Shown here in pieces: positions 1 to 64,000 of a DNA stretch of 64,000 nucleotides (its first letter is position 1; each line of letters opens with the position of its first letter). The notes under the pieces are model-generated. The model was not told the origin of the DNA. It did not search any database and was given only the letters and a program-made list of their open reading frames with translations. Location of the stretch: the NCBI GenBank assembly GCA_902728285.1, contig CACVBU010001039.1, positions 325,279 through 389,278 of the forward strand, given 5' to 3'. The position numbers and the translations under genes are program-made. The stretch is from Clytia hemisphaerica (Eukaryota > Cnidaria > Hydrozoa > Leptothecata > Clytiidae).

Positions 1-149
1 TGTTTCGATGTTAAAACGGATAAAACAGCTACCGAGGACCCTATAACTTTAATAATGTTTTGCAGGGTTCAGGGTTTAAGGTCTCTGATTCCAAGAATGT
101 TTTCGTGAAAAAAACCCTCTATAACGTCAGCAACACTTCGATATTTTCA

Positions 150-235
150 AATTCCTTAGAATCTGAATCTCTTTTATTCAACATCGAATTTTTAGCAATT
201 CGACTTTGAGAGGGAGATATTAAATTCCAAGAAAG
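150..235 (+). ncRNA. Pre-miRNA-like hairpin, TTTAGC-loop family (type copy)
   Basis: The 5' arm runs from ATTCCTTAGAATCTGAATCT to CATCGAATT. The loop is TTTAGC. The 3' arm runs from AATTCGACTTTGAGAGGGAG to TAAATTCCAAG. Folding by eye gives about 35 paired positions: CGAATT with AATTCG next to the loop, TCTC with GAGA in the middle, and a TTCC...GAATCT segment with an A-rich/GGAAT segment at the base, with bulges between. Other copies lie near 1068, 1506, 2221, 2786, 3224, 3663, 4906, 5340, 5786, 7226, 7929, 8369 and 8804. Stem length, small loop and imperfect pairing fit animal pre-miRNAs. Expression is not known. Confidence 0.55.
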
Positions 236-422
236 TTTTAGTGTGAAATCAGCGTGTTGTATTTCACATTTCCAAATTTTTGTTGGATTCTTTGAAACTA
301 ACTTTAGACATTTTCAACCCAAGTTCGAGTATCATATATGGGATTCACATAGAAAACCTTTGAGAGAAATTGACTTTTATATGTTTTGGTGTCGATGGAC
401 CGCTGAATTATATCTTTTAGAT

Positions 423-498
423 TTTTGGAAACAGATCCTTGGACATTGATTTGGATTTATGAAATCTGGTTCAGGGTTTAAGGTTTCTGATTCCAAGA
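423..498 (+). ncRNA. Pre-miRNA-like hairpin, TATGA-loop family (type copy)
   Basis: The 5' arm begins TTTGGAAACAGATCCTTGGA and ends TTTGGATT. The loop is TATGA. The 3' arm begins AATCTGGTTCAGGGTTTAAG and ends CTGATTCCAAG. Reverse-complementing the 3' arm gives a sequence that matches the 5' arm at most of about 34 positions (TTGGAA, CAGAT and GGATT/AGATT blocks), with G:U pairs. Related copies are near 560, 927, 1370, 2650, 3530, 4785, 5200, 7115, 7530, 7795, 8665, 8985 and 10610. It alternates with the TTTAGC-loop hairpin in the same array. Confidence 0.55.
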
Positions 499-1596
499 AT
501 GCTTTAGTGTAAAGAACCCGCGATTACCCTCTCATGGTGATGGATCTCTAAATAATATCTTTTAATTTTGGAAACAGATCTTTGGACTTTTGAAGTGAGA
601 TTCATAAAATCTGGCTCAGGGTACAAGATAACTGATTCCAAGAATGTTTTAGCGTTAAGAACCCGAATTTTTAGCAACTCGACTTTGAGTGCAAGATATG
701 AGATTCCAAGAAAGTTTTAGTGTGAAATCAGCGTGTTGTATTTCTCAAGATATCAATTTCGAAAATTTTGTGGGATTCTTTAAAACTATCCTTAGACATT
801 TGTAAACCTGAGTATCCAGTAACATTTAGCGGATTTACAGAGAAAACCTTTGTGTGAAATATTGACTTTCATAAGTTTTTGGGAAGCACGCGATACCTCT
901 CTCATGGTGATGGATCTCTAAATAATATCTTTTAATTCTGGAAACAGATCTTTGGACTTTTGAAGTGAGATTCATAAAATCTGGCTCAGGATACAAGATA
1001 ACTGATTCCAACAATGTTTTAGCGTTAAGAACCCTCTATAACATCAATGACACTCCGATGTTTTCTAATTCGTTAGAATCTGAATCTTTCAGCTCAAAAT
1101 CGAATTTTTAGCAACTCGACTTTGAGTGCAAGATATGAGATTCCAAGAAAGTTTTAGTGTGAAATCAGCGTGTTGTATTTCTCAAGATATCAATTTCGAA
1201 AATTTTGTGGGATTCATTAAAACTATCCTTAGACATTTGTAAACCTGATTATCCAGTAACATTTATCGGATTTACAGAGAAAACCTTTGTGTGAAATATT
1301 GACTTTCATAAGTTTTGGGGAAGCACGCGATACCTCTCTCATGGTGATGGACCTCTGAATTATATCTTTGATTTTTGGAGACAGATCCTTTGCTTTTTGA
1401 ACGTTAGATTTATGAAATCTGGTTCAAGGTTTAAGGTATCTGATTCTAAGAATGTTTTAGTGTAAAGAACCCACTTTAACTTCAGCAACACTTCAATATT
1501 TTCAAATTCCTTAGAATCTGAATCTCTTTTATTTAAGATCGAATTTTTAGCAATTCGACTTTGAGTGCGAGATATTAGATTCTATGATTCTATTCT

Positions 1597-4165
1597 TAGA
1601 TTCAACGATTCGCCTATTTATATTGAGTGAATGGCCTTCTTCTTTATTTTCGGAATCTATTGCGAGAAATTTTAATATGTATTTGTCCCTGAGAGCTAAT
1701 GGATTTAAAATTCTTTAAATGCCTGGGAAAAGGAAAAGCCAAAAGAAAAAATATATGATTTTATTCTGAGAATCTAATGGTTTGTACCTTCGATGGATGA
1801 GTCCTGGGTATTTGTCCTTGAAGAGAAAGCCTCCATGTTCTCAGACTGTTTCAATGTGAAAATATCACTAAGTGACCTGAACAAATTCTATTACTAATAT
1901 TAGTTGAGATACAACGGAGAAAAAATCCTCAGGCAGAATTGCTTTATATTCTTATAAATATCAAGGAATGTTAAGAATATGGCTCTATCATTAGATTCTG
2001 AGTGTTAAATCTTTAATGATAAAAACCTAGATATTGGCTTTTGAAGAGCACACCAACTCTATGGGTGAAAAGACGAATTTTATTATCAATAAAACTATGG
2101 ACTAAGTGGACTTTTGAGTTGGATTTATGAAATCTGCTTGTAGGTTTAAGGTATCTGATTCCAAGAATGCTTTAGTGTAAAGAACCCTCTATAACGTCAA
2201 CAACTCTCCGACAATTTCAAATTCCTTAGAATCTGAATCTCTTTTATTCAACATCGAATTTTTAGCGATTCGACCTTGAGAGGGAGATATTAAATTCCAA
2301 AAAAGTTTTAGTGTGAAATCAGCGTGTTGTATTTCTCAAGATATCAATTTCCAAAAATTTGTTAGATTCTTTGAAACTAACTTTAGATATTTTCAACCCA
2401 AGTTCGAGTATCATATATAGGATTCACAGAGAAAACCTTTGTGTGAAATATTAACTTTCGTATGTTTTGGGGAAACACGCGATACCTCTCTCATGGTGAC
2501 GGATCTCTTAATTCTATATTTAGATTCTTGGAACCAGATTCTTGAACTTTTGAGTTGGATTCATAAAATCTGGTTCAGGGTACAAGATATCTGATTTTGG
2601 GGAAGCACGCGATACCTCTCTCATGGTGATGGACCTCTGAATTATATCTTCGATTTTTGGAAACAGATCCTTGGACATTGAGTTGGATTTATAAAATCTG
2701 ATTCAGGGTTTAAGGTATCTGATTCCAAGAATGTTTTAGCGTTAAGAACCCTCTATAGCGTCAATGACACTCTGATGTTTTCTAATGCCTTAGAATCTGA
2801 ATCTCTTTTATTCAACATCGAATTTTTAGCAATTTGACTTTGAGAGGGAGATATTAGATTCCAAGAAAGTTTTAGTGTGAAAATAGCGTGTTGTATTTCT
2901 CAAAATATCAATTTCCAAAATTTTGTTGGATTCTTTGAAACTAACTTTAGACATTCTTAAACCTGAGTATCCAGCAGCATATATCGAATTCACAGAGAAA
3001 ACCTTTGTGTGAAATATTGACTTTTATATGTTTTGGTTAAGCACACAATACCTCTCTCATGCTGATGGACCTCTGAATTATATATTTAGATTCTTGGAAC
3101 CAGATTCTTGGCCTTTTGACCCCAGATTTATGAAATCTGGTTCAGGGTACAAGATATCTGATTCCTAGAATGTTTTAGCGTTAAGAACCCTCTATAACGT
3201 CAACGACTCTCCGATGTTTTCAAATGCCTTAGAATCTGAGTCTCTCCTATTTAAGATCGAATTTTAAGCAATTCGACTTTGAGAGTGAGATGTTAGATTC
3301 CAAGAAAGTCTTAGTGTGAAATCAGCGTGTTGTATTTCTCAACAGATCAATTATCAAAATTTTGTTGGATTCTTTGAAGCTATCTTTAGAAATTTTTAAA
3401 CTGAGTATCCAGTAGCATTATATCGAATTCACAGAGAGAAGCTTTGTGTGAAATATTGAATTTGATATGTTTTGGTTAAGCACGCGATACCTCTCTCATG
3501 GTGATGGACCTCTGAATTATATCTTTTAGATTTTTGGAAACAGATACTTGGACATTGATTTGGATTTATGAAATCTGGTTCAGGGTTTAAGGTATCTGAT
3601 TCCAAGAATGCTTTAGTGTAAAGAACCCTCTATAAGGTCAATGACAGTCCGATGTATTCTAATGCCTTAGAATCTGAATCTCTTTTATTGAACATTGAAA
3701 TTTTAGCAATTCGACTTTGAGTGCGAGATATTAGGTTTTATGATTCCATTCTTAGATTCAACGATTCGCCTGTGGATATTGAGTGAATGACCTCCTTCTT
3801 TATTTTCGGAATCTATTGCGAGAAATTTTAATATGTATTTGTCCCTGAGAGCTAATGGATTTAAAATTCTTTAAATGCCTGGGAAAAGGAAAAGCCAAAA
3901 GAAAAAATATATGATTTTATTCTGAGAATTTGATGGTTTGTACCTTCGATGGATTAGTCCTGGGTATTTGTCCTTGAAGAGAAATCCCCTATATTCTCAG
4001 ACTGTTTTAATGTGAAAATATCCACCTGAACAAATTCTATTAATAATATTAGTTGAGATACAACGGAGAAAAAATCCTCAGGCAGAATTGCTTTATATTC
4101 TTATAAATGTCAAGGAATGTTAAGAATATGGCTCTATCATTAGATGCTGAGTGTTAAATCTTTAA
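1597..4165 (+). repeat. Direct duplication of about 400 bp (1597-2000 and 3757-4165)
   Basis: The two segments read almost identically, starting GATTCAACGATTCGCCT and running through TTTGTCCCTGAGAGCTAATG to the region ending AATGTTAAGAATATGGCTCT. Small differences include a deletion of several bases in the second copy near 4020. The offset is about 2.16 kb, so a block of array (hairpins plus this linker) was duplicated as one piece. The second copy lies directly upstream of the promoter motif at 4276. Confidence 0.8.
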
Positions 4166-4275
4166 TGTGTGTTGAGATTTCAAACCTATTCCGTATTTAT
4201 CAGAGTTTCTAAAATAGACATTTCATTTCATTCAAGAGTGAATTGAGTGAATTTCATATGGTCACAAAAACTATT

Positions 4276-4379
4276 TGACGTCAAATATGATTCTGAAAAA
4301 TATAATATTTCAAATTAAAAAATATCTAAGAAGCAAGAGAAAGATCATTTATGACAATCAACTCATCATTAAACAAGGT
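4276..4379 (+). promoter_or_regulatory. Unit 1 start: CRE-like motif plus first exon to splice donor
   Basis: TGACGTCAAATA lies at 4276-4287. With its left flank it extends to an almost perfect palindrome, ATTTGACGTCAAAT. A 5' splice donor CAAG|GTAAAC falls at 4377/4378, 101 bp after the motif. The interval contains only a short accidental ORF. The same motif-to-donor architecture appears ten more times in the window on this strand, which is the main reason to call it. The motif is a CREB/ATF-type site by established knowledge; its use as a promoter here is inferred. Confidence 0.55.
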
Positions 4380-7300
4380 AAACTATCATTCACTCTTGGA
4401 TATATTTTTGTACTCAGATTTAAATTTGTGACAACCAAAGATTATGTTTCAATTCCAGAAGATCTTTAAAATTTCTAAGAATCTGGTTTTGAGTATGAAA
4501 TATCGGATTCAGAGAATACTTTGGTATAAAAATTGTTTTTTCATGACCTTCACTTCAAAAGGTTTTTAGATTCTCGAAATCTGAAACTTGCGTTTTTTGC
4601 TAGATTTATAATAATTTGGCTTAAAGGACAAAGTATTAGATTCTTAGAAAGTTTTGCTGTTTGATGCAAAAACGTAATAAAAATCTACCAAGACCCTATT
4701 ATAATAACTTTCATATGCTATGGCGTAAAAGATTGTCAAATCTTTCTTGTAGTTATATATCTCAGAATTATATCTTAGACTTTTGGAAACAGATCCTTTG
4801 CTTTTTGAACGTTAGATTTATGAAATCTGGTTCAAGGTTTAAGGTATCTGATTCCAAGAATGGTAAAGAACCTTCTATAACGTCAACGACTCTCCAACAT
4901 TTTCACATTCCTTAGAATCTGAATCTATTTTATTTAAGATCGAATTTTTAGCAATTCGACTTTAAGAGCGAGATGTTAGATTCCAAGAAAGTTTTAATGT
5001 GAAATCAGGGTGTCCGTATTTCTCAAGATATAAATTTCCAAAATTTTGTTGGATTCTTTGAAACTATCTTTAGACATTTTTAAACCGTACAGTAGCATAT
5101 ATCGAATTCACAGAGAAAATCTTGGTGTGAAAAATTGACTTTTATATGTTTTGGTTAAGCACACAATACCTCTCTCATGGTGATGGACCTCTAAGTTATA
5201 TCTTAGATGTTTGGAACAGATCCTTGGACTTTTGAGTTGGATTTATGAAATCTGGTTCAGGGTTTTAAGGTATCTGATTCCAAGAATGCTTTAGTGTAAA
5301 GAACCCTCTATAACGTCAACGACGCTCCGACATTTTCAAATTCCTTAAAATCTGAATTTTTTCATCAATGTTGGATTTTTAGCAACTCGACTTTGAGTGC
5401 GAGATATGAGATTCAAAGAATGTTTTAGTGTGAAATCAGCGTGCTGTCTTTTATTCTCACAAGATCAATTTCCAAAATTTTGTGGGATTCTTTAAAACTA
5501 TCCTAAGGTTTACATTTGTAAACCTGAGTATCCAGTAGCATATATCAAATTCACAGAGAAACCCTTTGTGTGAAATATTGACTTTCATAAGTTTTGGGAA
5601 AGCACGCGATACCTCTCTCATGGCGATGGACCTCTTAATTCTATATCTAGATTCTTGGAACCAGATTCTTAGACTTTTGACCCCAGATTTATGAAATCTG
5701 GTTCAGAGTACAAGATATCTGATTTCTAGAATGTTTTAGTGTATAAAAACCCTCTATAAAGTCAACGACACTTCAACATTTTCACATTCCTTAGAATCTG
5801 AATCTCTTTTTCAATGTTGAATTTTTAGCAATTCGACTTTGAGAGGGAGATATTAGATTCCAAGAAGGTTTTAGTGTGAAATCAGCGTGTTGTCTTTCTC
5901 AAGATATCATTATCAAAATTTTGTTGGATTATTGGAAACTAACTTTAGATATTTTCAACCCAAGTTCGAGTATCATATATGGGATTCACAGAGAAAACCT
6001 TTGTATGAAATATTAACTTTCGTATGTTTTGGTGAAGTACGCGATACCTCTCTCATGGTGATGAATCTCTAAATAATCTATATATTAATAGTGGTAGTCT
6101 GTATGTGTGTTTGTCTGTGTTTTCTACTTTCGTTTTCGCTTTGTTTGTGTTTTAAAATTATGACTTTTAGCCTCTTGCTCCACAAATTTGTTTCATTGGA
6201 TTCGCGCCATTTGCAAAAGATCGGATAGAGCTTGGTTTAGACTTTATTAAGCCTTTGTTTTGAAATTTAAGGCCCATCTACATTTAGTAATTTTAACTTC
6301 TGCCCAGACTTGCCTTTTTCTCTCTTCTTTTGTTTTAAATGTTTTCGAATGTATTTAACGATCGTATTTATTAATGACATTCGAATTCTTTTCAAAACAA
6401 AACAATTTCATTTCATAGAAAAGAATATTTCAAATTAGTAAATAATCAAATTACATAAAAAGGGGGATTGGTGGACAACAGCGATTCAAAGGGCGATATA
6501 AAGCAAAACATAAGAAAAAATCAGTTCACTTCTTTTTTCTTATAAAAATATTCAAGCCGTCGTTACCATTGAGTTTAAAGCCCGAAGGGCTAAAGTTCAA
6601 TCTCTAACCTTTCTCAGGCAAGAAAAAGTGAAGCTTAAAAAATGCGCCGCATTTTTGACGACAGATTGAATCTAGCAATTCCTTTGTTTACGATTGATAT
6701 TTTTTTCGAAATTTAGAGGTAAATTTTATAGTATTAATCTGTCATTTGTGTAAAAACCAGGCGAGCCGCTCAAGGCCGCGCTACTTTGGTAGGATTTGTT
6801 GGCTTCAAATCCTACCAAGGAGATTGACTTCTAGCCCTTCGGGCTTATACTTCATTGGTCGTTACTGCTAAAAAGTGTGTACGTCATTTTCCCGGGGGGG
6901 GGGGACTAGGGCTTTATGTCTCGGGAGGGGGGCAGTAAACGATCCAAATATGGTTAAAAGATAAGACACCCGGGGAAGGTTAGAGTTAAACGTTGTACAG
7001 ATTTCTTTTTTTTATTTGATCGCTTTTTTAAGCCAGCTTCAACATCCAAAGGACTTTTAGTGCGTTCAGCTACAGCTTAACCGGCGTGCGACGCCGGGTA
7101 CCGGCTAGTATCTTTTAATTTGGAAACAGATCTTTGGACTTTTGAAGTGAGATTCATAAAATCTGGCTCAGGGTACAAGATAACTGATTCCAAGAATGTT
7201 ATCAACGACTCTCCAATGTTTTCTAATTCCTTAGAATCTAAATCTTTCAGCTCAAAATCGAATTTTTAGCATTTCGACTTTGAGAGGGAGATATTAGATT

Positions 7301-9080
7301 CCAAGAAAGTTTTAGTGTGAAATCAGCGTGTTGTATTTCTCAAGATATCAATTTCGAAATTTTTGCTTGATTCTTTGAAACTATCTTTAGACATTTTTAA
7401 ACCTGAGTATCCAGTAACATTCATCAAATTTACAGAGAAAACCTTTGTGTGAAAAATTGGTTTCTATATGTTTTGGTGAAGCACGCGATACCTCTCTCAT
7501 GGTAATGAACCTCTGAATTATATCTTAGATTTTTGGAAACAGATCCTTTCACTTTTGAGTTGGATTTATAAAATTTGGTCCAGGGTTTAAGGTATCTGAT
7601 TTCTGTAGAATGTTTTAGTGTGAAATCAGCGTGTTTGGATTATCGGAAACTAACTTTAGAAATTTTCAACCCAAGTTCGAGTATCATATATGGGATTCAC
7701 AGAGAAAACCTTGATGTGAAATATTAACTTTTATATGTTTTGGTGTCGCACGCGATACCTTTCTCATGGTTATGGATCTCTAAATAATATCTTTTAATTT
7801 TTGAAACAGATCTTTGGACTTTTGAAGTGAGATTCATAAAATCTGGCTCAGGGTGAAAGATAACTGATTCCAAGAATGTTATAGCGTTAAGAACCCTCTA
7901 TAACATCAACGACTCTCCAATGTTTTCTAATTCCTTAGAATCTTAATCTTTTCAGCTCAAAATCGAATTTTTAGCAATTCGACTTTGAGTGCAAGATATG
8001 AGATTCCAAGAAAGTATTAGTGTGAAATCAGCGTGTTGTATTTCTCAAGATATCAATTTCGAAAATTTTGTGGGATTCTTTGAAGCTATCTTTAGACATT
8101 TGAAAACCTGAGTATCCAGTAACAGTTATCGAATTTACAGAGAAAACCTTTGTGTGAAATATTGACTTTCATAAGTTTTGGGGAAGCACGCGATACCTCT
8201 CTCATGGTGATGAACCTCTTAATTCTATATTTTGATTCTTGGAACCAGATTCTTAGACTTTTGACCCCAGATTTATGAAATCTGGTTTAGGGTACAAGAT
8301 ATCTGATTCCTAGAATGTTTTAGTGTAAAGAACCCTCTATAAACGTCAACGACGCTCCGACATTTTCACATTCCTTAGAATCTGAATCTCTTTTTCAATG
8401 TTGAATTTTTAGCAACTCGACTTTGAGAGGGAGATATTAGATTCCAAGAAAGTTTTAGTGTGAAATCAGCGTGTTGTCTTTCTCAAGATATCATTATCAA
8501 AATTTTGTTGGATTATTGGAAACTAACTTTAGACATTTTCAACCCAAGTTCGAGTATCATATATGGGATTCACAGGGAAAAACTTGATGTGAAATATCAA
8601 CTTTTATATGTTTTGGTGTCGCACGCGATACCCCTCTCATGGTGATGGATCTCTAAATAACATCTTAGATTTTCGGAAACAGATCCTTTGCCTTTTGGAC
8701 GTTAGATTTATAAAATCTAGTTCAGGGTTTTAAGGTATCTGATTCCAAGAATGCTTTAGTGTAAAGAACCCTCTATAACGTCAACGACTCCCCAACATTT
8801 TTACATTCCTTAGAATCTGAATCTCTTTTATTTAAGATCGAATTTTTAGCAATTCGACTTTGAGAGGGAGATATTAGATTCCAAGAAAGTTTTAGTGTGA
8901 AATCAGCGTGTTGTATTTCTCAAGATATCATTATCAAAATTTTGCTGGATTATTGGAAACTAACTTAACCTCTGAATTATATCTTAGATTTTTGGAAACA
9001 GATTCTTGGTCTTTTGAGCTTAGATTTATAAAATCTGGTTCAGGGTTCAAGGTATCTGATTCCTAGAATGTTCGTAAGTG
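4378..9080 (+). repeat. Hairpin array, unit 1 proximal part
   Basis: This continues the same two hairpin families as unit 0 (loops TTTAGC and TATGA), now downstream of the splice donor at 4378. Clear TTTAGC-type copies lie near 4906-4990, 5340-5422, 5786-5870, 7226-7310, 7929-8010, 8369-8455 and 8804-8890. The array is split by a Helitron at 6077-7108. ORFs at 4661-4915, 5887-6072 and 8460-8645 read through hairpins and linkers and share no recognisable domain, so they are not called as genes. Confidence 0.7.
6077..7108 (+). mobile_element. Complete non-autonomous Helitron, 1032 bp
   Basis: The element starts with TC (TCTATATATTAATAGTGG) and ends in CTAG. A GC-rich hairpin CCGGCGT-GCG-ACGCCGG lies at 7081-7097, 11 bp before the end. 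The flanks are A on the left and T on the right. Joining them gives AAATAA|TATCTTTT, the sequence seen uninterrupted at several other array copies such as 7780-7795, so the empty site is in the same window. These are the defining features of Helitrons (TC start, CTRR end, 3' hairpin, AT target, no target duplication). There is no Rep/helicase ORF, so it must depend on enzymes from elsewhere. Its interior (about 6555-6700 and 6780-6850) carries sequence shared in inverted orientation with 22917-23205. Confidence 0.9.
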
Positions 9081-12060
9081 AAAGCACAATCAAACAGTTA
9101 TCTACTTTCCTATACGTGTTTTGATGGAGAATTCGCAAAGTCTGTCTAACGGTAATGACTGTTCTTTTAATTTTATTAGATTCTTAGCATGTAAGCGTTT
9201 GAGTGTCAACCTCAAATTCTCAGCAATCAGTTCAAGATATTAGATTCCAACAATGTTTTGGTGTGAAACATTTTGAAGATAATGTTCGTCAACCACCTTA
9301 AGCTGGCGAGACCAGTAAAATGAAATGATTAATACTTCTCTGTGCAATAATTTTTATTCTTTGAATTTAACCACTCGTTTTTTCTTGGCAAAGCTATGGC
9401 GTTTTGCCTTGAGCCCGAATGGATTAAAGTCTCAGAATGCTTTAAAATATAATAGAAAAGTTTAACGATTGACCTATGAATAAAGATTGAATACACTCTT
9501 TCTATATTTTTACAATCTAATCCATACGATCTTGCGATACATTTTAGAATGTATTGTTCCTAAGAGGTAATGAATTTGAATTCTTGTAATGTTAAGGAAA
9601 AGAAGAAGCCGAAAGACTATTTTTGTAAATCATATTATTAACTTCCGCCTAGTTGAGATAGAATCCGAGTGCTAATGATATTTTACTCTGCTTTCCATAC
9701 CAAGGCCTTATTGGCCAACCTTAGTATCAAAATGTAACAGGGAAGGCATCCTCTTTTGTTTTTGACCAACCGCAAGACGAAAATTTCCCCTACTTACTTT
9801 TATTCAGTGATAAAGATCTTTTACTGTTTTCGGTACCATGTTCTACCTTTGATCCTTGGAGTCTGCTATCATGATGGATAAAGTTTTTAAAGTGGTTTTT
9901 GGTCTGTTTTTTATGAACTTTATAATCCTTACTGTTGTTACAGATCCTTTGAAATCTGAAAGACAGCATGACGATTAAGTGCCTAGAATGATAGTTTGAA
10001 TGAGATTTAAGTTAGATGGTTTTATCGTGGATCTTGTGAAAGATAGACGTAATAACTGTTGCGTATGAAAAAATTGACTCCCATATGTTTTGGCGAAGCA
10101 CGCGATATGTATGGTGATGGAACTCTGAATTATAACTTAGATGTTTGGAAACAGATCTTTGGACTTTTGAAGTTAGATTTGATAAAATCTGGTTCCAAGC
10201 ATACCTTGATCCCTAAGAATAAAAGTCTTTGAGTGTCAACCTCAAAATCTCAGCAATGAGTTAAAGATACTAGATTTCAACAATATTTTGTGAAACATTT
10301 TCAAGTTAATGTTCATCAACCAACTTAAGCTGGCGAGACCAGTAAAATGAAATGACTAATACTTCTCTGTGCAATATATTTTCATTCCTTGAATTTAACC
10401 TCTCGTGCTCTTCATGCTAAAGCTACGGTGTTTTGCCTTTAGGGCCCGATAGATCAAATTCTCAGAATGCTATAAAATATAATATAGAAATATAACGATT
10501 CGCCTATGGATATTGAGTGAATGGCCTTCTTCTCTATATGAGAAAAATTGACTCTGGGTACTTCTTGATGAAGCACGCGATATGTATGGTTATAGATCTC
10601 TTTATTATATCTTAGATTTTCGGAAACAGATCTTTGGACTTTTGAAGCTAGATTTGATAAAATCTGGTTTAGGGTTTAAGGTATCTGATTCCAAGAATGT
10701 TTTGATGTGAAAACATAATAAAACAGCTCTCTACTTTCCCGTATGTTTTGGTGAAGTATTCGTAAAGTCTTCCTCACAGCAATGGCTGCTCTTTTGATTT
10801 ACGAGCATCCTTTTAAGGGCTACTTAGACTACACAATATATTCACTAACAATATTTGACAATATCGTTTTCGGACCGTAATGTACGAAGTAAATAACAGG
10901 TACTTTATTATAAAAGAAAATTTCTTTCTGTAAATGATCCTTCTATATTGTTGGAATATTGCAAATCGAGCTGGCAATATATTGCGGACTTATTTTCAAT
11001 ATATTGCCGGCACTCAGCAATATATCATTAATATATTGCCTGACAATATATTGTGTAGTGTATGTAGGTAGCATTCAAGATACTAGATTTTCATTCTTGG
11101 AATCTAATGAGTCTGTGACAATTCAATGACCAAATCCTAGGTATTTGTTTTGAAGAGCACATCATCAGATTCTCAGAATGTCTGGATGTGAAAACATCAG
11201 TAACTGACCTGAATGAGTTCTATGTATTAACTTTAGTTGAGATATTAATCAGAAGGTCAATCTTCCTAAGATGGGTTTATATTCTAATAAATGTCAAGAA
11301 ATGACCAGACTATGGTTATATTCTTGGATTCTGATTGTTGTATGTTCAATGACCAAATCCTTGATATTTGTCTTTGAAAAGCACACCAACCAACGGGTTT
11401 TATACAAAGCTGCAAGGGTTATTCTTCTAGTTGTGCGTTAACTGTTAATTGAAATTAGATTTCAAGAATTTCTTTGGAGTTAATAATGCCACCCATTGTA
11501 CAAGCAGATTCATAGTAGTCTGATGATCAAAATGGCATTCAATTCTTTTGGATGGAAAGATATATGATTTAAGCAGTTGGATCCAAGTGTATGTTTTCAT
11601 GGAAGCACTGTCTTTAGATTTAAAAAACTCTGAGGCTAACTAGTGACACAAATTTCCATGGACGAATGGAGGCTTGAAATACAGTCTTGTAGAAAAATTT
11701 CTCAGAGATCCAAATACTGTCCCAACAAAGAGTTAGAATTAAAATGTAACGGGGAAGGCATCATCCTTGGTTTTTAAGTAACCACAAACCGAAGATCCCC
11801 CTACTACATTTTATTCAGTGCATAAAGATCTTTTTTTCTGCTTTCGGAAAAATAGTACCTTCGATTCTTGGAGTCTGCTTTTATTAACATATCTTTCAAA
11901 TCGGTTTTAGTAACTTGATTATGAATATATGATATAAGGAGAATTGTGATTCAAACATTATAATCAAAGTCTGTCAAAGTTTCCTCTTTCTCTTAGAATT
12001 ATTTCCCATTGGAGCTTATTGCCACTGGATGATTTTAGATTCATAGTAATCTATAAAATC
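9080..12060 (+). repeat. Unit 1 distal part: degenerate array and linkers
   Basis: No gene is visible. The region holds diverged copies of the TATGA-loop hairpin (near 10130-10200 and 10610-10700). It also holds repeated linkers, for example CTTAAGCTGGCGAGACCAGT at about 9299 and 10325, and a segment around ATTCAGTG..AAAGATCTTTT at about 9800 and 11815. Many blocks keep the array-wide phrase GATTC(C/T)..AGAATGTTTT. It is interrupted by the TIR element at 10820-11071. Density of good hairpins is lower than in 1-9 kb. Confidence 0.5.
10820..11071. mobile_element. Short TIR element (MITE), about 250 bp
   Basis: The left end CTACTTAGACTACACAATAT matches the reverse complement of the right end, CTACCTACATACACTACACA followed by ATATATTG, with one small gap. 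The interior is AT-rich and built largely from the motif CAATATATTG, which occurs repeatedly from about 10973 to 11052. There is no ORF. No clear target duplication is visible, so the superfamily is unassigned. Confidence 0.6.
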
Positions 12061-12061
12061 A

Positions 12062-12205
12062 ACAAAGGCACGAAACTCCTTGGAAGGACATATCTAAGAT
12101 TTAAGCAAAACTAAACGAAACTACTTTGAAGGACATATCTAAGACTTAAGCAAAACTGAACGAAACTACTTGGAAGGACATATCTAAGATTTAAGCAAAA
12201 CTGAT
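12062..12205 (+). repeat. Tandem repeat, about 53-bp unit, nearly three copies
   Basis: A unit containing TTGGAAGGACATATCTAAGA followed by TTAAGCAAAACTGA is repeated three times head to tail. It lies in the distal part of unit 1. No function is evident. The following 12206-12690 holds no recognisable gene; the ORF at 12496-12864 runs across a promoter motif and splice donor and is probably fortuitous. Confidence 0.75.
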
Positions 12206-12691
12206 GTTGCTTAGAGACAAGAAGGAGCAAAAATTATTTTGGGGACTTAATTTCCTTTGCTATTTTGCAGATTCTTTGAGAAATCTCTGGGACAGCATGG
12301 AGATTAAGTGCCTGGGATGATAGAATGAGATTCAAACATTAATAAAAGAGAATTACGATTTGATGTACAGAGATAATTGTGTTTTGGAATCTTGTAAACC
12401 ATGGATTTGATAACTGGTGTATCTTGTAGCTTAATCGTTGAAAGCAAAATATTCTAGATGTAAAACCACACTATGCACGGGGACAAAACTTCTTTGTGAA
12501 AATGTTTTATCACAACATGAACTTGATTATAAGGAAAACATTTAATCGTTTACACGTAGATGTTTCAACAATAGTTAAGTTCAAAAAAATTGATTGCACA
12601 TACAACCAAACCCATTCAAACGGAAATCTAAAGAAGGAAAAAAAACGTTACCACATAAATGCTAATTTCTTCTCTGCGCCACTTCAAAAAT

Positions 12692-12804
12692 TGACGTCAA
12701 ATAACTTTTTTCGGAATTTCTTTCAGAACTTTCAAATCGAAATAGAAAGCAGACGATACTCTCTCACACCGTATTCATGCATCAATGAACTTCATATCCA
12801 AGGT
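12692..12804 (+). promoter_or_regulatory. Unit 2 start: CRE-like motif plus first exon to splice donor
   Basis: TGACGTCAAATA at 12692-12703 is followed by ACTTTTTT. A donor AAG|GTAAAT lies at 12802/12803. The next strong acceptor-like site is a pyrimidine-containing GTTCTTGTCCTAG ending at 14223, 26 bp before the start codon of the fibrinogen-domain gene. A 1.42-kb intron from 12803 to 14223 would make this the 5' untranslated exon of that gene. This is the one unit where a protein-coding host can be proposed. The splice is inferred, not shown. Confidence 0.55.
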
Positions 12805-12896
12805 AAATTTTCAGTTCCAAACGATGGCTATAAGATTCTTCGAAAGTTGAGACTTATAATCTAATATTTGTAAATTCTACGTGCCTAATACTATAA

Positions 12897-13244
12897 AAGT
12901 GGATAAATTTTAGCGTGGATTTAATTTGGCGAATGACCAAAATGCGATTTTTGGCGGGGATTTAATTTGGCGAATGTTCAATTATGTAAAATTTGGCAGG
13001 GATTTAATTTGGCGAGTGGGAAGGCTTAAGTCTCTGGTAAACTAAAAAATTTGTGGTATTTTACTAAGAAATACATATTCTCCATAGATTTTTCTTAAAA
13101 ATCTTTAAAAAATTCATTAAATTTGGCGGGGATTTAATTTAGCGCATGGCCGATTTTTGAAATTTTGGCGAGGATTTAATTTGGCGAATTTTGGAAAAAA
13201 TCACCAAATTGCCAAATTTAATCCCCGCCAAAATTTATCCACTT
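12897..13244. mobile_element. MITE with about 35-bp inverted termini
   Basis: The left terminus AGTGGATAAATTTTAGCG and the right terminus (reverse complement AGTGGATAAATTTTGGCG) match with one difference and extend into GGGATTTAATTTGGCGA-type sequence. The interior is made of repeated GGGGATTTAATTTGGCGA motifs on both strands. There is no ORF. No certain target duplication is seen. It sits inside the proposed first intron of unit 2. Confidence 0.75.
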
Positions 13245-13299
13245 AAGGTAGCAGCTTCCTTCAGTTGATTCATGGCGAAATCCAGTTTTACATGATGGC

Positions 13300-14220
13300 T
13301 ATTAGAATATATGGATATTGTGATTTCATATAGTTTGTTCTTATAAAAGGCGTGGAGTTTTTTTTTAGAATAAAACTTTTGCCAAGTTATCCTCTTGATA
13401 TAAACAAACATAATTTATGAATTAGCGGTTTTGAAAAAAAATATTCGAAGAATTTGAAGAATTCAATGAGGGGTCAACGATTAATAATTTTTTTTCTTCA
13501 AAATATTGTTTCAGTCAAGGCTAACCACAGATTCACGAATGTCTGGTTTTTGGTTTTAACTGTACAAATCTTCTTATAAGAACATGCAAAATTTTTGAAG
13601 TCTTCAAACGTTCTTAGCTTGAGTTTTAAGCCTAAAAATGTTCTTGGAGTGTTGAATTTTACTAATTTTATGAGTTTTTTGTGCACTTTCCTAAGAAATG
13701 AAGCATTTTAGAGTTAAAGCAATGCCTTAATTTTCTTAACTTGTTGTTAAGGTTCTGGCATCAAAGCGTTATGTTATACTTAGTATATAGTTTGTTCTTA
13801 TAAAAAACGTGTAGTTTTTGAATTTTTGTTTTTTATTATTGTTATTTTAGAATAAAACTGCTTGTTGCCAAGTAATCCTTTTGATATTAATAAGCATAAT
13901 TTATGAATTTTCGAAAAAAAGAATCGAAGAATTCAAATACAATAACCAATTCATAATTTTTTTCTTCAAAATATTGAATAAAAATTGTTTCAAACAAGTC
14001 AAGACTGTTGCAATTCGTCATTTTTGGATCTCTTTAAACCTAAACTGTTGCCTAGTAATCCTCTTGACATTAAAATGCATAATTTATGAATTTTCGAAAA
14101 AAAGATTCGAAGAATTCAATGACAAATACCAATTCATAAATATTTTTTTCAAAAAATTGAAAAAATATTGTTTTAAATATTGAAGTCAGGATTGTTGCAA
14201 TTCGCTTCGGGTTCTTGTCC
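13300..14220 (+). repeat. AT-rich repeats of the unit 2 intron
   Basis: Three related blocks at about 13395-13500, 13880-13990 and 14060-14170 share AGCATAATTTATGAATT, TTCGAAGAATTCAA and CCAATTCATAA, and can pair within themselves (ATAATTTATGAATT with AATTCATAAT). A second element at about 13565-13660, AAGAACATGC...TTGAAG-TC-TTCAAA..GTTCTT, is also self-complementary and recurs at about 53741-53800 in unit 10. ORFs at 13498-13686 and 13881-14183 are low-complexity read-throughs. Confidence 0.5.
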
Positions 14221-14249
14221 TAGTCTCGGAAGCGACTGATCAGTCAAAA

Positions 14250-15203
14250 ATGAAAACTTTGCTTCTCATTTTTATTTTCATTTACAATTTGGTGGAAATT
14301 AATGGGAAACTTTTTTCAAGGATTTCAACCAATCAAAAGCCAAGAGAAGATCCAATTGACGTCATTGAAGTTGATCGTTTCCCTGAAAAACGATGCTTCT
14401 CCGCATGCCAATATAACGAGAAATGTTTATCGCTTCTCATTGAAAAATTCAGTGAGACGGACTACCAATGTCGTTTATATGATAAAATACATGACGAACT
14501 AACGTTGGAATCTCACGAAGGAGAGTCAACCTTTCATTCAATGGTTTTCCATGAAGACTGTAACGGATGGAAGAAAGGTGGTGCAAAAACTGGTGTTTAC
14601 TCCATACTCCTATCCAATGGCACCAGGATCAAAGCTAGATGTAATATGGATATTGAGGGAGGCGGTTGGCTTGTTTTTCAACACCGTTTTGATGGTTCAG
14701 TAATATTCAACACTCGTGATTGGAATGAATATAAAAGAGGTTTTGGTTCTGTTTACGGAGAGTATTGGCTAGGGAACGAAATTCTTCATATGTTGACGTC
14801 AAAAAACAAGTATGAATTCTATTTACACGGCGGCCGATTCGATGGCACAACTAGATATACAAGATGGGATTATTTTGAAATCGAAAGTGAAACCTATAAC
14901 TATAGACTTAAAACTGGAGCAAACAAGATGAGTGGGGACGATTCGATTGCAAAAAACTGGGGAAAAGCTTTCACAACACATGACAACGACAATGATAATC
15001 ACAGTGCAAATTGTGATAGTTACAGCAATAGAGGAGGATTTTGGTATGATGGTAATGGTGGTGACTGCGGAGATTTATATCTCAATGCAAAATATTACTA
15101 TCAGGAGGAAGGTGTTGCGTTGAAAGGTCTTATTTGGCGAGGATGGATTGAAGACACGCAATCTCTGAAATGGACTGAATTCATGATTAGAAAGGTGGTT
15201 TGA
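14250..15203 (+). CDS. Secreted fibrinogen-related protein with N-terminal apple/PAN-like region
   Basis: 317 residues on a single exon, with start ATG in AAAAATGAAA and stop TGA. Residues 1 to about 19 are a hydrophobic signal peptide. Residues 49-74 carry four cysteines (C49, C53, C59, C74) in a RCFSACQYNEKCLSLL context typical of PAN/apple modules. Residues 102-317 form a fibrinogen C-terminal globe: DCNGWKKGG, then C131 with MDIEGGGWLVFQHRFDGS, DWNEYKRGFG, EYWLGNEILHMLT, a DNDND calcium-site segment at 246-250, then C255 and C273. The second cysteine pair is 18 apart, wider than the usual 13 or so. Fibrinogen-related domains bind carbohydrates or acetyl groups and act in adhesion and innate recognition in invertebrates; the ligand here is unknown. 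It lies within unit 2 and may use the exon at 12.7-12.8 kb as its leader. Confidence 0.93.
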   Translation: MKTLLLIFIFIYNLVEINGKLFSRISTNQKPREDPIDVIEVDRFPEKRCFSACQYNEKCLSLLIEKFSETDYQCRLYDKIHDELTLESHEGESTFHSMVFHEDCNGWKKGGAKTGVYSILLSNGTRIKARCNMDIEGGGWLVFQHRFDGSVIFNTRDWNEYKRGFGSVYGEYWLGNEILHMLTSKNKYEFYLHGGRFDGTTRYTRWDYFEIESETYNYRLKTGANKMSGDDSIAKNWGKAFTTHDNDNDNHSANCDSYSNRGGFWYDGNGGDCGDLYLNAKYYYQEEGVALKGLIWRGWIEDTQSLKWTEFMIRKVV

Positions 15204-15660
15204 TCAACCACTCTTAGACACAAAAAAAAACATTTGATGTTTAAAAACGATGTGAGACCATTACTCAACAAAGAACCATAATTGTGATAAATTGATTAAT
15301 TTCAGTCTTCACGATGGCTATTAGCGAGTTTATGTATCTGCACTTTTGAGGAAGGCGGAGTGATTAAAACGTTTTGGAACAGCCTGCATTACTGACTGAT
15401 ACGTTCGAGTTAAGGAGACATTCGAGTTAGAGAGACTCCACTGTACAACTTCAGCGGTGATCACCAACTGATAAAGTATAGTACGACAAAGAGTCCATCA
15501 ACAATTCATTCTGCAAGTTACAATACGAAAAGAATTCGTCGAAGCTAAAGCTTGCTTCTTTTTGCTAAATCTTAGCAATTTTGTCTTAAAGTAACAAGCA
15601 TATGACTCCTTAGAATGTTTTAATTAAAATTTCGAAGTCACACCATAACAAAATCATTAT
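15204..15660 (+). other. 3' flank of the fibrinogen-related gene; old pogo-like terminus
   Basis: No gene is seen. At about 15400-15443 there is ACGTTCGAGTTAAGGAGACA followed by TTCGAGTTAGAGAGACTCCA CTG. This is the type of TTCGA-rich terminus ending in CAGTG found on pogo/Tigger DNA transposons. Only one end is recognisable, so it is probably a fossil. The phrase CGATGGCTATTAG near 15312 recurs near 13292, on the other side of the gene, suggesting the gene sits between related repeats. Confidence 0.4.
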
Positions 15661-15663
15661 TCA

Positions 15664-15947
15664 TTAGGCGAATGATAAAAAATGTTTTGTTTCCGGAATG
15701 CGGGTGAAGGAAAAAAGTTATCATGCGGCCGGCCGGAAAATAATTTTTTTTTGCTATTTTTGATAATTTATGGCTCATTGAAATAGACTTTAAGAATAAC
15801 TTTTATGTATAAACACAGCATAAATTATGCCCTAAATTACAACAAGTACGGACTACTAACGAACGAAAGTTTGCGGCCGGGTCAATAAAAAATAATTTTT
15901 CACCCGGCCGGTTTCCGGAAACAAGAAATTTTTTTTGTTTCGCCTTA
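15664..15947. mobile_element. Inverted-repeat element with GC-rich termini
   Basis: The left end TTAGGCGAATGATAAAAAAT, then GTTTCCGGAA and GGGTGAA, mirrors the right end (reverse complement TAAGGCGAAACAAAAAAAAT, GTTTCCGGAA, CCGGCCGGGTGAA). Both halves also carry GCGGCCGG. The interior is AT-rich. The minus-strand ORF at 15803-16000 runs through it and is not a gene. Superfamily unassigned. Confidence 0.6.
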
Positions 15948-16154
15948 TTCAAAATTGTTATGTAAAAAGTTTTCACTATATTTATGATATTTATTATCAT
16001 AACTTATTATTTTATTGTATATATTTCAAGATATTTAAAATTTCATAAGTTATTATATTATAAGGTTTAATCTCAATTTTGGCATTAATCTCAATCTAAG
16101 ATTTTCAGTCCGAAACCACGATTTTCGTAAGAATACCTAACTTTTACATTTACT

Positions 16155-16300
16155 TATTTCGGCGCCCCTTTGCACTTTTACACCTTAGTTATGGCAGTTT
16201 TCGGCCAAAAAGAGAGAAAATACCCTAAAATTTTCGTGATCGCTTCGCTCGCGTTACTTTTTTGTAAAAATATTTACTTTTCATAGGGGGCGCCAAAATC
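16155..16300. mobile_element. Small GC-flanked TIR element
   Basis: TTTCGGCGCCCCTTTG at about 16157 is matched by ATAGGGGGCGCCAAAA at about 16283, in inverted orientation, with an AT-rich core of about 120 bp. The sequence to 16400 adds a short CCCCACCACGCTACT segment without a recognised feature. No ORF and no clear target duplication. Confidence 0.45.
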
Positions 16301-16399
16301 AAAATCTTCTAAAATTGCCTCCCCAGGTTTAGTCGACCCCACCACGCTACTGAATGGAGGTGCTCTTTCGTACCGAAACATTGTCTTAAATTTTAAGAA

Positions 16400-18770
16400 T
16401 GTTAAGTTCTGGAACACTGCTCATACTAGGGATATATAAAGGTTTTTGTTTTATTACGGATCTTGGTATCTGTCTTAAGACAACAAACCATTATATTCTT
16501 AGAATGTTACGATTTGAAAACAGTACTTGCAAAAAATTCCAGTCATTATTTTAAGTGCAGGCTTTTACATTCATACAACTGAGGTATAATAATTGTAAAT
16601 CATGGTAAGACTCAAGGACGAATAAAGTCTTCGAACCTAACAGAGAAGCTCGTGAAAGGGTGCTGTTAGATTCTGAGAATGCTATGTGGTTTATTTGCAT
16701 TTCGTTTTATTTTGAATCTTTTTGGAACCTTATCGATTTAAGAACCAAGAACGAAAAATTTCTCCGAACCTAATAGAAGCTCGTGAGTACAAGATTCTTA
16801 GCAATGTTATTCTCAATATTCTGGAACTAATTTAGAACAAGGAAAATTCTCGTGTAGAGCTCGTGAGATTCTGAATTGTGTTCTTTCGGTTATTTGCTCT
16901 TTTTGAGATTTAAGACCAAATTTCTCGAACCTAATAGAAGCTCGTGAGTACAAGATTCTTAGTTTATTCTCAAGGGTGCTGTTAGATTGAAATGTTCTTG
17001 TGCTGTTTTCGGTTCATTTTGAATTTTTTGTTAAGATTTGAAGAAAAATTTCCGAACCTAATGAAGCTCGTGAGTACTTCTAGAATCTTCCTCAGGGTGC
17101 TGTTATTCTGAAAATGTGCTTCTTCATTTGAATCTTTTGAAACCTTCGATTTAGAACGAAAAATTCTCCGAACCTAATAGAACTTACGATTCTTAGCAAT
17201 GTTATTCTCAAGGGTGCTTTAGATTCTGAAATTCTTGCTGTGCATTCGTTTCATTTTGAATCTTTTGGCAGCTTATCGATTTAAGATTCAAGGACCAAAA
17301 TTCTCCGACCTAGGAAGCTCGTGGTACAAGATTCTTGCAATGTTATTCTCAAGGTTGTTAGATTCTGAAAAAGTTCTGTGCTGTGCATTTCGGTTCATTT
17401 TGAATCTTTTTGGCAGCTATCGATTTTAAGATTCAAGGACGCAAAATTTCTCGAACCTTTGAACTCGGAGTACAAGATTCTTAGCAATCTTATTCTCAAG
17501 GGTGCTGTTAGATTCTGAAAATGTTCTGTACTGTGCATTTTGGTTCATTTTGAATCTTTTTGAAACCTTATCGATTTAAGAACCAAGAAAGAAAATTTCT
17601 CCGAACCTAATAGGCTTCGATGAGTACAAATTTAGCATGTTATTCAAGGGTGCTGTTAGATTCTGAAAATGTTCTGTGCTGTGCATTTCGGTTCATTTTG
17701 AATCTTTTTGGCAGCTTATCGATTTAAGATTCAAGGACGCAAAATTTCTCCGAACCTAGTTGAAGCTCGTGAGTACAAGATTCTTAGCAATGTTATTCTC
17801 AAGGGTGCTGTTAGATTCTGAAAATGTTCTGTGCTGTGCATTTCGGTTCATTTTGAATCTTTTTGGCAGCTTATCGATTTAAGATTCAAGGACGCAAAAT
17901 TTCTCCGAACCTAATAGAAGCTCGTGAGTACAAGATTCTTAGCAATCTTATTCTCAAGGGTGCTGTTAGATTCTGAAAATGTTCTGTGCTGTGCATTTCG
18001 GTTCATTTTGAATCTTTTTGGCAGCTTATCGATTTAAGATTCAAGGACGCAAAATTTCTCCGAACCTAGTTGAAGCTCGTGAGTACAAGATTCTTAGCAA
18101 TCTTATTCTCAAAGGTGCTGTTAGATTCTGAAAATGTTCTGTACTGTGCATTTTGGTTCATTTTGAATCTTTTTGGCAGCTTATCGATTTAAGATTCAAG
18201 GACGCAAAAATTTCTCCGAACCTAATAGAAGCTCGTGAGTACAAGATTCTTAGCAATGTTATTCTCAAGGGTGCTGTTAGATTCTGAAAATGTTCTGTAC
18301 TGTGCATTTCGGTTCATTTTGAATCTTTTTGGCAGCTTATCGATTTAAGATTCAAGGACGAACAAATTTCTCCGAACCTAATAGAAGCTCGTGAGTACAA
18401 GATTCTTAGCAATCTTATTCTCAAGGGTGCTGTTAGATTCTGAAAATGTTCTGTACTGTACCCTTCAGTTCATTTTGAATCTTTTTGGCAGCTTATCGAC
18501 TTAAGATTCAAGGACGAACAAATTTTAAACCTAAAAGAAGCTCGTGAGTACAAGATTCATAGAAATCTAATCCTCAAGGGTGCTGTTAGATTCTAAGAAA
18601 TGTTCTGTACTTTGTATTTCGGTTCATTTTGGATCTTCTTGGAATCTTTGCGATTTAAAACAATTAAGGACGAATAATCACTTAGACCCTAGTGTTTTAC
18701 ATTTCTTTAAAGGGAGGTGCTCTTTTATACCGAAATCTTGCCAACAATATGTTGTATTCCTAGAATAAAC
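16400..18770 (+). repeat. Tandem hairpin array, 154-bp unit
   Basis: From about 17640 to 18500 the 154-bp unit is clean and repeats about six times (unit starts near 17752, 17906, 18061 and 18215). Each unit has a main hairpin (CGAACCTAATAGAAGCTCGT ... loop TTCTTAGC ... TTCTCAAGGGTGCTGTTAGA) and a second inverted pair, TTGAATCTT...AAGATTCAA. Copies between 16600 and 17640 have many small deletions. A single cognate copy also occurs in unit 6 at about 32790-32875. The ORFs at 17235-17429 and 18580-18768 are products of the repeat. Confidence 0.8.
17752..17819 (+). ncRNA. Pre-miRNA-like hairpin of the 154-bp array
   Basis: The 5' arm is CGAACCTAGTTGAAGCTCGT then GAGTACAAGATT. The loop is CTTAGC. 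The 3' arm is AATGTTATTCTCAAGGGTGC then TGTTAGATTC. Sister copies with AATCTTATTC pair better next to the loop (AAGATT with AATCTT). Pairing continues through GTGAGTA/TTCTCA and GAACCTA/TTAGATTC, about 28 positions in all with bulges. It shares the apical GATT-CTTAGC-AATC sequence with hairpins in units 3-6 whose lower stems differ. Confidence 0.5.
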
Positions 18771-19028
18771 TGTGAAAAATTTCACGCATTGTTTCGAGTG
18801 CAAGCCCTCAAATTCATACAACTGAGGGATTTCTTCTAAGAGAGATTCATTGCGATCTATTAAGATTTCAGAAGATGGTTTTTTATCATTTGCTAGTTTT
18901 GTTTCCTTTGAATCTGTAATTTGATTTTTAAATTCATAGAATGTTAGTGTCCTGTTCTCATAAAGTCGATCAGGGCTTTGTTTTTCGTTCGTAGGATCTT
19001 CCTTCTTCTAAACTTGACAAAAAATTAT

Positions 19029-19159
19029 TGACGTCAAATAGTTTTTGTCTACAATGATTGCTCATTTTCAAAACATAACTTTCAGTTATCTTAAAAAGAA
19101 AGGTGTTCGATTCATCAACGTTGGCGACTTTTTGGCTATTTGACTATATACTTAAAAGT
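19029..19159 (+). promoter_or_regulatory. Unit 3 start: CRE-like motif plus first exon to splice donor
   Basis: TGACGTCAAATA at 19029-19040 is followed by GTTTTTGTCTACA. A strong donor AAAA|GTAAGTC lies at 19157/19158. The exon has no useful ORF. The preceding 18780-19028 holds no recognisable element apart from array phrases (GATTC..AGAATGTTAGTG). Confidence 0.55.
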
Positions 19160-19386
19160 AAGTCAATTTCTGCTGTTTCTCAAATTTTCTTTCCAGTTGT
19201 ATATGATTTGCGATCTGTTTGTTTTTGTTTCCATCAAGCTTTTCTTTGATTTGACACGCTCTGAATGGACTAATACCTAACCTGAGTTTGAACGAAGGTC
19301 TTCTTGCATTGCAATCTTATTTTGAAATTAACCATTTGAGTTTTTATCTTTAGTTGATGATGCAATAATGAGATTTTTGGGATTCC

Positions 19387-19460
19387 TGGAACCTAATATC
19401 TTCGTCGTTGTCATCGGATTCATAGCAATCTGATTACAAATGAAGGTTATTAGATTCACG
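19387..19460 (+). ncRNA. Pre-miRNA-like hairpin, TCTTCGTCGTTGTCATC family
   Basis: The 5' arm is GGAACCTAATATCTTCGTCG then TTGTCATCGGATT. The loop is CATAGC. The 3' arm is AATCTGATTACAAATGAAGG then TTATTAGATTCACG. The arms pair over about 32 positions (GAACCTAATA with TTATTAGATTC; CGGATT with AATCTG). Near-identical copies lie at 23427-23500 (unit 4) and 27755-27828 (unit 5). The 5' arm is the same in all three over 30 positions while the 3' arm varies at a few, which suggests the 5' arm is the constrained one. Confidence 0.55.
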
Positions 19461-20044
19461 AAGAATTATGATTTGCGACCCGATTCGTTGGTTCAACATT
19501 CTTCTGAGCAAATCGAAATTTCATCCGTGCACCAAACCAATACCAAACCTAAGTTTGAATGAACGTTTTCTTACATTGCAATCTCATCTTAAAGTTTCAT
19601 TGTACCTAAAATCCGTAAGTTCATCCTGCAGTATCTTAGCAATCTGAGCTGGACGATGGATTTTGGATTCAAAGGATGTTTGGTTTCGTAAATAATTTTC
19701 AAGACTTTACAAACATAAATAAATGAATTGAAGAATGGATGAATTTTTGGATTCACTTCGGACCTGCCAGTTTGGGAGTAAAAAAACAAGTGATTTCATA
19801 ATTGCAACGAGTTGGTACGGTACTTCATTTTTTGTTCAAATTCTCCGACGGTTTGTCATTAATTTACAATCTCATTGAGAAATCTGGTTAAACATCCGCA
19901 TCACAATGGAATAGCAAATTTCATTTGTTTCTGGGAATTTAATCTGCTTTTCTTTCGCTTGAGTACATCTCAGTACTTGTTTGAAAGAGTAGCAATTAAA
20001 TCATCAGAATGCTTTCAAATCAAAACCTTATCATTTATAATATA

Positions 20045-20340
20045 CAGGGTGTCCCGAAAAAAATTCCTGTGTCAGAATATGACTACAAGTAGAAAAATAT
20101 ATTTGAAATCAGCAAGGTTTGAATTTTCTAAATAGCCTGTTATGTTCTTTAAAACAGTAGAAAAAATTTTCATTTTTTTCATCTTCATTTTTCCATTATT
20201 CAATAATCTTTTATCCTTTAGATCATATCTTTTCAACAGTGTATAACTTTCTAACATTAGCATAAATGGATGTTGAGAAAATGCTCTAAAACTAAAATGT
20301 CCACATACTTTTGAGACATACTTTAAATTACCTTTTTGGT
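20045..20340 (+). mobile_element. Solo mariner/Tc1-like terminus (fragment)
   Basis: TA followed by CAGGGTGTCCCGAAAAAAAT at 20043-20064 is the canonical left end of many mariner-type elements, with a TA target dinucleotide. I found no matching inverted right end in the next kilobase, so this is a truncated or decayed copy with an uncertain right boundary. No transposase reading frame remains. Confidence 0.45.
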
Positions 20341-20349
20341 AGGATATAA

Positions 20350-20520
20350 CAATTTAACTCTGTCCAAACGTATATTGACTATTCTTTGAAGCTGATTCTT
20401 GGAACTTTTTTTTACGGATCTTTAGTATCTGTAAGAAAGTAACAAATAATTAAGTTCTTAGAATGTTTTGATGTTTTAAAAACAACAGAACCATCGCGTG
20501 GTTGAATTTTGGAAAGAGAT
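20350..20520 (+). repeat. Linker block duplicated at 27320-27492
   Basis: About 170 bp beginning AATTTAACTCTGTCCAAACG and including CCATCGCGTGGTTGAATT is repeated nearly unchanged at 27320-27492 in unit 5. The two are 7 kb apart in direct orientation. This ties units 3 and 5 together by duplication or gene conversion. Confidence 0.8.
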
Positions 20521-21009
20521 CGATATACGTATTCTAGAACGTCGCACAGAGTCCCAGAATGTGTCAATTTAATAATCTGTGTTTTTTATTTGCTTGATTC
20601 CTTTACACTCAATTCCTTGAAGCTAATATCTTTTTCGTTCTGATCAGATTTTTTAAGCAATCTGTCTGTGAAGAAAAAGTTATTAGATTCTTGGTGAGCT
20701 GGTCCTTCAAGTATAGATTCTACAATCTAGTATTTGAAGACAAGTTTGGAGAATGTTATGATTTCGTGATTCAACTTTGAACCATCAAACCTAGATTCAT
20801 TGCATATCTAGAATTTGAAAACTGCTTTTAGGTTCAAAGAATGTAACGATTTGCGATTTTATTTACAAGTTTTTTTTGAGCCTGAAAATCGTTGTTGCAA
20901 ATCCATATTTATAACAATCTTTTATTTGGAAAACGAACCGAATTAACTATAGTGTATTTAATTCTTTAAAGATGACCTGGAAGAATATGGATAAATCAGC
21001 ACAGCGATG

Positions 21010-21098
21010 ACAAATATCTTGAAGCGATAAAATTGATACTTGAAGCAAATAAAAAGATATTTTGTCTTTTGTATTTGTTTATCGCTCCAAGGAACTCG
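21010..21098 (+). ncRNA. Pre-miRNA-like hairpin, GAAGCGATAA family (unit 3 copy)
   Basis: The 5' arm is CTTGAAGCGATAAAATTGAT then ACTTGAAGCAAATAAAAAGA. The 3' arm is TTTTGTCTTTTGTATTTGTT then TATCGCTCCAAGG. The base pairs CTTGAAGCGATA with TATCGCTCCAAG over 12 positions, and the stem continues imperfectly to an AGATATTTT loop. Family members: 25322-25415, 26268-26355, 27060-27146 and 31422-31510, plus a weaker copy near 24357-24425 and one broken by a transposon at about 28160-28620. Confidence 0.55.
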
Positions 21099-21570
21099 CA
21101 CAGCTTAAATAAAAATACACGCAGTAAAAATAATTGATCTTCTTCACGCTTCTTTGGAGGATCTGATGGAATTGGTTTACACAGATTAAATCGCGGTTTA
21201 ACTTTTATTTGATAAGCCCTACATCATTCTAATGGCTGGGTGGCCGCCCTCCGCCAACTGAGGTGTAATTTCAATTCCTCAAACCTAATAACCATTGTTA
21301 TGATTAGATTTATGGTAATCTGCTTTTAAATGATGGTTTTTCGGTTCCTAGAATGTTGTGTTTTCCATTCTGATGATTTTCTTCATCCTTCTTAAAACCG
21401 GGGAAAAGATTATTTCTTGGAAAATTTAAAGCAATCTACTTTTGAATAATGCTCTCCTGATTTAGGTTTGCTTGGAGAATTTCAAAATATGTCGACAAAT
21501 TTGGCGTGTGTGAATTCTGTATATCCTTAAAATTCAATAAGATATTGACTCGTATTGAATTTTTACGTCA

Positions 21571-21703
21571 TATTACGCCAAAGACTTGAAAGAAAATGAC
21601 GTCAAATATTTTTTGTATAAAGTTCTAATATCTAATATTTCTAAAAATGTTTGGATTGTTAATGCCACAATAAACGCAATAGACGATTTTCTTGTTCAGA
21701 GGT
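21571..21703 (+). promoter_or_regulatory. Unit 4 start: paired CRE-like sites plus first exon to donor
   Basis: TGACGTCAAATA at 21597-21608 runs into TTTTTTGTATAAA, a plausible TATA box. A second partial site, TTTTACGTCATATTACG, lies about 25 bp upstream. The donor AGAG|GTATGC is at 21701/21702. The sequence after the donor (AAATTTTCATT..GATT) is shared with units 5 and 6. Confidence 0.6.
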
Positions 21704-22524
21704 ATGCAAATTTTCATTTTGATTGATTTTTAGGACTTAATCTGCTTGTCTCTCTTTCACATTACTTGTTTGGAAGTCTTGAAAGGCGTAATGTCAAAAC
21801 TGAAATCAGAACTGACAAAACTGCTATTTGCAAATTAGTTACGGTTAGGGGCGACGGAATAAATGATCTGAAGGGATTAGAAATACTCTTTCCTTTCCTA
21901 GTAAATAAGCACCAATGAAGCCATGCATTGCATATCCACTTTAATTCTTGGAATCTAATGTTTTTGGTTTTAACAACATTCTTCGTATTTGTCTTATACC
22001 ACATCATTAGATACCCAAGAAAGTTCACCTGAATATAGCTTGAATACCTTTTTTGGTTTTTAGAATCTTGTCTTTGTTTCCTTTCAAATCTACAAATTCT
22101 TTGAGATTTTGAAAATTGCACCTTGTGATTCTTTGAACCTGATATCGTGCATTGTGATTTATCCACTTTATTTCTTGGAATCTAATGTTTTTGGCTTTAA
22201 CAACAAATCCTTCGTATTTGTCTTATACCACATCATTAGATACTCAAGAAAGCATAAACTCTTGATAATTCACCTGAATGTAGCTTTATACCTATCTTTG
22301 CAATCTGCTTTGAGGAATGGTTATTAGGTTCCTAGAACGATATGGTTTCCATTTTTATTATTTTCTACATTCTTTAAACCAGAAAACAAAACTTGTGTGA
22401 AAGATTTGACTTCTTGTAAGTAAACTGTTCGACCTACAAAAATATAATTTATATTAATTTGTAAGATGTTTTTATGTAAATATGGAAAGATTGGATTCCA
22501 GACCATAATACTCTTTGGTGTCCA

Positions 22525-22592
22525 CTTTTTTTGACTTTCCACAGCAAATAAAATGGACTACCCCATCTCATTTGTTGTGGGAAGTCAAAAAG
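22525..22592 (+). ncRNA. Well-paired hairpin, about 24-bp stem
   Basis: The 5' arm CTTTTTTTGACTTTCCACAG then CAAAT pairs with the 3' arm ATTTGTTGTGGGAAGTCAAA then AAG. There are only two G:U-type differences and no bulge over about 22 positions. The loop is about 20 nt (AAATGGACTACCCCATCTC). It is among the best-paired short stems in the window and belongs to none of the repeated families, so it could be a single-copy precursor or a very small MITE. Confidence 0.5.
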
Positions 22593-22856
22593 AAGAAATT
22601 ATAATCGTTCCGTAACAATCCTCGCGAACTTTGAGGTTGCTCTAAAGTTACCAGTATTCATGCAGTCTCTAAAATCACCAGGATTAGGATATTGTACCCT
22701 TATAAAGCTATGCCCTACAATCTCAATACCTCGAACCAAATATCTTTCTCTTTATAATTGGATTTTTAAGCAATCTGTCTTTGAGGGGAAGGTTATTAGA
22801 TTCTTGGAGAGCTGGTCCTTAAGTCTTAGATTCTATAATATGGTATAGTAAACTCT

Positions 22857-23270
22857 CGTTTATTCGAACTTCCATTATTCAAATCTTTCTTTAATTCGAA
22901 CTTGTCCCCACAGTCCCCACGCCAAGGAGACACCATTGACTTCCAAGCCCGAAGGGCTAGACTCTAACTCCTGGATGGGAAATGGAACCACTTATTTCCT
23001 AAATGCATGACCCGCGCCGTTTTCACACAAACGCTAGACTGAAACCAAAACATATCACCAGATATGAAAAATATGCTGCGTGAAAACAAAGAAAGTGCTA
23101 TATTTAATCTGTCATTCTAAATGCGGCGCAAATCTTAAGGCTTCACTTTCTCTTGCTTGAGAAAGGTTGAGGACTTATCTTTAAACTCAATGGAGAAACC
23201 CTCTTTAAATACATACTTTCTATAGTTCGAATCTCTTTGTAATTCGAACAAATAAGCTTCAGCGCTCGAT
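22857..23270. mobile_element. Pogo-like non-autonomous element (decayed)
   Basis: The left end AGTAAACTCTCGTTTATTCG then AACTTCC is of the pogo/Tigger type and is seen again inverted at 49713-49750. TTCGAAT-rich sequence near 23224-23252 is the probable right part. Between them, 22917-23205 carries AGCCCGAAGGGCTAGA and TCACTTTCTCTTGCTTGAGA, which match the interior of the Helitron at 6077-7108 in reverse. No ORF remains. The right boundary is uncertain. Confidence 0.5.
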
Positions 23271-24993
23271 TTCGACTAGTGAGAATCAGCTGTATTTTAA
23301 GACAGGTTTTGAGAGCTTTTGAGGTTAGCGGAAGAATTTCAAAACTTGTGATTTAAAAGGTTTCAGTTTTTATTTTACATGGTGCTTAAAGATCTGGAAG
23401 ATGGAATAATGAAATTTTGGGAATCCTGGAACCTAATATCTTCGTCGTTGTCATCGGATTCATGGCAATCTGATTTCAAAGGAAGGTTATTAGATTCACG
23501 GAGAACTATGACTGCTTGCAATTCGACTCCTTGGTTTCTCTCGAGCAAATCGAAATCCAATCTGTGCACCAAACTAATACCAAACCTAAGTTTGAATGAA
23601 GGTTTTCTTACATTGCAATCTCATTTTGAAGTCTCCTCGAACCTAAAATGCGTAAGTTTTAGTTTCTTAGCAATCTGAGCAGGAACTATGGTTTCTAGAT
23701 TCAGAGGATGTTTTGTCTGGATCACTGTAAGGATTCTTTGAACCTAAATATTAACGGATAATGGATGCTTATTGATTCTGAGATTTTAGTACCAAGAAAC
23801 TCTATTTATGTTCAAAATTTTTGTGGATCTAATTTTAATATCCCTTTTGTTGAGGTTGAATAAACAGCCTGGAATCCAAGAACAGCTATGAGATGCTAAA
23901 AAAATTCAGCCTTAAAACACTGGTATCAATTTTTCGATTCTGCACTTCAGACCTTCAAGTATAAAAACAACGAAGTAAATTCATATTTAACTGATGCTTG
24001 CTTTTACTCTCCGACCATAGGTCATTAAACGTACTGTAATCAAATTTCATTGGATATTCTAAGATCATCTCGATAGACTGGATAATTTTGTTAATTGCTG
24101 GGCATTCGATTTGCTTTCTTTCGCGTGAGTACATCTCAGTACTTGCTCGAAAGGCTAGCAATCAAATTCTTAGAATGTTTTCATGTGAAGACCTTATTGA
24201 TGCATACATGATATTGCTATATCTTGTTCGTAGTTTTTTTCTTAAACACAGAATACATAGGTTCGAAGATAATGAACCGAATCAACTCTCGTGTATTTGA
24301 TTCTTCAAAAATACTCTACTGTTGTAATGCGAATATATGTTACCACAATGTCAAATAGCTTGAAGCGATAAATTGGATATTTGAAAAGATATTCGTCTTT
24401 TATTTTCAGTAACTTGTTCTCGCCTCTCACAGTAGCCGCGCAGGCTCGTAGCTATTTCACTATTAAGTTAGGCTACACAAAATAGTATCTTTTATAAGTG
24501 TTTTGGTGGCACATTAATTCAATTCTAGTTGAAATTATTTCCACATCTATAAAAATTTTAGTTTTAGTTTTAGAGTTTAGTATACTATGGACTTCGAATG
24601 TCAGCAGCTTTCTTCGATTGGAATTCATAAAAATCTGGAGTTCGAGAAGTTAGCTCATGAGATAGCGCAGAATTAAAACCCTTCAAATTTTCATCTTTCT
24701 TCTGGAATCCTTTGAACCTGCAATCTCAATTCCTCGAACTTTATACCTGCTTTTTCCGTTAGATTCATTGTAATCTGGTTATGAAAGATGGTTATTAAGT
24801 TCTTGGAATGTTGTGTTTTACAATCTGATGATTTTCTTCTCATTTTTCAAACTGGAGAGCAGATTCTTTACTTTTATATATAAAGCAATTATCTACGCGT
24901 GACTAATGCGCTCCTAATTCAAGTAACATTTTGCTAGGAGATTTTTAAAATAGGCCGGAAAATTTTGGAAAATTTGATTGAGTTTAAATTTTT

Positions 24994-25149
24994 ACGTCGC
25001 TGATCAAAAAAAAAAATGACGTCAAATACTTTTTGTATAAATTTCAACATTTCCAAAATAAGTACAACGATTTGCACTCGAAGAAGGAATGAGCACATAT
25101 TGTCCCTATACTGCAACAAAGAACGTTATTGGTGATTCGTGGTAAAGGT
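24994..25149 (+). promoter_or_regulatory. Unit 5 start: paired CRE-like sites plus first exon to donor
   Basis: TGACGTCAAATA at 25017-25028 is followed by CTTTTTGTATAAA. A half site in TTTTTACGTCGCTGATC lies about 25 bp upstream. The donor AAAG|GTATGC is at 25147/25148. The exon shares GAAGAAGGAAT and ACTGCAACAAAGAA with unit 6, showing a common origin. Confidence 0.6.
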
Positions 25150-25321
25150 ATGCGAATTTTCATTCCGTTTGATTACTAAAATCCAATCTGCTTGTCTCTC
25201 CATCCCACCGCTTGCTTGAAAGTCTTGAAAGGGGTAATGTCGACAAAACTGACAAAACTGAATAAATGTGTTCATTTTTCGAACCTGAGAATCTTTGTAT
25301 GATTTGATATGATTTTCAATG

Positions 25322-25415
25322 TCGAATTCCATGAAGCGATAAAAGGGGTACTGTAGTTAAAGTTGAAGATATTTATCTTTTACTTTTAGTCCCTCTTTTA
25401 TCGAATCATGGAGCT
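25322..25415 (+). ncRNA. Pre-miRNA-like hairpin, GAAGCGATAA family (unit 5, first copy)
   Basis: The 5' arm is GAATTCCATGAAGCGATAAA then AGGGGTACTG. The apical part is GAAGATATTTATCTTTTACT. The 3' arm ends CCCTCTTTTATCGAATCATG then GAGCTC. CCATGAAGCGATAAAAG pairs with CTTTTATCGAATCATGG, and AGATA with TATCT closes the loop. Confidence 0.55.
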
Positions 25416-26267
25416 CGTCACAGTCGTATCAGATTGATTGGCGGTACTATAGCAGAATACTAAGAGGCAAGTATTTCAACTTCCTGTTCTCATAGACGAT
25501 ACGTAGATACTTCGAACCTGATGACTGACATTTATAGAAATCTGGTGTTTAAGATTCCCAAAATGTATCACTTTTACAATCTGTTTTTTTTGTTCAATCC
25601 TTCAGGTTTTGATTGCCTTTCTTCGGCTTCACCTTACAATTTTAATTCCTCGAACCTAATAACTTTCAATTGAAACAGATTTATAGCAATCTGCTTGTGA
25701 AGGTTGGTTATTAGATTCCTAGATGTTGTGTTTCTTATTCTGATGATTTTCTTCATCCTTAGAATGTAAGGGTAGATCCTTTCTTTGCAGATTCAAGGCA
25801 ATCTATCTTCACGTTGGAATAATGCTTTTTTGAGTTAGGTCCTCAGTTTACCGTTTTAAGTATTTCTGAGCCACAATAGACGCGTATGATTTCAAAATAA
25901 ATCTGACCCTGACGGTAGTTAATAATAGTTGAATGTCGCAAGCATCACTCACCTTTGAGTAGTGCTTGCTTCATAATTATTTCACATTGCTTGAAATGTA
26001 ATGTTTTGAATTCTTCCAACCTGTTTGGGGTTCTTTTGTCACATTTTTGACGTTTGACGTTATGATTTTGCGACTCATTTTTTCCATTTTTTTTTTCGTG
26101 CCTGAAAGTTTTTGTTTTCAATTTAGATTCATTGTAATCTAATATTTGAAAACGACTTTTAGGTTTGGAGAATGTTATGATTTACCATTATACCTTTTGT
26201 CACAATTATGAACCGTTTTCAAACATTAGATTCTTGAAAATTCCTTTGGTATGTTCATCATGTTGAA

Positions 26268-26355
26268 TTCCATGAAGCGATAAAAGTGTTAGTTATTAAA
26301 GGCAGAAGATATTTATCTTTTGCTTTAAGTGCCTCTTTTATCGATTCATGGAGCT
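26268..26355 (+). ncRNA. Pre-miRNA-like hairpin, GAAGCGATAA family (unit 5, second copy)
   Basis: Starts GAATTCCATGAAGCGATAAA, loop AGATATTTATCT, ends TCTTTTATCGATTCATGGAG. The lower stem pairs over about 17 positions (CCATGAAGCGATAAAAG with CTTTTATCGATTCATGG, one mismatch). The upper stem AAAGGCAGAAG pairs loosely with CTTTTGCTTT. Confidence 0.55.
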
Positions 26356-26461
26356 CACCGTAGTCGTGTCAGATTCATTGCAAATTGGCTAATAATGAAG
26401 ACTACACGCAACAAATTAGAGTGGATGCAAGCAGTTTATTCTAAAAACTACTGATGGAAAA

Positions 26462-26490
26462 GATCATCGGGCCTTCTTAGGGCCGGTGAT
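26462..26490 (+). ncRNA. Short GC-rich stem-loop, repeated at 31599
   Basis: ATCATCGGGCC-TTCT-TAGGGCCGGTGAT forms an 11-bp stem with a tiny loop. The flanking text TTCGCTTCGGTTGA and AACGGATCCTTGAAGTTTCT is shared with 31599-31680 in unit 6, where the right arm is damaged. It is much more GC-rich than its surroundings. Confidence 0.5.
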
Positions 26491-27059
26491 ATATTCTGTT
26501 CGCTTCGGTTGATCCAGGGTAACGGATCCTTGAAGTTTCTTGAAATGTTGTTTTTTTTGAAAATTACTTTGAGCGCTTTAAAGGGTCATGTACCTGGAGA
26601 GAATATCTTTCATCTTTGATGCATACCATTGAGTTATAACAATGACATAGACAAGAAAGATTCTTGTACTTTGGTATAGTTTGGTTTGTTGTTTGATAAG
26701 TCTTTCATTGCAATATAGCTATCAAACGAGCTATGAACGAGCTTCAAATTCTTTTTAGATCCGGAGATATAAGCCTTTAAAGTTTGAACTAGCGATTTTC
26801 TTAAAAATCTCAGAAAAAAGGACCGTGGTACTTGAAGGGTTTAGTTTCTCTTCTATCGATTCATGGAGCTCGCCGCAGTCGTTTCAGATTTATTAGGGCA
26901 AGATTAGGGGTAGTATAGTAGAAAAACACATATTCATTTAATTTGACATGTTATTTATCAAAATAAGTCGGATGGAATGCATGCAGTTTGTAAGTGTGTG
27001 ATTCCCAGAATGCTATATCTTGTCTTAGATCCCTTAAAGATGATTTAGTGATTTTTATC

Positions 27060-27146
27060 GAATTTCATGAAGCGATAATAAGGTTACTTGAAACAGAAGA
27101 TATTTATCTTTTGCTTCAAGATCCTCTTATATCGCTCCATGGAGCT
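27060..27146 (+). ncRNA. Pre-miRNA-like hairpin, GAAGCGATAA family (best-paired copy)
   Basis: The 5' arm is TTTCATGAAGCGATAATAAG then GTTACTTGAAACAGAAGATA. The loop is TT. The 3' arm is TATCTTTTGCTTCAAGATCC then TCTTATATCGCTCCATGGA. Arms pair nearly end to end, about 36 positions: CATGAAGCGATA with TATCGCTCCATG, TTGAA with TTCAA, AGATA with TATCT. This is the clearest example in the window of a long imperfect precursor-like stem. Confidence 0.6.
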
Positions 27147-28219
27147 TTTTGTGTCAGATTAATCAGGGCTCAACAATAGGATACATGCAACCCGTTTATT
27201 CAATTATTTACCAAAATGAATTTGAGGGGTCCATTCAGTTTGTAATAGTAAAAACTACTTATAAAAAAGCTTGCTTAAGGGCTTATCGCTATGTTCTTCT
27301 TTTGTGATTTTATTTTTTTGGAATTTAACTCTGTCCAAACGTATATTGACTATTCTTTGAAGATAATTTTAGGAACTTTTTTTTACGGATCTTTAGTATC
27401 CGTAAGAAAGTAACAAATAATTAAGTTCTTCGAATATTTTGATGCTTTAAAAACAACACAACCATCGCGTGGTTGAATTCTGGAAGGAGATCGGCCCTCG
27501 AAACTAATAACCTTTTTTCTTTCCTAATAAGGTTTTTTAACAATCTGTCTGTGAAGGTAAGGTTAATAGATTCTTGGAGAGCTGGTCCTTCAAGTCTAGA
27601 TTCTACAATCTGGTATTTGGAAACAGTTTTTGAAAGGTTTTGAGGTTAGGAGAATTTTATAATTTGTGATTCAAAACAGTTTCAGTTTGCACTCGTTCCG
27701 TTTTTGTTTTAAATGGTGATTGAAAGTCTCGAAAAATGATATTTTAGGGATTCCTGGAACCTAATATCTTCGTCGTTGTCATCGGATTCATAGCAATCTG
27801 ATTTCAAAGGAAGGTTATTAGATTCAAGAAGAACTATGATTTGTGATCAATTTCAATTAGTTTACTTCTTTTAGATCTACAAAATACTACAACTTAGTAT
27901 ACTTCTATCCATTTAAGTCTAGATTCACGTAATCTGGTATTTGAAGACAGCTGATCTGAGATTTTGATTTTTTGATTCGTGATTCAACTTTTTTTCTAAA
28001 TCCTTTGAACCTGAAAGTAGATCCGTCTCACCCTAGCTTCATTACAATCTAGAATTTTTAAAAATTGCTTTGTGGTTTGTAGATGCCAAACTGAATCAAC
28101 TCTCGTGCATTTGATTCTCTAAAGATACTCTGGTATAATGCGAATATATGTTACCATGATGTCAAATAGCTTGAAGCAATAATTCGGACATTTGAAGCAA
28201 AAGATATTTGTCTTGGACT

Positions 28220-28583
28220 TTAACCCTTTCAGTGCCGCTGTCGGCATATGCCGACAAGATCATTTTCGATTCTTTGCCAATGTCGGCATTTGCTGACCAA
28301 TTTCCATTTCTTTGCCGCAATTTTTTTTGAAGTTTATTGAAAGTTTGATTTTGAACTAGATTTCATTAAATAGCACAGTTGAATAATTCTATTTCATAGA
28401 TGTTTTTCATAATTATACATATTTCAGCTCAAAGTAAACACATATCACTTATATTTCTGATATTTTTTAGAAAAAAAAGTTAAATGTGATGGTAAGCTCT
28501 CTGGTCGCTCTTGTCGGCATATGCCGACATCTGGAAAATAGGTCGAACCTTAAAAAATACGAACGGCAGTTAAAGGATTGAGT
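28220..28583. mobile_element. piggyBac-type MITE inserted inside a hairpin
   Basis: TTAACCCTTTCAGTGCCG at the left end and CGGCAGTTAAAGGATTG at the right end are degenerate inverted termini. TCGGCATATGCCGA palindromes lie just inside both ends (near 28241 and 28514). The CCCTTTCA..GCC end and TTAA context fit piggyBac-like non-autonomous elements. The element interrupts a GAAGCGATAA hairpin: its 5' arm and loop lie at about 28160-28219 and its 3' arm (TTATTATTGCTTCATTGAAC) resumes at about 28590. Confidence 0.6.
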
Positions 28584-28991
28584 AACTGATTATTATTGCT
28601 TCATTGAACTCACAGTAGGAGCGTCAGGCTCGTAGCTATTTCGTTATTAAGTTAGTCTACACAAAATAGTATTTTAACAAAGTTTCTTGGTGGCACATTA
28701 ATTCCATTCTAGTTGAAATTATTTTAACATTCATAAATTGTGGTACAGTATTAGTAATTTCTTCGTTAATACTTCGATTGGGATTAATAGAAAAATGGAA
28801 TTAAAGAAGTTAGCTCAGATTCACAGAGAATTTTCTTCTCTCTTCTGGTCTCCTTACCTAATAGCTTTTCTTCTGTTTCATTTGCAATCTCAATCTCAAA
28901 CTCTAGAACCTAAGTATTATTGTTTTGATCCGATTTTTAGTAATCTGCTTCTGAATGATTGTTATTAAGTTCCTGGAATGTTGACAAACAT

Positions 28992-29640
28992 ACCGTGGCT
29001 GATATGGGCATCCCTGCGCCTATCTTGCCACGGCGGTGTAAGTTAGGCGGCCGCCTAACTTAGCGATGGATGGTCATCAAATTAGCTTTTTTTTAAATTA
29101 GCATCCTTTAAATCTAATAGCTTTTCTTCTGTTTCATTTGCAATCTCAATCTCAAACCCTAGAACCTAAGTATCATTGCTTTAAGCAGATTCTTAGTAAT
29201 CTGCTTCTGAATTACTGTTATTAAGTTTCTGGAATGTTGACAAACATCCTTTAAACCTAATAGCATTTCTTCTGTTTCATTTGCAACCTCAACCCTAAAC
29301 CCTCGAACCTAATTAATTGCTGTTTTGAGCAGATTCTTAGTAATCTGCTTCTGAATGATGGTTATTAAGTTCCTGGAATGTTGACAAACATCCTTTAAAC
29401 CTAATAGCTTTTCTTCTGTTTCATTTGCAATCTCAACCCTAAACCCTCGAGCCTGATTACTATTGTTTTGATCCGATTTTTAGTAATCTGCTTCTGAATG
29501 ATTGTTATCAAGTTGCTGGAATGTTGACAAACATACCGTGGCTGATATGGGCATCCCTGCGCCTATCTTGCCGCGGCAGTGTAAGTTAGGCGGCCGCCTA
29601 ACTTAGCGATGGATGGTCATCAAATTAGCTTTTTTTTTTA
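28992..29640. repeat. GC-rich palindromic insert in two copies (28992-29101, 29535-29640)
   Basis: Each copy has CCGTGGC..GCCACGG (GCCGCGG in the second) as one stem-loop, then a perfect 24-bp palindrome (29039-29062 and 29582-29605, centred on GGCGGCCGCC), then GATGGATGGTCATCAAATTA and a T-run. Neighbouring array copies lack it: ACAAACAT joins directly to CCTTTAAACC at about 29243 and 29387. The insert therefore arrived once and was then copied with its host repeat. It could be a foldback transposon or a structured RNA gene; I do not recognise it. Confidence 0.65.
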
Positions 29641-29701
29641 ATTAGCATCCTTTAAATCTAATAGCTTTTCTTCTGTTTCATTTGCAACCTCAACCCTAAA
29701 C

Positions 29702-29776
29702 CCTCGAACCTAATTATTATTGTTGTGATCAGATTCTTAGTAATCTGCTTCTGAATGATGGTTATTAAGTCCCTGG
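29702..29776 (+). ncRNA. Pre-miRNA-like hairpin, AGATT-CTTAGT-AATCT family
   Basis: The 5' arm is CCTCGAACCTAATTATTATT then GTTGTGATCAGATT. The loop is CTTAGT. The 3' arm is AATCTGCTTCTGAATGATGG then TTATTAAGTCCCTGG. Pairing runs almost the full 34 positions with several G:U pairs. Other copies: 28907-28975, 29159-29232, 29309-29380 and 29446-29520, with related ones near 21290, 24726 and 25645. Substitutions between copies often keep pairing (A:U to G:U). Confidence 0.6.
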
Positions 29777-30045
29777 AATGTTGTGCTTTTTGTGATTGTC
29801 AAGATATTGTCGGAATTCTTTCTTTCACATTTAAAGCAATTATCAACGTTTGAATAACGTTCTCTTGATTAAGTGCCATTCTATTGGTTAAATTCAATTT
29901 TTACGTCACTTCTAACCAATAAAATGGCTTCATTTCGTTTCGGAGCGAAACGGAACCGTCACGTGCAAACATGGTCTAAATGCTAAGTTTGCTTGGAGAG
30001 TGTGAGTGAAGTAAAATCCTTGTAAAATTTTTTAAGAGTTCAAAT

Positions 30046-30216
30046 TTCTACGTCACTGATTGAAAATGACGTCAAAATACGTTTTATTTAATTTCTAGCA
30101 TAGTGCCAAAAAAGATACAGCAATAGTGCAAATCACTGTAAATTTTGCGAAGAAGGAATATATATATTGTTGTTACTGCAACAAAGAAGATATCGGGAAT
30201 GTTCCTTGCTAAAGGT
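30046..30216 (+). promoter_or_regulatory. Unit 6 start: paired CRE-like sites plus first exon to donor
   Basis: TGACGTCAAAATACG starts at 30067, with one extra A compared with the consensus. A half site in TTTCTACGTCACTGATTG lies about 20 bp upstream. The donor AAAG|GTATGC is at 30214/30215. Exon and intron start match unit 5. A short inverted repeat around ATTGGTTA/TAACCAAT at about 29895-29930, also containing TTTTTACGTCACTT, precedes it. Confidence 0.6.
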
Positions 30217-31421
30217 ATGCCATTTTTCATTCTGTTTGATTATAAGTATTTAATCTGCTGAAGTCTTTCGATCAAATTGCTTGTTTTAAAATGTTGAAAG
30301 ATGTAATGTTAACTAAACTGACAAAACTGCTATTGGAATATTACGGTTAGGAGCAATGAAATTAGCTTTTTGGAGGGATTCGAAATACTTTTTCCGTTTC
30401 GTGGCTAGTAATTAAGTACCTCTGAAATATTCCTCCCTACCCCTTGTCAAAACACTAATGCTATGGGAAAGCATCCCAAGGTACTTTATATACTTTATTT
30501 CTTGGAATCTAATGTTTTTGGTCTTTAACAACAAATCCTTCGTATTTGATTTATACCACATCATTAGATACCCAAGAAAATTCACCTAAATGTAGCTTTA
30601 ATATTTTGAAATTTGGCATTCTAACGATGGTACTCAGATTCCCAAAATGTTGCATCTTTAGAATTTATTCTATCTTTGGATTCTTGCAACCTAAAACTGT
30701 TCTCTTTGCCAGATTTATAATAATTTGATTGAGATGGACTGTTATTAGATTTCAAGAATGTTGTTCGAATTTCTGGAACCTGATATCGTTTATCTATCCA
30801 CTTTAATTCTTGGAATCTAATGTTTTTGGTTTTAACAACAAATCCTTCGTATTTGTCTTATACCACATCATTAGATACTCAGAATGTTCACCTGAATGTA
30901 GCTTGAATACCTTTTTTTGGTTTTTAGAATCTTGTCTTTGTTTCCTTTTAAGCCTACGGCTTCTTTGACGTTTAAAAATTACGAGATTTGTGGTTCTTTG
31001 AGCCTGATAGTCGGTTCGACTCCTGAAAAATTTCAAGAGTTTATGCTTTGTGATTCTGTTTGATGAAATGTTCTTTGAAACGAAAACTGAATCTTTCAGA
31101 TCTAGATTTATGTCAATCTGGAATTTGAAAATGGATTTGAGCGTAGAAAAATGTAAAGATTTACATTGACTGATTGTTTCAAGCCTAGATTCATAGCTAT
31201 GTGGTTTTTGAGAACGGCTTTGACGTTTCACGCTATGATTAACGATTCAGTTTTCCAATTTTTTCGTACCTGAAAGTCGTTGTTGAAATATAGTTATTGC
31301 AATCTAATATTTGAGAACGATTTATAATTGTTATGATTTGCGACCATATCTTTTGGACACAATTGTGAAACGTTCTCAAACACTAGATTTTTAAAAATGC
31401 CTTCGTTTTAATTTCAAATAT

Positions 31422-31510
31422 CGAATTCCATTAAGCGATAAAAGGGTTACTTAAAACAAAAGATACTTATCTTTTGCGTCAAGTGCCTGTTTATATCGCT
31501 TCAAGGAACT
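31422..31510 (+). ncRNA. Pre-miRNA-like hairpin, GAAGCGATAA family (unit 6 copy)
   Basis: The 5' arm is GAATTCCATTAAGCGATAAA then AGGGTTACTTAAAACAAAAG. The loop is ATACTTAT. The 3' arm is CTTTTGCGTCAAGTGCCTGT then TTATATCGCTTCAAGGA. The pair AAAAGATA/TATCTTTT closes the loop and AAGCGATA/TATCGCTT forms the base. It shows the family is spread over units 3, 4, 5 and 6. Confidence 0.55.
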
Positions 31511-33913
31511 CATCATTTGCTTTGCCGGTAATGAAGGCTACACACAGCAAATCAGAGTGAATGCATGCAGTATATAGTGAAAGCTACTGATCGAAAAGAT
31601 CATCGGGCCTTCTTAGGGCCTGATTATAGATATTTTGTTCGCTTCGGTTGACCAAGGTTAACGGATCCTTGAAGTTTCTGAAAATTATGTTTTTTTTTGA
31701 AAATCATTTTTATTACTTTAAGGATCAGATATCTTTGAAAATGGTTTAATTGCGTAGTAAACCATCAATCCTTGGAGCATAATCTCAGAATGTTGTCATC
31801 TTACGAATTTATTCTATTTTAGGATTCTTGGAACCTAATGATCGTTCTTCTCTTACCAGATTTTAATGTTATCTGATCAAGAAGGGCGACTATTAGATTG
31901 TAAGAATGTTGTTAAAATTTTCGCGTGTGCTTCACAACTTATTGAATCTGATATTGCACTCTCTAGTAACAGTAAATTTTTATCTGTCGAGGAGATTGAA
32001 GAGGACCGAGGTCAAAAAAGATTAGTAAGATAGAATTCTTATGCTCTTAATCCTGATCCAGGAATTATTCTAAAATTCAGAGGAATATCACGGGAATTAA
32101 CTAAAAATTACGCATGCGCGTTACAATCCAGGATTCTTTAGAGGAACAGACTGTACAATATCAAAAGAAAGGTAATTTTCACCGTTTTCTAATCATTTCG
32201 AAATTAACTGTGGGATTGGAGTTCGTAAAAGTTTCTAGTTGGGATAATTATTAACGTGTAAGACGCGGGCGGAGACGCGGAGCGCTATTAAAAAAGGTTT
32301 CATTTTTACGTTGATGTTCTTTTTTAGTTCGTTTAATCCGGGTCATCAGAACGATTACAAAAGATTTGGCACTGCGTAAACAAATCTTGGGCATGCGCTA
32401 AGTTTGATTGCCTATTCTGGATAATTTTATGATTGTTTTCATCGACTTGATTTTTTTAGTCGGTGAAAAGCATGTGCATGAAATAACCAGAATGATGTTC
32501 ACCGGTGGAAGTAAATTAAAAAATGTATTCGAATCTCAACCGATGCTAACTTACTCGAGCACAGATTTTATTTGCGATGGCAGACCTACAAACGCTATGT
32601 AAACTATCTTTCAATGGCATAAGGGCTATTTCTGAACTAGTAAACCTTTTAGTTTAATTTGGAAGGAAAAATAATCTTTTGAAACCCAAGGTAGATCTGA
32701 AAGGTCCTCAACAAAAAGATAGCTTTAGATTGAACAAATATATAGGCAAAAGAATAATTTTAAGGTTACTGTACTGTACTATACTTTAAAATTCTTTGAG
32801 CCTGATAGAAGCTCGTGAGTACAAGATTCATAGCAATCTTATTCTCAAGGGTGCTGTTAGATTCAAAGAATGTTTTGTGCTTTGTCTGAAAGATCCCTTC
32901 GAACCTAACAGGAGCTTATGAGTACAAGGTTCATGGAAATCTTAATTCTCGATGTTGCTGTTAGAGATATTAAATTTCATCAAAAGGTCCTTCTTGGAAA
33001 ACAATGGTAAATGGTTGGCATGACAAGTCTTGAATTTAATTAGTTTTGAAGAGATTTAGTTAAATTTTTAGGATGTTATGAGGACCATAAGGTTATGCTT
33101 TCCAATGGTAATTATTTTGTATCGTGTAGTCTTATCGTAAAATTCTGATCCTCAAAATGGTTATCAGATTATAAGATAATTGCTGTTTCAGAGCCTAACA
33201 GCATTTAGTGTGAGCAATATTTAGAAAAACCTTATTCTCAAGGGTAAGGATGCTTTTAGATTTTCGACTTAAGTTTCGACTTGAGTTTCATAATTCCTTT
33301 CCTCTGAAATCTATTTATTTTTTGAATCTAATCTTACTGCTTTCTTATCCCCCTTATTCTTTGAAACTGATGATTTATATTTTCATATGGGTAAATCTTG
33401 AGCATTATTTATCTTGAGAAAGTACCTCATTAAATTCTTAGAATGTTATGGTGTGAAACATCGTCACGAAAGTCTTACACTGAGAAAACTCCGAAAACAT
33501 CTCAGCTTTTGCAGAAACATGGTAGTATTACTAGGGCTTCTTTCGAAAGAACAAGCTAGAAATCGTAAACGTTACTGATTTCTTATCTCTCTTATTCTTT
33601 GAAACTGATGAGTTACATTTTCTCGGCTAAATCTTGAGCATCATTTATCTTAAGAAAGTATCTCATTAAATTCTTAGGATGTTATGATTCGAAAAAAAAT
33701 ACCTAGGAAAAGAATCTATTATCTATCTTCCATCTAGAGACAAGGTGTTTAACTAAGGAGAAATATTAGTTTTTCCTAGAAAAGTATGTTTAAAACTATC
33801 ATTCGTTTCTTGTATCAGGTTACCATAAATATAATCCTCTATAGATATCTAATCCGGTAATAATGGTCTTTATTTTCAACTCATTGATGTTTTAACTAAA
33901 TTTCAAATCCTAC

Positions 33914-34023
33914 AACCCTGGTCAGCTGGCACACAACGTTGTTTTAACATTCAAATAACGTTATTTGGGCGTTATGAGTGTCACATGGACGTTGTTTTGA
34001 CGTTGTGTGCCGTCTGGGTGGCA
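33914..34023. mobile_element. Short TIR element around ACAACGTTGTTTT
   Basis: GGCACACAACGTTGTTTTAA at 33928 is mirrored by GTTGTTTTGACGTTGTGTGC then C ending at 34011. The outer flanks CCCTGGTCAGCT and GTCTGGGTGG are also roughly complementary. The core is built of AACGTTATTTGGGCGTTA-like motifs. It is probably a MITE; no ORF. Confidence 0.6.
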
Positions 34024-34840
34024 ATTGGGGACAGATCTGAGGCTTGAAAATAGGTTTCATGATTTACTCGAGATCTTGGATTTAAGATTAGATTCATAAC
34101 AATCTGGTAATCAAAATCACATCTTAGGTTTGAAGAATGTATCGATTCAGAATACCTAGTCCTTTGCAATCATTTGGACGCTGGCTGGCTCTATGAACTC
34201 TACAGGCTATTTAGTAGAAACAAGAAGCTAAGGAGGCTGGTTTGTTTTGACCACATAAAATTCCACGCTGTTTTGAAAGCTAGTTAATAAATCCCCAGAA
34301 TGTCTTAGAATCTCGGTTATTTTGAATTCTTCGAATCTGAATTGTTTTCTAGTATCAGATTCATAGCAATTTGGTATAATAGAACGCTTGTTAGATCTTA
34401 AGAATGTTTTGCAATTAAAATATTCAATTTGAATTATTTGAAACATTTTGGAAATTTAAAAGTGATAAGATGAGCGGTATTTATCTAACGGTTTGAATAA
34501 CAAAGGTCTCATCTAAGAATTAAATGTCTTTATCATATCTGCCCACAGATACGTGTTTTGTTCTTCCCAGGACTCGTCAGAGCGGCTCGGATAAGCGAGC
34601 ATAAACAGTGAGCTTTGCATAATCACTTGTGGTGAGCAGAGTAGCAGGGCTTGCTTCCTCAACAGAGTCTTTATTATAAACATCTTAGTAATCTTGAGAG
34701 CTTTCAATAACTCAAGATTCTATATTCTCAGAATAGCTTCGTGCCAAAATATCACAGAAATCTCTCACCAAGACGACACAGAATACAAAGCAAGAGCAGC
34801 GGATAAAATGATGTTAGATGTATTTCTTTAACACAAAAAT

Positions 34841-35004
34841 TGACGTCAAATACTTTTATACTTGACTTTGAAGTGGAATAAATATTCATTCATGTTTTTT
34901 ATCAAACAAGATTCATTTTGAGAAAGTTATATTAACGATGCATGCAAACATTGATTCGTTGTAAACGTATTTCAAAGTGGAATCTACTTTTCAGCGAAGT
35001 TGGT
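34841..35004 (+). promoter_or_regulatory. Unit 7 start: CRE-like motif plus first exon to splice donor
   Basis: TGACGTCAAATA at 34841-34852 is followed by CTTTTATACTTG, a possible TATA element. The donor GTTG|GTAAGG is at 35002/35003. The exon has no long ORF. The following 35003-35950 carries few repeats; TACCAGAATGAT phrases near 35440 echo 32488 in unit 6, but no gene is evident. Confidence 0.55.
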
Positions 35005-35964
35005 AAGGAAATTATTATCATTTTAGATTTTGACTGGAAAGGCAGTAATTAATTACTTCTTTTTACTTTTTGTAACTGGCCATGACAACTGTTGCTTGTT
35101 TACTTTCTCAGCGTAGCACTCCCGAAAAAACATTTATAGGTTTTGCAAGAACCTTGAGATGGACTTGGGATAATTGTTTTGATGGCTTCAAAAGTCTTTC
35201 ATAAGCTTTCGTTATCAATTAAATGGAAAATGCTTTCAGCTTGGGTAACATCACCAAGCATAATGGGGAAAATAATTTTGATTTAAGATGTAAAAATAGC
35301 TTTGTTCTCTTAAAATGACATCGAAAAGGTCAGTCATGGGTTGTATACAGACCCAATAATATGCGTATTTTGGGAATTTCATACTTTTGGTTTTTGTCAG
35401 ATTAATCATTTAAATTGGTGAGGTACCAGATGTATGAAATTACCAGAATGATAAATCGATGCAAGTTAAAGGTTTTATTTTTACATAAGTGTTCCCGTTT
35501 CATATCAGACACATGTCTCATTATCATGAAATTGTCTGCCTATTATTATATTATGCTGATGTAAGCAAAAAAAATGTTTTTCTTTTCCTCTTTCTGACCA
35601 ATCTTGCTTCACATCTGTTTCAATCTAAAGTGAAAAAACTTGTGAATTAAAATTTATGATTAAGCAAACGATATCACTCAAGGATTTGCTTCTTTGAACT
35701 TTGTCACTTGATAACGAACATCGTTGGATTTTTGTTCTTGAATATTTCAAATTGATCTCTTCTTTTGAAAGAGATCGGATTTAAATTAAATTTGTCCTAT
35801 AATACGTCTACTGTTTGTAGAAATACTGTCAGATTCAGAACTGACGTGTTTGGTAAAGGCTGACGATTCCGCTTACCCATACATTGCAAGCTTGCCAGAT
35901 TTAATACCAGTTGGGCTTTCTAATATAGGAAGTGTAAAAGTTCAGATAGTACGGCAAATTGTCT

Positions 35965-37075
35965 TTGCATTCGACCGTGTTCATTTCAAGCATGGTGGAT
36001 TCAATGTCTATAAGCCCTACTCTTAGCTGTGTTCAACAGAGATCGCCTTGTATAACATTTCAACGTGATTTCAACCAATTTGATGCCAATATATTTGTTT
36101 CTTGGTCTGGCTCAACAGAGATATTTTGCGTTGATATTGCTCGGAGGATCCAGTATATTGACGCTGTGTTATTTGTGGTTCTTCGTAAACCTGAAAAATT
36201 TATTGTCAATATATTTGTTTCTTGGTATGGCTAAAAAGAGGTATTTCGCGTTGGCATTGCTCGGAGGATCCAGTATATTGACTGAGTTATTCAAGCTTCT
36301 TTGTAAACCTGAACAAGTTAATGTCAATATATTTGTTTCTTGGTTTGGCTCAAAAGAGATATTTCGCGTTGATATTGCTCGGAGGATCCAGTATATTGAC
36401 GCTGTGTTATTTGTGGTTCTTCGTAAACCTGAAAAATTTATTGTCAATATATTTGTTTCTTGGTATGGCTCAAAAGAGATATTTCGCGTCGGTATTGCTA
36501 GGAGGATCTAGTTTACAGGCTGAGTTATTCAAGGTTCTTTGTAAACCTGAACAAGTTAATGTCAATATATTTGTTTCTTGGTTTGGCTCAAAAGAGATAT
36601 TTCGCGTTGATATTGCTCGGAGGATCCAGTATATTGACGCTGCTTTATTTATGGTTCTTTGTAAACCTGAACAAGTTTATGTCAATATATTTGTTTCTTG
36701 GTTTGGCTCAGAAGAGATATTTCGCGTTGGTATTGCTCGGAGGATCCAGTATATTGAGTGAGTTATTGATGGTTCTTTGTAAACCTGAAAAATTTATTGT
36801 CAATATATTTGTTTCTTGGTATGGCTCAAAAGAGATATTTCGCGTTGGTACTGCTCGGAGGATCCAGCATATTGACTAGAGTTATTTATGGTTCTTTGTA
36901 AACCTGAACAAGTTAATGTCAATATATTTGTTTTTGGTTTGGCTCAAAAGAGATATTTGGCGTTGGTATTGCTCGGAGGATCCAGTATATTGAGTGAGTT
37001 ATTTATGGTTCTTTGTAAACCTGAACAAGTTTATGTCAATATATTTTCAAATTTCTTTGAATATTTAAATTTCAA
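35965..37075 (+). repeat. Tandem hairpin array, 118-120 bp unit, nine copies
   Basis: The phrase GTCAATATATTTGTTTCTTG begins at about 36085, 36205, 36323, 36443, 36561, 36681, 36799, 36918 and 37035. Copies alternate between a GAAAAATTTATT and a GAACAAGTTAAT version, so the true unit is partly a dimer. Because 120 is divisible by three, long overlapping ORFs appear on both strands (36065-36511, 36321-36761 and others). They shift frame between copies and have no domain, so they are not genes. Confidence 0.85.
36323..36402 (+). ncRNA. Pre-miRNA-like hairpin of the 119-bp array
   Basis: The 5' arm is GTCAATATATTTGTTTCTTG then GTTTGGCTC. The 3' arm is TTGCTCGGAGGATCCAGTAT then ATTGAC. GTCAATATA pairs with TATATTGAC at the base, and pairing continues with G:U and single mismatches to about 24 positions. 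The loop is larger than in other families (about 25 nt, AAAAGAGATATTTCGCGTTG). Confidence 0.5.
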
Positions 37076-37535
37076 TATATTTGTTACTTCGTATAACTCA
37101 AAAAAAATATTCTGCCAAGTCTGCATAACACAAGTGATTCCGATGGAAGGGATTCCAAAGGTAGCCGAGGGAGTGCATTCTTGAAGCGGATGGACTTTAA
37201 TTTAGGGTGTTGAGAAATCATTTTCTATAGAAATGTTGAAATTTTTATAAAGCAACCTTTTCTGTGATTATGGTCATTTGATTCCAGAATTTTTAGAGTG
37301 AGACCACAGATAAATCCGAAGGTTTTAGTTATTGTTATTACAGAGTTATTGTTATTTTACCCGTCTAATTTTTGAATGGAAATGATTACCAAAAATGAAT
37401 TACTTCATAGAATCGAAGTCAAAAATAAAATGAATGTATTCACTTGGTATAACTTTGATGAAATATCAAGCTTACTTAGAAGTAATACTAGACTAAAAAT
37501 TTTATAATTTCATAATCTTCAAAAGATTCCAACTC

Positions 37536-37775
37536 TAGTAAGTAAGTCTGCGACCGCAGTCGGAGGCGACCCGAAGGCTCCTCTTTCGATAGCTATCTAC
37601 CCGAAGGTAGGGGAGGGCGCCACTCTTTCTCCCTGGATTTCTCCACTTACCCTTGATCCTTCTCTTAGTTGCTGAGCATCAAGCAGAGAGGCATCAAGTA
37701 CCATTTTTGGGAATCTTTGGTATGACCCGGCTGGGGGTTGAACCCACTGTACTACGGTCACTGTACTCTAATTAC
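37536..37775 (-). mobile_element. tRNA-derived SINE with 8-bp target duplication
   Basis: Flanked by TCCAACTC on both sides (37528-37535 and 37776-37783). On the minus strand it starts at 37775 with GAGTAATTAGAGTACAGTGA, then a B-box-like GGGTTCAACCCCC and AGCCGGGTCATACCAAAG, then a long body and a short CTTACTTACTA tail at 37536. The direct repeat, pol III B box and simple-repeat tail are the marks of a SINE. The A box is weak. The body contains small GC-rich stem-loops (CTACC..GGTAG near 37599). Confidence 0.8.
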
Positions 37776-37784
37776 TCCAACTCC

Positions 37785-39720
37785 GAATGGAAGAGATCAT
37801 GGTCATGAAAAAACACAGATTAAGCGGTACATGAATTTTAAAAACGCGTAAACATTGAACTTAGGATAGCGGGTTAGTTTCTATTTGCATTAAAGTTCCA
37901 TTGAAATGAAATCTAGTGAGCTAATACTGTTTTATGCGAAGGTTCTTCGCTAAAGCGATATAATTTCATCCTGAGAGCTATTTTTTGTTCATTTCTTGGG
38001 ATTTAAATTGAGATGCCATCACATTCGTATTCATTGTAAATAGTTTGCGAGGCATCCTAAATTAAACTCGTTTCTGTGATTTTCTAATTTGCTAATTATT
38101 TCAAATTTTTGAAGGCTAAACTATAAGCTAAACTTTTGCAGAAAGACTTACAAAACGACCAGAATCAAAGTAATTATACTCCCAGATACTTCTTTGGTTT
38201 TAAATTGGAATACTTTCTCAGTGGTATTTATTCAAAATACTTTGTAAAAATTTTCAACTCAAACTCTGAGAAGATTGAAAGAATGTTTTTCATTGTTATA
38301 ACGTAAATTGGAAAGTGTTAATCAATATTTATGAAGTCCGGTCGGCAATCTACTATTTCGTTGAAAGAATGATCAGATGATATATCCAGTCATTACGTTT
38401 GCGGAATAATGGGTTTACAGAATAACCTGAACTTTAAAACATGATCTGAATTTCTGGAAAGATGCTCCTAAAACTGTAGAATCAAAGTTTTCCACTTCTT
38501 GGGATTTGAATTGGAGATGTCTATTCATTGAGTATTCATTGTAAATACTTTGTGGAGCGTCCTAACTTAAACTCTAAGACGAGAAGACTTGTTTCGGTCA
38601 TTTAGCTATTTAGGTTATTTGTTTCAGCCCGTTCCACGGGGATTAGACTTTTTTCAATTTCAGGTCAGATTCATCTACATTTTACGACCTTTCAACATAA
38701 TGAAATCGACAATATAAGTGAAATATCAAAATGTAGACTACTTTTACAGAAAGACGAGCACAATCAAAGCATTTCTTAGGATTTAGTATTTAGTATTTCT
38801 TTGAAACGCTTTGTGAAAAGTTCCAATTTAAACTCTGAGAAGATTGGAGAAGTATTATATAGGGGCCTTCCCTCCCACGGGTTGCGTAATAGCGTGAGGC
38901 TTTTTTTCTTGCGTAATGGCGTGATCTTTAACATGATCCCTGATATCGCAAAATAATTGAGGTGTGTAGTGAGACAAACAAATTCTAGCGATTTAAGTGA
39001 TCGTGATGATTTGCGGAGTAGCGTGGAAGGGAGTCAGCTCTTACATTGGATTCATTTTGTTCGAGTGATTGAGACTGGATCACAAAGGTTTTCTAACTGG
39101 AAATAGCAGAAAACTTGTTCGAGTTAAAGAGAATACGATTAAAGATATTCGAGCTATGGAGACTTTAATGTAATAAGGAGTAACTTGAACGCGAAAAATG
39201 TGAATCAAACAGTCAGGAATTTATCATTCGGTTGGTATATGCAATCCAAGATTGCATAGACCAAATTTTTAGTGAAAATGTACCTAGAAAGACTTTTTTG
39301 AAATATTCTTCGGTTTTTGATGTAATGTCGTCTTACCCATAGAGAGACTTTTGGACAATGGACACTTTTGTAAAACCCTTTCAATATATGTTTAGTTATT
39401 TGTTATTACTCAAAAATATTATTAGAAAATGTTGACCCATTTTTCGGTTATTCAAGTTTTACCATCAGCTTGGACAGATCCATGATCACATCATGAATAA
39501 GCTTCGTTTGAGCGCAAAAAATGATATGCTTATATGGAAAAAGTTCATTCAGTTTTAAAGGTCCCTTATTAGGGTCATTTAGTTAATTCATTATCCAAAT
39601 GAATCTCGACTCTCAGACAATAATTCACTGAGGACCTAGGCATATTCAAAAACCCATTCCTTTTCAATTCATAGTCTTTAGAAGAAGTTTAATTATATTC
39701 TTCTTGATTCATTAATATTT
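37785..39720 (+). repeat. Unit 7 middle: small hairpin family and fossils
   Basis: Four to five diverged copies of a hairpin with an AGTATT-CATTGTA-AATACT-like top lie near 37985-38060, 38190-38272, 38498-38582 and 38785-38852. Each runs from TTGGGATTT to TTAAACTC. A GC-richer segment at about 38871-39040 (GGGGCCTTCCCTC..GAAGGGAGTC) resembles one at 49465-49655. ATTCGAG-rich sequence near 39115-39170 looks like a decayed pogo-like end. No gene is seen. Confidence 0.45.
38498..38582 (+). ncRNA. Pre-miRNA-like hairpin, AGTATTCATTGTAAATACT family
   Basis: The 5' arm is CTTGGGATTTGAATTGGAGA then TGTCTATTCATTGAGTATT. The loop is CATTGTA. The 3' arm is AATACTTTGTGGAGCGTCCT then AACTTAAACTCTAAG. 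The top AGTATT/AATACT and base CTTGGGATTTGAATT with AACTTAAACTCTAAG pair well; the middle is loose. Three or four sister copies flank it. Confidence 0.45.
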
Positions 39721-40728
39721 CATCTTTTTTCTCTATGGAGTAAAAACACCACACTGGAAAGCTTTGTGATTTGATATATACCAAGTCAAGAATTGGATCT
39801 TTTTATTCAGAAAATTTCCTGGTTTGGTGTATAGCAATTCTCAGTAATAAGGACCTTACAGACGGTTTTACATTTTTATATAAAAATCATCTTTTTTCTC
39901 AATTGAATAAAACGCCACACTGGAAAGCTTTGTGATTTGATATACACCAACTAAAGGATTGGATCTTTTTATTCAGACTATTTCCTGGTGTTTGGTGTAT
40001 AGCAATTCTCAGTAATAAAGACCTTACAGACGGTTTTACAACTTTATATAAAAATCATCTTTTTTCTCAATAGAATAAAATCCCACACTGGAAAGCTTTG
40101 TGATTTGATATACACCAACTAAAGGATTGGATCTTTTTATTCAGACAATCTCCTGGTTTGGTGTATAGCAATTCTCAGTAATAAGGACCTTACAGACAGT
40201 TTTACATTTTTATATAAAAATCATCTTTTTTCTCAATGGAATAAAATGCCACACTGGAAAGCTTTGTGATTTGATATACACCAACTAAAGGATTGAATCT
40301 TTTTATTCAGACTATTTCCTGGTGTTTGGTGTATAGCAATTCTCAGTAATAAGGACCTTACAGACAGTTGTACATTTTTATATAAAAATCATCTTTTTTC
40401 TCAATGGAATAAAATGCCACACTGGAAAGCTTTGTGATTTGATATACACCAACTAAAGGATTGAATCTTTTTATTCAGACTATTTCCTGGTGTTTGGTGT
40501 ATAGCAATTCTCAGTAATAAGGACCTTACAGACAGTTTTACATTTTTATATAAAAATCATCTTTTTTCTCAATGGAATAAAATGCCACACTGGAAAGCTT
40601 TGTGATTTGATATACACCAACTAAAGGATTGAATCTTTTTATTCAGAAAATTTCCTGGTGTTTGGTGTATAGCAATTCTCAGTAATAAAGACCTTACAGA
40701 CAGTTTTACATTTTTATATAAAAATCAT
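39720..40728 (+). repeat. Tandem hairpin array, 166-168 bp unit, six copies
   Basis: TCATCTTTTTTCTC recurs near 39720, 39887, 40055, 40221, 40389 and 40557, with a final partial at 40725. Copies are over 90 percent alike. Each unit holds a hairpin with base TATACACCAA/TTGGTGTATA. There is no ORF. The last copy passes into unique AT-rich sequence (40730-41058) in which I see nothing specific. Confidence 0.9.
40109..40167 (+). ncRNA. Hairpin of the 167-bp array
   Basis: TATACACCAACTAAAGGATT opens the 5' side and CTCCTGGTTTGGTGTATA closes the 3' side. The base pairs over 10 positions, AGGA pairs with TCCT, and a GGATC..ATTC region near TTTTT forms the top. Six near-identical copies exist at 167-bp spacing. 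Confidence 0.5.
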
Positions 40729-41058
40729 CGTTCAAGTATTCAATTCCTAATGAAATCTTGATGGTCTTTATGAGTGATCGAAAATCAAAATTATAAAAAT
40801 CTAGTTAAACTCTTCAAAGTGTTGATGATTTTACCATAGAAAGGCTTAATTATAATTTCAAAGAAAGCTACCAAGTGAACCATGAACTCAAACGAATTTA
40901 TCATTTAAATCCTATAAGTAAAATTCCGAAAAATGAAAACCAAAAAAAGATCACCAAAAGTGGTGATACTCTGCGGAAAAAAATTAAGCCCCTTTTACAC
41001 TAGCTACACTGTAAGTACACATAAGGAAGAATGATGTCAAATAAAACATTCTCAAAAC

Positions 41059-41175
41059 TGACGTCAAATAACTTTTTTACATAAAAGACTTTGAAAAGTA
41101 ATGAACTAGTCAGGAAATAAACGGAACCAGTTGGGAAAATCACAGAGCTGGTTGGTTGAGGATTTGATGGTAGGT
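41059..41175 (+). promoter_or_regulatory. Unit 8 start: CRE-like motif plus first exon to splice donor
   Basis: TGACGTCAAATA at 41059-41070 is followed by ACTTTTTTACATAAAAG. The donor GTAG|GTAAAT is at 41173/41174. This unit is the longest in the window (11.3 kb to the next motif). The 41174-42337 stretch contains a few short self-complementary segments (AAGGAA..TTCCTT near 41840-41876) and no gene. Confidence 0.55.
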
Positions 41176-42339
41176 AAATTACAAATTAGATACAAAGAAC
41201 ACAAAAAAGACTTAAGAACCAAATCTTTAAGTATTTGCTACATATTTGAATCACAAAAAGATTTCATTCTTTTCATATACTTTTCTCATGAGAATACTTA
41301 GATTTAACTGGGTAATTACTGGACGTTTCAAAATTACAAGGCGACTTCAAAAACATGTTTCGACGTTCTCTCTAAGACGAAGGTGGTAATAAAAGAGTAC
41401 AATAATAATTAATCATTTATATCACTCGAGAGATAAAAGATTATTTTTCACCAAAGTTTGCTTTTGTTAAAGTCCATTCACGTGCTATTAAACCATAGTA
41501 AAATCGGATAAAATTTACCATTAGATTTTAATATTTTCTCCACGTACTCCCTCAAGTCGCCGTCCTAGTTGCTTAAGGTCCCTAATGGCAATCTAAGGCA
41601 ATATTTTGGTAAGGATTGGTCGGTCTCAAAGCTCAGGACCTAGTTCACTTTCTACGTGTTTGCATTTTTGGAAGCGTTCGAAGAGGCAAACATTTGATTT
41701 CTTAAGTTCTTTTAAATCAAAAGGGGAGTCGGGGTTTCTTTAAAAGCTCGCGAGGGCTTATAACACCGTTGCTTGATAAAGGTACTTCTGTCATTGATGA
41801 CAATTTTTCTAACGATTATGTTGTTCATTGTACAAGGAAGACATACACTGCAGGACGTCTGTATTTCCTTCGTTCTCCGTTTGATGCATTTTTTTAGGCT
41901 CGGCTAGAAGTTTTTGCAAGCATTGGAGTAAGCAAGCATTCGGTTTTCAAGTTCATTCAAATGAATATGGTTCTACTTATTTGTGTGCTTCATCTTATGT
42001 TTGATTGCAATTTCTTTCAGTGTGTTGACTAATTGTCGATGAAAGAATTGCCAGACCAACCATTTGATTTCTAACTGGTATGTTTTTTCATGGAAAACTT
42101 TTTTGTCCTTATTATTACTTCACTCTATGCTCGATAGCATTTTTTAGAATTTTAATTACCTTTTATTTATAGGGAACTTACTATGGTGAATTTGGCGAAT
42201 CTTGATAAAAAAGGTTCCTCGCCAAAATAATTTTTTTTACGATTTTTGCTGGATTGAAAACGGAAAGAAATTCTTACACATTCCAGAGAAGATACTATTT
42301 TATGGAATAACATACTTTCATAATGTGGGATGACTGCTA

Positions 42340-42650
42340 CTCTTAGGTGCCAAATAAACGCCCCCCCCCCCCGCTTGTTAATTTTTCGATTTTTTTTCCA
42401 ACCCCCCCCCCGGACCTTATTAGGACCCCCCCCCCCGCTTATTAATTTTTGAAAAAATTACCAGCTACAAAAAGGAAAATTCCTTGTTTTACTCTAAAAA
42501 GCATAAATTTAGTCTATTTTGACCCTTTTTAGGGTTTTTAAAGGTCCATTTTCTAACCCCCCCGGTAATTAGGCCCCCCGTTTATTTAATTTGAAAAAAT
42601 CTTTCAACCCCCCCATTTATTCGAACCCCCCATTTATTTGGCACCTAAGA
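42340..42650. mobile_element. C-rich MITE with TA target duplication
   Basis: CTCTTAGGTGCCAAATAAA and its exact inverse TTTATTTGGCACCTAAGAG bound 311 bp and are flanked by TA on both sides. The interior has runs of 7-14 C. The empty site is visible next door: GACTGCTAAAAGTATTTTC in the 132-bp repeat is split exactly at TA. TA duplication suggests a Tc1/mariner-type enzyme. It landed in the first copy of the tandem array. Confidence 0.88.
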
Positions 42651-43345
42651 GTAAAAGTATTTTCTTTGATGTGATGTTTTTTTTACGATTTCTGCTGTAT
42701 TGAAAAGGGAAAGAAATTCTTTCACATTCCAGAGAAGATACTATTTTATGAACTAACATACTTTCATAATGTATGATGACTGCTAAAAGTGTTTTCTTTG
42801 ATGTGATGTTTTTTTTACGATTTCTGCTGAATTGAAAAGGGAAAGAAATTCTTACACATTCTAGAGAAGATACTATTTTATGGACTAACATACTTTCATA
42901 ATGTATGGGGGTGAATAACTATCTTCTTTGATGTGATGTTTTTTTTTACGATTTCTGCTGAATTGAAAAGGGAAAGAAATTCTTTCACATTCTAGAGAAG
43001 ATACTATTTTATGAACTAACATACTTTCATAATGTATGATGATTGTTAAAAGTATTTTCTTTGATGTGATGTTTTTTTTACGATTTCTGCTGAATTGAAA
43101 AGGGAAAGAAATTCTTTCACATTCTAGAGAAGATACTATTTTATGGACTAACATACTTTCATAATGTATGATGATTGTTAAAAGTATTTTCTTTGATGTG
43201 ATGTTTTTTTACGATTTCTGCTGAATTGAAAAGGGAAAGAAATTCTTTCACATTCCAGAGAAGATACTATTTTATGGACTAACATACTTTCATAATGTAT
43301 GATGACTGCTAAAAGTATTTTCTTTGATGTGATGTTTTTGTTCAA
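42651..43345 (+). repeat. Tandem array, about 132-bp unit, about six copies
   Basis: Units carry TTTTCTTTGATGTGATGTTT, ACGATTTCTGCTGAATTGAA and CACATTC(C/T)AGAGAAGATA. TCTTCTTTGATGTGATGT can pair loosely with ACATTCCAGAGAAGA. A partial copy recurs at 46080-46240. Minus-strand ORFs at 42634-42891, 42885-43154 and 43178-43387 read the repeat and share its phrase; they are not genes. Confidence 0.85.
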
Positions 43346-45300
43346 AGCATTGCGAAGTCCGCTCTTTGTTTCCTGCATCTTTTTCACTTTAATTTTTATT
43401 CAAAATAATGTATACGATCTCAAGGTAAATGCAAGCACTGCGATTTGTTTCAGAGTTGATGCTATAATTATTTAATTTGATTTGAGAAGCAATCGTCAGA
43501 TTTCTTACATTCTTTCAAATGAATTTAATTCGTTAAGTCCGTGATTGCTTTCTCCTATGTTTGGTTACAATATTTGCGAATATTACTTAGCGTATTGGGT
43601 AGGTATGCAAGCATCGGAAAGGCAATCTATTTTTTGATTTGGTGATTGATAGAAAATTATTTCACACAGTCCATAGTGAATTTAACAAACATCGGGAGAG
43701 GCAATCAACTGATTTCTTGAATTCTTTCAAATGAATTTGTGATACATTAGTTGATTGCCTTATCATGTGTTTGCTATTATTATCCTGTAAATAAAAAACG
43801 ATCACAAAGATTGTATAGCCTAGTGCTTGATAGTAAATTATCAAAGTAGTTTATGGCAATTTTCACAAACATCGAGAGAGGCAATCATCTGATTTCTTGA
43901 ATTCTATCAAATGAATTTGTGATACATTAGTTGATTGCCTTATCACGTGTTTGCTATTATTATCCTGTAAATAAAAAACAATCACAAAGATTGTATCGCC
44001 AAGTGCTTGATAGGAAATTATCAAAGTAGTTTATGGCGATTTTCACAAACATTGAGAGAGGCAATCATCGGATTTCTTGAATTCTTTCAAATGAATTTGT
44101 GATACATTAGTTGATTGCCTTATCATGTGTTTGCTATTATTATCCTGTAAATGTAAAACGATCACAAAGATTGTATCGGCAAGTGCTTGATTGTAAATTA
44201 CTACAAATAGTTTATGGCGATTTTCACAAATATCGGGAGAGGCAATCATCTGATTTCTTGAATTCTTTTAAATGAATCTTGCTGGTTAAATCCTTGATTG
44301 CCTTATCACGTGTTTGCTATTATTATCCTGTAAATGCAAAACGACCACAAAGATTGTATCGCCAAGTGCTTGATTGTAAATGATTTCAAACAGTCAACAA
44401 ACATTGAAAGGAGGCAATCATCTGGATCTGATTACTTAAATTCTTTCAAATGAATTTTATTGATTGAATCCATGATTGCCTTATCATGTGTTGGGTATTA
44501 AATATCGCACGCCATATGATGATGGGGTTTGTAAGTATTGGAAGACGAAAGCATTTGATTTCTTGATTTCTTTCACATGAGTCAATCTCCTTCTGCTTGC
44601 TTCAATCCGTTCTTGATTGCAAATTAATGCATTGCAAGTTTAGCATCATTTGAAAAATGAATGAAAAATGAAAATTTTGGTAAATCAAAAGTTAGAAAGC
44701 ACTTGGAGATGCCATCATTTGATTGGTCAAGTTCTTTCAAATGAACTGACATCACAGACGATTGCATCGCCTAATGCTTGATAGTAAATTATTCGTAATC
44801 AGTTGATTTCTTAACTTTTTGTAATCGAAATACGCAAGAGGTCAATAAAATTTGACGAACCATGGTGACTTGGTGAATACTTATGCATTCATAACGAAGA
44901 CCTGTCAAGAACATATCTTGATTTTAAATGATTCGGTAGTGCTGATAATGCACTTTTGATTTCTTTACTCTAGTTATAATCCAGACTAGATAGAAACAAG
45001 AGGCTTTATGAGCATAACCAGTACGTATCTTTGAAGGTAGATACGATAAACGCGTATGATCTGTCTAGGGATTCTTTTATTTACTCAGAGTATGCAAGCC
45101 CTGGTAAAACCAAAACATTTTCCAGGCAGCATCATTATGTGTTTGATGGTAAATCTTTTCATACAGTTTATGGCGAGTTTTACAAACATTAGGAGTGGCA
45201 ATCATCCGATTTCTTGAAATCTTTCAAATGAATTGTAATGAAACCCATGGTCGCTTTTTCATGTGTTGGCTATCAAATAGCGCACGCCATGATACTGGGT
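43345..45300 (+). repeat. Hairpin array with 180-bp spacing, block copy 1
   Basis: Four regular hairpins with AGGCAATCA/TGATTGCCT base and CTTTCAAATGAA top start near 43697, 43875, 44055 and 44235, each 180 bp apart. Less regular ones lie at about 43488, 44412, 44720 and 45195. The whole block is repeated at 46240-48240 with an offset of about 2.94 kb. No gene; minus-strand ORFs 43662-43844 and 44043-44249 are repeats. Confidence 0.85.
43697..43762 (+). ncRNA. Pre-miRNA-like hairpin, GGCAATCA / TTTCAAAT-loop family
   Basis: The 5' arm is GAGGCAATCAACTGATTTCT then TGAATTC. The loop is TTTCAAAT. The 3' arm is GAATTTGTGATACATTAGTT then GATTGCCTTATC. AGGCAATCAACT pairs with AGTTGATTGCCT over 12 positions, the middle is bulged, and GAATTC..GAATTT closes the loop. 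At least eight close copies and many looser ones fill 43-52 kb. Confidence 0.58.
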
Positions 45301-45303
45301 ATC

Positions 45304-45735
45304 TTATTGATGGATAACCTGACATTTTGCCTGTAGATCATTGACCATTTTGTTTAGTCTTTTTTCGCTCTCACTTTTGACTTTTATTATGTTTTCGCAC
45401 GCTTCGATTTCTTTATAGTAGCTGTGCGTGCAGCTTTTAATTATTTCCGCTTGATTATGAACTTTTCTACCGAGGTCTTTTGCTGGAGAGCAACAAGTTA
45501 TACACACGTATTTTCGGTAACCTTTATTTAAAAACATATTTAGCTGGTAAGATGGTAGTCCAGTGCAGGCATAATGTAGCGTTCGTTGGCATTTATGACA
45601 TTGAATTCTCATTTTGTCATCATCTTTTATACATTTATGTTCGGTACAGCGATTGTTGTCACTCGCATCTTCATCAGGGATCAGGATCTTGTCAGGTGAT
45701 GTCGTTTTTGGTTGAAATTTGGCTGTTTTTTCCAT
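45304..45735 (-). CDS. PHD-finger plus coiled-coil ORF, probably a retroelement remnant
   Basis: 143 residues on the strand opposite to all the units. Cysteines C30, C35, C46, C49, H54, C57, C78 and C81 give C-x4-C-x10-C-x2-C-x4-H-x2-C-x20-C-x2-C, the C4HC3 spacing of a PHD-type zinc finger, with the characteristic HYACTGLPSYQLNMFLNKGY between. Residues 105-140 are charged and heptad-like, probably coiled coil. PHD domains usually bind histone tails. In my recollection short proteins of this type are multi-copy in cnidarian genomes and belong to LINE-like elements. No reverse transcriptase is nearby, so it is either a lone domesticated copy or a truncated insert. It sits exactly between the end of block copy 1 (about 45300) and resumption of array sequence at about 45785. 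Confidence 0.65.
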   Translation of the reverse strand: MEKTAKFQPKTTSPDKILIPDEDASDNNRCTEHKCIKDDDKMRIQCHKCQRTLHYACTGLPSYQLNMFLNKGYRKYVCITCCSPAKDLGRKVHNQAEIIKSCTHSYYKEIEACENIIKVKSESEKRLNKMVNDLQAKCQVIHQ

Positions 45736-46080
45736 ATTTTTGAAATTTTATTGAATATTCTTCATTTTGAAAAAAAAAAGGAAGAGCGATTTGGCTAGCA
45801 TTGAGAAAGACAATCAACACTACGATGGGGTAAACAAGCATCGGGAGAAGCGAAAATTATGTTTCCTTAGTTCTTTCCAATGAATCAGTTTTGTTATGTT
45901 CACTTCAACCGGACGCTAGCATAACGACCCCCAGACTTGCTTTCACTGATACTGGCAAAGTCAAAGATTGCTTCAACGACTTAAGTTTGACAACGATATC
46001 TAGTTCAAAAATTGCAGGGTGTAAACTAACCGTTAAACAGCACGTTAGACATAAATAAGGCCCATGGTTGGGATAACGTT
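45736..46080 (+). repeat. Array sequence between PHD ORF and block copy 2
   Basis: From about 45785 the GCTAGCATTGAGAAAG..AAGCATCGGGAGAAGC..CTTTCCAATGAATC..CTTCAACCGGA segment appears. It is repeated at 49918-50050 and 51405-51500. It pairs loosely within itself (GGAGAAGCG with CGCTTCA..CC in the third copy). No gene. Confidence 0.6.
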
Positions 46081-48240
46081 ATAATGACTGCTAAAAGTAT
46101 TTTCTTTGATGTGATGTTTTTTGTACGATTTTTGCTGGATTGAAAAGGGAAAGAAATTCTTTCACATTCCAGAGAAGGTACTATTTTATGGACTAACATA
46201 CTTTCATAATGTATGGGGGTGAATAAGTATCTTCTTTGATGTGATGTTTTTGTTCAAAGCATTGCGAAGTCCGCTCTTTGTTTCCTGCATCTTTTTCACT
46301 TTAATTTTTATTCAAAATAATGTATAAGATCTCAAGGTAAATGCAAGCACTTCGATTTGTTTCAGAGTTGGTCGCTGCTTAATGCTACAGATGCTATAAT
46401 TATCTAATTTCTTTTACAAGCATTGTGAGAAGCAATCGTCAGATTTCTTACATTCTTTCAAATGAATTTAATTCGTTAAGTCCGTGATTGCTTTCTCCTA
46501 TGTTTGGTTACAACATTTTCGAATATTACTTAGCGTATTGGGTAGGTATGCAAGCATTGGGAAGGCAATCTATTTTTTTGATTTGGTGATTGATAGCAAA
46601 TTATTTCACACAGTACATAGTGAATTTAACAAACATCGGGAGAGGCAATCATCTGATTTCTTGAATTCTTTCAAATTAATTTGTGATACAATCCTTGATT
46701 GCCTTATCATGTGTTTGCTATTATTATCCTGTAAATGTAAAAACGATCACAAAGATTGTATCGGCAAGTGCTTGATAGTAAATTATCAAAGTAGTTTATG
46801 GCGATTTTCACAAACATCAGGAGAGGCAATCATCTGATTTCTTGAATTCTTTCAAATGAATTTGTGATACATTCGTTGATTGCCTTATCATGTGTTTGCT
46901 ATTATTATCCTGTAAATAAAAAACGATCACAAAGATTGTATCGCCAAGTGCTTGATAGTAAATTATCAAAGTAGTTTATGGCGATTTTCACAAACATCGA
47001 GAGAGGCAATCATCTGATTTCTTGAATTCTTTCAAATGAATTTGTGATACATTAGTTGATTGCCTTATCATGTGTTTGCTATTATTATCCTGTATATGTA
47101 AAACGATCACAAAGATTGTATAGCCAAGTGCTTGGCAGTAAATTATTACAATAGTTTATGGCGATTTTCACAAACATCGGGAGAGGCAATCATCTGATTT
47201 CTTGAATTCTTTCAGTTGAATCTTGTTTGTTAAATCCTTGATTGCCTTATCATGTGTTTGCTATTATTATCCTGTAAACGTAAAACGATCACAAGTTTGT
47301 ATCGTCATGTGCTTGATAGTAAATGGTTTCAAACAGTCAACAAACATTGAAAGGAGGCAATCATCTGGATCTGATTACTTAAATTCTTTCAAATGAATTT
47401 TATTGATTGAATCCATGATTGCCTTCTCATGTGTTGGGTATTAAATATCGCACGCCATATAACGGGGGTGTAAGTATTGGAAGACGCAAGCATTTGAATT
47501 TCTTGATTTCTTTCACATGAGCCAGTCTCCTTCTGCTTGCTTCAATCCGTTCTTGATTGCAAATTGATGCATTGCCAGTTTAGCATCATTTGAAAAATGA
47601 ATGAACAATGAAAAATTTGGCAAATCAAAAGTTAGAAAGCACTTGGAGATGCAATCATTTGATTGGTCAAGTTCTTTTAAATGAACTGACATCACAGACG
47701 ATTGCATCGCCTAATGCTTGATAGTAAATTATTCGTAATCAGTTGATTTCTGAACTTTTTGTTATCGAAATACGCAAGAGGTCAATAAAATTTGACGAAC
47801 CATGGTGACTTGGTGAATACTTATGCATTCATAACGAAGACCTACCAAGAACATATCTTGATTTGAAATGATTCGGTAGTGCTGATAATGCACTTTTGAT
47901 TTCTTTACTCTAGTTATAATCCATACTAGATAGAAACAAGAGGTATTATGAGCATAACCAGTTCGAACCTTTGAAAATAGACACGATAAACGCGTACGAG
48001 TTGTCTAGTGATTCTTTCATTTTCTCAGAGTACGCAAGCCCTGGTAAAACCAAAACAATTTCCGGGTAGCATCATTATGTGTTTGATGGTAAATCTTTGC
48101 AAACAGTTTATGGCGAGTTTTGCAAACATTGGGAGAGGCAATCATCCGATTTCTTGAATTCTTTCAAATGAATTGTAATGAAACTCGTGATAGCCTTTTC
48201 ATGTGTTGCGCACGCCATGATACTGTGTATCTTATTGCCG
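46080..48240 (+). repeat. Hairpin array, block copy 2
   Basis: Repeats the order of 42.7-45.3 kb: one and a half copies of the 132-bp unit, the TGTTCAAAGCATTGCGAAGT junction, four 180-bp hairpins (near 46637, 46817, 46997 and 47177), then the AGGAGGCAATCATCTGGATC and CATGGTGACTTGGTGAATAC segments, ending with CACGCCATGATACTG. Identity is high (long runs without change). ORFs 46484-46837 and 47513-47707 are repeat readings. Confidence 0.85.
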
Positions 48241-48315
48241 AATAACTCGAGAAAACGTTTGGATGCGATACTGTCTCATTCATATCTTCCCAGAAGAACG
48301 GTTGATGAGATTTCG

Positions 48316-48662
48316 TTAGCAGACACCAGGGCTCGAACCTGTACTGTGATTCAACCGTGTATTGAAAGGCCTAACCAATTGAGCTAACCACTACATTCTA
48401 TCACGTGGTTGATTGCGATTCCCTCTAGTAGTGGACACAGTGCATTAGAACAAGCATGAGATTTCGGTAGCAGACACCAGGGCTCGAACCTGTACCGTGA
48501 TTCAACCTTGTATTGAAAGGCCTAACCAATTGAGCTAACCACTACATTCTATCATGTGGTTGATTACAATTCCCTCTAGTAGTGGACACAGTGTGTTAGA
48601 ACAAGCATGAGATTTTGTTAGCAGACACCAGGGCTCGAACCTGTACTGCGATTCAGCCTTTG
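48316..48662 (-). repeat. Three tandem tRNA-like (pol III) copies
   Basis: Minus-strand copies at 48316-48393 and 48468-48544, and a truncated one at 48619-48662, are about 152 bp apart. Each full copy has an A box TAGCTCAATTGG (48375-48386) and a perfect B box GGTTCGAGCCC (48329-48339), with about 35 bp between. The acceptor arms do not pair and the anticodon region is abnormal, so these are tRNA-derived rather than working tRNAs. The third copy keeps the B box and lacks the A box, having been cut by array sequence. They may be active pol III promoters or SINE heads. Confidence 0.75.
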
Positions 48663-48669
48663 TATGAGC

Positions 48670-51600
48670 CAATCATGTTGGAGAAGCAAACATTCAAATT
48701 GTCAAGTTCTTTCAAATGAATTGATTATTTTTTGTTTACGTCATCTTGTGATTGAAGGCAATCGTTTTAAGTAACGCACAACTTATTTTTTTCAGTCAAT
48801 AATGGAAAATTCTTTATTCTAGTACATAAAGTTTTGAGTTTAAAAATATTTGGAGGAAGCTCTAGAAGAAGCAAGTAATCAGTTTCTAAAGTCACTTCAA
48901 ATGATCTAGTTCTTGTTTATTGCTTCATCTTGTGTTTGAAAGGAATCGATTCAAAGAAGGTATTTAAGCAAAACAAAACACGGAGAGGGAAATGTTTCCA
49001 ACTTGAGTTAATCCTTGCACACAACGTTTTGAGTTTAAAAATATCTGAAAAAGCTCTTGAAGAAGCAAGTATTTGATTTCTCAAGTTCTTTCAAATGAAC
49101 AGGGGTATTGTTAATACTGCTTCATCTTGTGTTTGAAAGCAATCGATCCAAAGAAGGCACACTTTTGTCTGGGGGTTAAGCATGACAAAACATCGAGAGG
49201 AAATGTTTCCAACTTGAGTTAACCTTTGTACACAACGTTTTGAGTTTAAAAACATTGGTAGATGCAAGTATTTGAGTCAACATGTTCTTTAAATTGATCG
49301 TATATGAGTGATTCGTTTGCTCCAACCTATCCTTGATGGAAATTTTACCAATCAATGAAAGGCAGGCTTTACAGTTAACTTTCAGAAGAAGCAATCACCT
49401 CATTGAGTGAGCTTTTCTCACTGAGTCATGAAATATGACAACAGAGATTGCACCGTCATTGTGTTTGACGAGGCCCTCCAAGATGTTTGGCGTTTTTGAA
49501 GTTCGGGATTTCGTGATTTAAGATTTTTAAGTGCGTGATTGCGTGATCGGAAGAACTAATGTGATCGTGATAGAAAGGAAATTTAACTCGTTAACGTGAT
49601 TTGGAATTATTTTTTGCATGATTGCATGATTTGAAAGGAGACTGCGGGGCCTCTTTGATGTAATTCCTTTCAAATAGCATACGACATCTTATTTGTTGGA
49701 ATTAGCAAAGGGATTCGAAAATTAGAAGTTCGAATAAACGAAAGTTTACTGTTTTTTTGTCTTTCAAAAAGCATACGGCGCATTCTGATTTTCAAATAAG
49801 GTGTGAAGTAATCGAGAAGATGTTTCTGAGCTTCTGTTCATCGAAGCAAAGTTAATCTATGGTATGATTGCTTCAGCCTGTGAGTGGCATTTTCGTTGGA
49901 AGAGGGTATTGAGAGATTTTGCTAGCATTGAGAAAGGCAATCAACACTATAATTGGGGGTAAACAAGCATCGGGAGAAGCAAGCATTATGTTTCCTTAGT
50001 TCTTTCCAATGAATCAGTTTCGTTCTGTTTGCTTCAACCGGAGGCTAGCATAACGATTCCCAGAGTTGCTTTCACTGATATTGGCCAAGTCAAAGATTGC
50101 TTCAACCTAAGTTTGACAACGATGTCTAGTTCAAAATTTGCAGGATGTAAATTAACCGTTTAGCAGCACTCGGAATACATTTGATTTGACATTTGATTTG
50201 TCAAGTTTCTTTGATCGAAATACATAGGGCAAAGGTTCCTTCGACATGTGCTTGATTGCAATCCAATATAATAACGCGCAAAATATTTTCGTTGAGAAGC
50301 ACTTGGAGATGCAATTATTAGATTTGCTCGACAGTTCTTTCAAATGAACTTTGAGGAGATTTAACTGTATCAGCCTGTGCTTGGCAGTATATTCTCTCAA
50401 AACAACGACATTATCGGGTTTGTAAAGAAAAGTTGAGCGGCAATCATTTGATTTCTGAACTTCTTTTCCTCGAAATACAATAGGTCAACGGCTGCTTCGA
50501 TATGTGCTTGATAGTCAGCTAATAATATAATTGAAACATTTGAAGATGCAATTATTAAATTTGTTGCTTGCTTTCAAATCAACTTCCAGCAGAAATATCG
50601 ATTGCATTGTTCTGATGTGTTAGTAAATAAAAGCATACGATGTATTCAGATTTTCAAACAAGGGGTGAAGTAATTATTAGATACTTCTGAGCTTCTTTTA
50701 ATCGAAGTACAAAAAAACGACTATTGCTTCAGTCTTTTAGGTAGCATTCTCATTCAAATAGTGTACAGCAATCGATAAGTTGAACCATTCGATTCCTCAA
50801 ATTCTTCCGCGATCCCAACGAAAAACTTTTTTAAAGGATAAAGAACGCACAGTTTTGTCTGGCAGATGCAATTATTGAATTTGATGAGTTCTTTCAAATG
50901 AACTTACGTCAGAAAAAATAATTGCATCGTCCGGTGTTAGTAAATTCCTTATAAAAAATACGTCGTATTCAGATTCCCAGGCAAGAAGCGATGTAATCAT
51001 TTTGATCAAAGTATAGAAACTTTATGATTGCTTTATGATTGCTATTTATTCGATTCCTCCAATTTTTCGTACAACTTTAATAATTTAAAGTAAGCATCGG
51101 AAGAAGCAAGCATTTGATTTCTTGAATTCTTTCAAATGAATCACTCTTCGAAATCCACGACGATTAATCCATCTTGTGTTTGAAAGTAATTTCTCTCAAA
51201 TCTGGTATTACATATCGGGCAAACACCGTGTGAAGCAATCATACGATTTCTCCAATTCTTTTAAATTGAATTGGATCTCGTTTATTGCTTCATTTTGTGT
51301 TTTGAAAGGATTTGACTCAAAGGAAGTTGCACTTTTGCAGGCACCTTGACATCAGGAATATACAGCACTTCTTTGAATCCATGTTTCTTTTGCGTCCGTC
51401 AACACTCTGATGGGGTAAACAAGCATCGGGAGAAGCGAGCATTATGTTTCTTTAGTTCTTTCCAATGAATCAGTTTTGTTTTGTTCGCTTCAACCGGAGG
51501 CTAGCAAACGACTCCATGAGCTGTTTTCACTGATTTTGATCAAGTCAAAGATGTTTTTAATAATGTTTGATAACGTACGAAGGCTAACACCGTGAGAAGC

Positions 51601-51765
51601 AATCACCCGATTTCTTGAACTTTATAAAATGAATTCTTATTGGAACTCATGCAATGTTTGATAGCAAAATCCTTCAAATCTAGCAAAATGTTTTGAGAGA
51701 TGTAGACATTGGGAGAAGCAAGTATCCGATTTCTTAAGTTCTTTCAAATGAACTTAACCTCGTTT
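48670..51765 (+). repeat. Hairpin array, unit 8 distal part
   Basis: Diverged hairpins with CTTTCAAATGAA tops and GAAGCAA.../...TTGCTTC bases occur near 48678, 48868, 49050, 49920, 50305, 50860, 51090, 51235, 51410, 51600 and 51710. A GC-richer fragment at about 49465-49655 (GAGGCCCTCC..GGGGCCTC) is a likely small TIR element. A single inverted pogo-like terminus, GAAGTTCGAATAAACGAAAG, sits at about 49723-49742. No gene is visible; ORFs such as 50152-50400 (minus) lack domains. Confidence 0.55.
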
Positions 51766-52197
51766 ATTTGCTTCTTCTTGTGTTTAAAGGCAATTATTTT
51801 CAAAGAGTATACAGACAGGTTGCCGGTAACGCAAATATTGTTCAATATTTTGAAGAGTGCAATTTGAAAAATTCTTGTACTTAGTTCCCATAGTTACAAG
51901 TACCTCTTTCTTCAGCCAGTGCATTATTAACAAAATAATATTACATTCTTTTTCAATCGGTCATTTTCGTTAGACCCTAGGTCTTCTTGTGTTTAAAGGC
52001 AATTATTTTCAAAGAGTATACAGACAGGTTGCCGGTAACGCAAATATTGTTCAATATTTTGAAGAGTGCAATTTGAAAACTTCTTGTACTTAGTTCCCAT
52101 AGTTACAAGTACCTCTTTCTTCAGCCAGTGCATTATTAACAAAATAATATTACATTCTTTTTCAATCGGTCATTTTCGTTAGACCCTAGGTGTTAGA
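51766..52197 (+). repeat. Perfect or near-perfect tandem duplication, about 209 bp
   Basis: The segment from GTCTTCTTGTGTTTAAAGGC to CATTTTCGTTAGACCCTAGG occurs twice back to back (about 51773-51981 and 51982-52190), with essentially one difference (GAAAAATTC versus GAAAACTTC). Such low divergence means a recent event or an assembly artefact. Both copies contain AGTTACAAGTACCTC. The next 150 bp lead to the unit 9 promoter. Confidence 0.85.
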
Positions 52198-52346
52198 CTC
52201 ATTGTCACTTGCTACAGTCTAGTGCCACTAGCGGTTATTGTTTTCAATTATTTATTTTGTTTATTTATAAAACCATTTATTGCCCTTATTGTAAGTATAC
52301 ATAAAATATATTCAGAATTTTCCATTTAAAAAAAAATTAACAAAAT

Positions 52347-52590
52347 TGACGTCAAATATTTTATCATGTTTTAACAAAATTGACGTTAAATATTTATTCA
52401 TCTTGCAAAACACACTTTTGAAAATACAAAAATTCAACTAAAAGTTGACACGGTCAAGTAAAGACATGGGAGAAATCTTCATTGCAATAGTATCGTATTT
52501 TCATGTTTTTCATTTGGTATAGCATTGCTTTGGGAACTCAAAAAACTCATGAAGACCAATGATTTCAAGATATTTCAAAAGGATACAGGT
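52347..52590 (+). promoter_or_regulatory. Unit 9 start: doubled CRE-like motif plus first exon to donor
   Basis: TGACGTCAAATA at 52347-52358 is followed by TGACGTTAAATA at 52381-52392. Both sit in an AACAAAATTGACGT(C/T)AAATATTT context, so the motif itself has been duplicated. The donor ACAG|GTATGT lies at 52588/52589, 241 bp after the first motif, the longest such distance here. The second copy has lost the palindrome (GTT). Confidence 0.55.
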
Positions 52591-53561
52591 ATGTAATTCA
52601 ATATTTCAGCCATATTCGAAGCCATAACAGAACCAAAATGAACTCGGGTTTGAAAGCCTCTAGAAACTTGAATTTGTTCCGCTAGTTGATTTTTTATTTT
52701 TCTAGAAATTTATTCAACATTTACAGTATTACTGCGAAATATTAGTTTTTCAAAAAAAAGAAAAACTTTGTTGTTTGTGATCTGACTCCATATAGATCCA
52801 TGGCAAAATCATTTTTTATCTTGTTTTTACTGAAACAGAACCTCCATTCCGTGTGATGATATTACATAGTACGTGGTGGTGAGGGAAAGGTCTAGATGAG
52901 ATTTTCTAGGCGATCCAATGAGAAAAAAACCATTACAGCCCCAGTGAAACCAAGCTCCTGAACATTCTCTCTTGTACACATTTTTATGCAGAGAAAGTCA
53001 ATGCTTGAGCGCTTGATACCAAAGAACTTAGAGATCTGCAGTAAAGAGAGGGACTTTTTAAGGAGGGTATTGTATTTATTTCCAATTTATTCCAATAATA
53101 ATTTTATAACTTCTGGGTAAATCTTTCCTCTTCTGGCATGATAGTTGAAGCAAAAGAATCTAATTAAATCGCTTTTATAGAAGAGTATCAAATGAGCCGG
53201 ATGATGTTCGCGTGAAATAATGAGACTATTGGAATTTCCGGTACATTCAACGTATCGTATATATATGCTCCATGGTCTCTTCTTTCGTGTGAAGAAATTC
53301 TTTACCCCTGTAAAATCATAGAAAATATGATTCAACAGGATCACTCTTGTAGAACCAGCGAGTAAACCCTAAATAGTGCAGAAATTGGAGTAATCTGATT
53401 ATTTTGGCGTTGAATCATGCTTTTCCCGATCCTCTCAAATATAACTAATTTTTTGGCTAAGTCTTAAAGTATTGTTGTTGTTTTTTTATTGTAAGTCAAA
53501 TTTTACATGAAAAAAGAAAAATGATGAAATCAACATCATTTCGTTTTTCATGCAATGAAAG
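52591..53561 (+). other. Unit 9 body, repeat-poor
   Basis: Only about 1 kb separates this start from the next. I see no hairpin family and no gene. The minus-strand ORF at 53087-53344 has no recognisable domain. A self-complementary ATGATG..CATCAT segment lies at about 53520-53540, just before the next promoter motif. This unit may be degenerate, or may share its downstream array with unit 10. Confidence 0.4.
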
Positions 53562-53701
53562 TGACGTCAAATATTATTTTTGAAAGATTTTTCTTAAAAG
53601 CAATCAAATGAAAATCAAAGACAGAGTGTTACATTAAGTACTATCAGGACGAAACAACATACAAATAAAAAACGCTATATATGACAAGTGTCAAAGATGG
53701 T
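53562..53701 (+). promoter_or_regulatory. Unit 10 start: CRE-like motif plus first exon to splice donor
   Basis: TGACGTCAAATA at 53562-53573 is followed by TTATTTTTGAAAG. A consensus donor GATG|GTAAGT is at 53699/53700. No ORF in the exon. The sequence 53730-54000 downstream matches the unit 2 intron around 13565-13700 (AAGCCTAAAAATGTT, TAGTTTGTTCTTATAAAAA), so units 2 and 10 share intron-start material. Confidence 0.58.
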
Positions 53702-54001
53702 AAGTTAAAGGCTATCATCATGTACTCGTTTTCTTTATAAGAACATCCAAAAATATTTGAAGCCTTCAAATGTTCTTAACTTTTTGAGTTTTAAGCCTAA
53801 AAATGTTTTTAACATGTTCTTATTTTCACAACTTTTAGAGCACTATTATCCAAAAAAGTGTTTCAGAGTCCGCAAAGCCTTTTATTTTGTTCTTAATATT
53901 TTTTCTATCGAAGCCTTATGTTTATATATAGTTTGTTCTTATAAAAACATGTGTACGGGGATTAGAGATTTCTTCCTTAGTATACTAATTTATCAAAAAA
54001 T

Positions 54002-54075
54002 ATGATTGATATGGTTAAGCTGGCACTTGCCAGAATAAATCTTGGCAAAGGTATTCTTGACCAGGAAGGCAAAGT
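54002..54075 (+). other. Possible second exon of unit 10 (24 codons to a donor)
   Basis: ATG at 54002 opens 24 codons without stop (MIDMVKLALARINLGKGILD then QEGK) and runs straight into the donor AAA|GTAAGTA at 54073/54074. Base composition is less AT-rich than around it. No acceptor is certain upstream. It could be a small coding or non-coding exon, or chance. Confidence 0.25.
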
Positions 54076-54299
54076 AAGTACAGAACATTGATCTTTCAGA
54101 CTGTGCATCTAGCCGGTTTTAGACCATGTCGAACTTATCAGAGGAAAAGATTTGTAATTGTAATTTCATTGTCTTTTAACGAGCATTGTACTCCTTCGCA
54201 TGTTTTCGACGTACTTGCTCTATTGTCTTAAATCCGCCAGTGATTTAAATGTCGTTGCTTGTCTTCTGTGAAAAAAGGTATTGTTGAACAAATAATTAT

Positions 54300-56048
54300 G
54301 TTAAACATTTGCAAATAATTTCCTGTACACATTCAAGAAGGCACCATTTTAAGACACGCTACTTTCAAATGTAATGATTGTTGATAACGGCGTCTTCTTT
54401 GATTTTATGGTTTGCTGAGCTTGCAACAAAACCTGATGAAGTTTACGATGATGGTAGGATAAACAAAGTCAAATATGTGTACATCAAACATGGTTCGTCG
54501 AGCTTGTAATAGAACAAAATCTTACAATATAAAAGTTTTTATTTCATCACTTCAAATATATAGAAAACATGCTCTAGATCTGGATTACAATACTTTCAAA
54601 CGTATCGCGATGTTTATATCAAACACATAACTTTAATAAAGCCAAAACATTTCTAAACAGATTCAAGAAAACATCATTTGCGAAGTGACAATACTTCTCA
54701 TTGCCCTCCGACATGTGATGTCTTCTTTACTGTGATGAACTTAGGATAAAAAAGTAAAATGTGTAGAAACTTTTTATTGACCTGGACCACAATCATAATT
54801 TGTGTCTTCTTTGTTGTGATGAACTTGAGAGAACAAATTTAAAAATGGAAGGTTTTTTACATAGGTCAAAAATAACTTTATGTCTCATCAGAGAGGACAT
54901 TGATTTAGACCGCAATACTATCAAATGTACGCAAGGTTTTTGATTGTCTTCTCTGGTGTGAAGGTACATAAAATGAACAAATCGAATGGTAGGTCATTCG
55001 AACTTATGAGACGTTTTCTACAAAACGGTGTCTTCTTTGTTGTGATGAACTTGAGAGAACAAATTTAAAAACGGAAGGTTTTTTACATAGGTCAAGAAAA
55101 ACTTTATGTCTCATCAGAGAGGACATTGATTTAGACCCCAATACTATCAAATGTATTCTAGGTCTTTTGATTGGCTTCTCTGATGTGAAGGTGTATAAAA
55201 TGAACAAGTCGTATGGTAGGTCATTCGAACTTATCAGACGTTTTCTACAAAACAGTGTCTTTTTTGTTGTGATGAGCTTGAGCGAACAAATTTAAAAATG
55301 GAAGGTTTTTTACATAGGTCAAAAATAACTTTATGTCTCATCAGAGAGGACATTGACTTAGACCGCAATACTATCAAATGTATATTGGGCAGGTGATTGT
55401 CTTCTCTGGTGTGAAGGTGTATAAAATGAACAAACCTATGTTAGGTCACTCGAACTTATCAGACGTTGTCTATGAAATCGAGATGCATTATTTGGTGGTA
55501 CAATACTTTCATATGTACATGATCTGATCAAGTAATTGTCTTCTTTGATGTGATGGTTAGTCGGATTTGCGTTAGAATGATAAACGGACGAACATATAAG
55601 TATTGCATGGATTCAAGAGGATATTTTCGTTGAACATCTTGTCATTTTTTTGGCAAGTATCGTACTCTTTGATTTAGGTCGATGATAAACTTTTATTTCG
55701 TCAGAGAGGACAGTGATATCTCAATACTATCAAATGTATTCGCAGGTTTTCATTGTTTTTTCTGAAGTGAAGGTGTATAAAATGAACATAATAATATGTT
55801 TGGTCATGCGAACTTATCAAACGTTTTCTAACTAATAATTTTTAAATGGATTCAAGAGGACATTATTTATAGATGCAATGCTTTCAAATGTATTTGCATC
55901 TATCATTTTTGTCTTCTTGCATTTTTGTGATTTCAACCAATGTCTTTTTTGAGGCATGGAACTTGAGAGAATAAAGCCAAAGAACCTACACAGAATCAAA
56001 AAAAAATCTGACTTTATCTGCACTGAAGATATTGACTTAAACCGAAAT
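54300..56048 (+). repeat. Hairpin array, unit 10 proximal part
   Basis: Repeated block of about 220 bp at 54785-54990, 55020-55215 and 55255-55450. It carries TTTTTTACATAGGTCAA, TCATCAGAGAGGACATTGA and TGTCTTCTCTGGTGTGAAGG. Further copies lie near 55700 and 55850. Each holds a hairpin with a (T/A)TCAAAT loop. The minus-strand ORFs 55004-55207 and 55832-56023 are repeat readings. Confidence 0.8.
55109..55190 (+). ncRNA. Pre-miRNA-like hairpin, AGAGGACA / TATCAAAT-loop family
   Basis: The 5' arm is TCTCATCAGAGAGGACATTG then ATTTAGACCCCAATAC. The loop is TATCAAAT. The 3' arm is GTATTCTAGGTCTTTTGATT then GGCTTCTCTGATGTGA. Arms pair over about 34 positions: TCATCAGAGA with TCTCTGATGTGA, GACC with GGTC, AATAC with GTATT. 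Close copies: 54889-54963 and 55331-55415; related copies near 57740, 58388, 58810, 60000, 60740 and 61098. Confidence 0.6.
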
Positions 56049-57573
56049 CAGGGTGTCTACGGATTTTTTTTCCGGGATTTTCAAGGTTTTCAAGGTTTTT
56101 TTGGTCATTTTTAAGTGGTTTTTCAAGGTTTTTTGGCTAAAACTTTGGGACTTTTCAAGGTTTTTTGATACTCATTTGACATGGCTCTTTACAGGAATTT
56201 TTTTTTTTTCAGAGGACAGCAAATAAAATTGATTCGCTTTTGGTGCCTGGGGAATTACTTCCACAGTTAAGGGCTCTGACCATAGTGAATTTTTCATGAT
56301 TGCTGTGTTTAAAATGTGTTTTCTGACTGATGTAACCAACAAAACTATGGCATGTTATACATTTTCTGTTAGACAAACTATTCCTGAATCTGAAAATTCA
56401 AAAATTGCATTGAAAAAATTTGATGAAGAAGAAAATGAAAACTTTTGCGAGGAAGAGTATTTCAACTTTGAAGAGCTTAGTTTCGACGAAGAAAAAACAT
56501 TTTGAAAATTTTTTCGCAGTAGATGGTGTATCTTTTACCGAACAATAAAAATTTTTGCGTAAAATTTTTGTAAATGCTTCTTTGTCTCGATATCTTCAAA
56601 ATAGTGGTTTTTCAGCAATTTTTCATCTGGATTTTGCTTAAAAACAGTCATAACTTTTGACACATCTTTTTAGAAAAACTTTCCGCAAAATTCAAAATAG
56701 TTCAATTCTTTGCGGACAGTGTAAAGAAATTTTGAAACAAAAAAGTTAATTACCCATTGAAACTAAGCACTTTTTGTAAAAGAGGGTGATGCAACATATT
56801 ATTAAAATCCTTTTAAAGTTCATAACGTCATTTTTGCAATTAAATTCTTAATTACTCTTAGGGGATTCGATTAAAAAGCAATTTATAAAGGCAATTCTTT
56901 GTTAAAAGTGTTAAGGAACCTGAAATATAACTCATGTTCAAATACCAAAATCAATTTTTGAACTATGGTCAGAGCCCTTAAATTCCTATCTCCCTCTCGA
57001 GAACAATACTACAAAGAGAAATACTCCAGCTCCCTAGTCTTCCAACTGTAGAAATAAAAAATTAGAAGCGAAACCAATTGTTTACAGTGACCGAGGAGGC
57101 GCAACCATGGTTTGCGCCGACGAGAGAAAATTTTGATTTTGAGTCTTTCAAATGGCTAAAAAGCGCCTTGTTTTTGATTTTGTTTTTTACAAAAATCAAT
57201 TTCCAAAAGAGTTATTTTAAGGAATCTTCGAAATTTTATTGATGAACGGCCATTATTCCAAGACGCCCTGAAGCGATTTGAAAGTTGGGGAACAGTCGAT
57301 TTCTTAGGGCTCATGCAAACATGAAAATCACAACAGAAACAGGGAAATATGGAATTCTCTAAATGTTATAAAGGTTTATAGCGCCGCAGGCGGTTTTTAC
57401 TTATTCTTACTTTTCGAATGTCTGGATAGTGCTTTTCAAGGTTTTTAACGATTTTTCAAGGTTTTCAAGGCTTTTCCCAGAAAATTGATAGTTTTCAAGG
57501 TTTTCAAGGTTGGGTGGTTCATTTTCAAGGTTTTCAAGGTTTTCAAGGTTTTCAAGGTCCCGTAGACACCCTG
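56049..57573. mobile_element. TIR transposon, 1525 bp, with GAAAT target duplication
   Basis: Ends are CAGGGTGTCTACGG at 56049 and its inverse CCGTAGACACCCTG ending at 57573. GAAAT is repeated directly on each side (56044-56048 and 57574-57578). Both subterminal regions are made of many TTTTCAAGG repeats, on the same strand at both ends. No transposase ORF. It contains a second transposon at 56271-56977. The superfamily is not certain. It interrupts the hairpin array of unit 10. Confidence 0.85.
56271..56977. mobile_element. Nested piggyBac-like element, 707 bp, TTAA flanks
   Basis: TTAA-GGGCTCTGACCATAGT at the left and ACTATGGTCAGAGCCC-TTAA at the right: exact 16-bp inverted termini with TTAA on both sides, the signature of piggyBac transposition. 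It lies wholly inside the 56049-57573 element, so it arrived later. It carries a 69-codon ORF (56296-56505) with a strongly acidic C-terminal half (EEENENFCEEEYFNFEELSF) and no known domain, which may be a transposase fragment or chance. Confidence 0.88.
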
Positions 57574-59635
57574 GAAATCGTCAGAGAGGACATTGATATA
57601 GATTCGAACGATCGAGAGTTACTCAGAAATCCCTCACATAATCCTTCTGAGAAGACATCATGAGGTTGTCAAGATGGGCATAGATAGGAGCACAAAAAAA
57701 TGAAAAGAACCTAACACGGATGTTAACCCTTAAATTTCTTCACAGAGGAATGACTTAGACTGTAATACTTTCAATGTATTGACCTCTTTATGATCTTGTC
57801 TTCTGCGAAGAAAAGATGTTTAAGAGGAAGGGTGAATATAGAAAGATACAATTGGTCACTCCAACTCGTGCATTGTTACATTCAAATTCAAAGAGACATT
57901 TCCTCCGTAGTTTTATTGCTCCGAGCTCCACAAATTCGAGAAGATATCATTTGAGGTCACGATACTTTCAAATGTATAATTGTGATTCTTTCCAATATCT
58001 TCTTTGATGTAAAGGACTTTGAAGAACAAAACAAAAATACACATACACATTCAAGAAAACATCATTTGAAGACCAAAGACTTTCAAATGTATTCTTTTGT
58101 CAGCCACAAATGTCTTCTTTGATGTGACAATTTGGCAATCTTGTAAAATGTTGCTCGTGGTAACAGTGGTGGGATCGAGTCCCCTGTTTTGAAGGCGTGT
58201 ATAAATAAAGAACGGTTGAGAGTTACTCAGACATTCCCCACACATCCCATGAAAACATCATGATGTTATCAAGATGGCCATGGGAGCACAAAACAAAATT
58301 TGAAGACCGGCACGAGAGAAAGAAACAAAAATGGAAGGAACATACGAAGGATCTAAGAAAACCTTAAGAAGTTAATTTCATCACAGAGGACATACACTTA
58401 GACCGCGTGATACTTTCAACGTATTCTCTTGCTTTTAAGTATTGTCTTCTGCGATGAAAATATATTCAAAAAGAAGGATGGATATAGTAACATAGGGTAA
58501 CTGGAATTCAGGAATCTTTACATACACACTCAAGAAGACAACATTCGAAGACAAAAGACTTTCAAATGTATTCCTTTGTCGCCAAATATGTCTTCTTTGA
58601 TGTGATGGTTCGGTGATCTTGCAATACATGTCTCTCAGATGATAGGATCAAGTTCTTTGGTGGGACGTATATAGATCAGAGCAGTAGATAGTTATTACTC
58701 AGAAATCCCCAAAACATCCAAAGAAAACATCATAAGGTTATATCAAGATGGCCACATGGGGCATCAAACAAAAATTGAAGCAATCTACCACGAATGTTAA
58801 CCCTTAAATTTCTTCACAGAGGACATGACTTAGACTGTAATACTTTCAATGTAATGATCTGTTTTTGATCTTGTCTTCTGCGAAGAAAAGATGTTTAAGA
58901 GGAAGGGCGAATCTAAAAAGATACAGTTGATCACTCCAACTCGCGCAATTTTACATAGACATTCAAAAAGACATCATTTGAAGACATAATACTTTCAAAT
59001 GTATTCTAATGTCTATAGCTGATGTCTTCTTTAGTGTAATTGTCCGACGATATCTCCAAGTTCTTTGATGTGACGGCTGGAAGATCAGAACAGTCAAGTG
59101 AAAGTAAGAATTCCCACACACAGCCCGAGAAGACAATTTCGAGATTACAATACTTTCAAATGTATGGTATAAGTTTCATCGATGCCTTCTTTGACATGGT
59201 GATGAAATTGATTTAAAATGTAATACTGCTAATTGTATTGCTTCAATTTTTTTCATGTCTTCAGCGAAGCGAAGGTGTCTAAGAATTCGGTACTTAAAAA
59301 ATCCATTTGAACATAATTTGCGAATCAAGGTTTGAAGTTACAGTCAATACGCTTGAGAGTTCAGTTTCTAGAAATTGATGTAATACTTCGTTGAGTGTGT
59401 ACAAATAGATTGAGGAAAAACTCAAAATTTAACTTAAACACATACATATTCAAAAAGACATTATTTGAAGACAAAATACTTTCAAATGTAATCCGCCGTC
59501 AGTGATGTCTTCTTTGATATGTCGATGTAATGGTTGATGACAAGCTTTTCACAACACAAGGTACGATACTTTCAACTGTAAATGTGTCAGCTGGTATATT
59601 CTATGGTGCCATGGACTTCACTGCGTCGTTGAAAA
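57574..59635 (+). repeat. Hairpin array, unit 10 middle part
   Basis: At least ten hairpins with ATACTTTCAA(A/C)(T/G)TAT tops. One type has CACAGAGGA..TGTCTTCTGCGA arms (57740, 58388 and 58810). The other has AAGACATCA..TGATGTCTTCTTT arms (57945, 58045, 58525, 58965, 59130 and 59455). The two types alternate. ORFs in this stretch (57816-58007 and others) read through them. Confidence 0.8.
59455..59514 (+). ncRNA. Pre-miRNA-like hairpin, AAGACATCA / TTTCAAAT-loop family
   Basis: The 5' arm is AAAGACATTATTTGAAGACA then AAATAC. The loop is TTTCAAAT. The 3' arm is GTAATCCGCCGTCAGTGATG then TCTTCTTT. AAAGACAT pairs with GTGATGTCTT with a small bulge, and ATAC/GTAA closes the loop. The same TTTCAAAT loop appears in the otherwise unrelated GGCAATCA hairpins of unit 8. 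Confidence 0.5.
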
Positions 59636-59955
59636 AGGCCCAGGGGGGGGGGGCAGCTGGGCAAAAGGACCGACAGGTATGTCCGGGTCCTAAGGGTACC
59701 TTTTCCAATATGTTTAAAATGCACTGTAAGGGTAGAAATTTCAGAAAATTCTTAAAAAATCTAGATATTTTGACCAAAAATGCTAGAATTTTTACCATTT
59801 TTTTGCACGAAAGGGATCGAAAATTTGGGGGAGAATGCACTCTAAGGGTATGATTTTCACTGATTTTTGCTGCACTGTAAGGGTGCAATTTTAAAAGCCA
59901 ATTTTTGGCCCGCACATACCGTCAGTCCGCAAACCCAGTGCCCCCCGGGGGGAAA
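59630..59955. mobile_element. GC-flanked MITE-like element
   Basis: AGGCCCAGGGGGGGGGG then GCAGCTGGG at the left mirrors CCCAGTGCCCCCCGGGGGG at the right. Internal GCACTGTAAGGGT repeats occur at 59723, 59837 and 59872. Flanking array phrases (GTGCCATGGACTTCACTG before, ACATCACTGAATACGC after) match linker text seen uninterrupted near 61040-61080. The overlapping ORFs on both strands (59530-59853, 59601-59915) are readings of this element. Confidence 0.6.
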
Positions 59956-61261
59956 GGACATCACTGAATACGCAAGAATCAAATAAGACCTTCAATTTCA
60001 TCACAGAGGATGTTGACTCTTACCATAATACTTTCATATTGTATACAGGTTGGTTTTTTCGTCATCTTCTGTGATGCAATGATGTGTAGAATAAACACTA
60101 AAAATAGCAATAGCAACTTAAACTCGGAGATTCTCGTGTATATCAAAGAAGATCATTGGGTGATAAGACACTTTCAAATGTATAGTCGGTGCTAGCGACT
60201 TCTCTGATTTAATACATTTAAGATCAAATTTGACAGAATGATATCTTGGACATTCTCCCGCATCAAAGAAGATTTTTAATGTCATCACTTAAGATATTGT
60301 GACTGCCACAACAATACTTCAAATTGTATTGCTTAGGTTTGCTCTTATCTTCAGCGATGTGATATGTGTAGAATAAACACTTAAAACAGCATTAAAGAAA
60401 TTCAATTTTAGCGATAACTCCATGCATCAAAGGAGACATCATTAAGGGTCGCGATACGTTTAAATCACGAAGGGCATGGGCTCAACCTAGAATACTTTCA
60501 AAATTTTTGTTCGGTATTCAAATGCCTTCGGTGGAGTGCTGATGTTCGCAAAGACCTTCACCTGAATCAACTCAGAATTTACAATGCATACCAAGAAGAT
60601 CGTTTGAAGGTAGGATTCTTCCAACTGTATATGTGTCAGCTGATGAATTCTTTGACGTGCAATGGATCTCATCGTGGCATTGAGAAAAAACATCTCTTTT
60701 TGCGCAAGGATTAAATACTTAAGACCTTTCATTTCATCACAGAGGATGTTGAATCTTACCACAATACTTTCATATTGTACAGGTTGGTTTGTTCAACATC
60801 TTCTGTGATGCAATGATCTTTAAAGTAAACACTGAAAGTAGCAACAGCATCGGCGACTTGAACTCTCAGATTCTCATTCATATCAAAGAAGATCATTGGG
60901 TGATACGATACTTTCAAATGTATAGTCGGTGCTATCGACTTCTTCGATGTAATTAATTTAAGATTGATTTTGACAGAACGATATCTTGGATCAAATAAGA
61001 CCTTTAATGTCATCACAGAAAATCGTTTGAAGGCACGACTTCACCGTGGCATTGAGAAATGATATCTCTGAACATGCAAGGATCAAATAACCTTCAATTT
61101 CATCACAGAGGATGATGATTCTGACCACAATACTTTCAAGTTGTATTGGTTAGATTTGTTCTGTGATGCAATGATCTTTAAAATAAACACTGAAAGTAGC
61201 ATTCAGGCAATGTAACTTGGCGAATAAAACCTGAATTGGGCCATTCTATTTTATAACCATA
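59956..61261 (+). repeat. Hairpin array, unit 10 distal part
   Basis: Hairpins with ATACTTTCA(T/A)(A/T)TTGTA tops lie near 60000-60075, 60300-60360, 60740-60805 and 61098-61170, with CACAGAGGATGTTGA and CATCTTCTGTGATG arms. Another type at 60149-60210 and 60880-60950 has AAAGAAGATCATTGGGTGAT arms. A pair of near-repeats, about 60110-60290 and 60850-61020, shows block duplication. No gene. Confidence 0.75.
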
Positions 61262-61492
61262 CAGGGAGGTGGACGAACTTTTCCAGGGGGTAATCCGAGA
61301 AGAATTTCCAGGAGGTCTAAAGAAGTGTTTTGTCATTTTTCCAGGGGGTAAAAAGCTATTCTTAGACTTCCAGGGGGTAAACAACTGATATTAGTTCGTC
61401 CACCCTCACTTTAAGACATGAAAATAAATTTTCCAAATTTTGCCATTTTCCAGAAAATTTATTTTGACTTGAAAAGGTTCGTCCACCCCCTG
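61262..61492. mobile_element. TIR element with CAGGG ends
   Basis: CAGGGAGGTGGACGAACTTT at the left is the inverse of AAAGGTTCGTCCACCCCCTG at the right, with small differences. Inside are repeated TTCCAGGGGGTAA motifs and one more GTTCGTCCACCCTC. No ORF and no certain target duplication. Confidence 0.75.
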
Positions 61493-62010
61493 GATGGAAT
61501 TTTTTTATTAACCACCATACCAGCTGGAATGAATTCGATGCAATGGAGTTCAGCATAATTTTGACAAAAATGTTTGCGAACACAAAGATGAGGGGAAAAG
61601 ATTTATCTAAACACTATGATTCCAGCCGTAGGTAAGTGAAACTGTTTTCTGGAATAAGTTACACGGTTAACAGCCTATAGGGATCGACTTTTAGCAAATT
61701 TTATGTATGGTCTACTTTTGACATGAATTGGCCAGAATTTCAAAATAAGAACAAAATAAAATGGAATAAAAGATTTTCCACTGAAGGGATTTTGTTTCTT
61801 ATTTTGACGGAAAGATGGAAATCGTTGAAAGAACTGCCAGATTTGCCGAACAAGGGACAGAATGAAACCCACTATATTTCTTTTCTTGTAGAGTATAATT
61901 TTTGTTTAGTGTAAGGCAACTAGGGCTCGAATAAAACCTAAAATAACGTAACCACGACGATAACAAATCAATCATTTGGTGTAAAACACGTAATCATGGA
62001 ATATAATATT
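61493..62010 (+). other. Unit 10/11 boundary, possible terminal or extra exons
   Basis: A consensus donor CGTAG|GTAAGTG lies at 61631/61632 after about 120 bp of mixed-composition sequence beginning AACCACCATACCAGCTGGAA. A 63-codon ORF at 61723-61914 has no domain and overlaps a minus-strand ORF. The stretch is free of hairpin repeats, as are other intervals just before unit starts, so it may hold the end of the unit 10 transcript. No gene can be supported. Confidence 0.3.
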
Positions 62011-62174
62011 TGACGTCAAATATTTTTTGTAAGAAGTAAAATGAAAATACAACACAACCTTAAAAATTATTTTAAAAAGCTTTACTTTTAACAGAGGGGG
62101 ACTGAAGATGCTACTGAAGGAAGAATCCCATCTCACGCTCCGCAGCTCTCACTGGCATGACTATTCACTTTGGT
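62011..62174 (+). promoter_or_regulatory. Unit 11 start: CRE-like motif plus first exon to splice donor
   Basis: TGACGTCAAATA at 62011-62022 extends leftwards to a perfect 20-bp palindrome, AATATTTGACGTCAAATATT. A T-run and GTAAGAAG follow. The donor TTTG|GTAAGT is at 62172/62173. The exon (about 62050-62172) is unusually GC-rich near its end (CTCACGCTCCGCAGCTCTCA). A pyrimidine-containing CTTTTAACAG at 62083-62092 might be an internal acceptor. Confidence 0.58.
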
Positions 62175-63660
62175 AAGTTTATCATCTATATTTTGACAAA
62201 ATATCCTGGAATGAGACATACGATTTGAATGATTTGTACGGTCATCAGTACCGATTTTTTCAGTCGTCATGTCGCATTTAAGGAGCCTTTTTTGTCATTG
62301 AAGGGTCAACAAAATAAGTTGTTTACACTTAACAGAATGATAGTTTGTAGACATTGCATATCATTGCTATATACTTCGGTGTTAGGGGTTTGACAAAAGC
62401 AAGAAATGGCATCTAGAGTGACTATTCCAAACTATTTCGTGAATAGTAGAGGTCCTTGATTCTTCGATACTTTCAAAGTAATGGTTGTATGAATGTCTAC
62501 TCTTTCTTTCATGCACTGTAAACCCGTGTATCAATACTAATACATTTGGCGTAGCATTGAGAAAATATTTTGAATCAATTTTCACATGCAAGAAGAGATC
62601 AAAAGAGTCTCTGATACTTTAATGTATTTTGAGGGGATTGTGTTCTCTCAATTCATGTGATGGATTTTTGAACACTTGGCTTGCAGCAGTAAAGAGAGGA
62701 GGAAATCGGAATGGATGTTTACATGCAATGAGAGAGTTTGTAGAGACGGATACTTTCATGTATTTATAGCTTTGAAATATTCTCTCAATTCGTGTAAAGA
62801 TAATTTTGTGGATAGGATAAGACGAAAAAGACGAGAAGACAAGTCAACTTGCTCCTTTTACTCATGTTAAAAACCTTGATTTATTCCTTTAAACATAACA
62901 TCGAATTGGGTTTCTGCAAGCATTGGGAGAAGCAATTATTGAATTTCTTGAATTCTTTATATTGAACTGGGATGCCTTTTATTGCTTCGTCTTGTGTTTG
63001 ATAACATTTTATTTACAATCAGTATAAAAACTTATTGGGGTTGTAAGTATTTAATACACTGTATACTCACACAATCAATACTTATGTGCAATATCAATAC
63101 ATTGGGCGTAGCATTGAGAAAATATTTTGAATCAATTTTCACATCCAAGAAGAGATCAAAATAATCTCTGATACTTTAATGTATATAGAGAAAATTTTTT
63201 TGAGTAGTAAAGAGAGGAAATCGGAATGGATGTTTACATGCAATGAGAGAGTTTGTAGAGACGGATACTTTCATGTATTTATAGCTTTGAAATATTCTCT
63301 CAATTCGTGTAAAGATAATTTTGTGGATAGGATAAGACGAAAGGGGCGAGAAAACAAGTCATCTTGCTCCTTTTACTCATGTAAAAAAACCTTGATTCAT
63401 TTTAAACATCGACAACACTAGGAGAAGCAAGTATTGGATTTCTTGAGTTCTTTTTATTGAACTGGAATGTCTTTACTTGGTTCGTCTTGTGTTTGATAAC
63501 ATTTTATTTACAATCAATATAAAATTTTTTTGGGTCAAAATGTTAACAACATCCAAAGGCTTCAAAAATTTTGAATGTTCGACTGAATAAATCGGTACTG
63601 ATGACCGTACAAATCATTCAAATCGTATGTCTCATTCCAGGATATTTTATTTAAAAAAAA
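62175..63660 (+). repeat. Hairpin array, unit 11, bracketed by an inverted repeat
   Basis: An inverted pair of about 69 bp, 62198-62266 and 63580-63649, encloses this stretch (AATATCCTGGAATGAGACAT on one side, ATGTCTCATTCCAGGATATT on the other). Inside, a block of about 512 bp is repeated directly (62570-62990 and 63120-63510). It contains hairpins with ATACTTTCATGTAT and GATACTTTAATGTAT tops. Two matching ORFs (62676-62870, 63179-63421) come from this duplicate and have no domain. Confidence 0.75.
62721..62794 (+). ncRNA. Hairpin, GAGAGA / ATACTTTCATGTAT family
   Basis: ACATGCAATGAGAGAGTTTG opens the 5' side and ATATTCTCTCAATTCGTGT closes the 3' side. GAGAGA pairs with TCTCTC, ATAC-TTTCAT-GTAT forms the top, and the middle is loose. 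An exact copy of this hairpin is at about 63233-63307. Confidence 0.45.
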
Positions 63661-63767
63661 AAAAGTGTATATCATTAGATCTTTTTAAGGATTTTCAAAC
63701 GATCACCGCTCAAATACAGTATTTCTGACTCATTTCATGCCAAAGAAGACGATGTTAATGGTCAGAA

Positions 63768-63911
63768 TTCATGATATGCACCACTGGAGAGTCTTCCAAG
63801 AATTTTTAAGAAGTTCAACCCCAATACGTCACTTTTAATAAAATGTATTGACATATTGGGTTGAACTTTTTGAAAATTCTCAGAAGACTCTCCAGTGTTG
63901 CATATCATGAA
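63768..63911 (+). ncRNA. Long near-perfect hairpin, about 64-bp arms
   Basis: The left arm starts TTCATGATATGCACCACTGG and continues through AGAGTCTTCC to AAGTTCAACCCCAATACGTC. The right arm is its inverse, ending AGTGTTGCATATCATGAA. Roughly six mismatches occur over about 64 pairs, with a loop of about 18 nt (CTTTTAATAAAATG). It is the longest uninterrupted inverted repeat I found. Such length is outside the pre-miRNA range and closer to hpRNA/endo-siRNA precursors or a foldback transposon. It lies in unit 11 among shorter hairpins. Confidence 0.7.
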
Positions 63912-64000
63912 TACTTTCAAAGGTATTTCTGAAGACTGAGGCGTCTTTCTTGATCTGAAGTCTTGATGAATACTATTATACATACTCTGAGAATTTTAGA

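Follow-up and report, generated by a model that had tools for sequence, protein, structure and literature searches.

A candidate multi-promoter cluster of microRNA-like genes in the hydrozoan Clytia hemisphaerica

A stretch of 64,000 nucleotides from Clytia hemisphaerica (hereafter the window; 33.7% G+C by base counts) carries a short motif that recurs on the plus strand ahead of splice donor-like sites, together with a large number of imperfect hairpins. The question raised by this locus is whether the motifs and the hairpins belong to one kind of gene, and if so, which kind. Judged from the DNA sequence, the window is probably a multi-promoter cluster of microRNA-like genes.

Promoter-like modules and protein-coding frames

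The motif TGACGTCAAATA occurs in 10 exact plus-strand copies, at 4276, 12692, 19029, 21597, 25017, 34841, 41059, 52347, 53562 and 62011, compared with 0.03 expected on both strands together, and none of 100 shuffled sequences matched this count. The minus strand has two matches, which arise from palindromic overlap with the copies at 4276 and 62011. The preliminary description of the window had counted eleven plus-strand starts, and this number holds when a near-copy is included: the eleventh is probably the variant TGACGTCAAAATA at 30067, which has one extra A. The surroundings of the motif are A-rich in the columns immediately upstream and T-rich 2-6 bases downstream. A viral scan with the extended promoter motif gave no matches.

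The motif is associated with splice donors. Using a scoring matrix of general metazoan frequencies, all 10 exact copies were found to have a donor with a score of at least 6.9 located 102-242 bp downstream, and the variant at 30067 has the donor AAG|GTATGC 148 bp downstream (score 8.3), which bears out the donor at 100-240 bp that had been described for each start. The best donor in the interval 60-260 bp past the ten exact copies had a mean score of 8.35, compared with 4.44 (sd 0.77) for random plus-strand positions, and none of 5000 random position sets equalled the donor scores of the ten. A donor of at least 6.9 is present in 11 of 11 modules, while the probability for a random 200-bp window is 0.16. 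Good donors were absent from the controls, namely the CRE palindromes at 14357 (5.0) and 14794 (4.6) inside the fibrinogen-C open reading frame (ORF) and a variant at 28157 (1.5); the variants at 41032 and 52381 have donors in common with their exact neighbours.

Measured from motif to donor, the plus-strand modules lie at 4276-4378 (module 1, donor AAG|GTAAAC at 4378), 12692-12803 (module 2), 19029-19158 (module 3), 21597-21702 (module 4), 25017-25148 (module 5), 30067-30215 (module 6, the variant), 34841-35003 (module 7), 41059-41170 (module 8), 52347-52589 (module 9, in which the second copy at 52381 has one mismatch), 53562-53700 (module 10) and 62011-62173 (module 11), the last coordinate being that of the donor in each case. 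The flanks of modules 4, 5 and 6 are related, and those of the other modules are unrelated as far as self-comparison shows; the number of independent modules is therefore about nine.

Module 2 lies approximately 1.5 kb upstream of an uninterrupted plus-strand ORF at 14250-15203 that encodes a fibrinogen-C domain (Pfam E 1.7e-40), and it may serve that gene. Here the preliminary description, in which most of the starts lead into non-coding hairpin sequence, has to be amended. The ORF is the longest open frame of the window, with 339 codons from stop to stop and 317 amino acids from the ATG, and its top two matches are Clytia hemisphaerica proteins with 54% and 49% identity. It was also considered as a target of the hairpins and rejected, as the best complementarity of hairpin 21-mers to it was 17 of 21 positions and that to codon-shuffled controls 17-18. 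The Pfam comparison covered this ORF and one on the minus strand at 45304-45735, which has a PHD-finger match under the curated cut-off and two unnamed relatives, and which may be part of a mobile element. A tRNA scan of the window found none.

Judging by the donors, the transcripts would be of mRNA type with a short exon 1. Downstream of the modules, the window yielded no recognisable second exon, and the plus strand has scarcely more acceptor-like sites (38) than the minus strand (32); the placement of the hairpins in first introns, as previously inferred, thus gains no support. The modules could instead be alternative first exons of one protein gene located downstream of the window, with the hairpins in its long 5′ introns. 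Eleven modules with donors that all point one way would suit such a gene, as would the lack of an identified downstream exon in the window. This is a tentative possibility, and one that is compatible with the microRNA reading: in the mouse, according to excerpts of the published account, a microRNA cluster coexists with the host-gene intron 10 of Sfmbt2 (PMC3212979).

Hairpin excess, superfamilies and arrays

The window contains hairpins in excess of chance. Inverted repeats with a score of at least 16 numbered 84, compared with a mean of 5.0 and a maximum of 8 in 10 shuffles, which agrees with the more than 80 hairpins described earlier. At a score of at least 18 there were 44 (1.2 shuffled), at a score of at least 14 there were 119 (21.2 shuffled), and at a score of at least 13.5 there were 134 imperfect inverted repeats with a median spacing of 343 bp. 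The 119 versus 21.2 and the 84 versus 5.0 imply approximately 80-100 hairpins beyond chance. Folding against shuffled controls, a check of the kind that had been proposed, also gave an excess: 206 of 3196 plus-strand 100-nt windows reached -25 kcal/mol or lower, compared with 51.8 in 5 shuffles, and 124 of 3196 did so on the minus strand, compared with 23.0 in 5 shuffles. That the minus strand also folds above its shuffles counts against the microRNA reading. G.U exceeded A.C at 243:142, and at 42:24 in the repeat-family comparison, a weak pointer to the plus strand that was not relied on: strand composition confounds it (the base counts predict 1.25), and in the nine best hairpins it is gone (16:17). 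A search of Rfam gave no matches at the gathering score and 14 weak matches at E<=1.

Multiple families are present, as the preliminary description had stated, and its figure of about ten is better put as two superfamilies plus others. The test covered 120 hairpins, with 14 more located at 35-41 kb and 62-64 kb. Of the 120, 64 belonged to two superfamilies with no mixing between them, S1 (1-35 kb) and S2 (41-62 kb), and 56 belonged to neither. Among hairpins picked by arm pairing alone, a CTTTCA-type loop was found in 29 of 43 at 41-62 kb and in 0 of 77 at 1-35 kb, and a GATTYWTA-type apex in 35 of 77 at 1-35 kb and in 0 of 43 at 41-62 kb; these patterns were picked after looking, and roughly 5% of 18-mers in general fit one or the other. 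The S1 base resembles ATTCTTGGAACCT...TTAGATTCCAAGAAT and the S1 apex resembles GATTTATAGCAATCTG, while the S2 loop is CTTTCAAA, in contexts such as AATTCTTTCAAATGAATT or ATACTTTCAAATGTAT. The S2 loop is uniform in orientation, with 28 copies of CTTTCAAATG on the plus strand and none on the minus strand; when one mismatch was permitted, 6 minus-strand matches appeared. The short S1 apex pattern was found 52 times on the plus strand and 12 times on the minus strand. A 17-base loop pattern was found in 20 viral contigs with one match each, which were taken as chance, and 901 bases of S2 had no match in a phage collection.

Hairpins picked by loop alone pair preferentially with their own arms. 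The 28 S2 hairpins paired with their own 3′ arm at -23.4 kcal/mol, compared with -15.7 for foreign and -11.7 for shuffled arms, and 19 of the 28 reached -20 kcal/mol; the 52 S1 hairpins paired at -17.9 kcal/mol with their own 3′ arm and at -13.3 with foreign arms. Foreign arms paired as well as the own arm in 128 of 720 cases in S2 and in 699 of 2456 in S1. The hairpins are discrete and imperfect, and their stems can accommodate both a base and a 22-nt duplex, as in microRNA precursors. Measured from the apex, mirror pairing drops at approximately 45 nt for S2 hairpins and at 35-40 nt for S1 hairpins; a long stem at 63767-63912 is an exception to these ends.

The repeated promoter- and exon-like modules and the block-wise expansion that had been reported are both upheld. 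Self-comparison found 336 direct and 2 inverted pairs, with 100,222 and 171 aligned bases, respectively (overlapping matches counted separately), so that duplication is head-to-tail. All of the arrays are on the plus strand. At 153-10700 there are S1 hairpins of type A (14) and type B (11), largely in units of about 440 bp; they are followed by an S1 array at 16656-18693 with a unit of about 155 bp (12 copies found) and an S1-like array at 29102-29534 with a 144-bp unit. Two tandem arrays outside both superfamilies have hairpin-bearing units of 118 bp (36076-37046) and 168 bp (39720-40732). In the S2 region, an array at 42652-43342 has a 132-bp unit and the apex ACTTTCATAATGTA. An S2 block of about 2.2 kb at 43167-45318 includes a 180-bp array and is 92% identical over 2187 alignment columns to a second copy, located by self-comparison at 46080-48246. 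The S2 loop search placed more S2 hairpins at 48669-51792, and those at 54322-60962, including a 227-bp array at 54802-55472, mostly have the apex ACTTTCAAATGT or ACTATCAAATGT.

Sequence constraint within the repeat families

Of 12 reference hairpins tried, 4 with fewer than three copies were dropped, and the other 8 together with J227 gave nine families. In the first eight, paired sites were less diverse than the flank in seven, the exception being B. In all nine families, diversity was lower in the loop, and in the base on the 5′ and on the 3′ side, than the average of both flanks (Wilcoxon P 0.004), with the proviso that on the 5′ side of F132 and H144 the base diversity can exceed that of one of the two flanks. 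The 22-nt arms were below flank diversity in fewer families (5′ arm in 4 of 9, 3′ arm in 5 of 9).

One arm was less diverse than the other in part of the families, the asymmetry reaching P<0.05 in 5 of 9 and remaining in 4 of 9 after Bonferroni correction. G180 has a nearly invariant 5′ arm and a varied 3′ arm (P 0.0002). The 5′ arm is also the more conserved in F132 (P 0.003) and J227 (P 0.005), where the variable arm differs in blocks and copies are few (6 and 4), so that the column tests overstate the difference. In H144 (P 0.003) and A (P 0.028) it is the 3′ arm that is more conserved, and B leans the same way with a borderline P of 0.077; C155, E168 and D118 showed no significant arm difference. 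In part of the families, and with block changes inflating the tests, this is what guide and passenger strands would look like, and the pattern of constraint fits microRNA-type precursors in those families. The conserved S2 loop might overlap the guide seed.

In the alignment of 32 S1 rows, RNAalifold found 14 pairs, 7 of which had changed on both sides with the pair kept; in that of 34 S2 rows it found no pairs and no consensus fold. Compensatory pairs in type A (3 of 36) were not above controls in which the pairing was shifted one or two columns along (2, 2, 5 and 3), and those in type B (2 of 32) were barely above them (1, 0, 0 and 1). Position-by-position identity across families also showed the S2 loop to be conserved (9 of 32 S1 and 22 of 34 S2 rows kept after removal of those at least 80% alike); this was set aside as evidence because the rows had been picked largely by that loop.

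Alternative readings, known systems and the proposed cluster

An hpRNA locus is a long inverted repeat with long near-perfect stems. In such a source of endogenous siRNAs, the hairpins would be diced without arm preference and would silence transposons or a gene family. Tandem inverted repeats are present, 4 of 9 families are without arm asymmetry at P<0.05, and inverted duplications in Nematostella have been proposed to begin as sources of endo-siRNAs and to turn into microRNAs. Long near-perfect stems are not found in S1 and S2, the long stem at 63767-63912 being an exception in the window; the stems of both superfamilies stop 35-45 nt from the apex, which is short for hpRNA, five of the nine families favour one arm, and no hairpin 21-mer complements the fibrinogen-C ORF beyond the codon-shuffled level. 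This explanation seems unlikely.

We consider it quite unlikely, too, that the window is a non-functional tandem satellite or a hairpin-bearing mobile element, its structure being inherited rather than selected. The obvious tandem arrays, the head-to-tail duplication, the scarcity of compensatory change in types A and B and the PHD-like ORF are all in keeping with such an origin; against it, loop and base are less diverse than the flanks in every family, diverged S2 copies on average still pair best with their own arm, and motif-donor modules recur amid mostly unrelated flanks. Dispersed hairpin transposons (MITEs) have insertions in both orientations, whereas orientation here is uniform, both for CTTTCAAATG and for the duplicated pairs. 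The inverted-repeat satellite, the alternative named in the preliminary description, is disfavoured by the discrete short stems, the near absence of inverted duplication and the arm-specific constraint.

The microRNA-like cluster may be compared with known systems. The preliminary description knew of no locus that has this density together with the repeated promoter-exon module and the block-wise tandem expansion; as regards density, published excerpts do not support this. The mouse cluster C2MC in Sfmbt2 intron 10 has 65 microRNA genes in approximately 54 kb (PMC3212979). In zebrafish, promoters recur within the miR-430 locus, one for every two or three triplets (PMC10417697). As excerpted, C2MC resembles the window in its comparable hairpin density, its tandem units bearing an 82-83 nt hairpin and its duplicated larger composite units. 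It differs in that it occupies a single host intron and that its units contain B1 pieces, with (AC)n/(GT)n microsatellites overlapping the hairpins; a repeated promoter module is not among the features described in those portions of PMC3212979. The miR-430 locus, again as excerpted, is likewise a tandem hairpin array, and its repeated promoters have a possible counterpart here in the promoter-like motif. Its triplets are variants a, b and c of one family, whereas the window has two superfamilies plus others and its motif sits in mostly unrelated flanks.

Excerpts on cnidarian microRNAs report few conserved members and high turnover (PMC9923473, PMC7935066), and targets that are cleaved and of high complementarity (PMC7935066). 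These microRNAs share the phylum with this locus, which is without an Rfam match at the gathering score, and those excerpts contain no comparable cluster; among the matches listed in the cnidarian cluster literature, no giant microRNA cluster is named. Among human pri-miRNAs, 74 of 533 are reported to have a loop conserved across species, read as a landing pad for processing factors. The loop here is conserved relative to the flank in 9 of 9 repeat families, although among paralogues rather than across species. In Hydractinia, 347 microRNAs were predicted and 38 retained according to excerpts of PMC11067881, which makes a large unrecognised hydrozoan repertoire conceivable. The form of the cluster has precedent, and it is possibly new for the phylum and in its promoter layout. 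It is set apart by its phylum and by a combination of superfamilies that share one recurring motif in mostly unrelated flanks.

We infer that such a cluster would be transcribed and spliced, and that its products would be processed, loaded and directed to targets. A bZIP/CRE-type or other factor would bind TGACGTCAAATA, and Pol II would start just downstream, giving transcripts that each comprise a short, non-coding first exon with its donor. These primary transcripts would bear a series of hairpins with stems of approximately 35-40 bp, from which Drosha-type and Dicer-type enzymes would crop duplexes of about 22 nt, the guide coming from the 3′ arm in S1 and from the 5′ arm in S2. The arrays would have grown through head-to-tail duplication. 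Expressed microRNA genes are recognised by reads of about 22 nt from both arms, 2-nt 3′ overhangs and fixed 5′ ends. More speculatively, this could be a hydrozoan locus of guide-RNA diversification, in which the conserved basal stem and terminal loop form a fixed processing scaffold while the intervening duplex becomes diverse through replaced blocks and point changes, yielding a large and fast-turning repertoire under one shared promoter code.

If expressed, the locus would give the cnidarians, whose conserved microRNAs are few, a microRNA cluster comparable in scale to the giant ones of mouse and fish, and TGACGTCAAATA would be a ready cis-element for finding such loci genome-wide. The pattern of a conserved scaffold and a variable duplex would make the birth and turnover of microRNAs testable inside one locus.

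Block variation in the S2 arms

In two families of S2, the loop-defined hairpin superfamily at 41-62 kb, the 3′ arms of the copies (42722-43332, 46162-46244 and 54878-55422) vary blockwise. That these arms differ by whole blocks and not by single bases suggests that conversion has occurred between hairpins.

A tandem repeat and a long hairpin

A 41-42 bp unit is tandemly repeated at 12905-13236, followed by a strong inverted repeat (13160-13236) that resembles it in sequence; both are separate from S2 and from S1, the superfamily at 1-35 kb. The hairpin at 63767-63912 is far longer and better-scoring than all others in the window (47.9 in the inverted-repeat scan), with a folding energy of about -85 kcal/mol. 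Unlike the other hairpins, it could represent an inverted repeat duplicated recently, or else a mobile element.

Open reading frames

A minus-strand PHD-finger-like ORF (45304-45735), whose product has a 78% identical relative encoded on a 1255-base ENA contig, may be a piece of a mobile element. An uninterrupted fibrinogen-C ORF lies within the hairpin array at 14250-15203, and the promoter-like module at 12692 may serve as its promoter.
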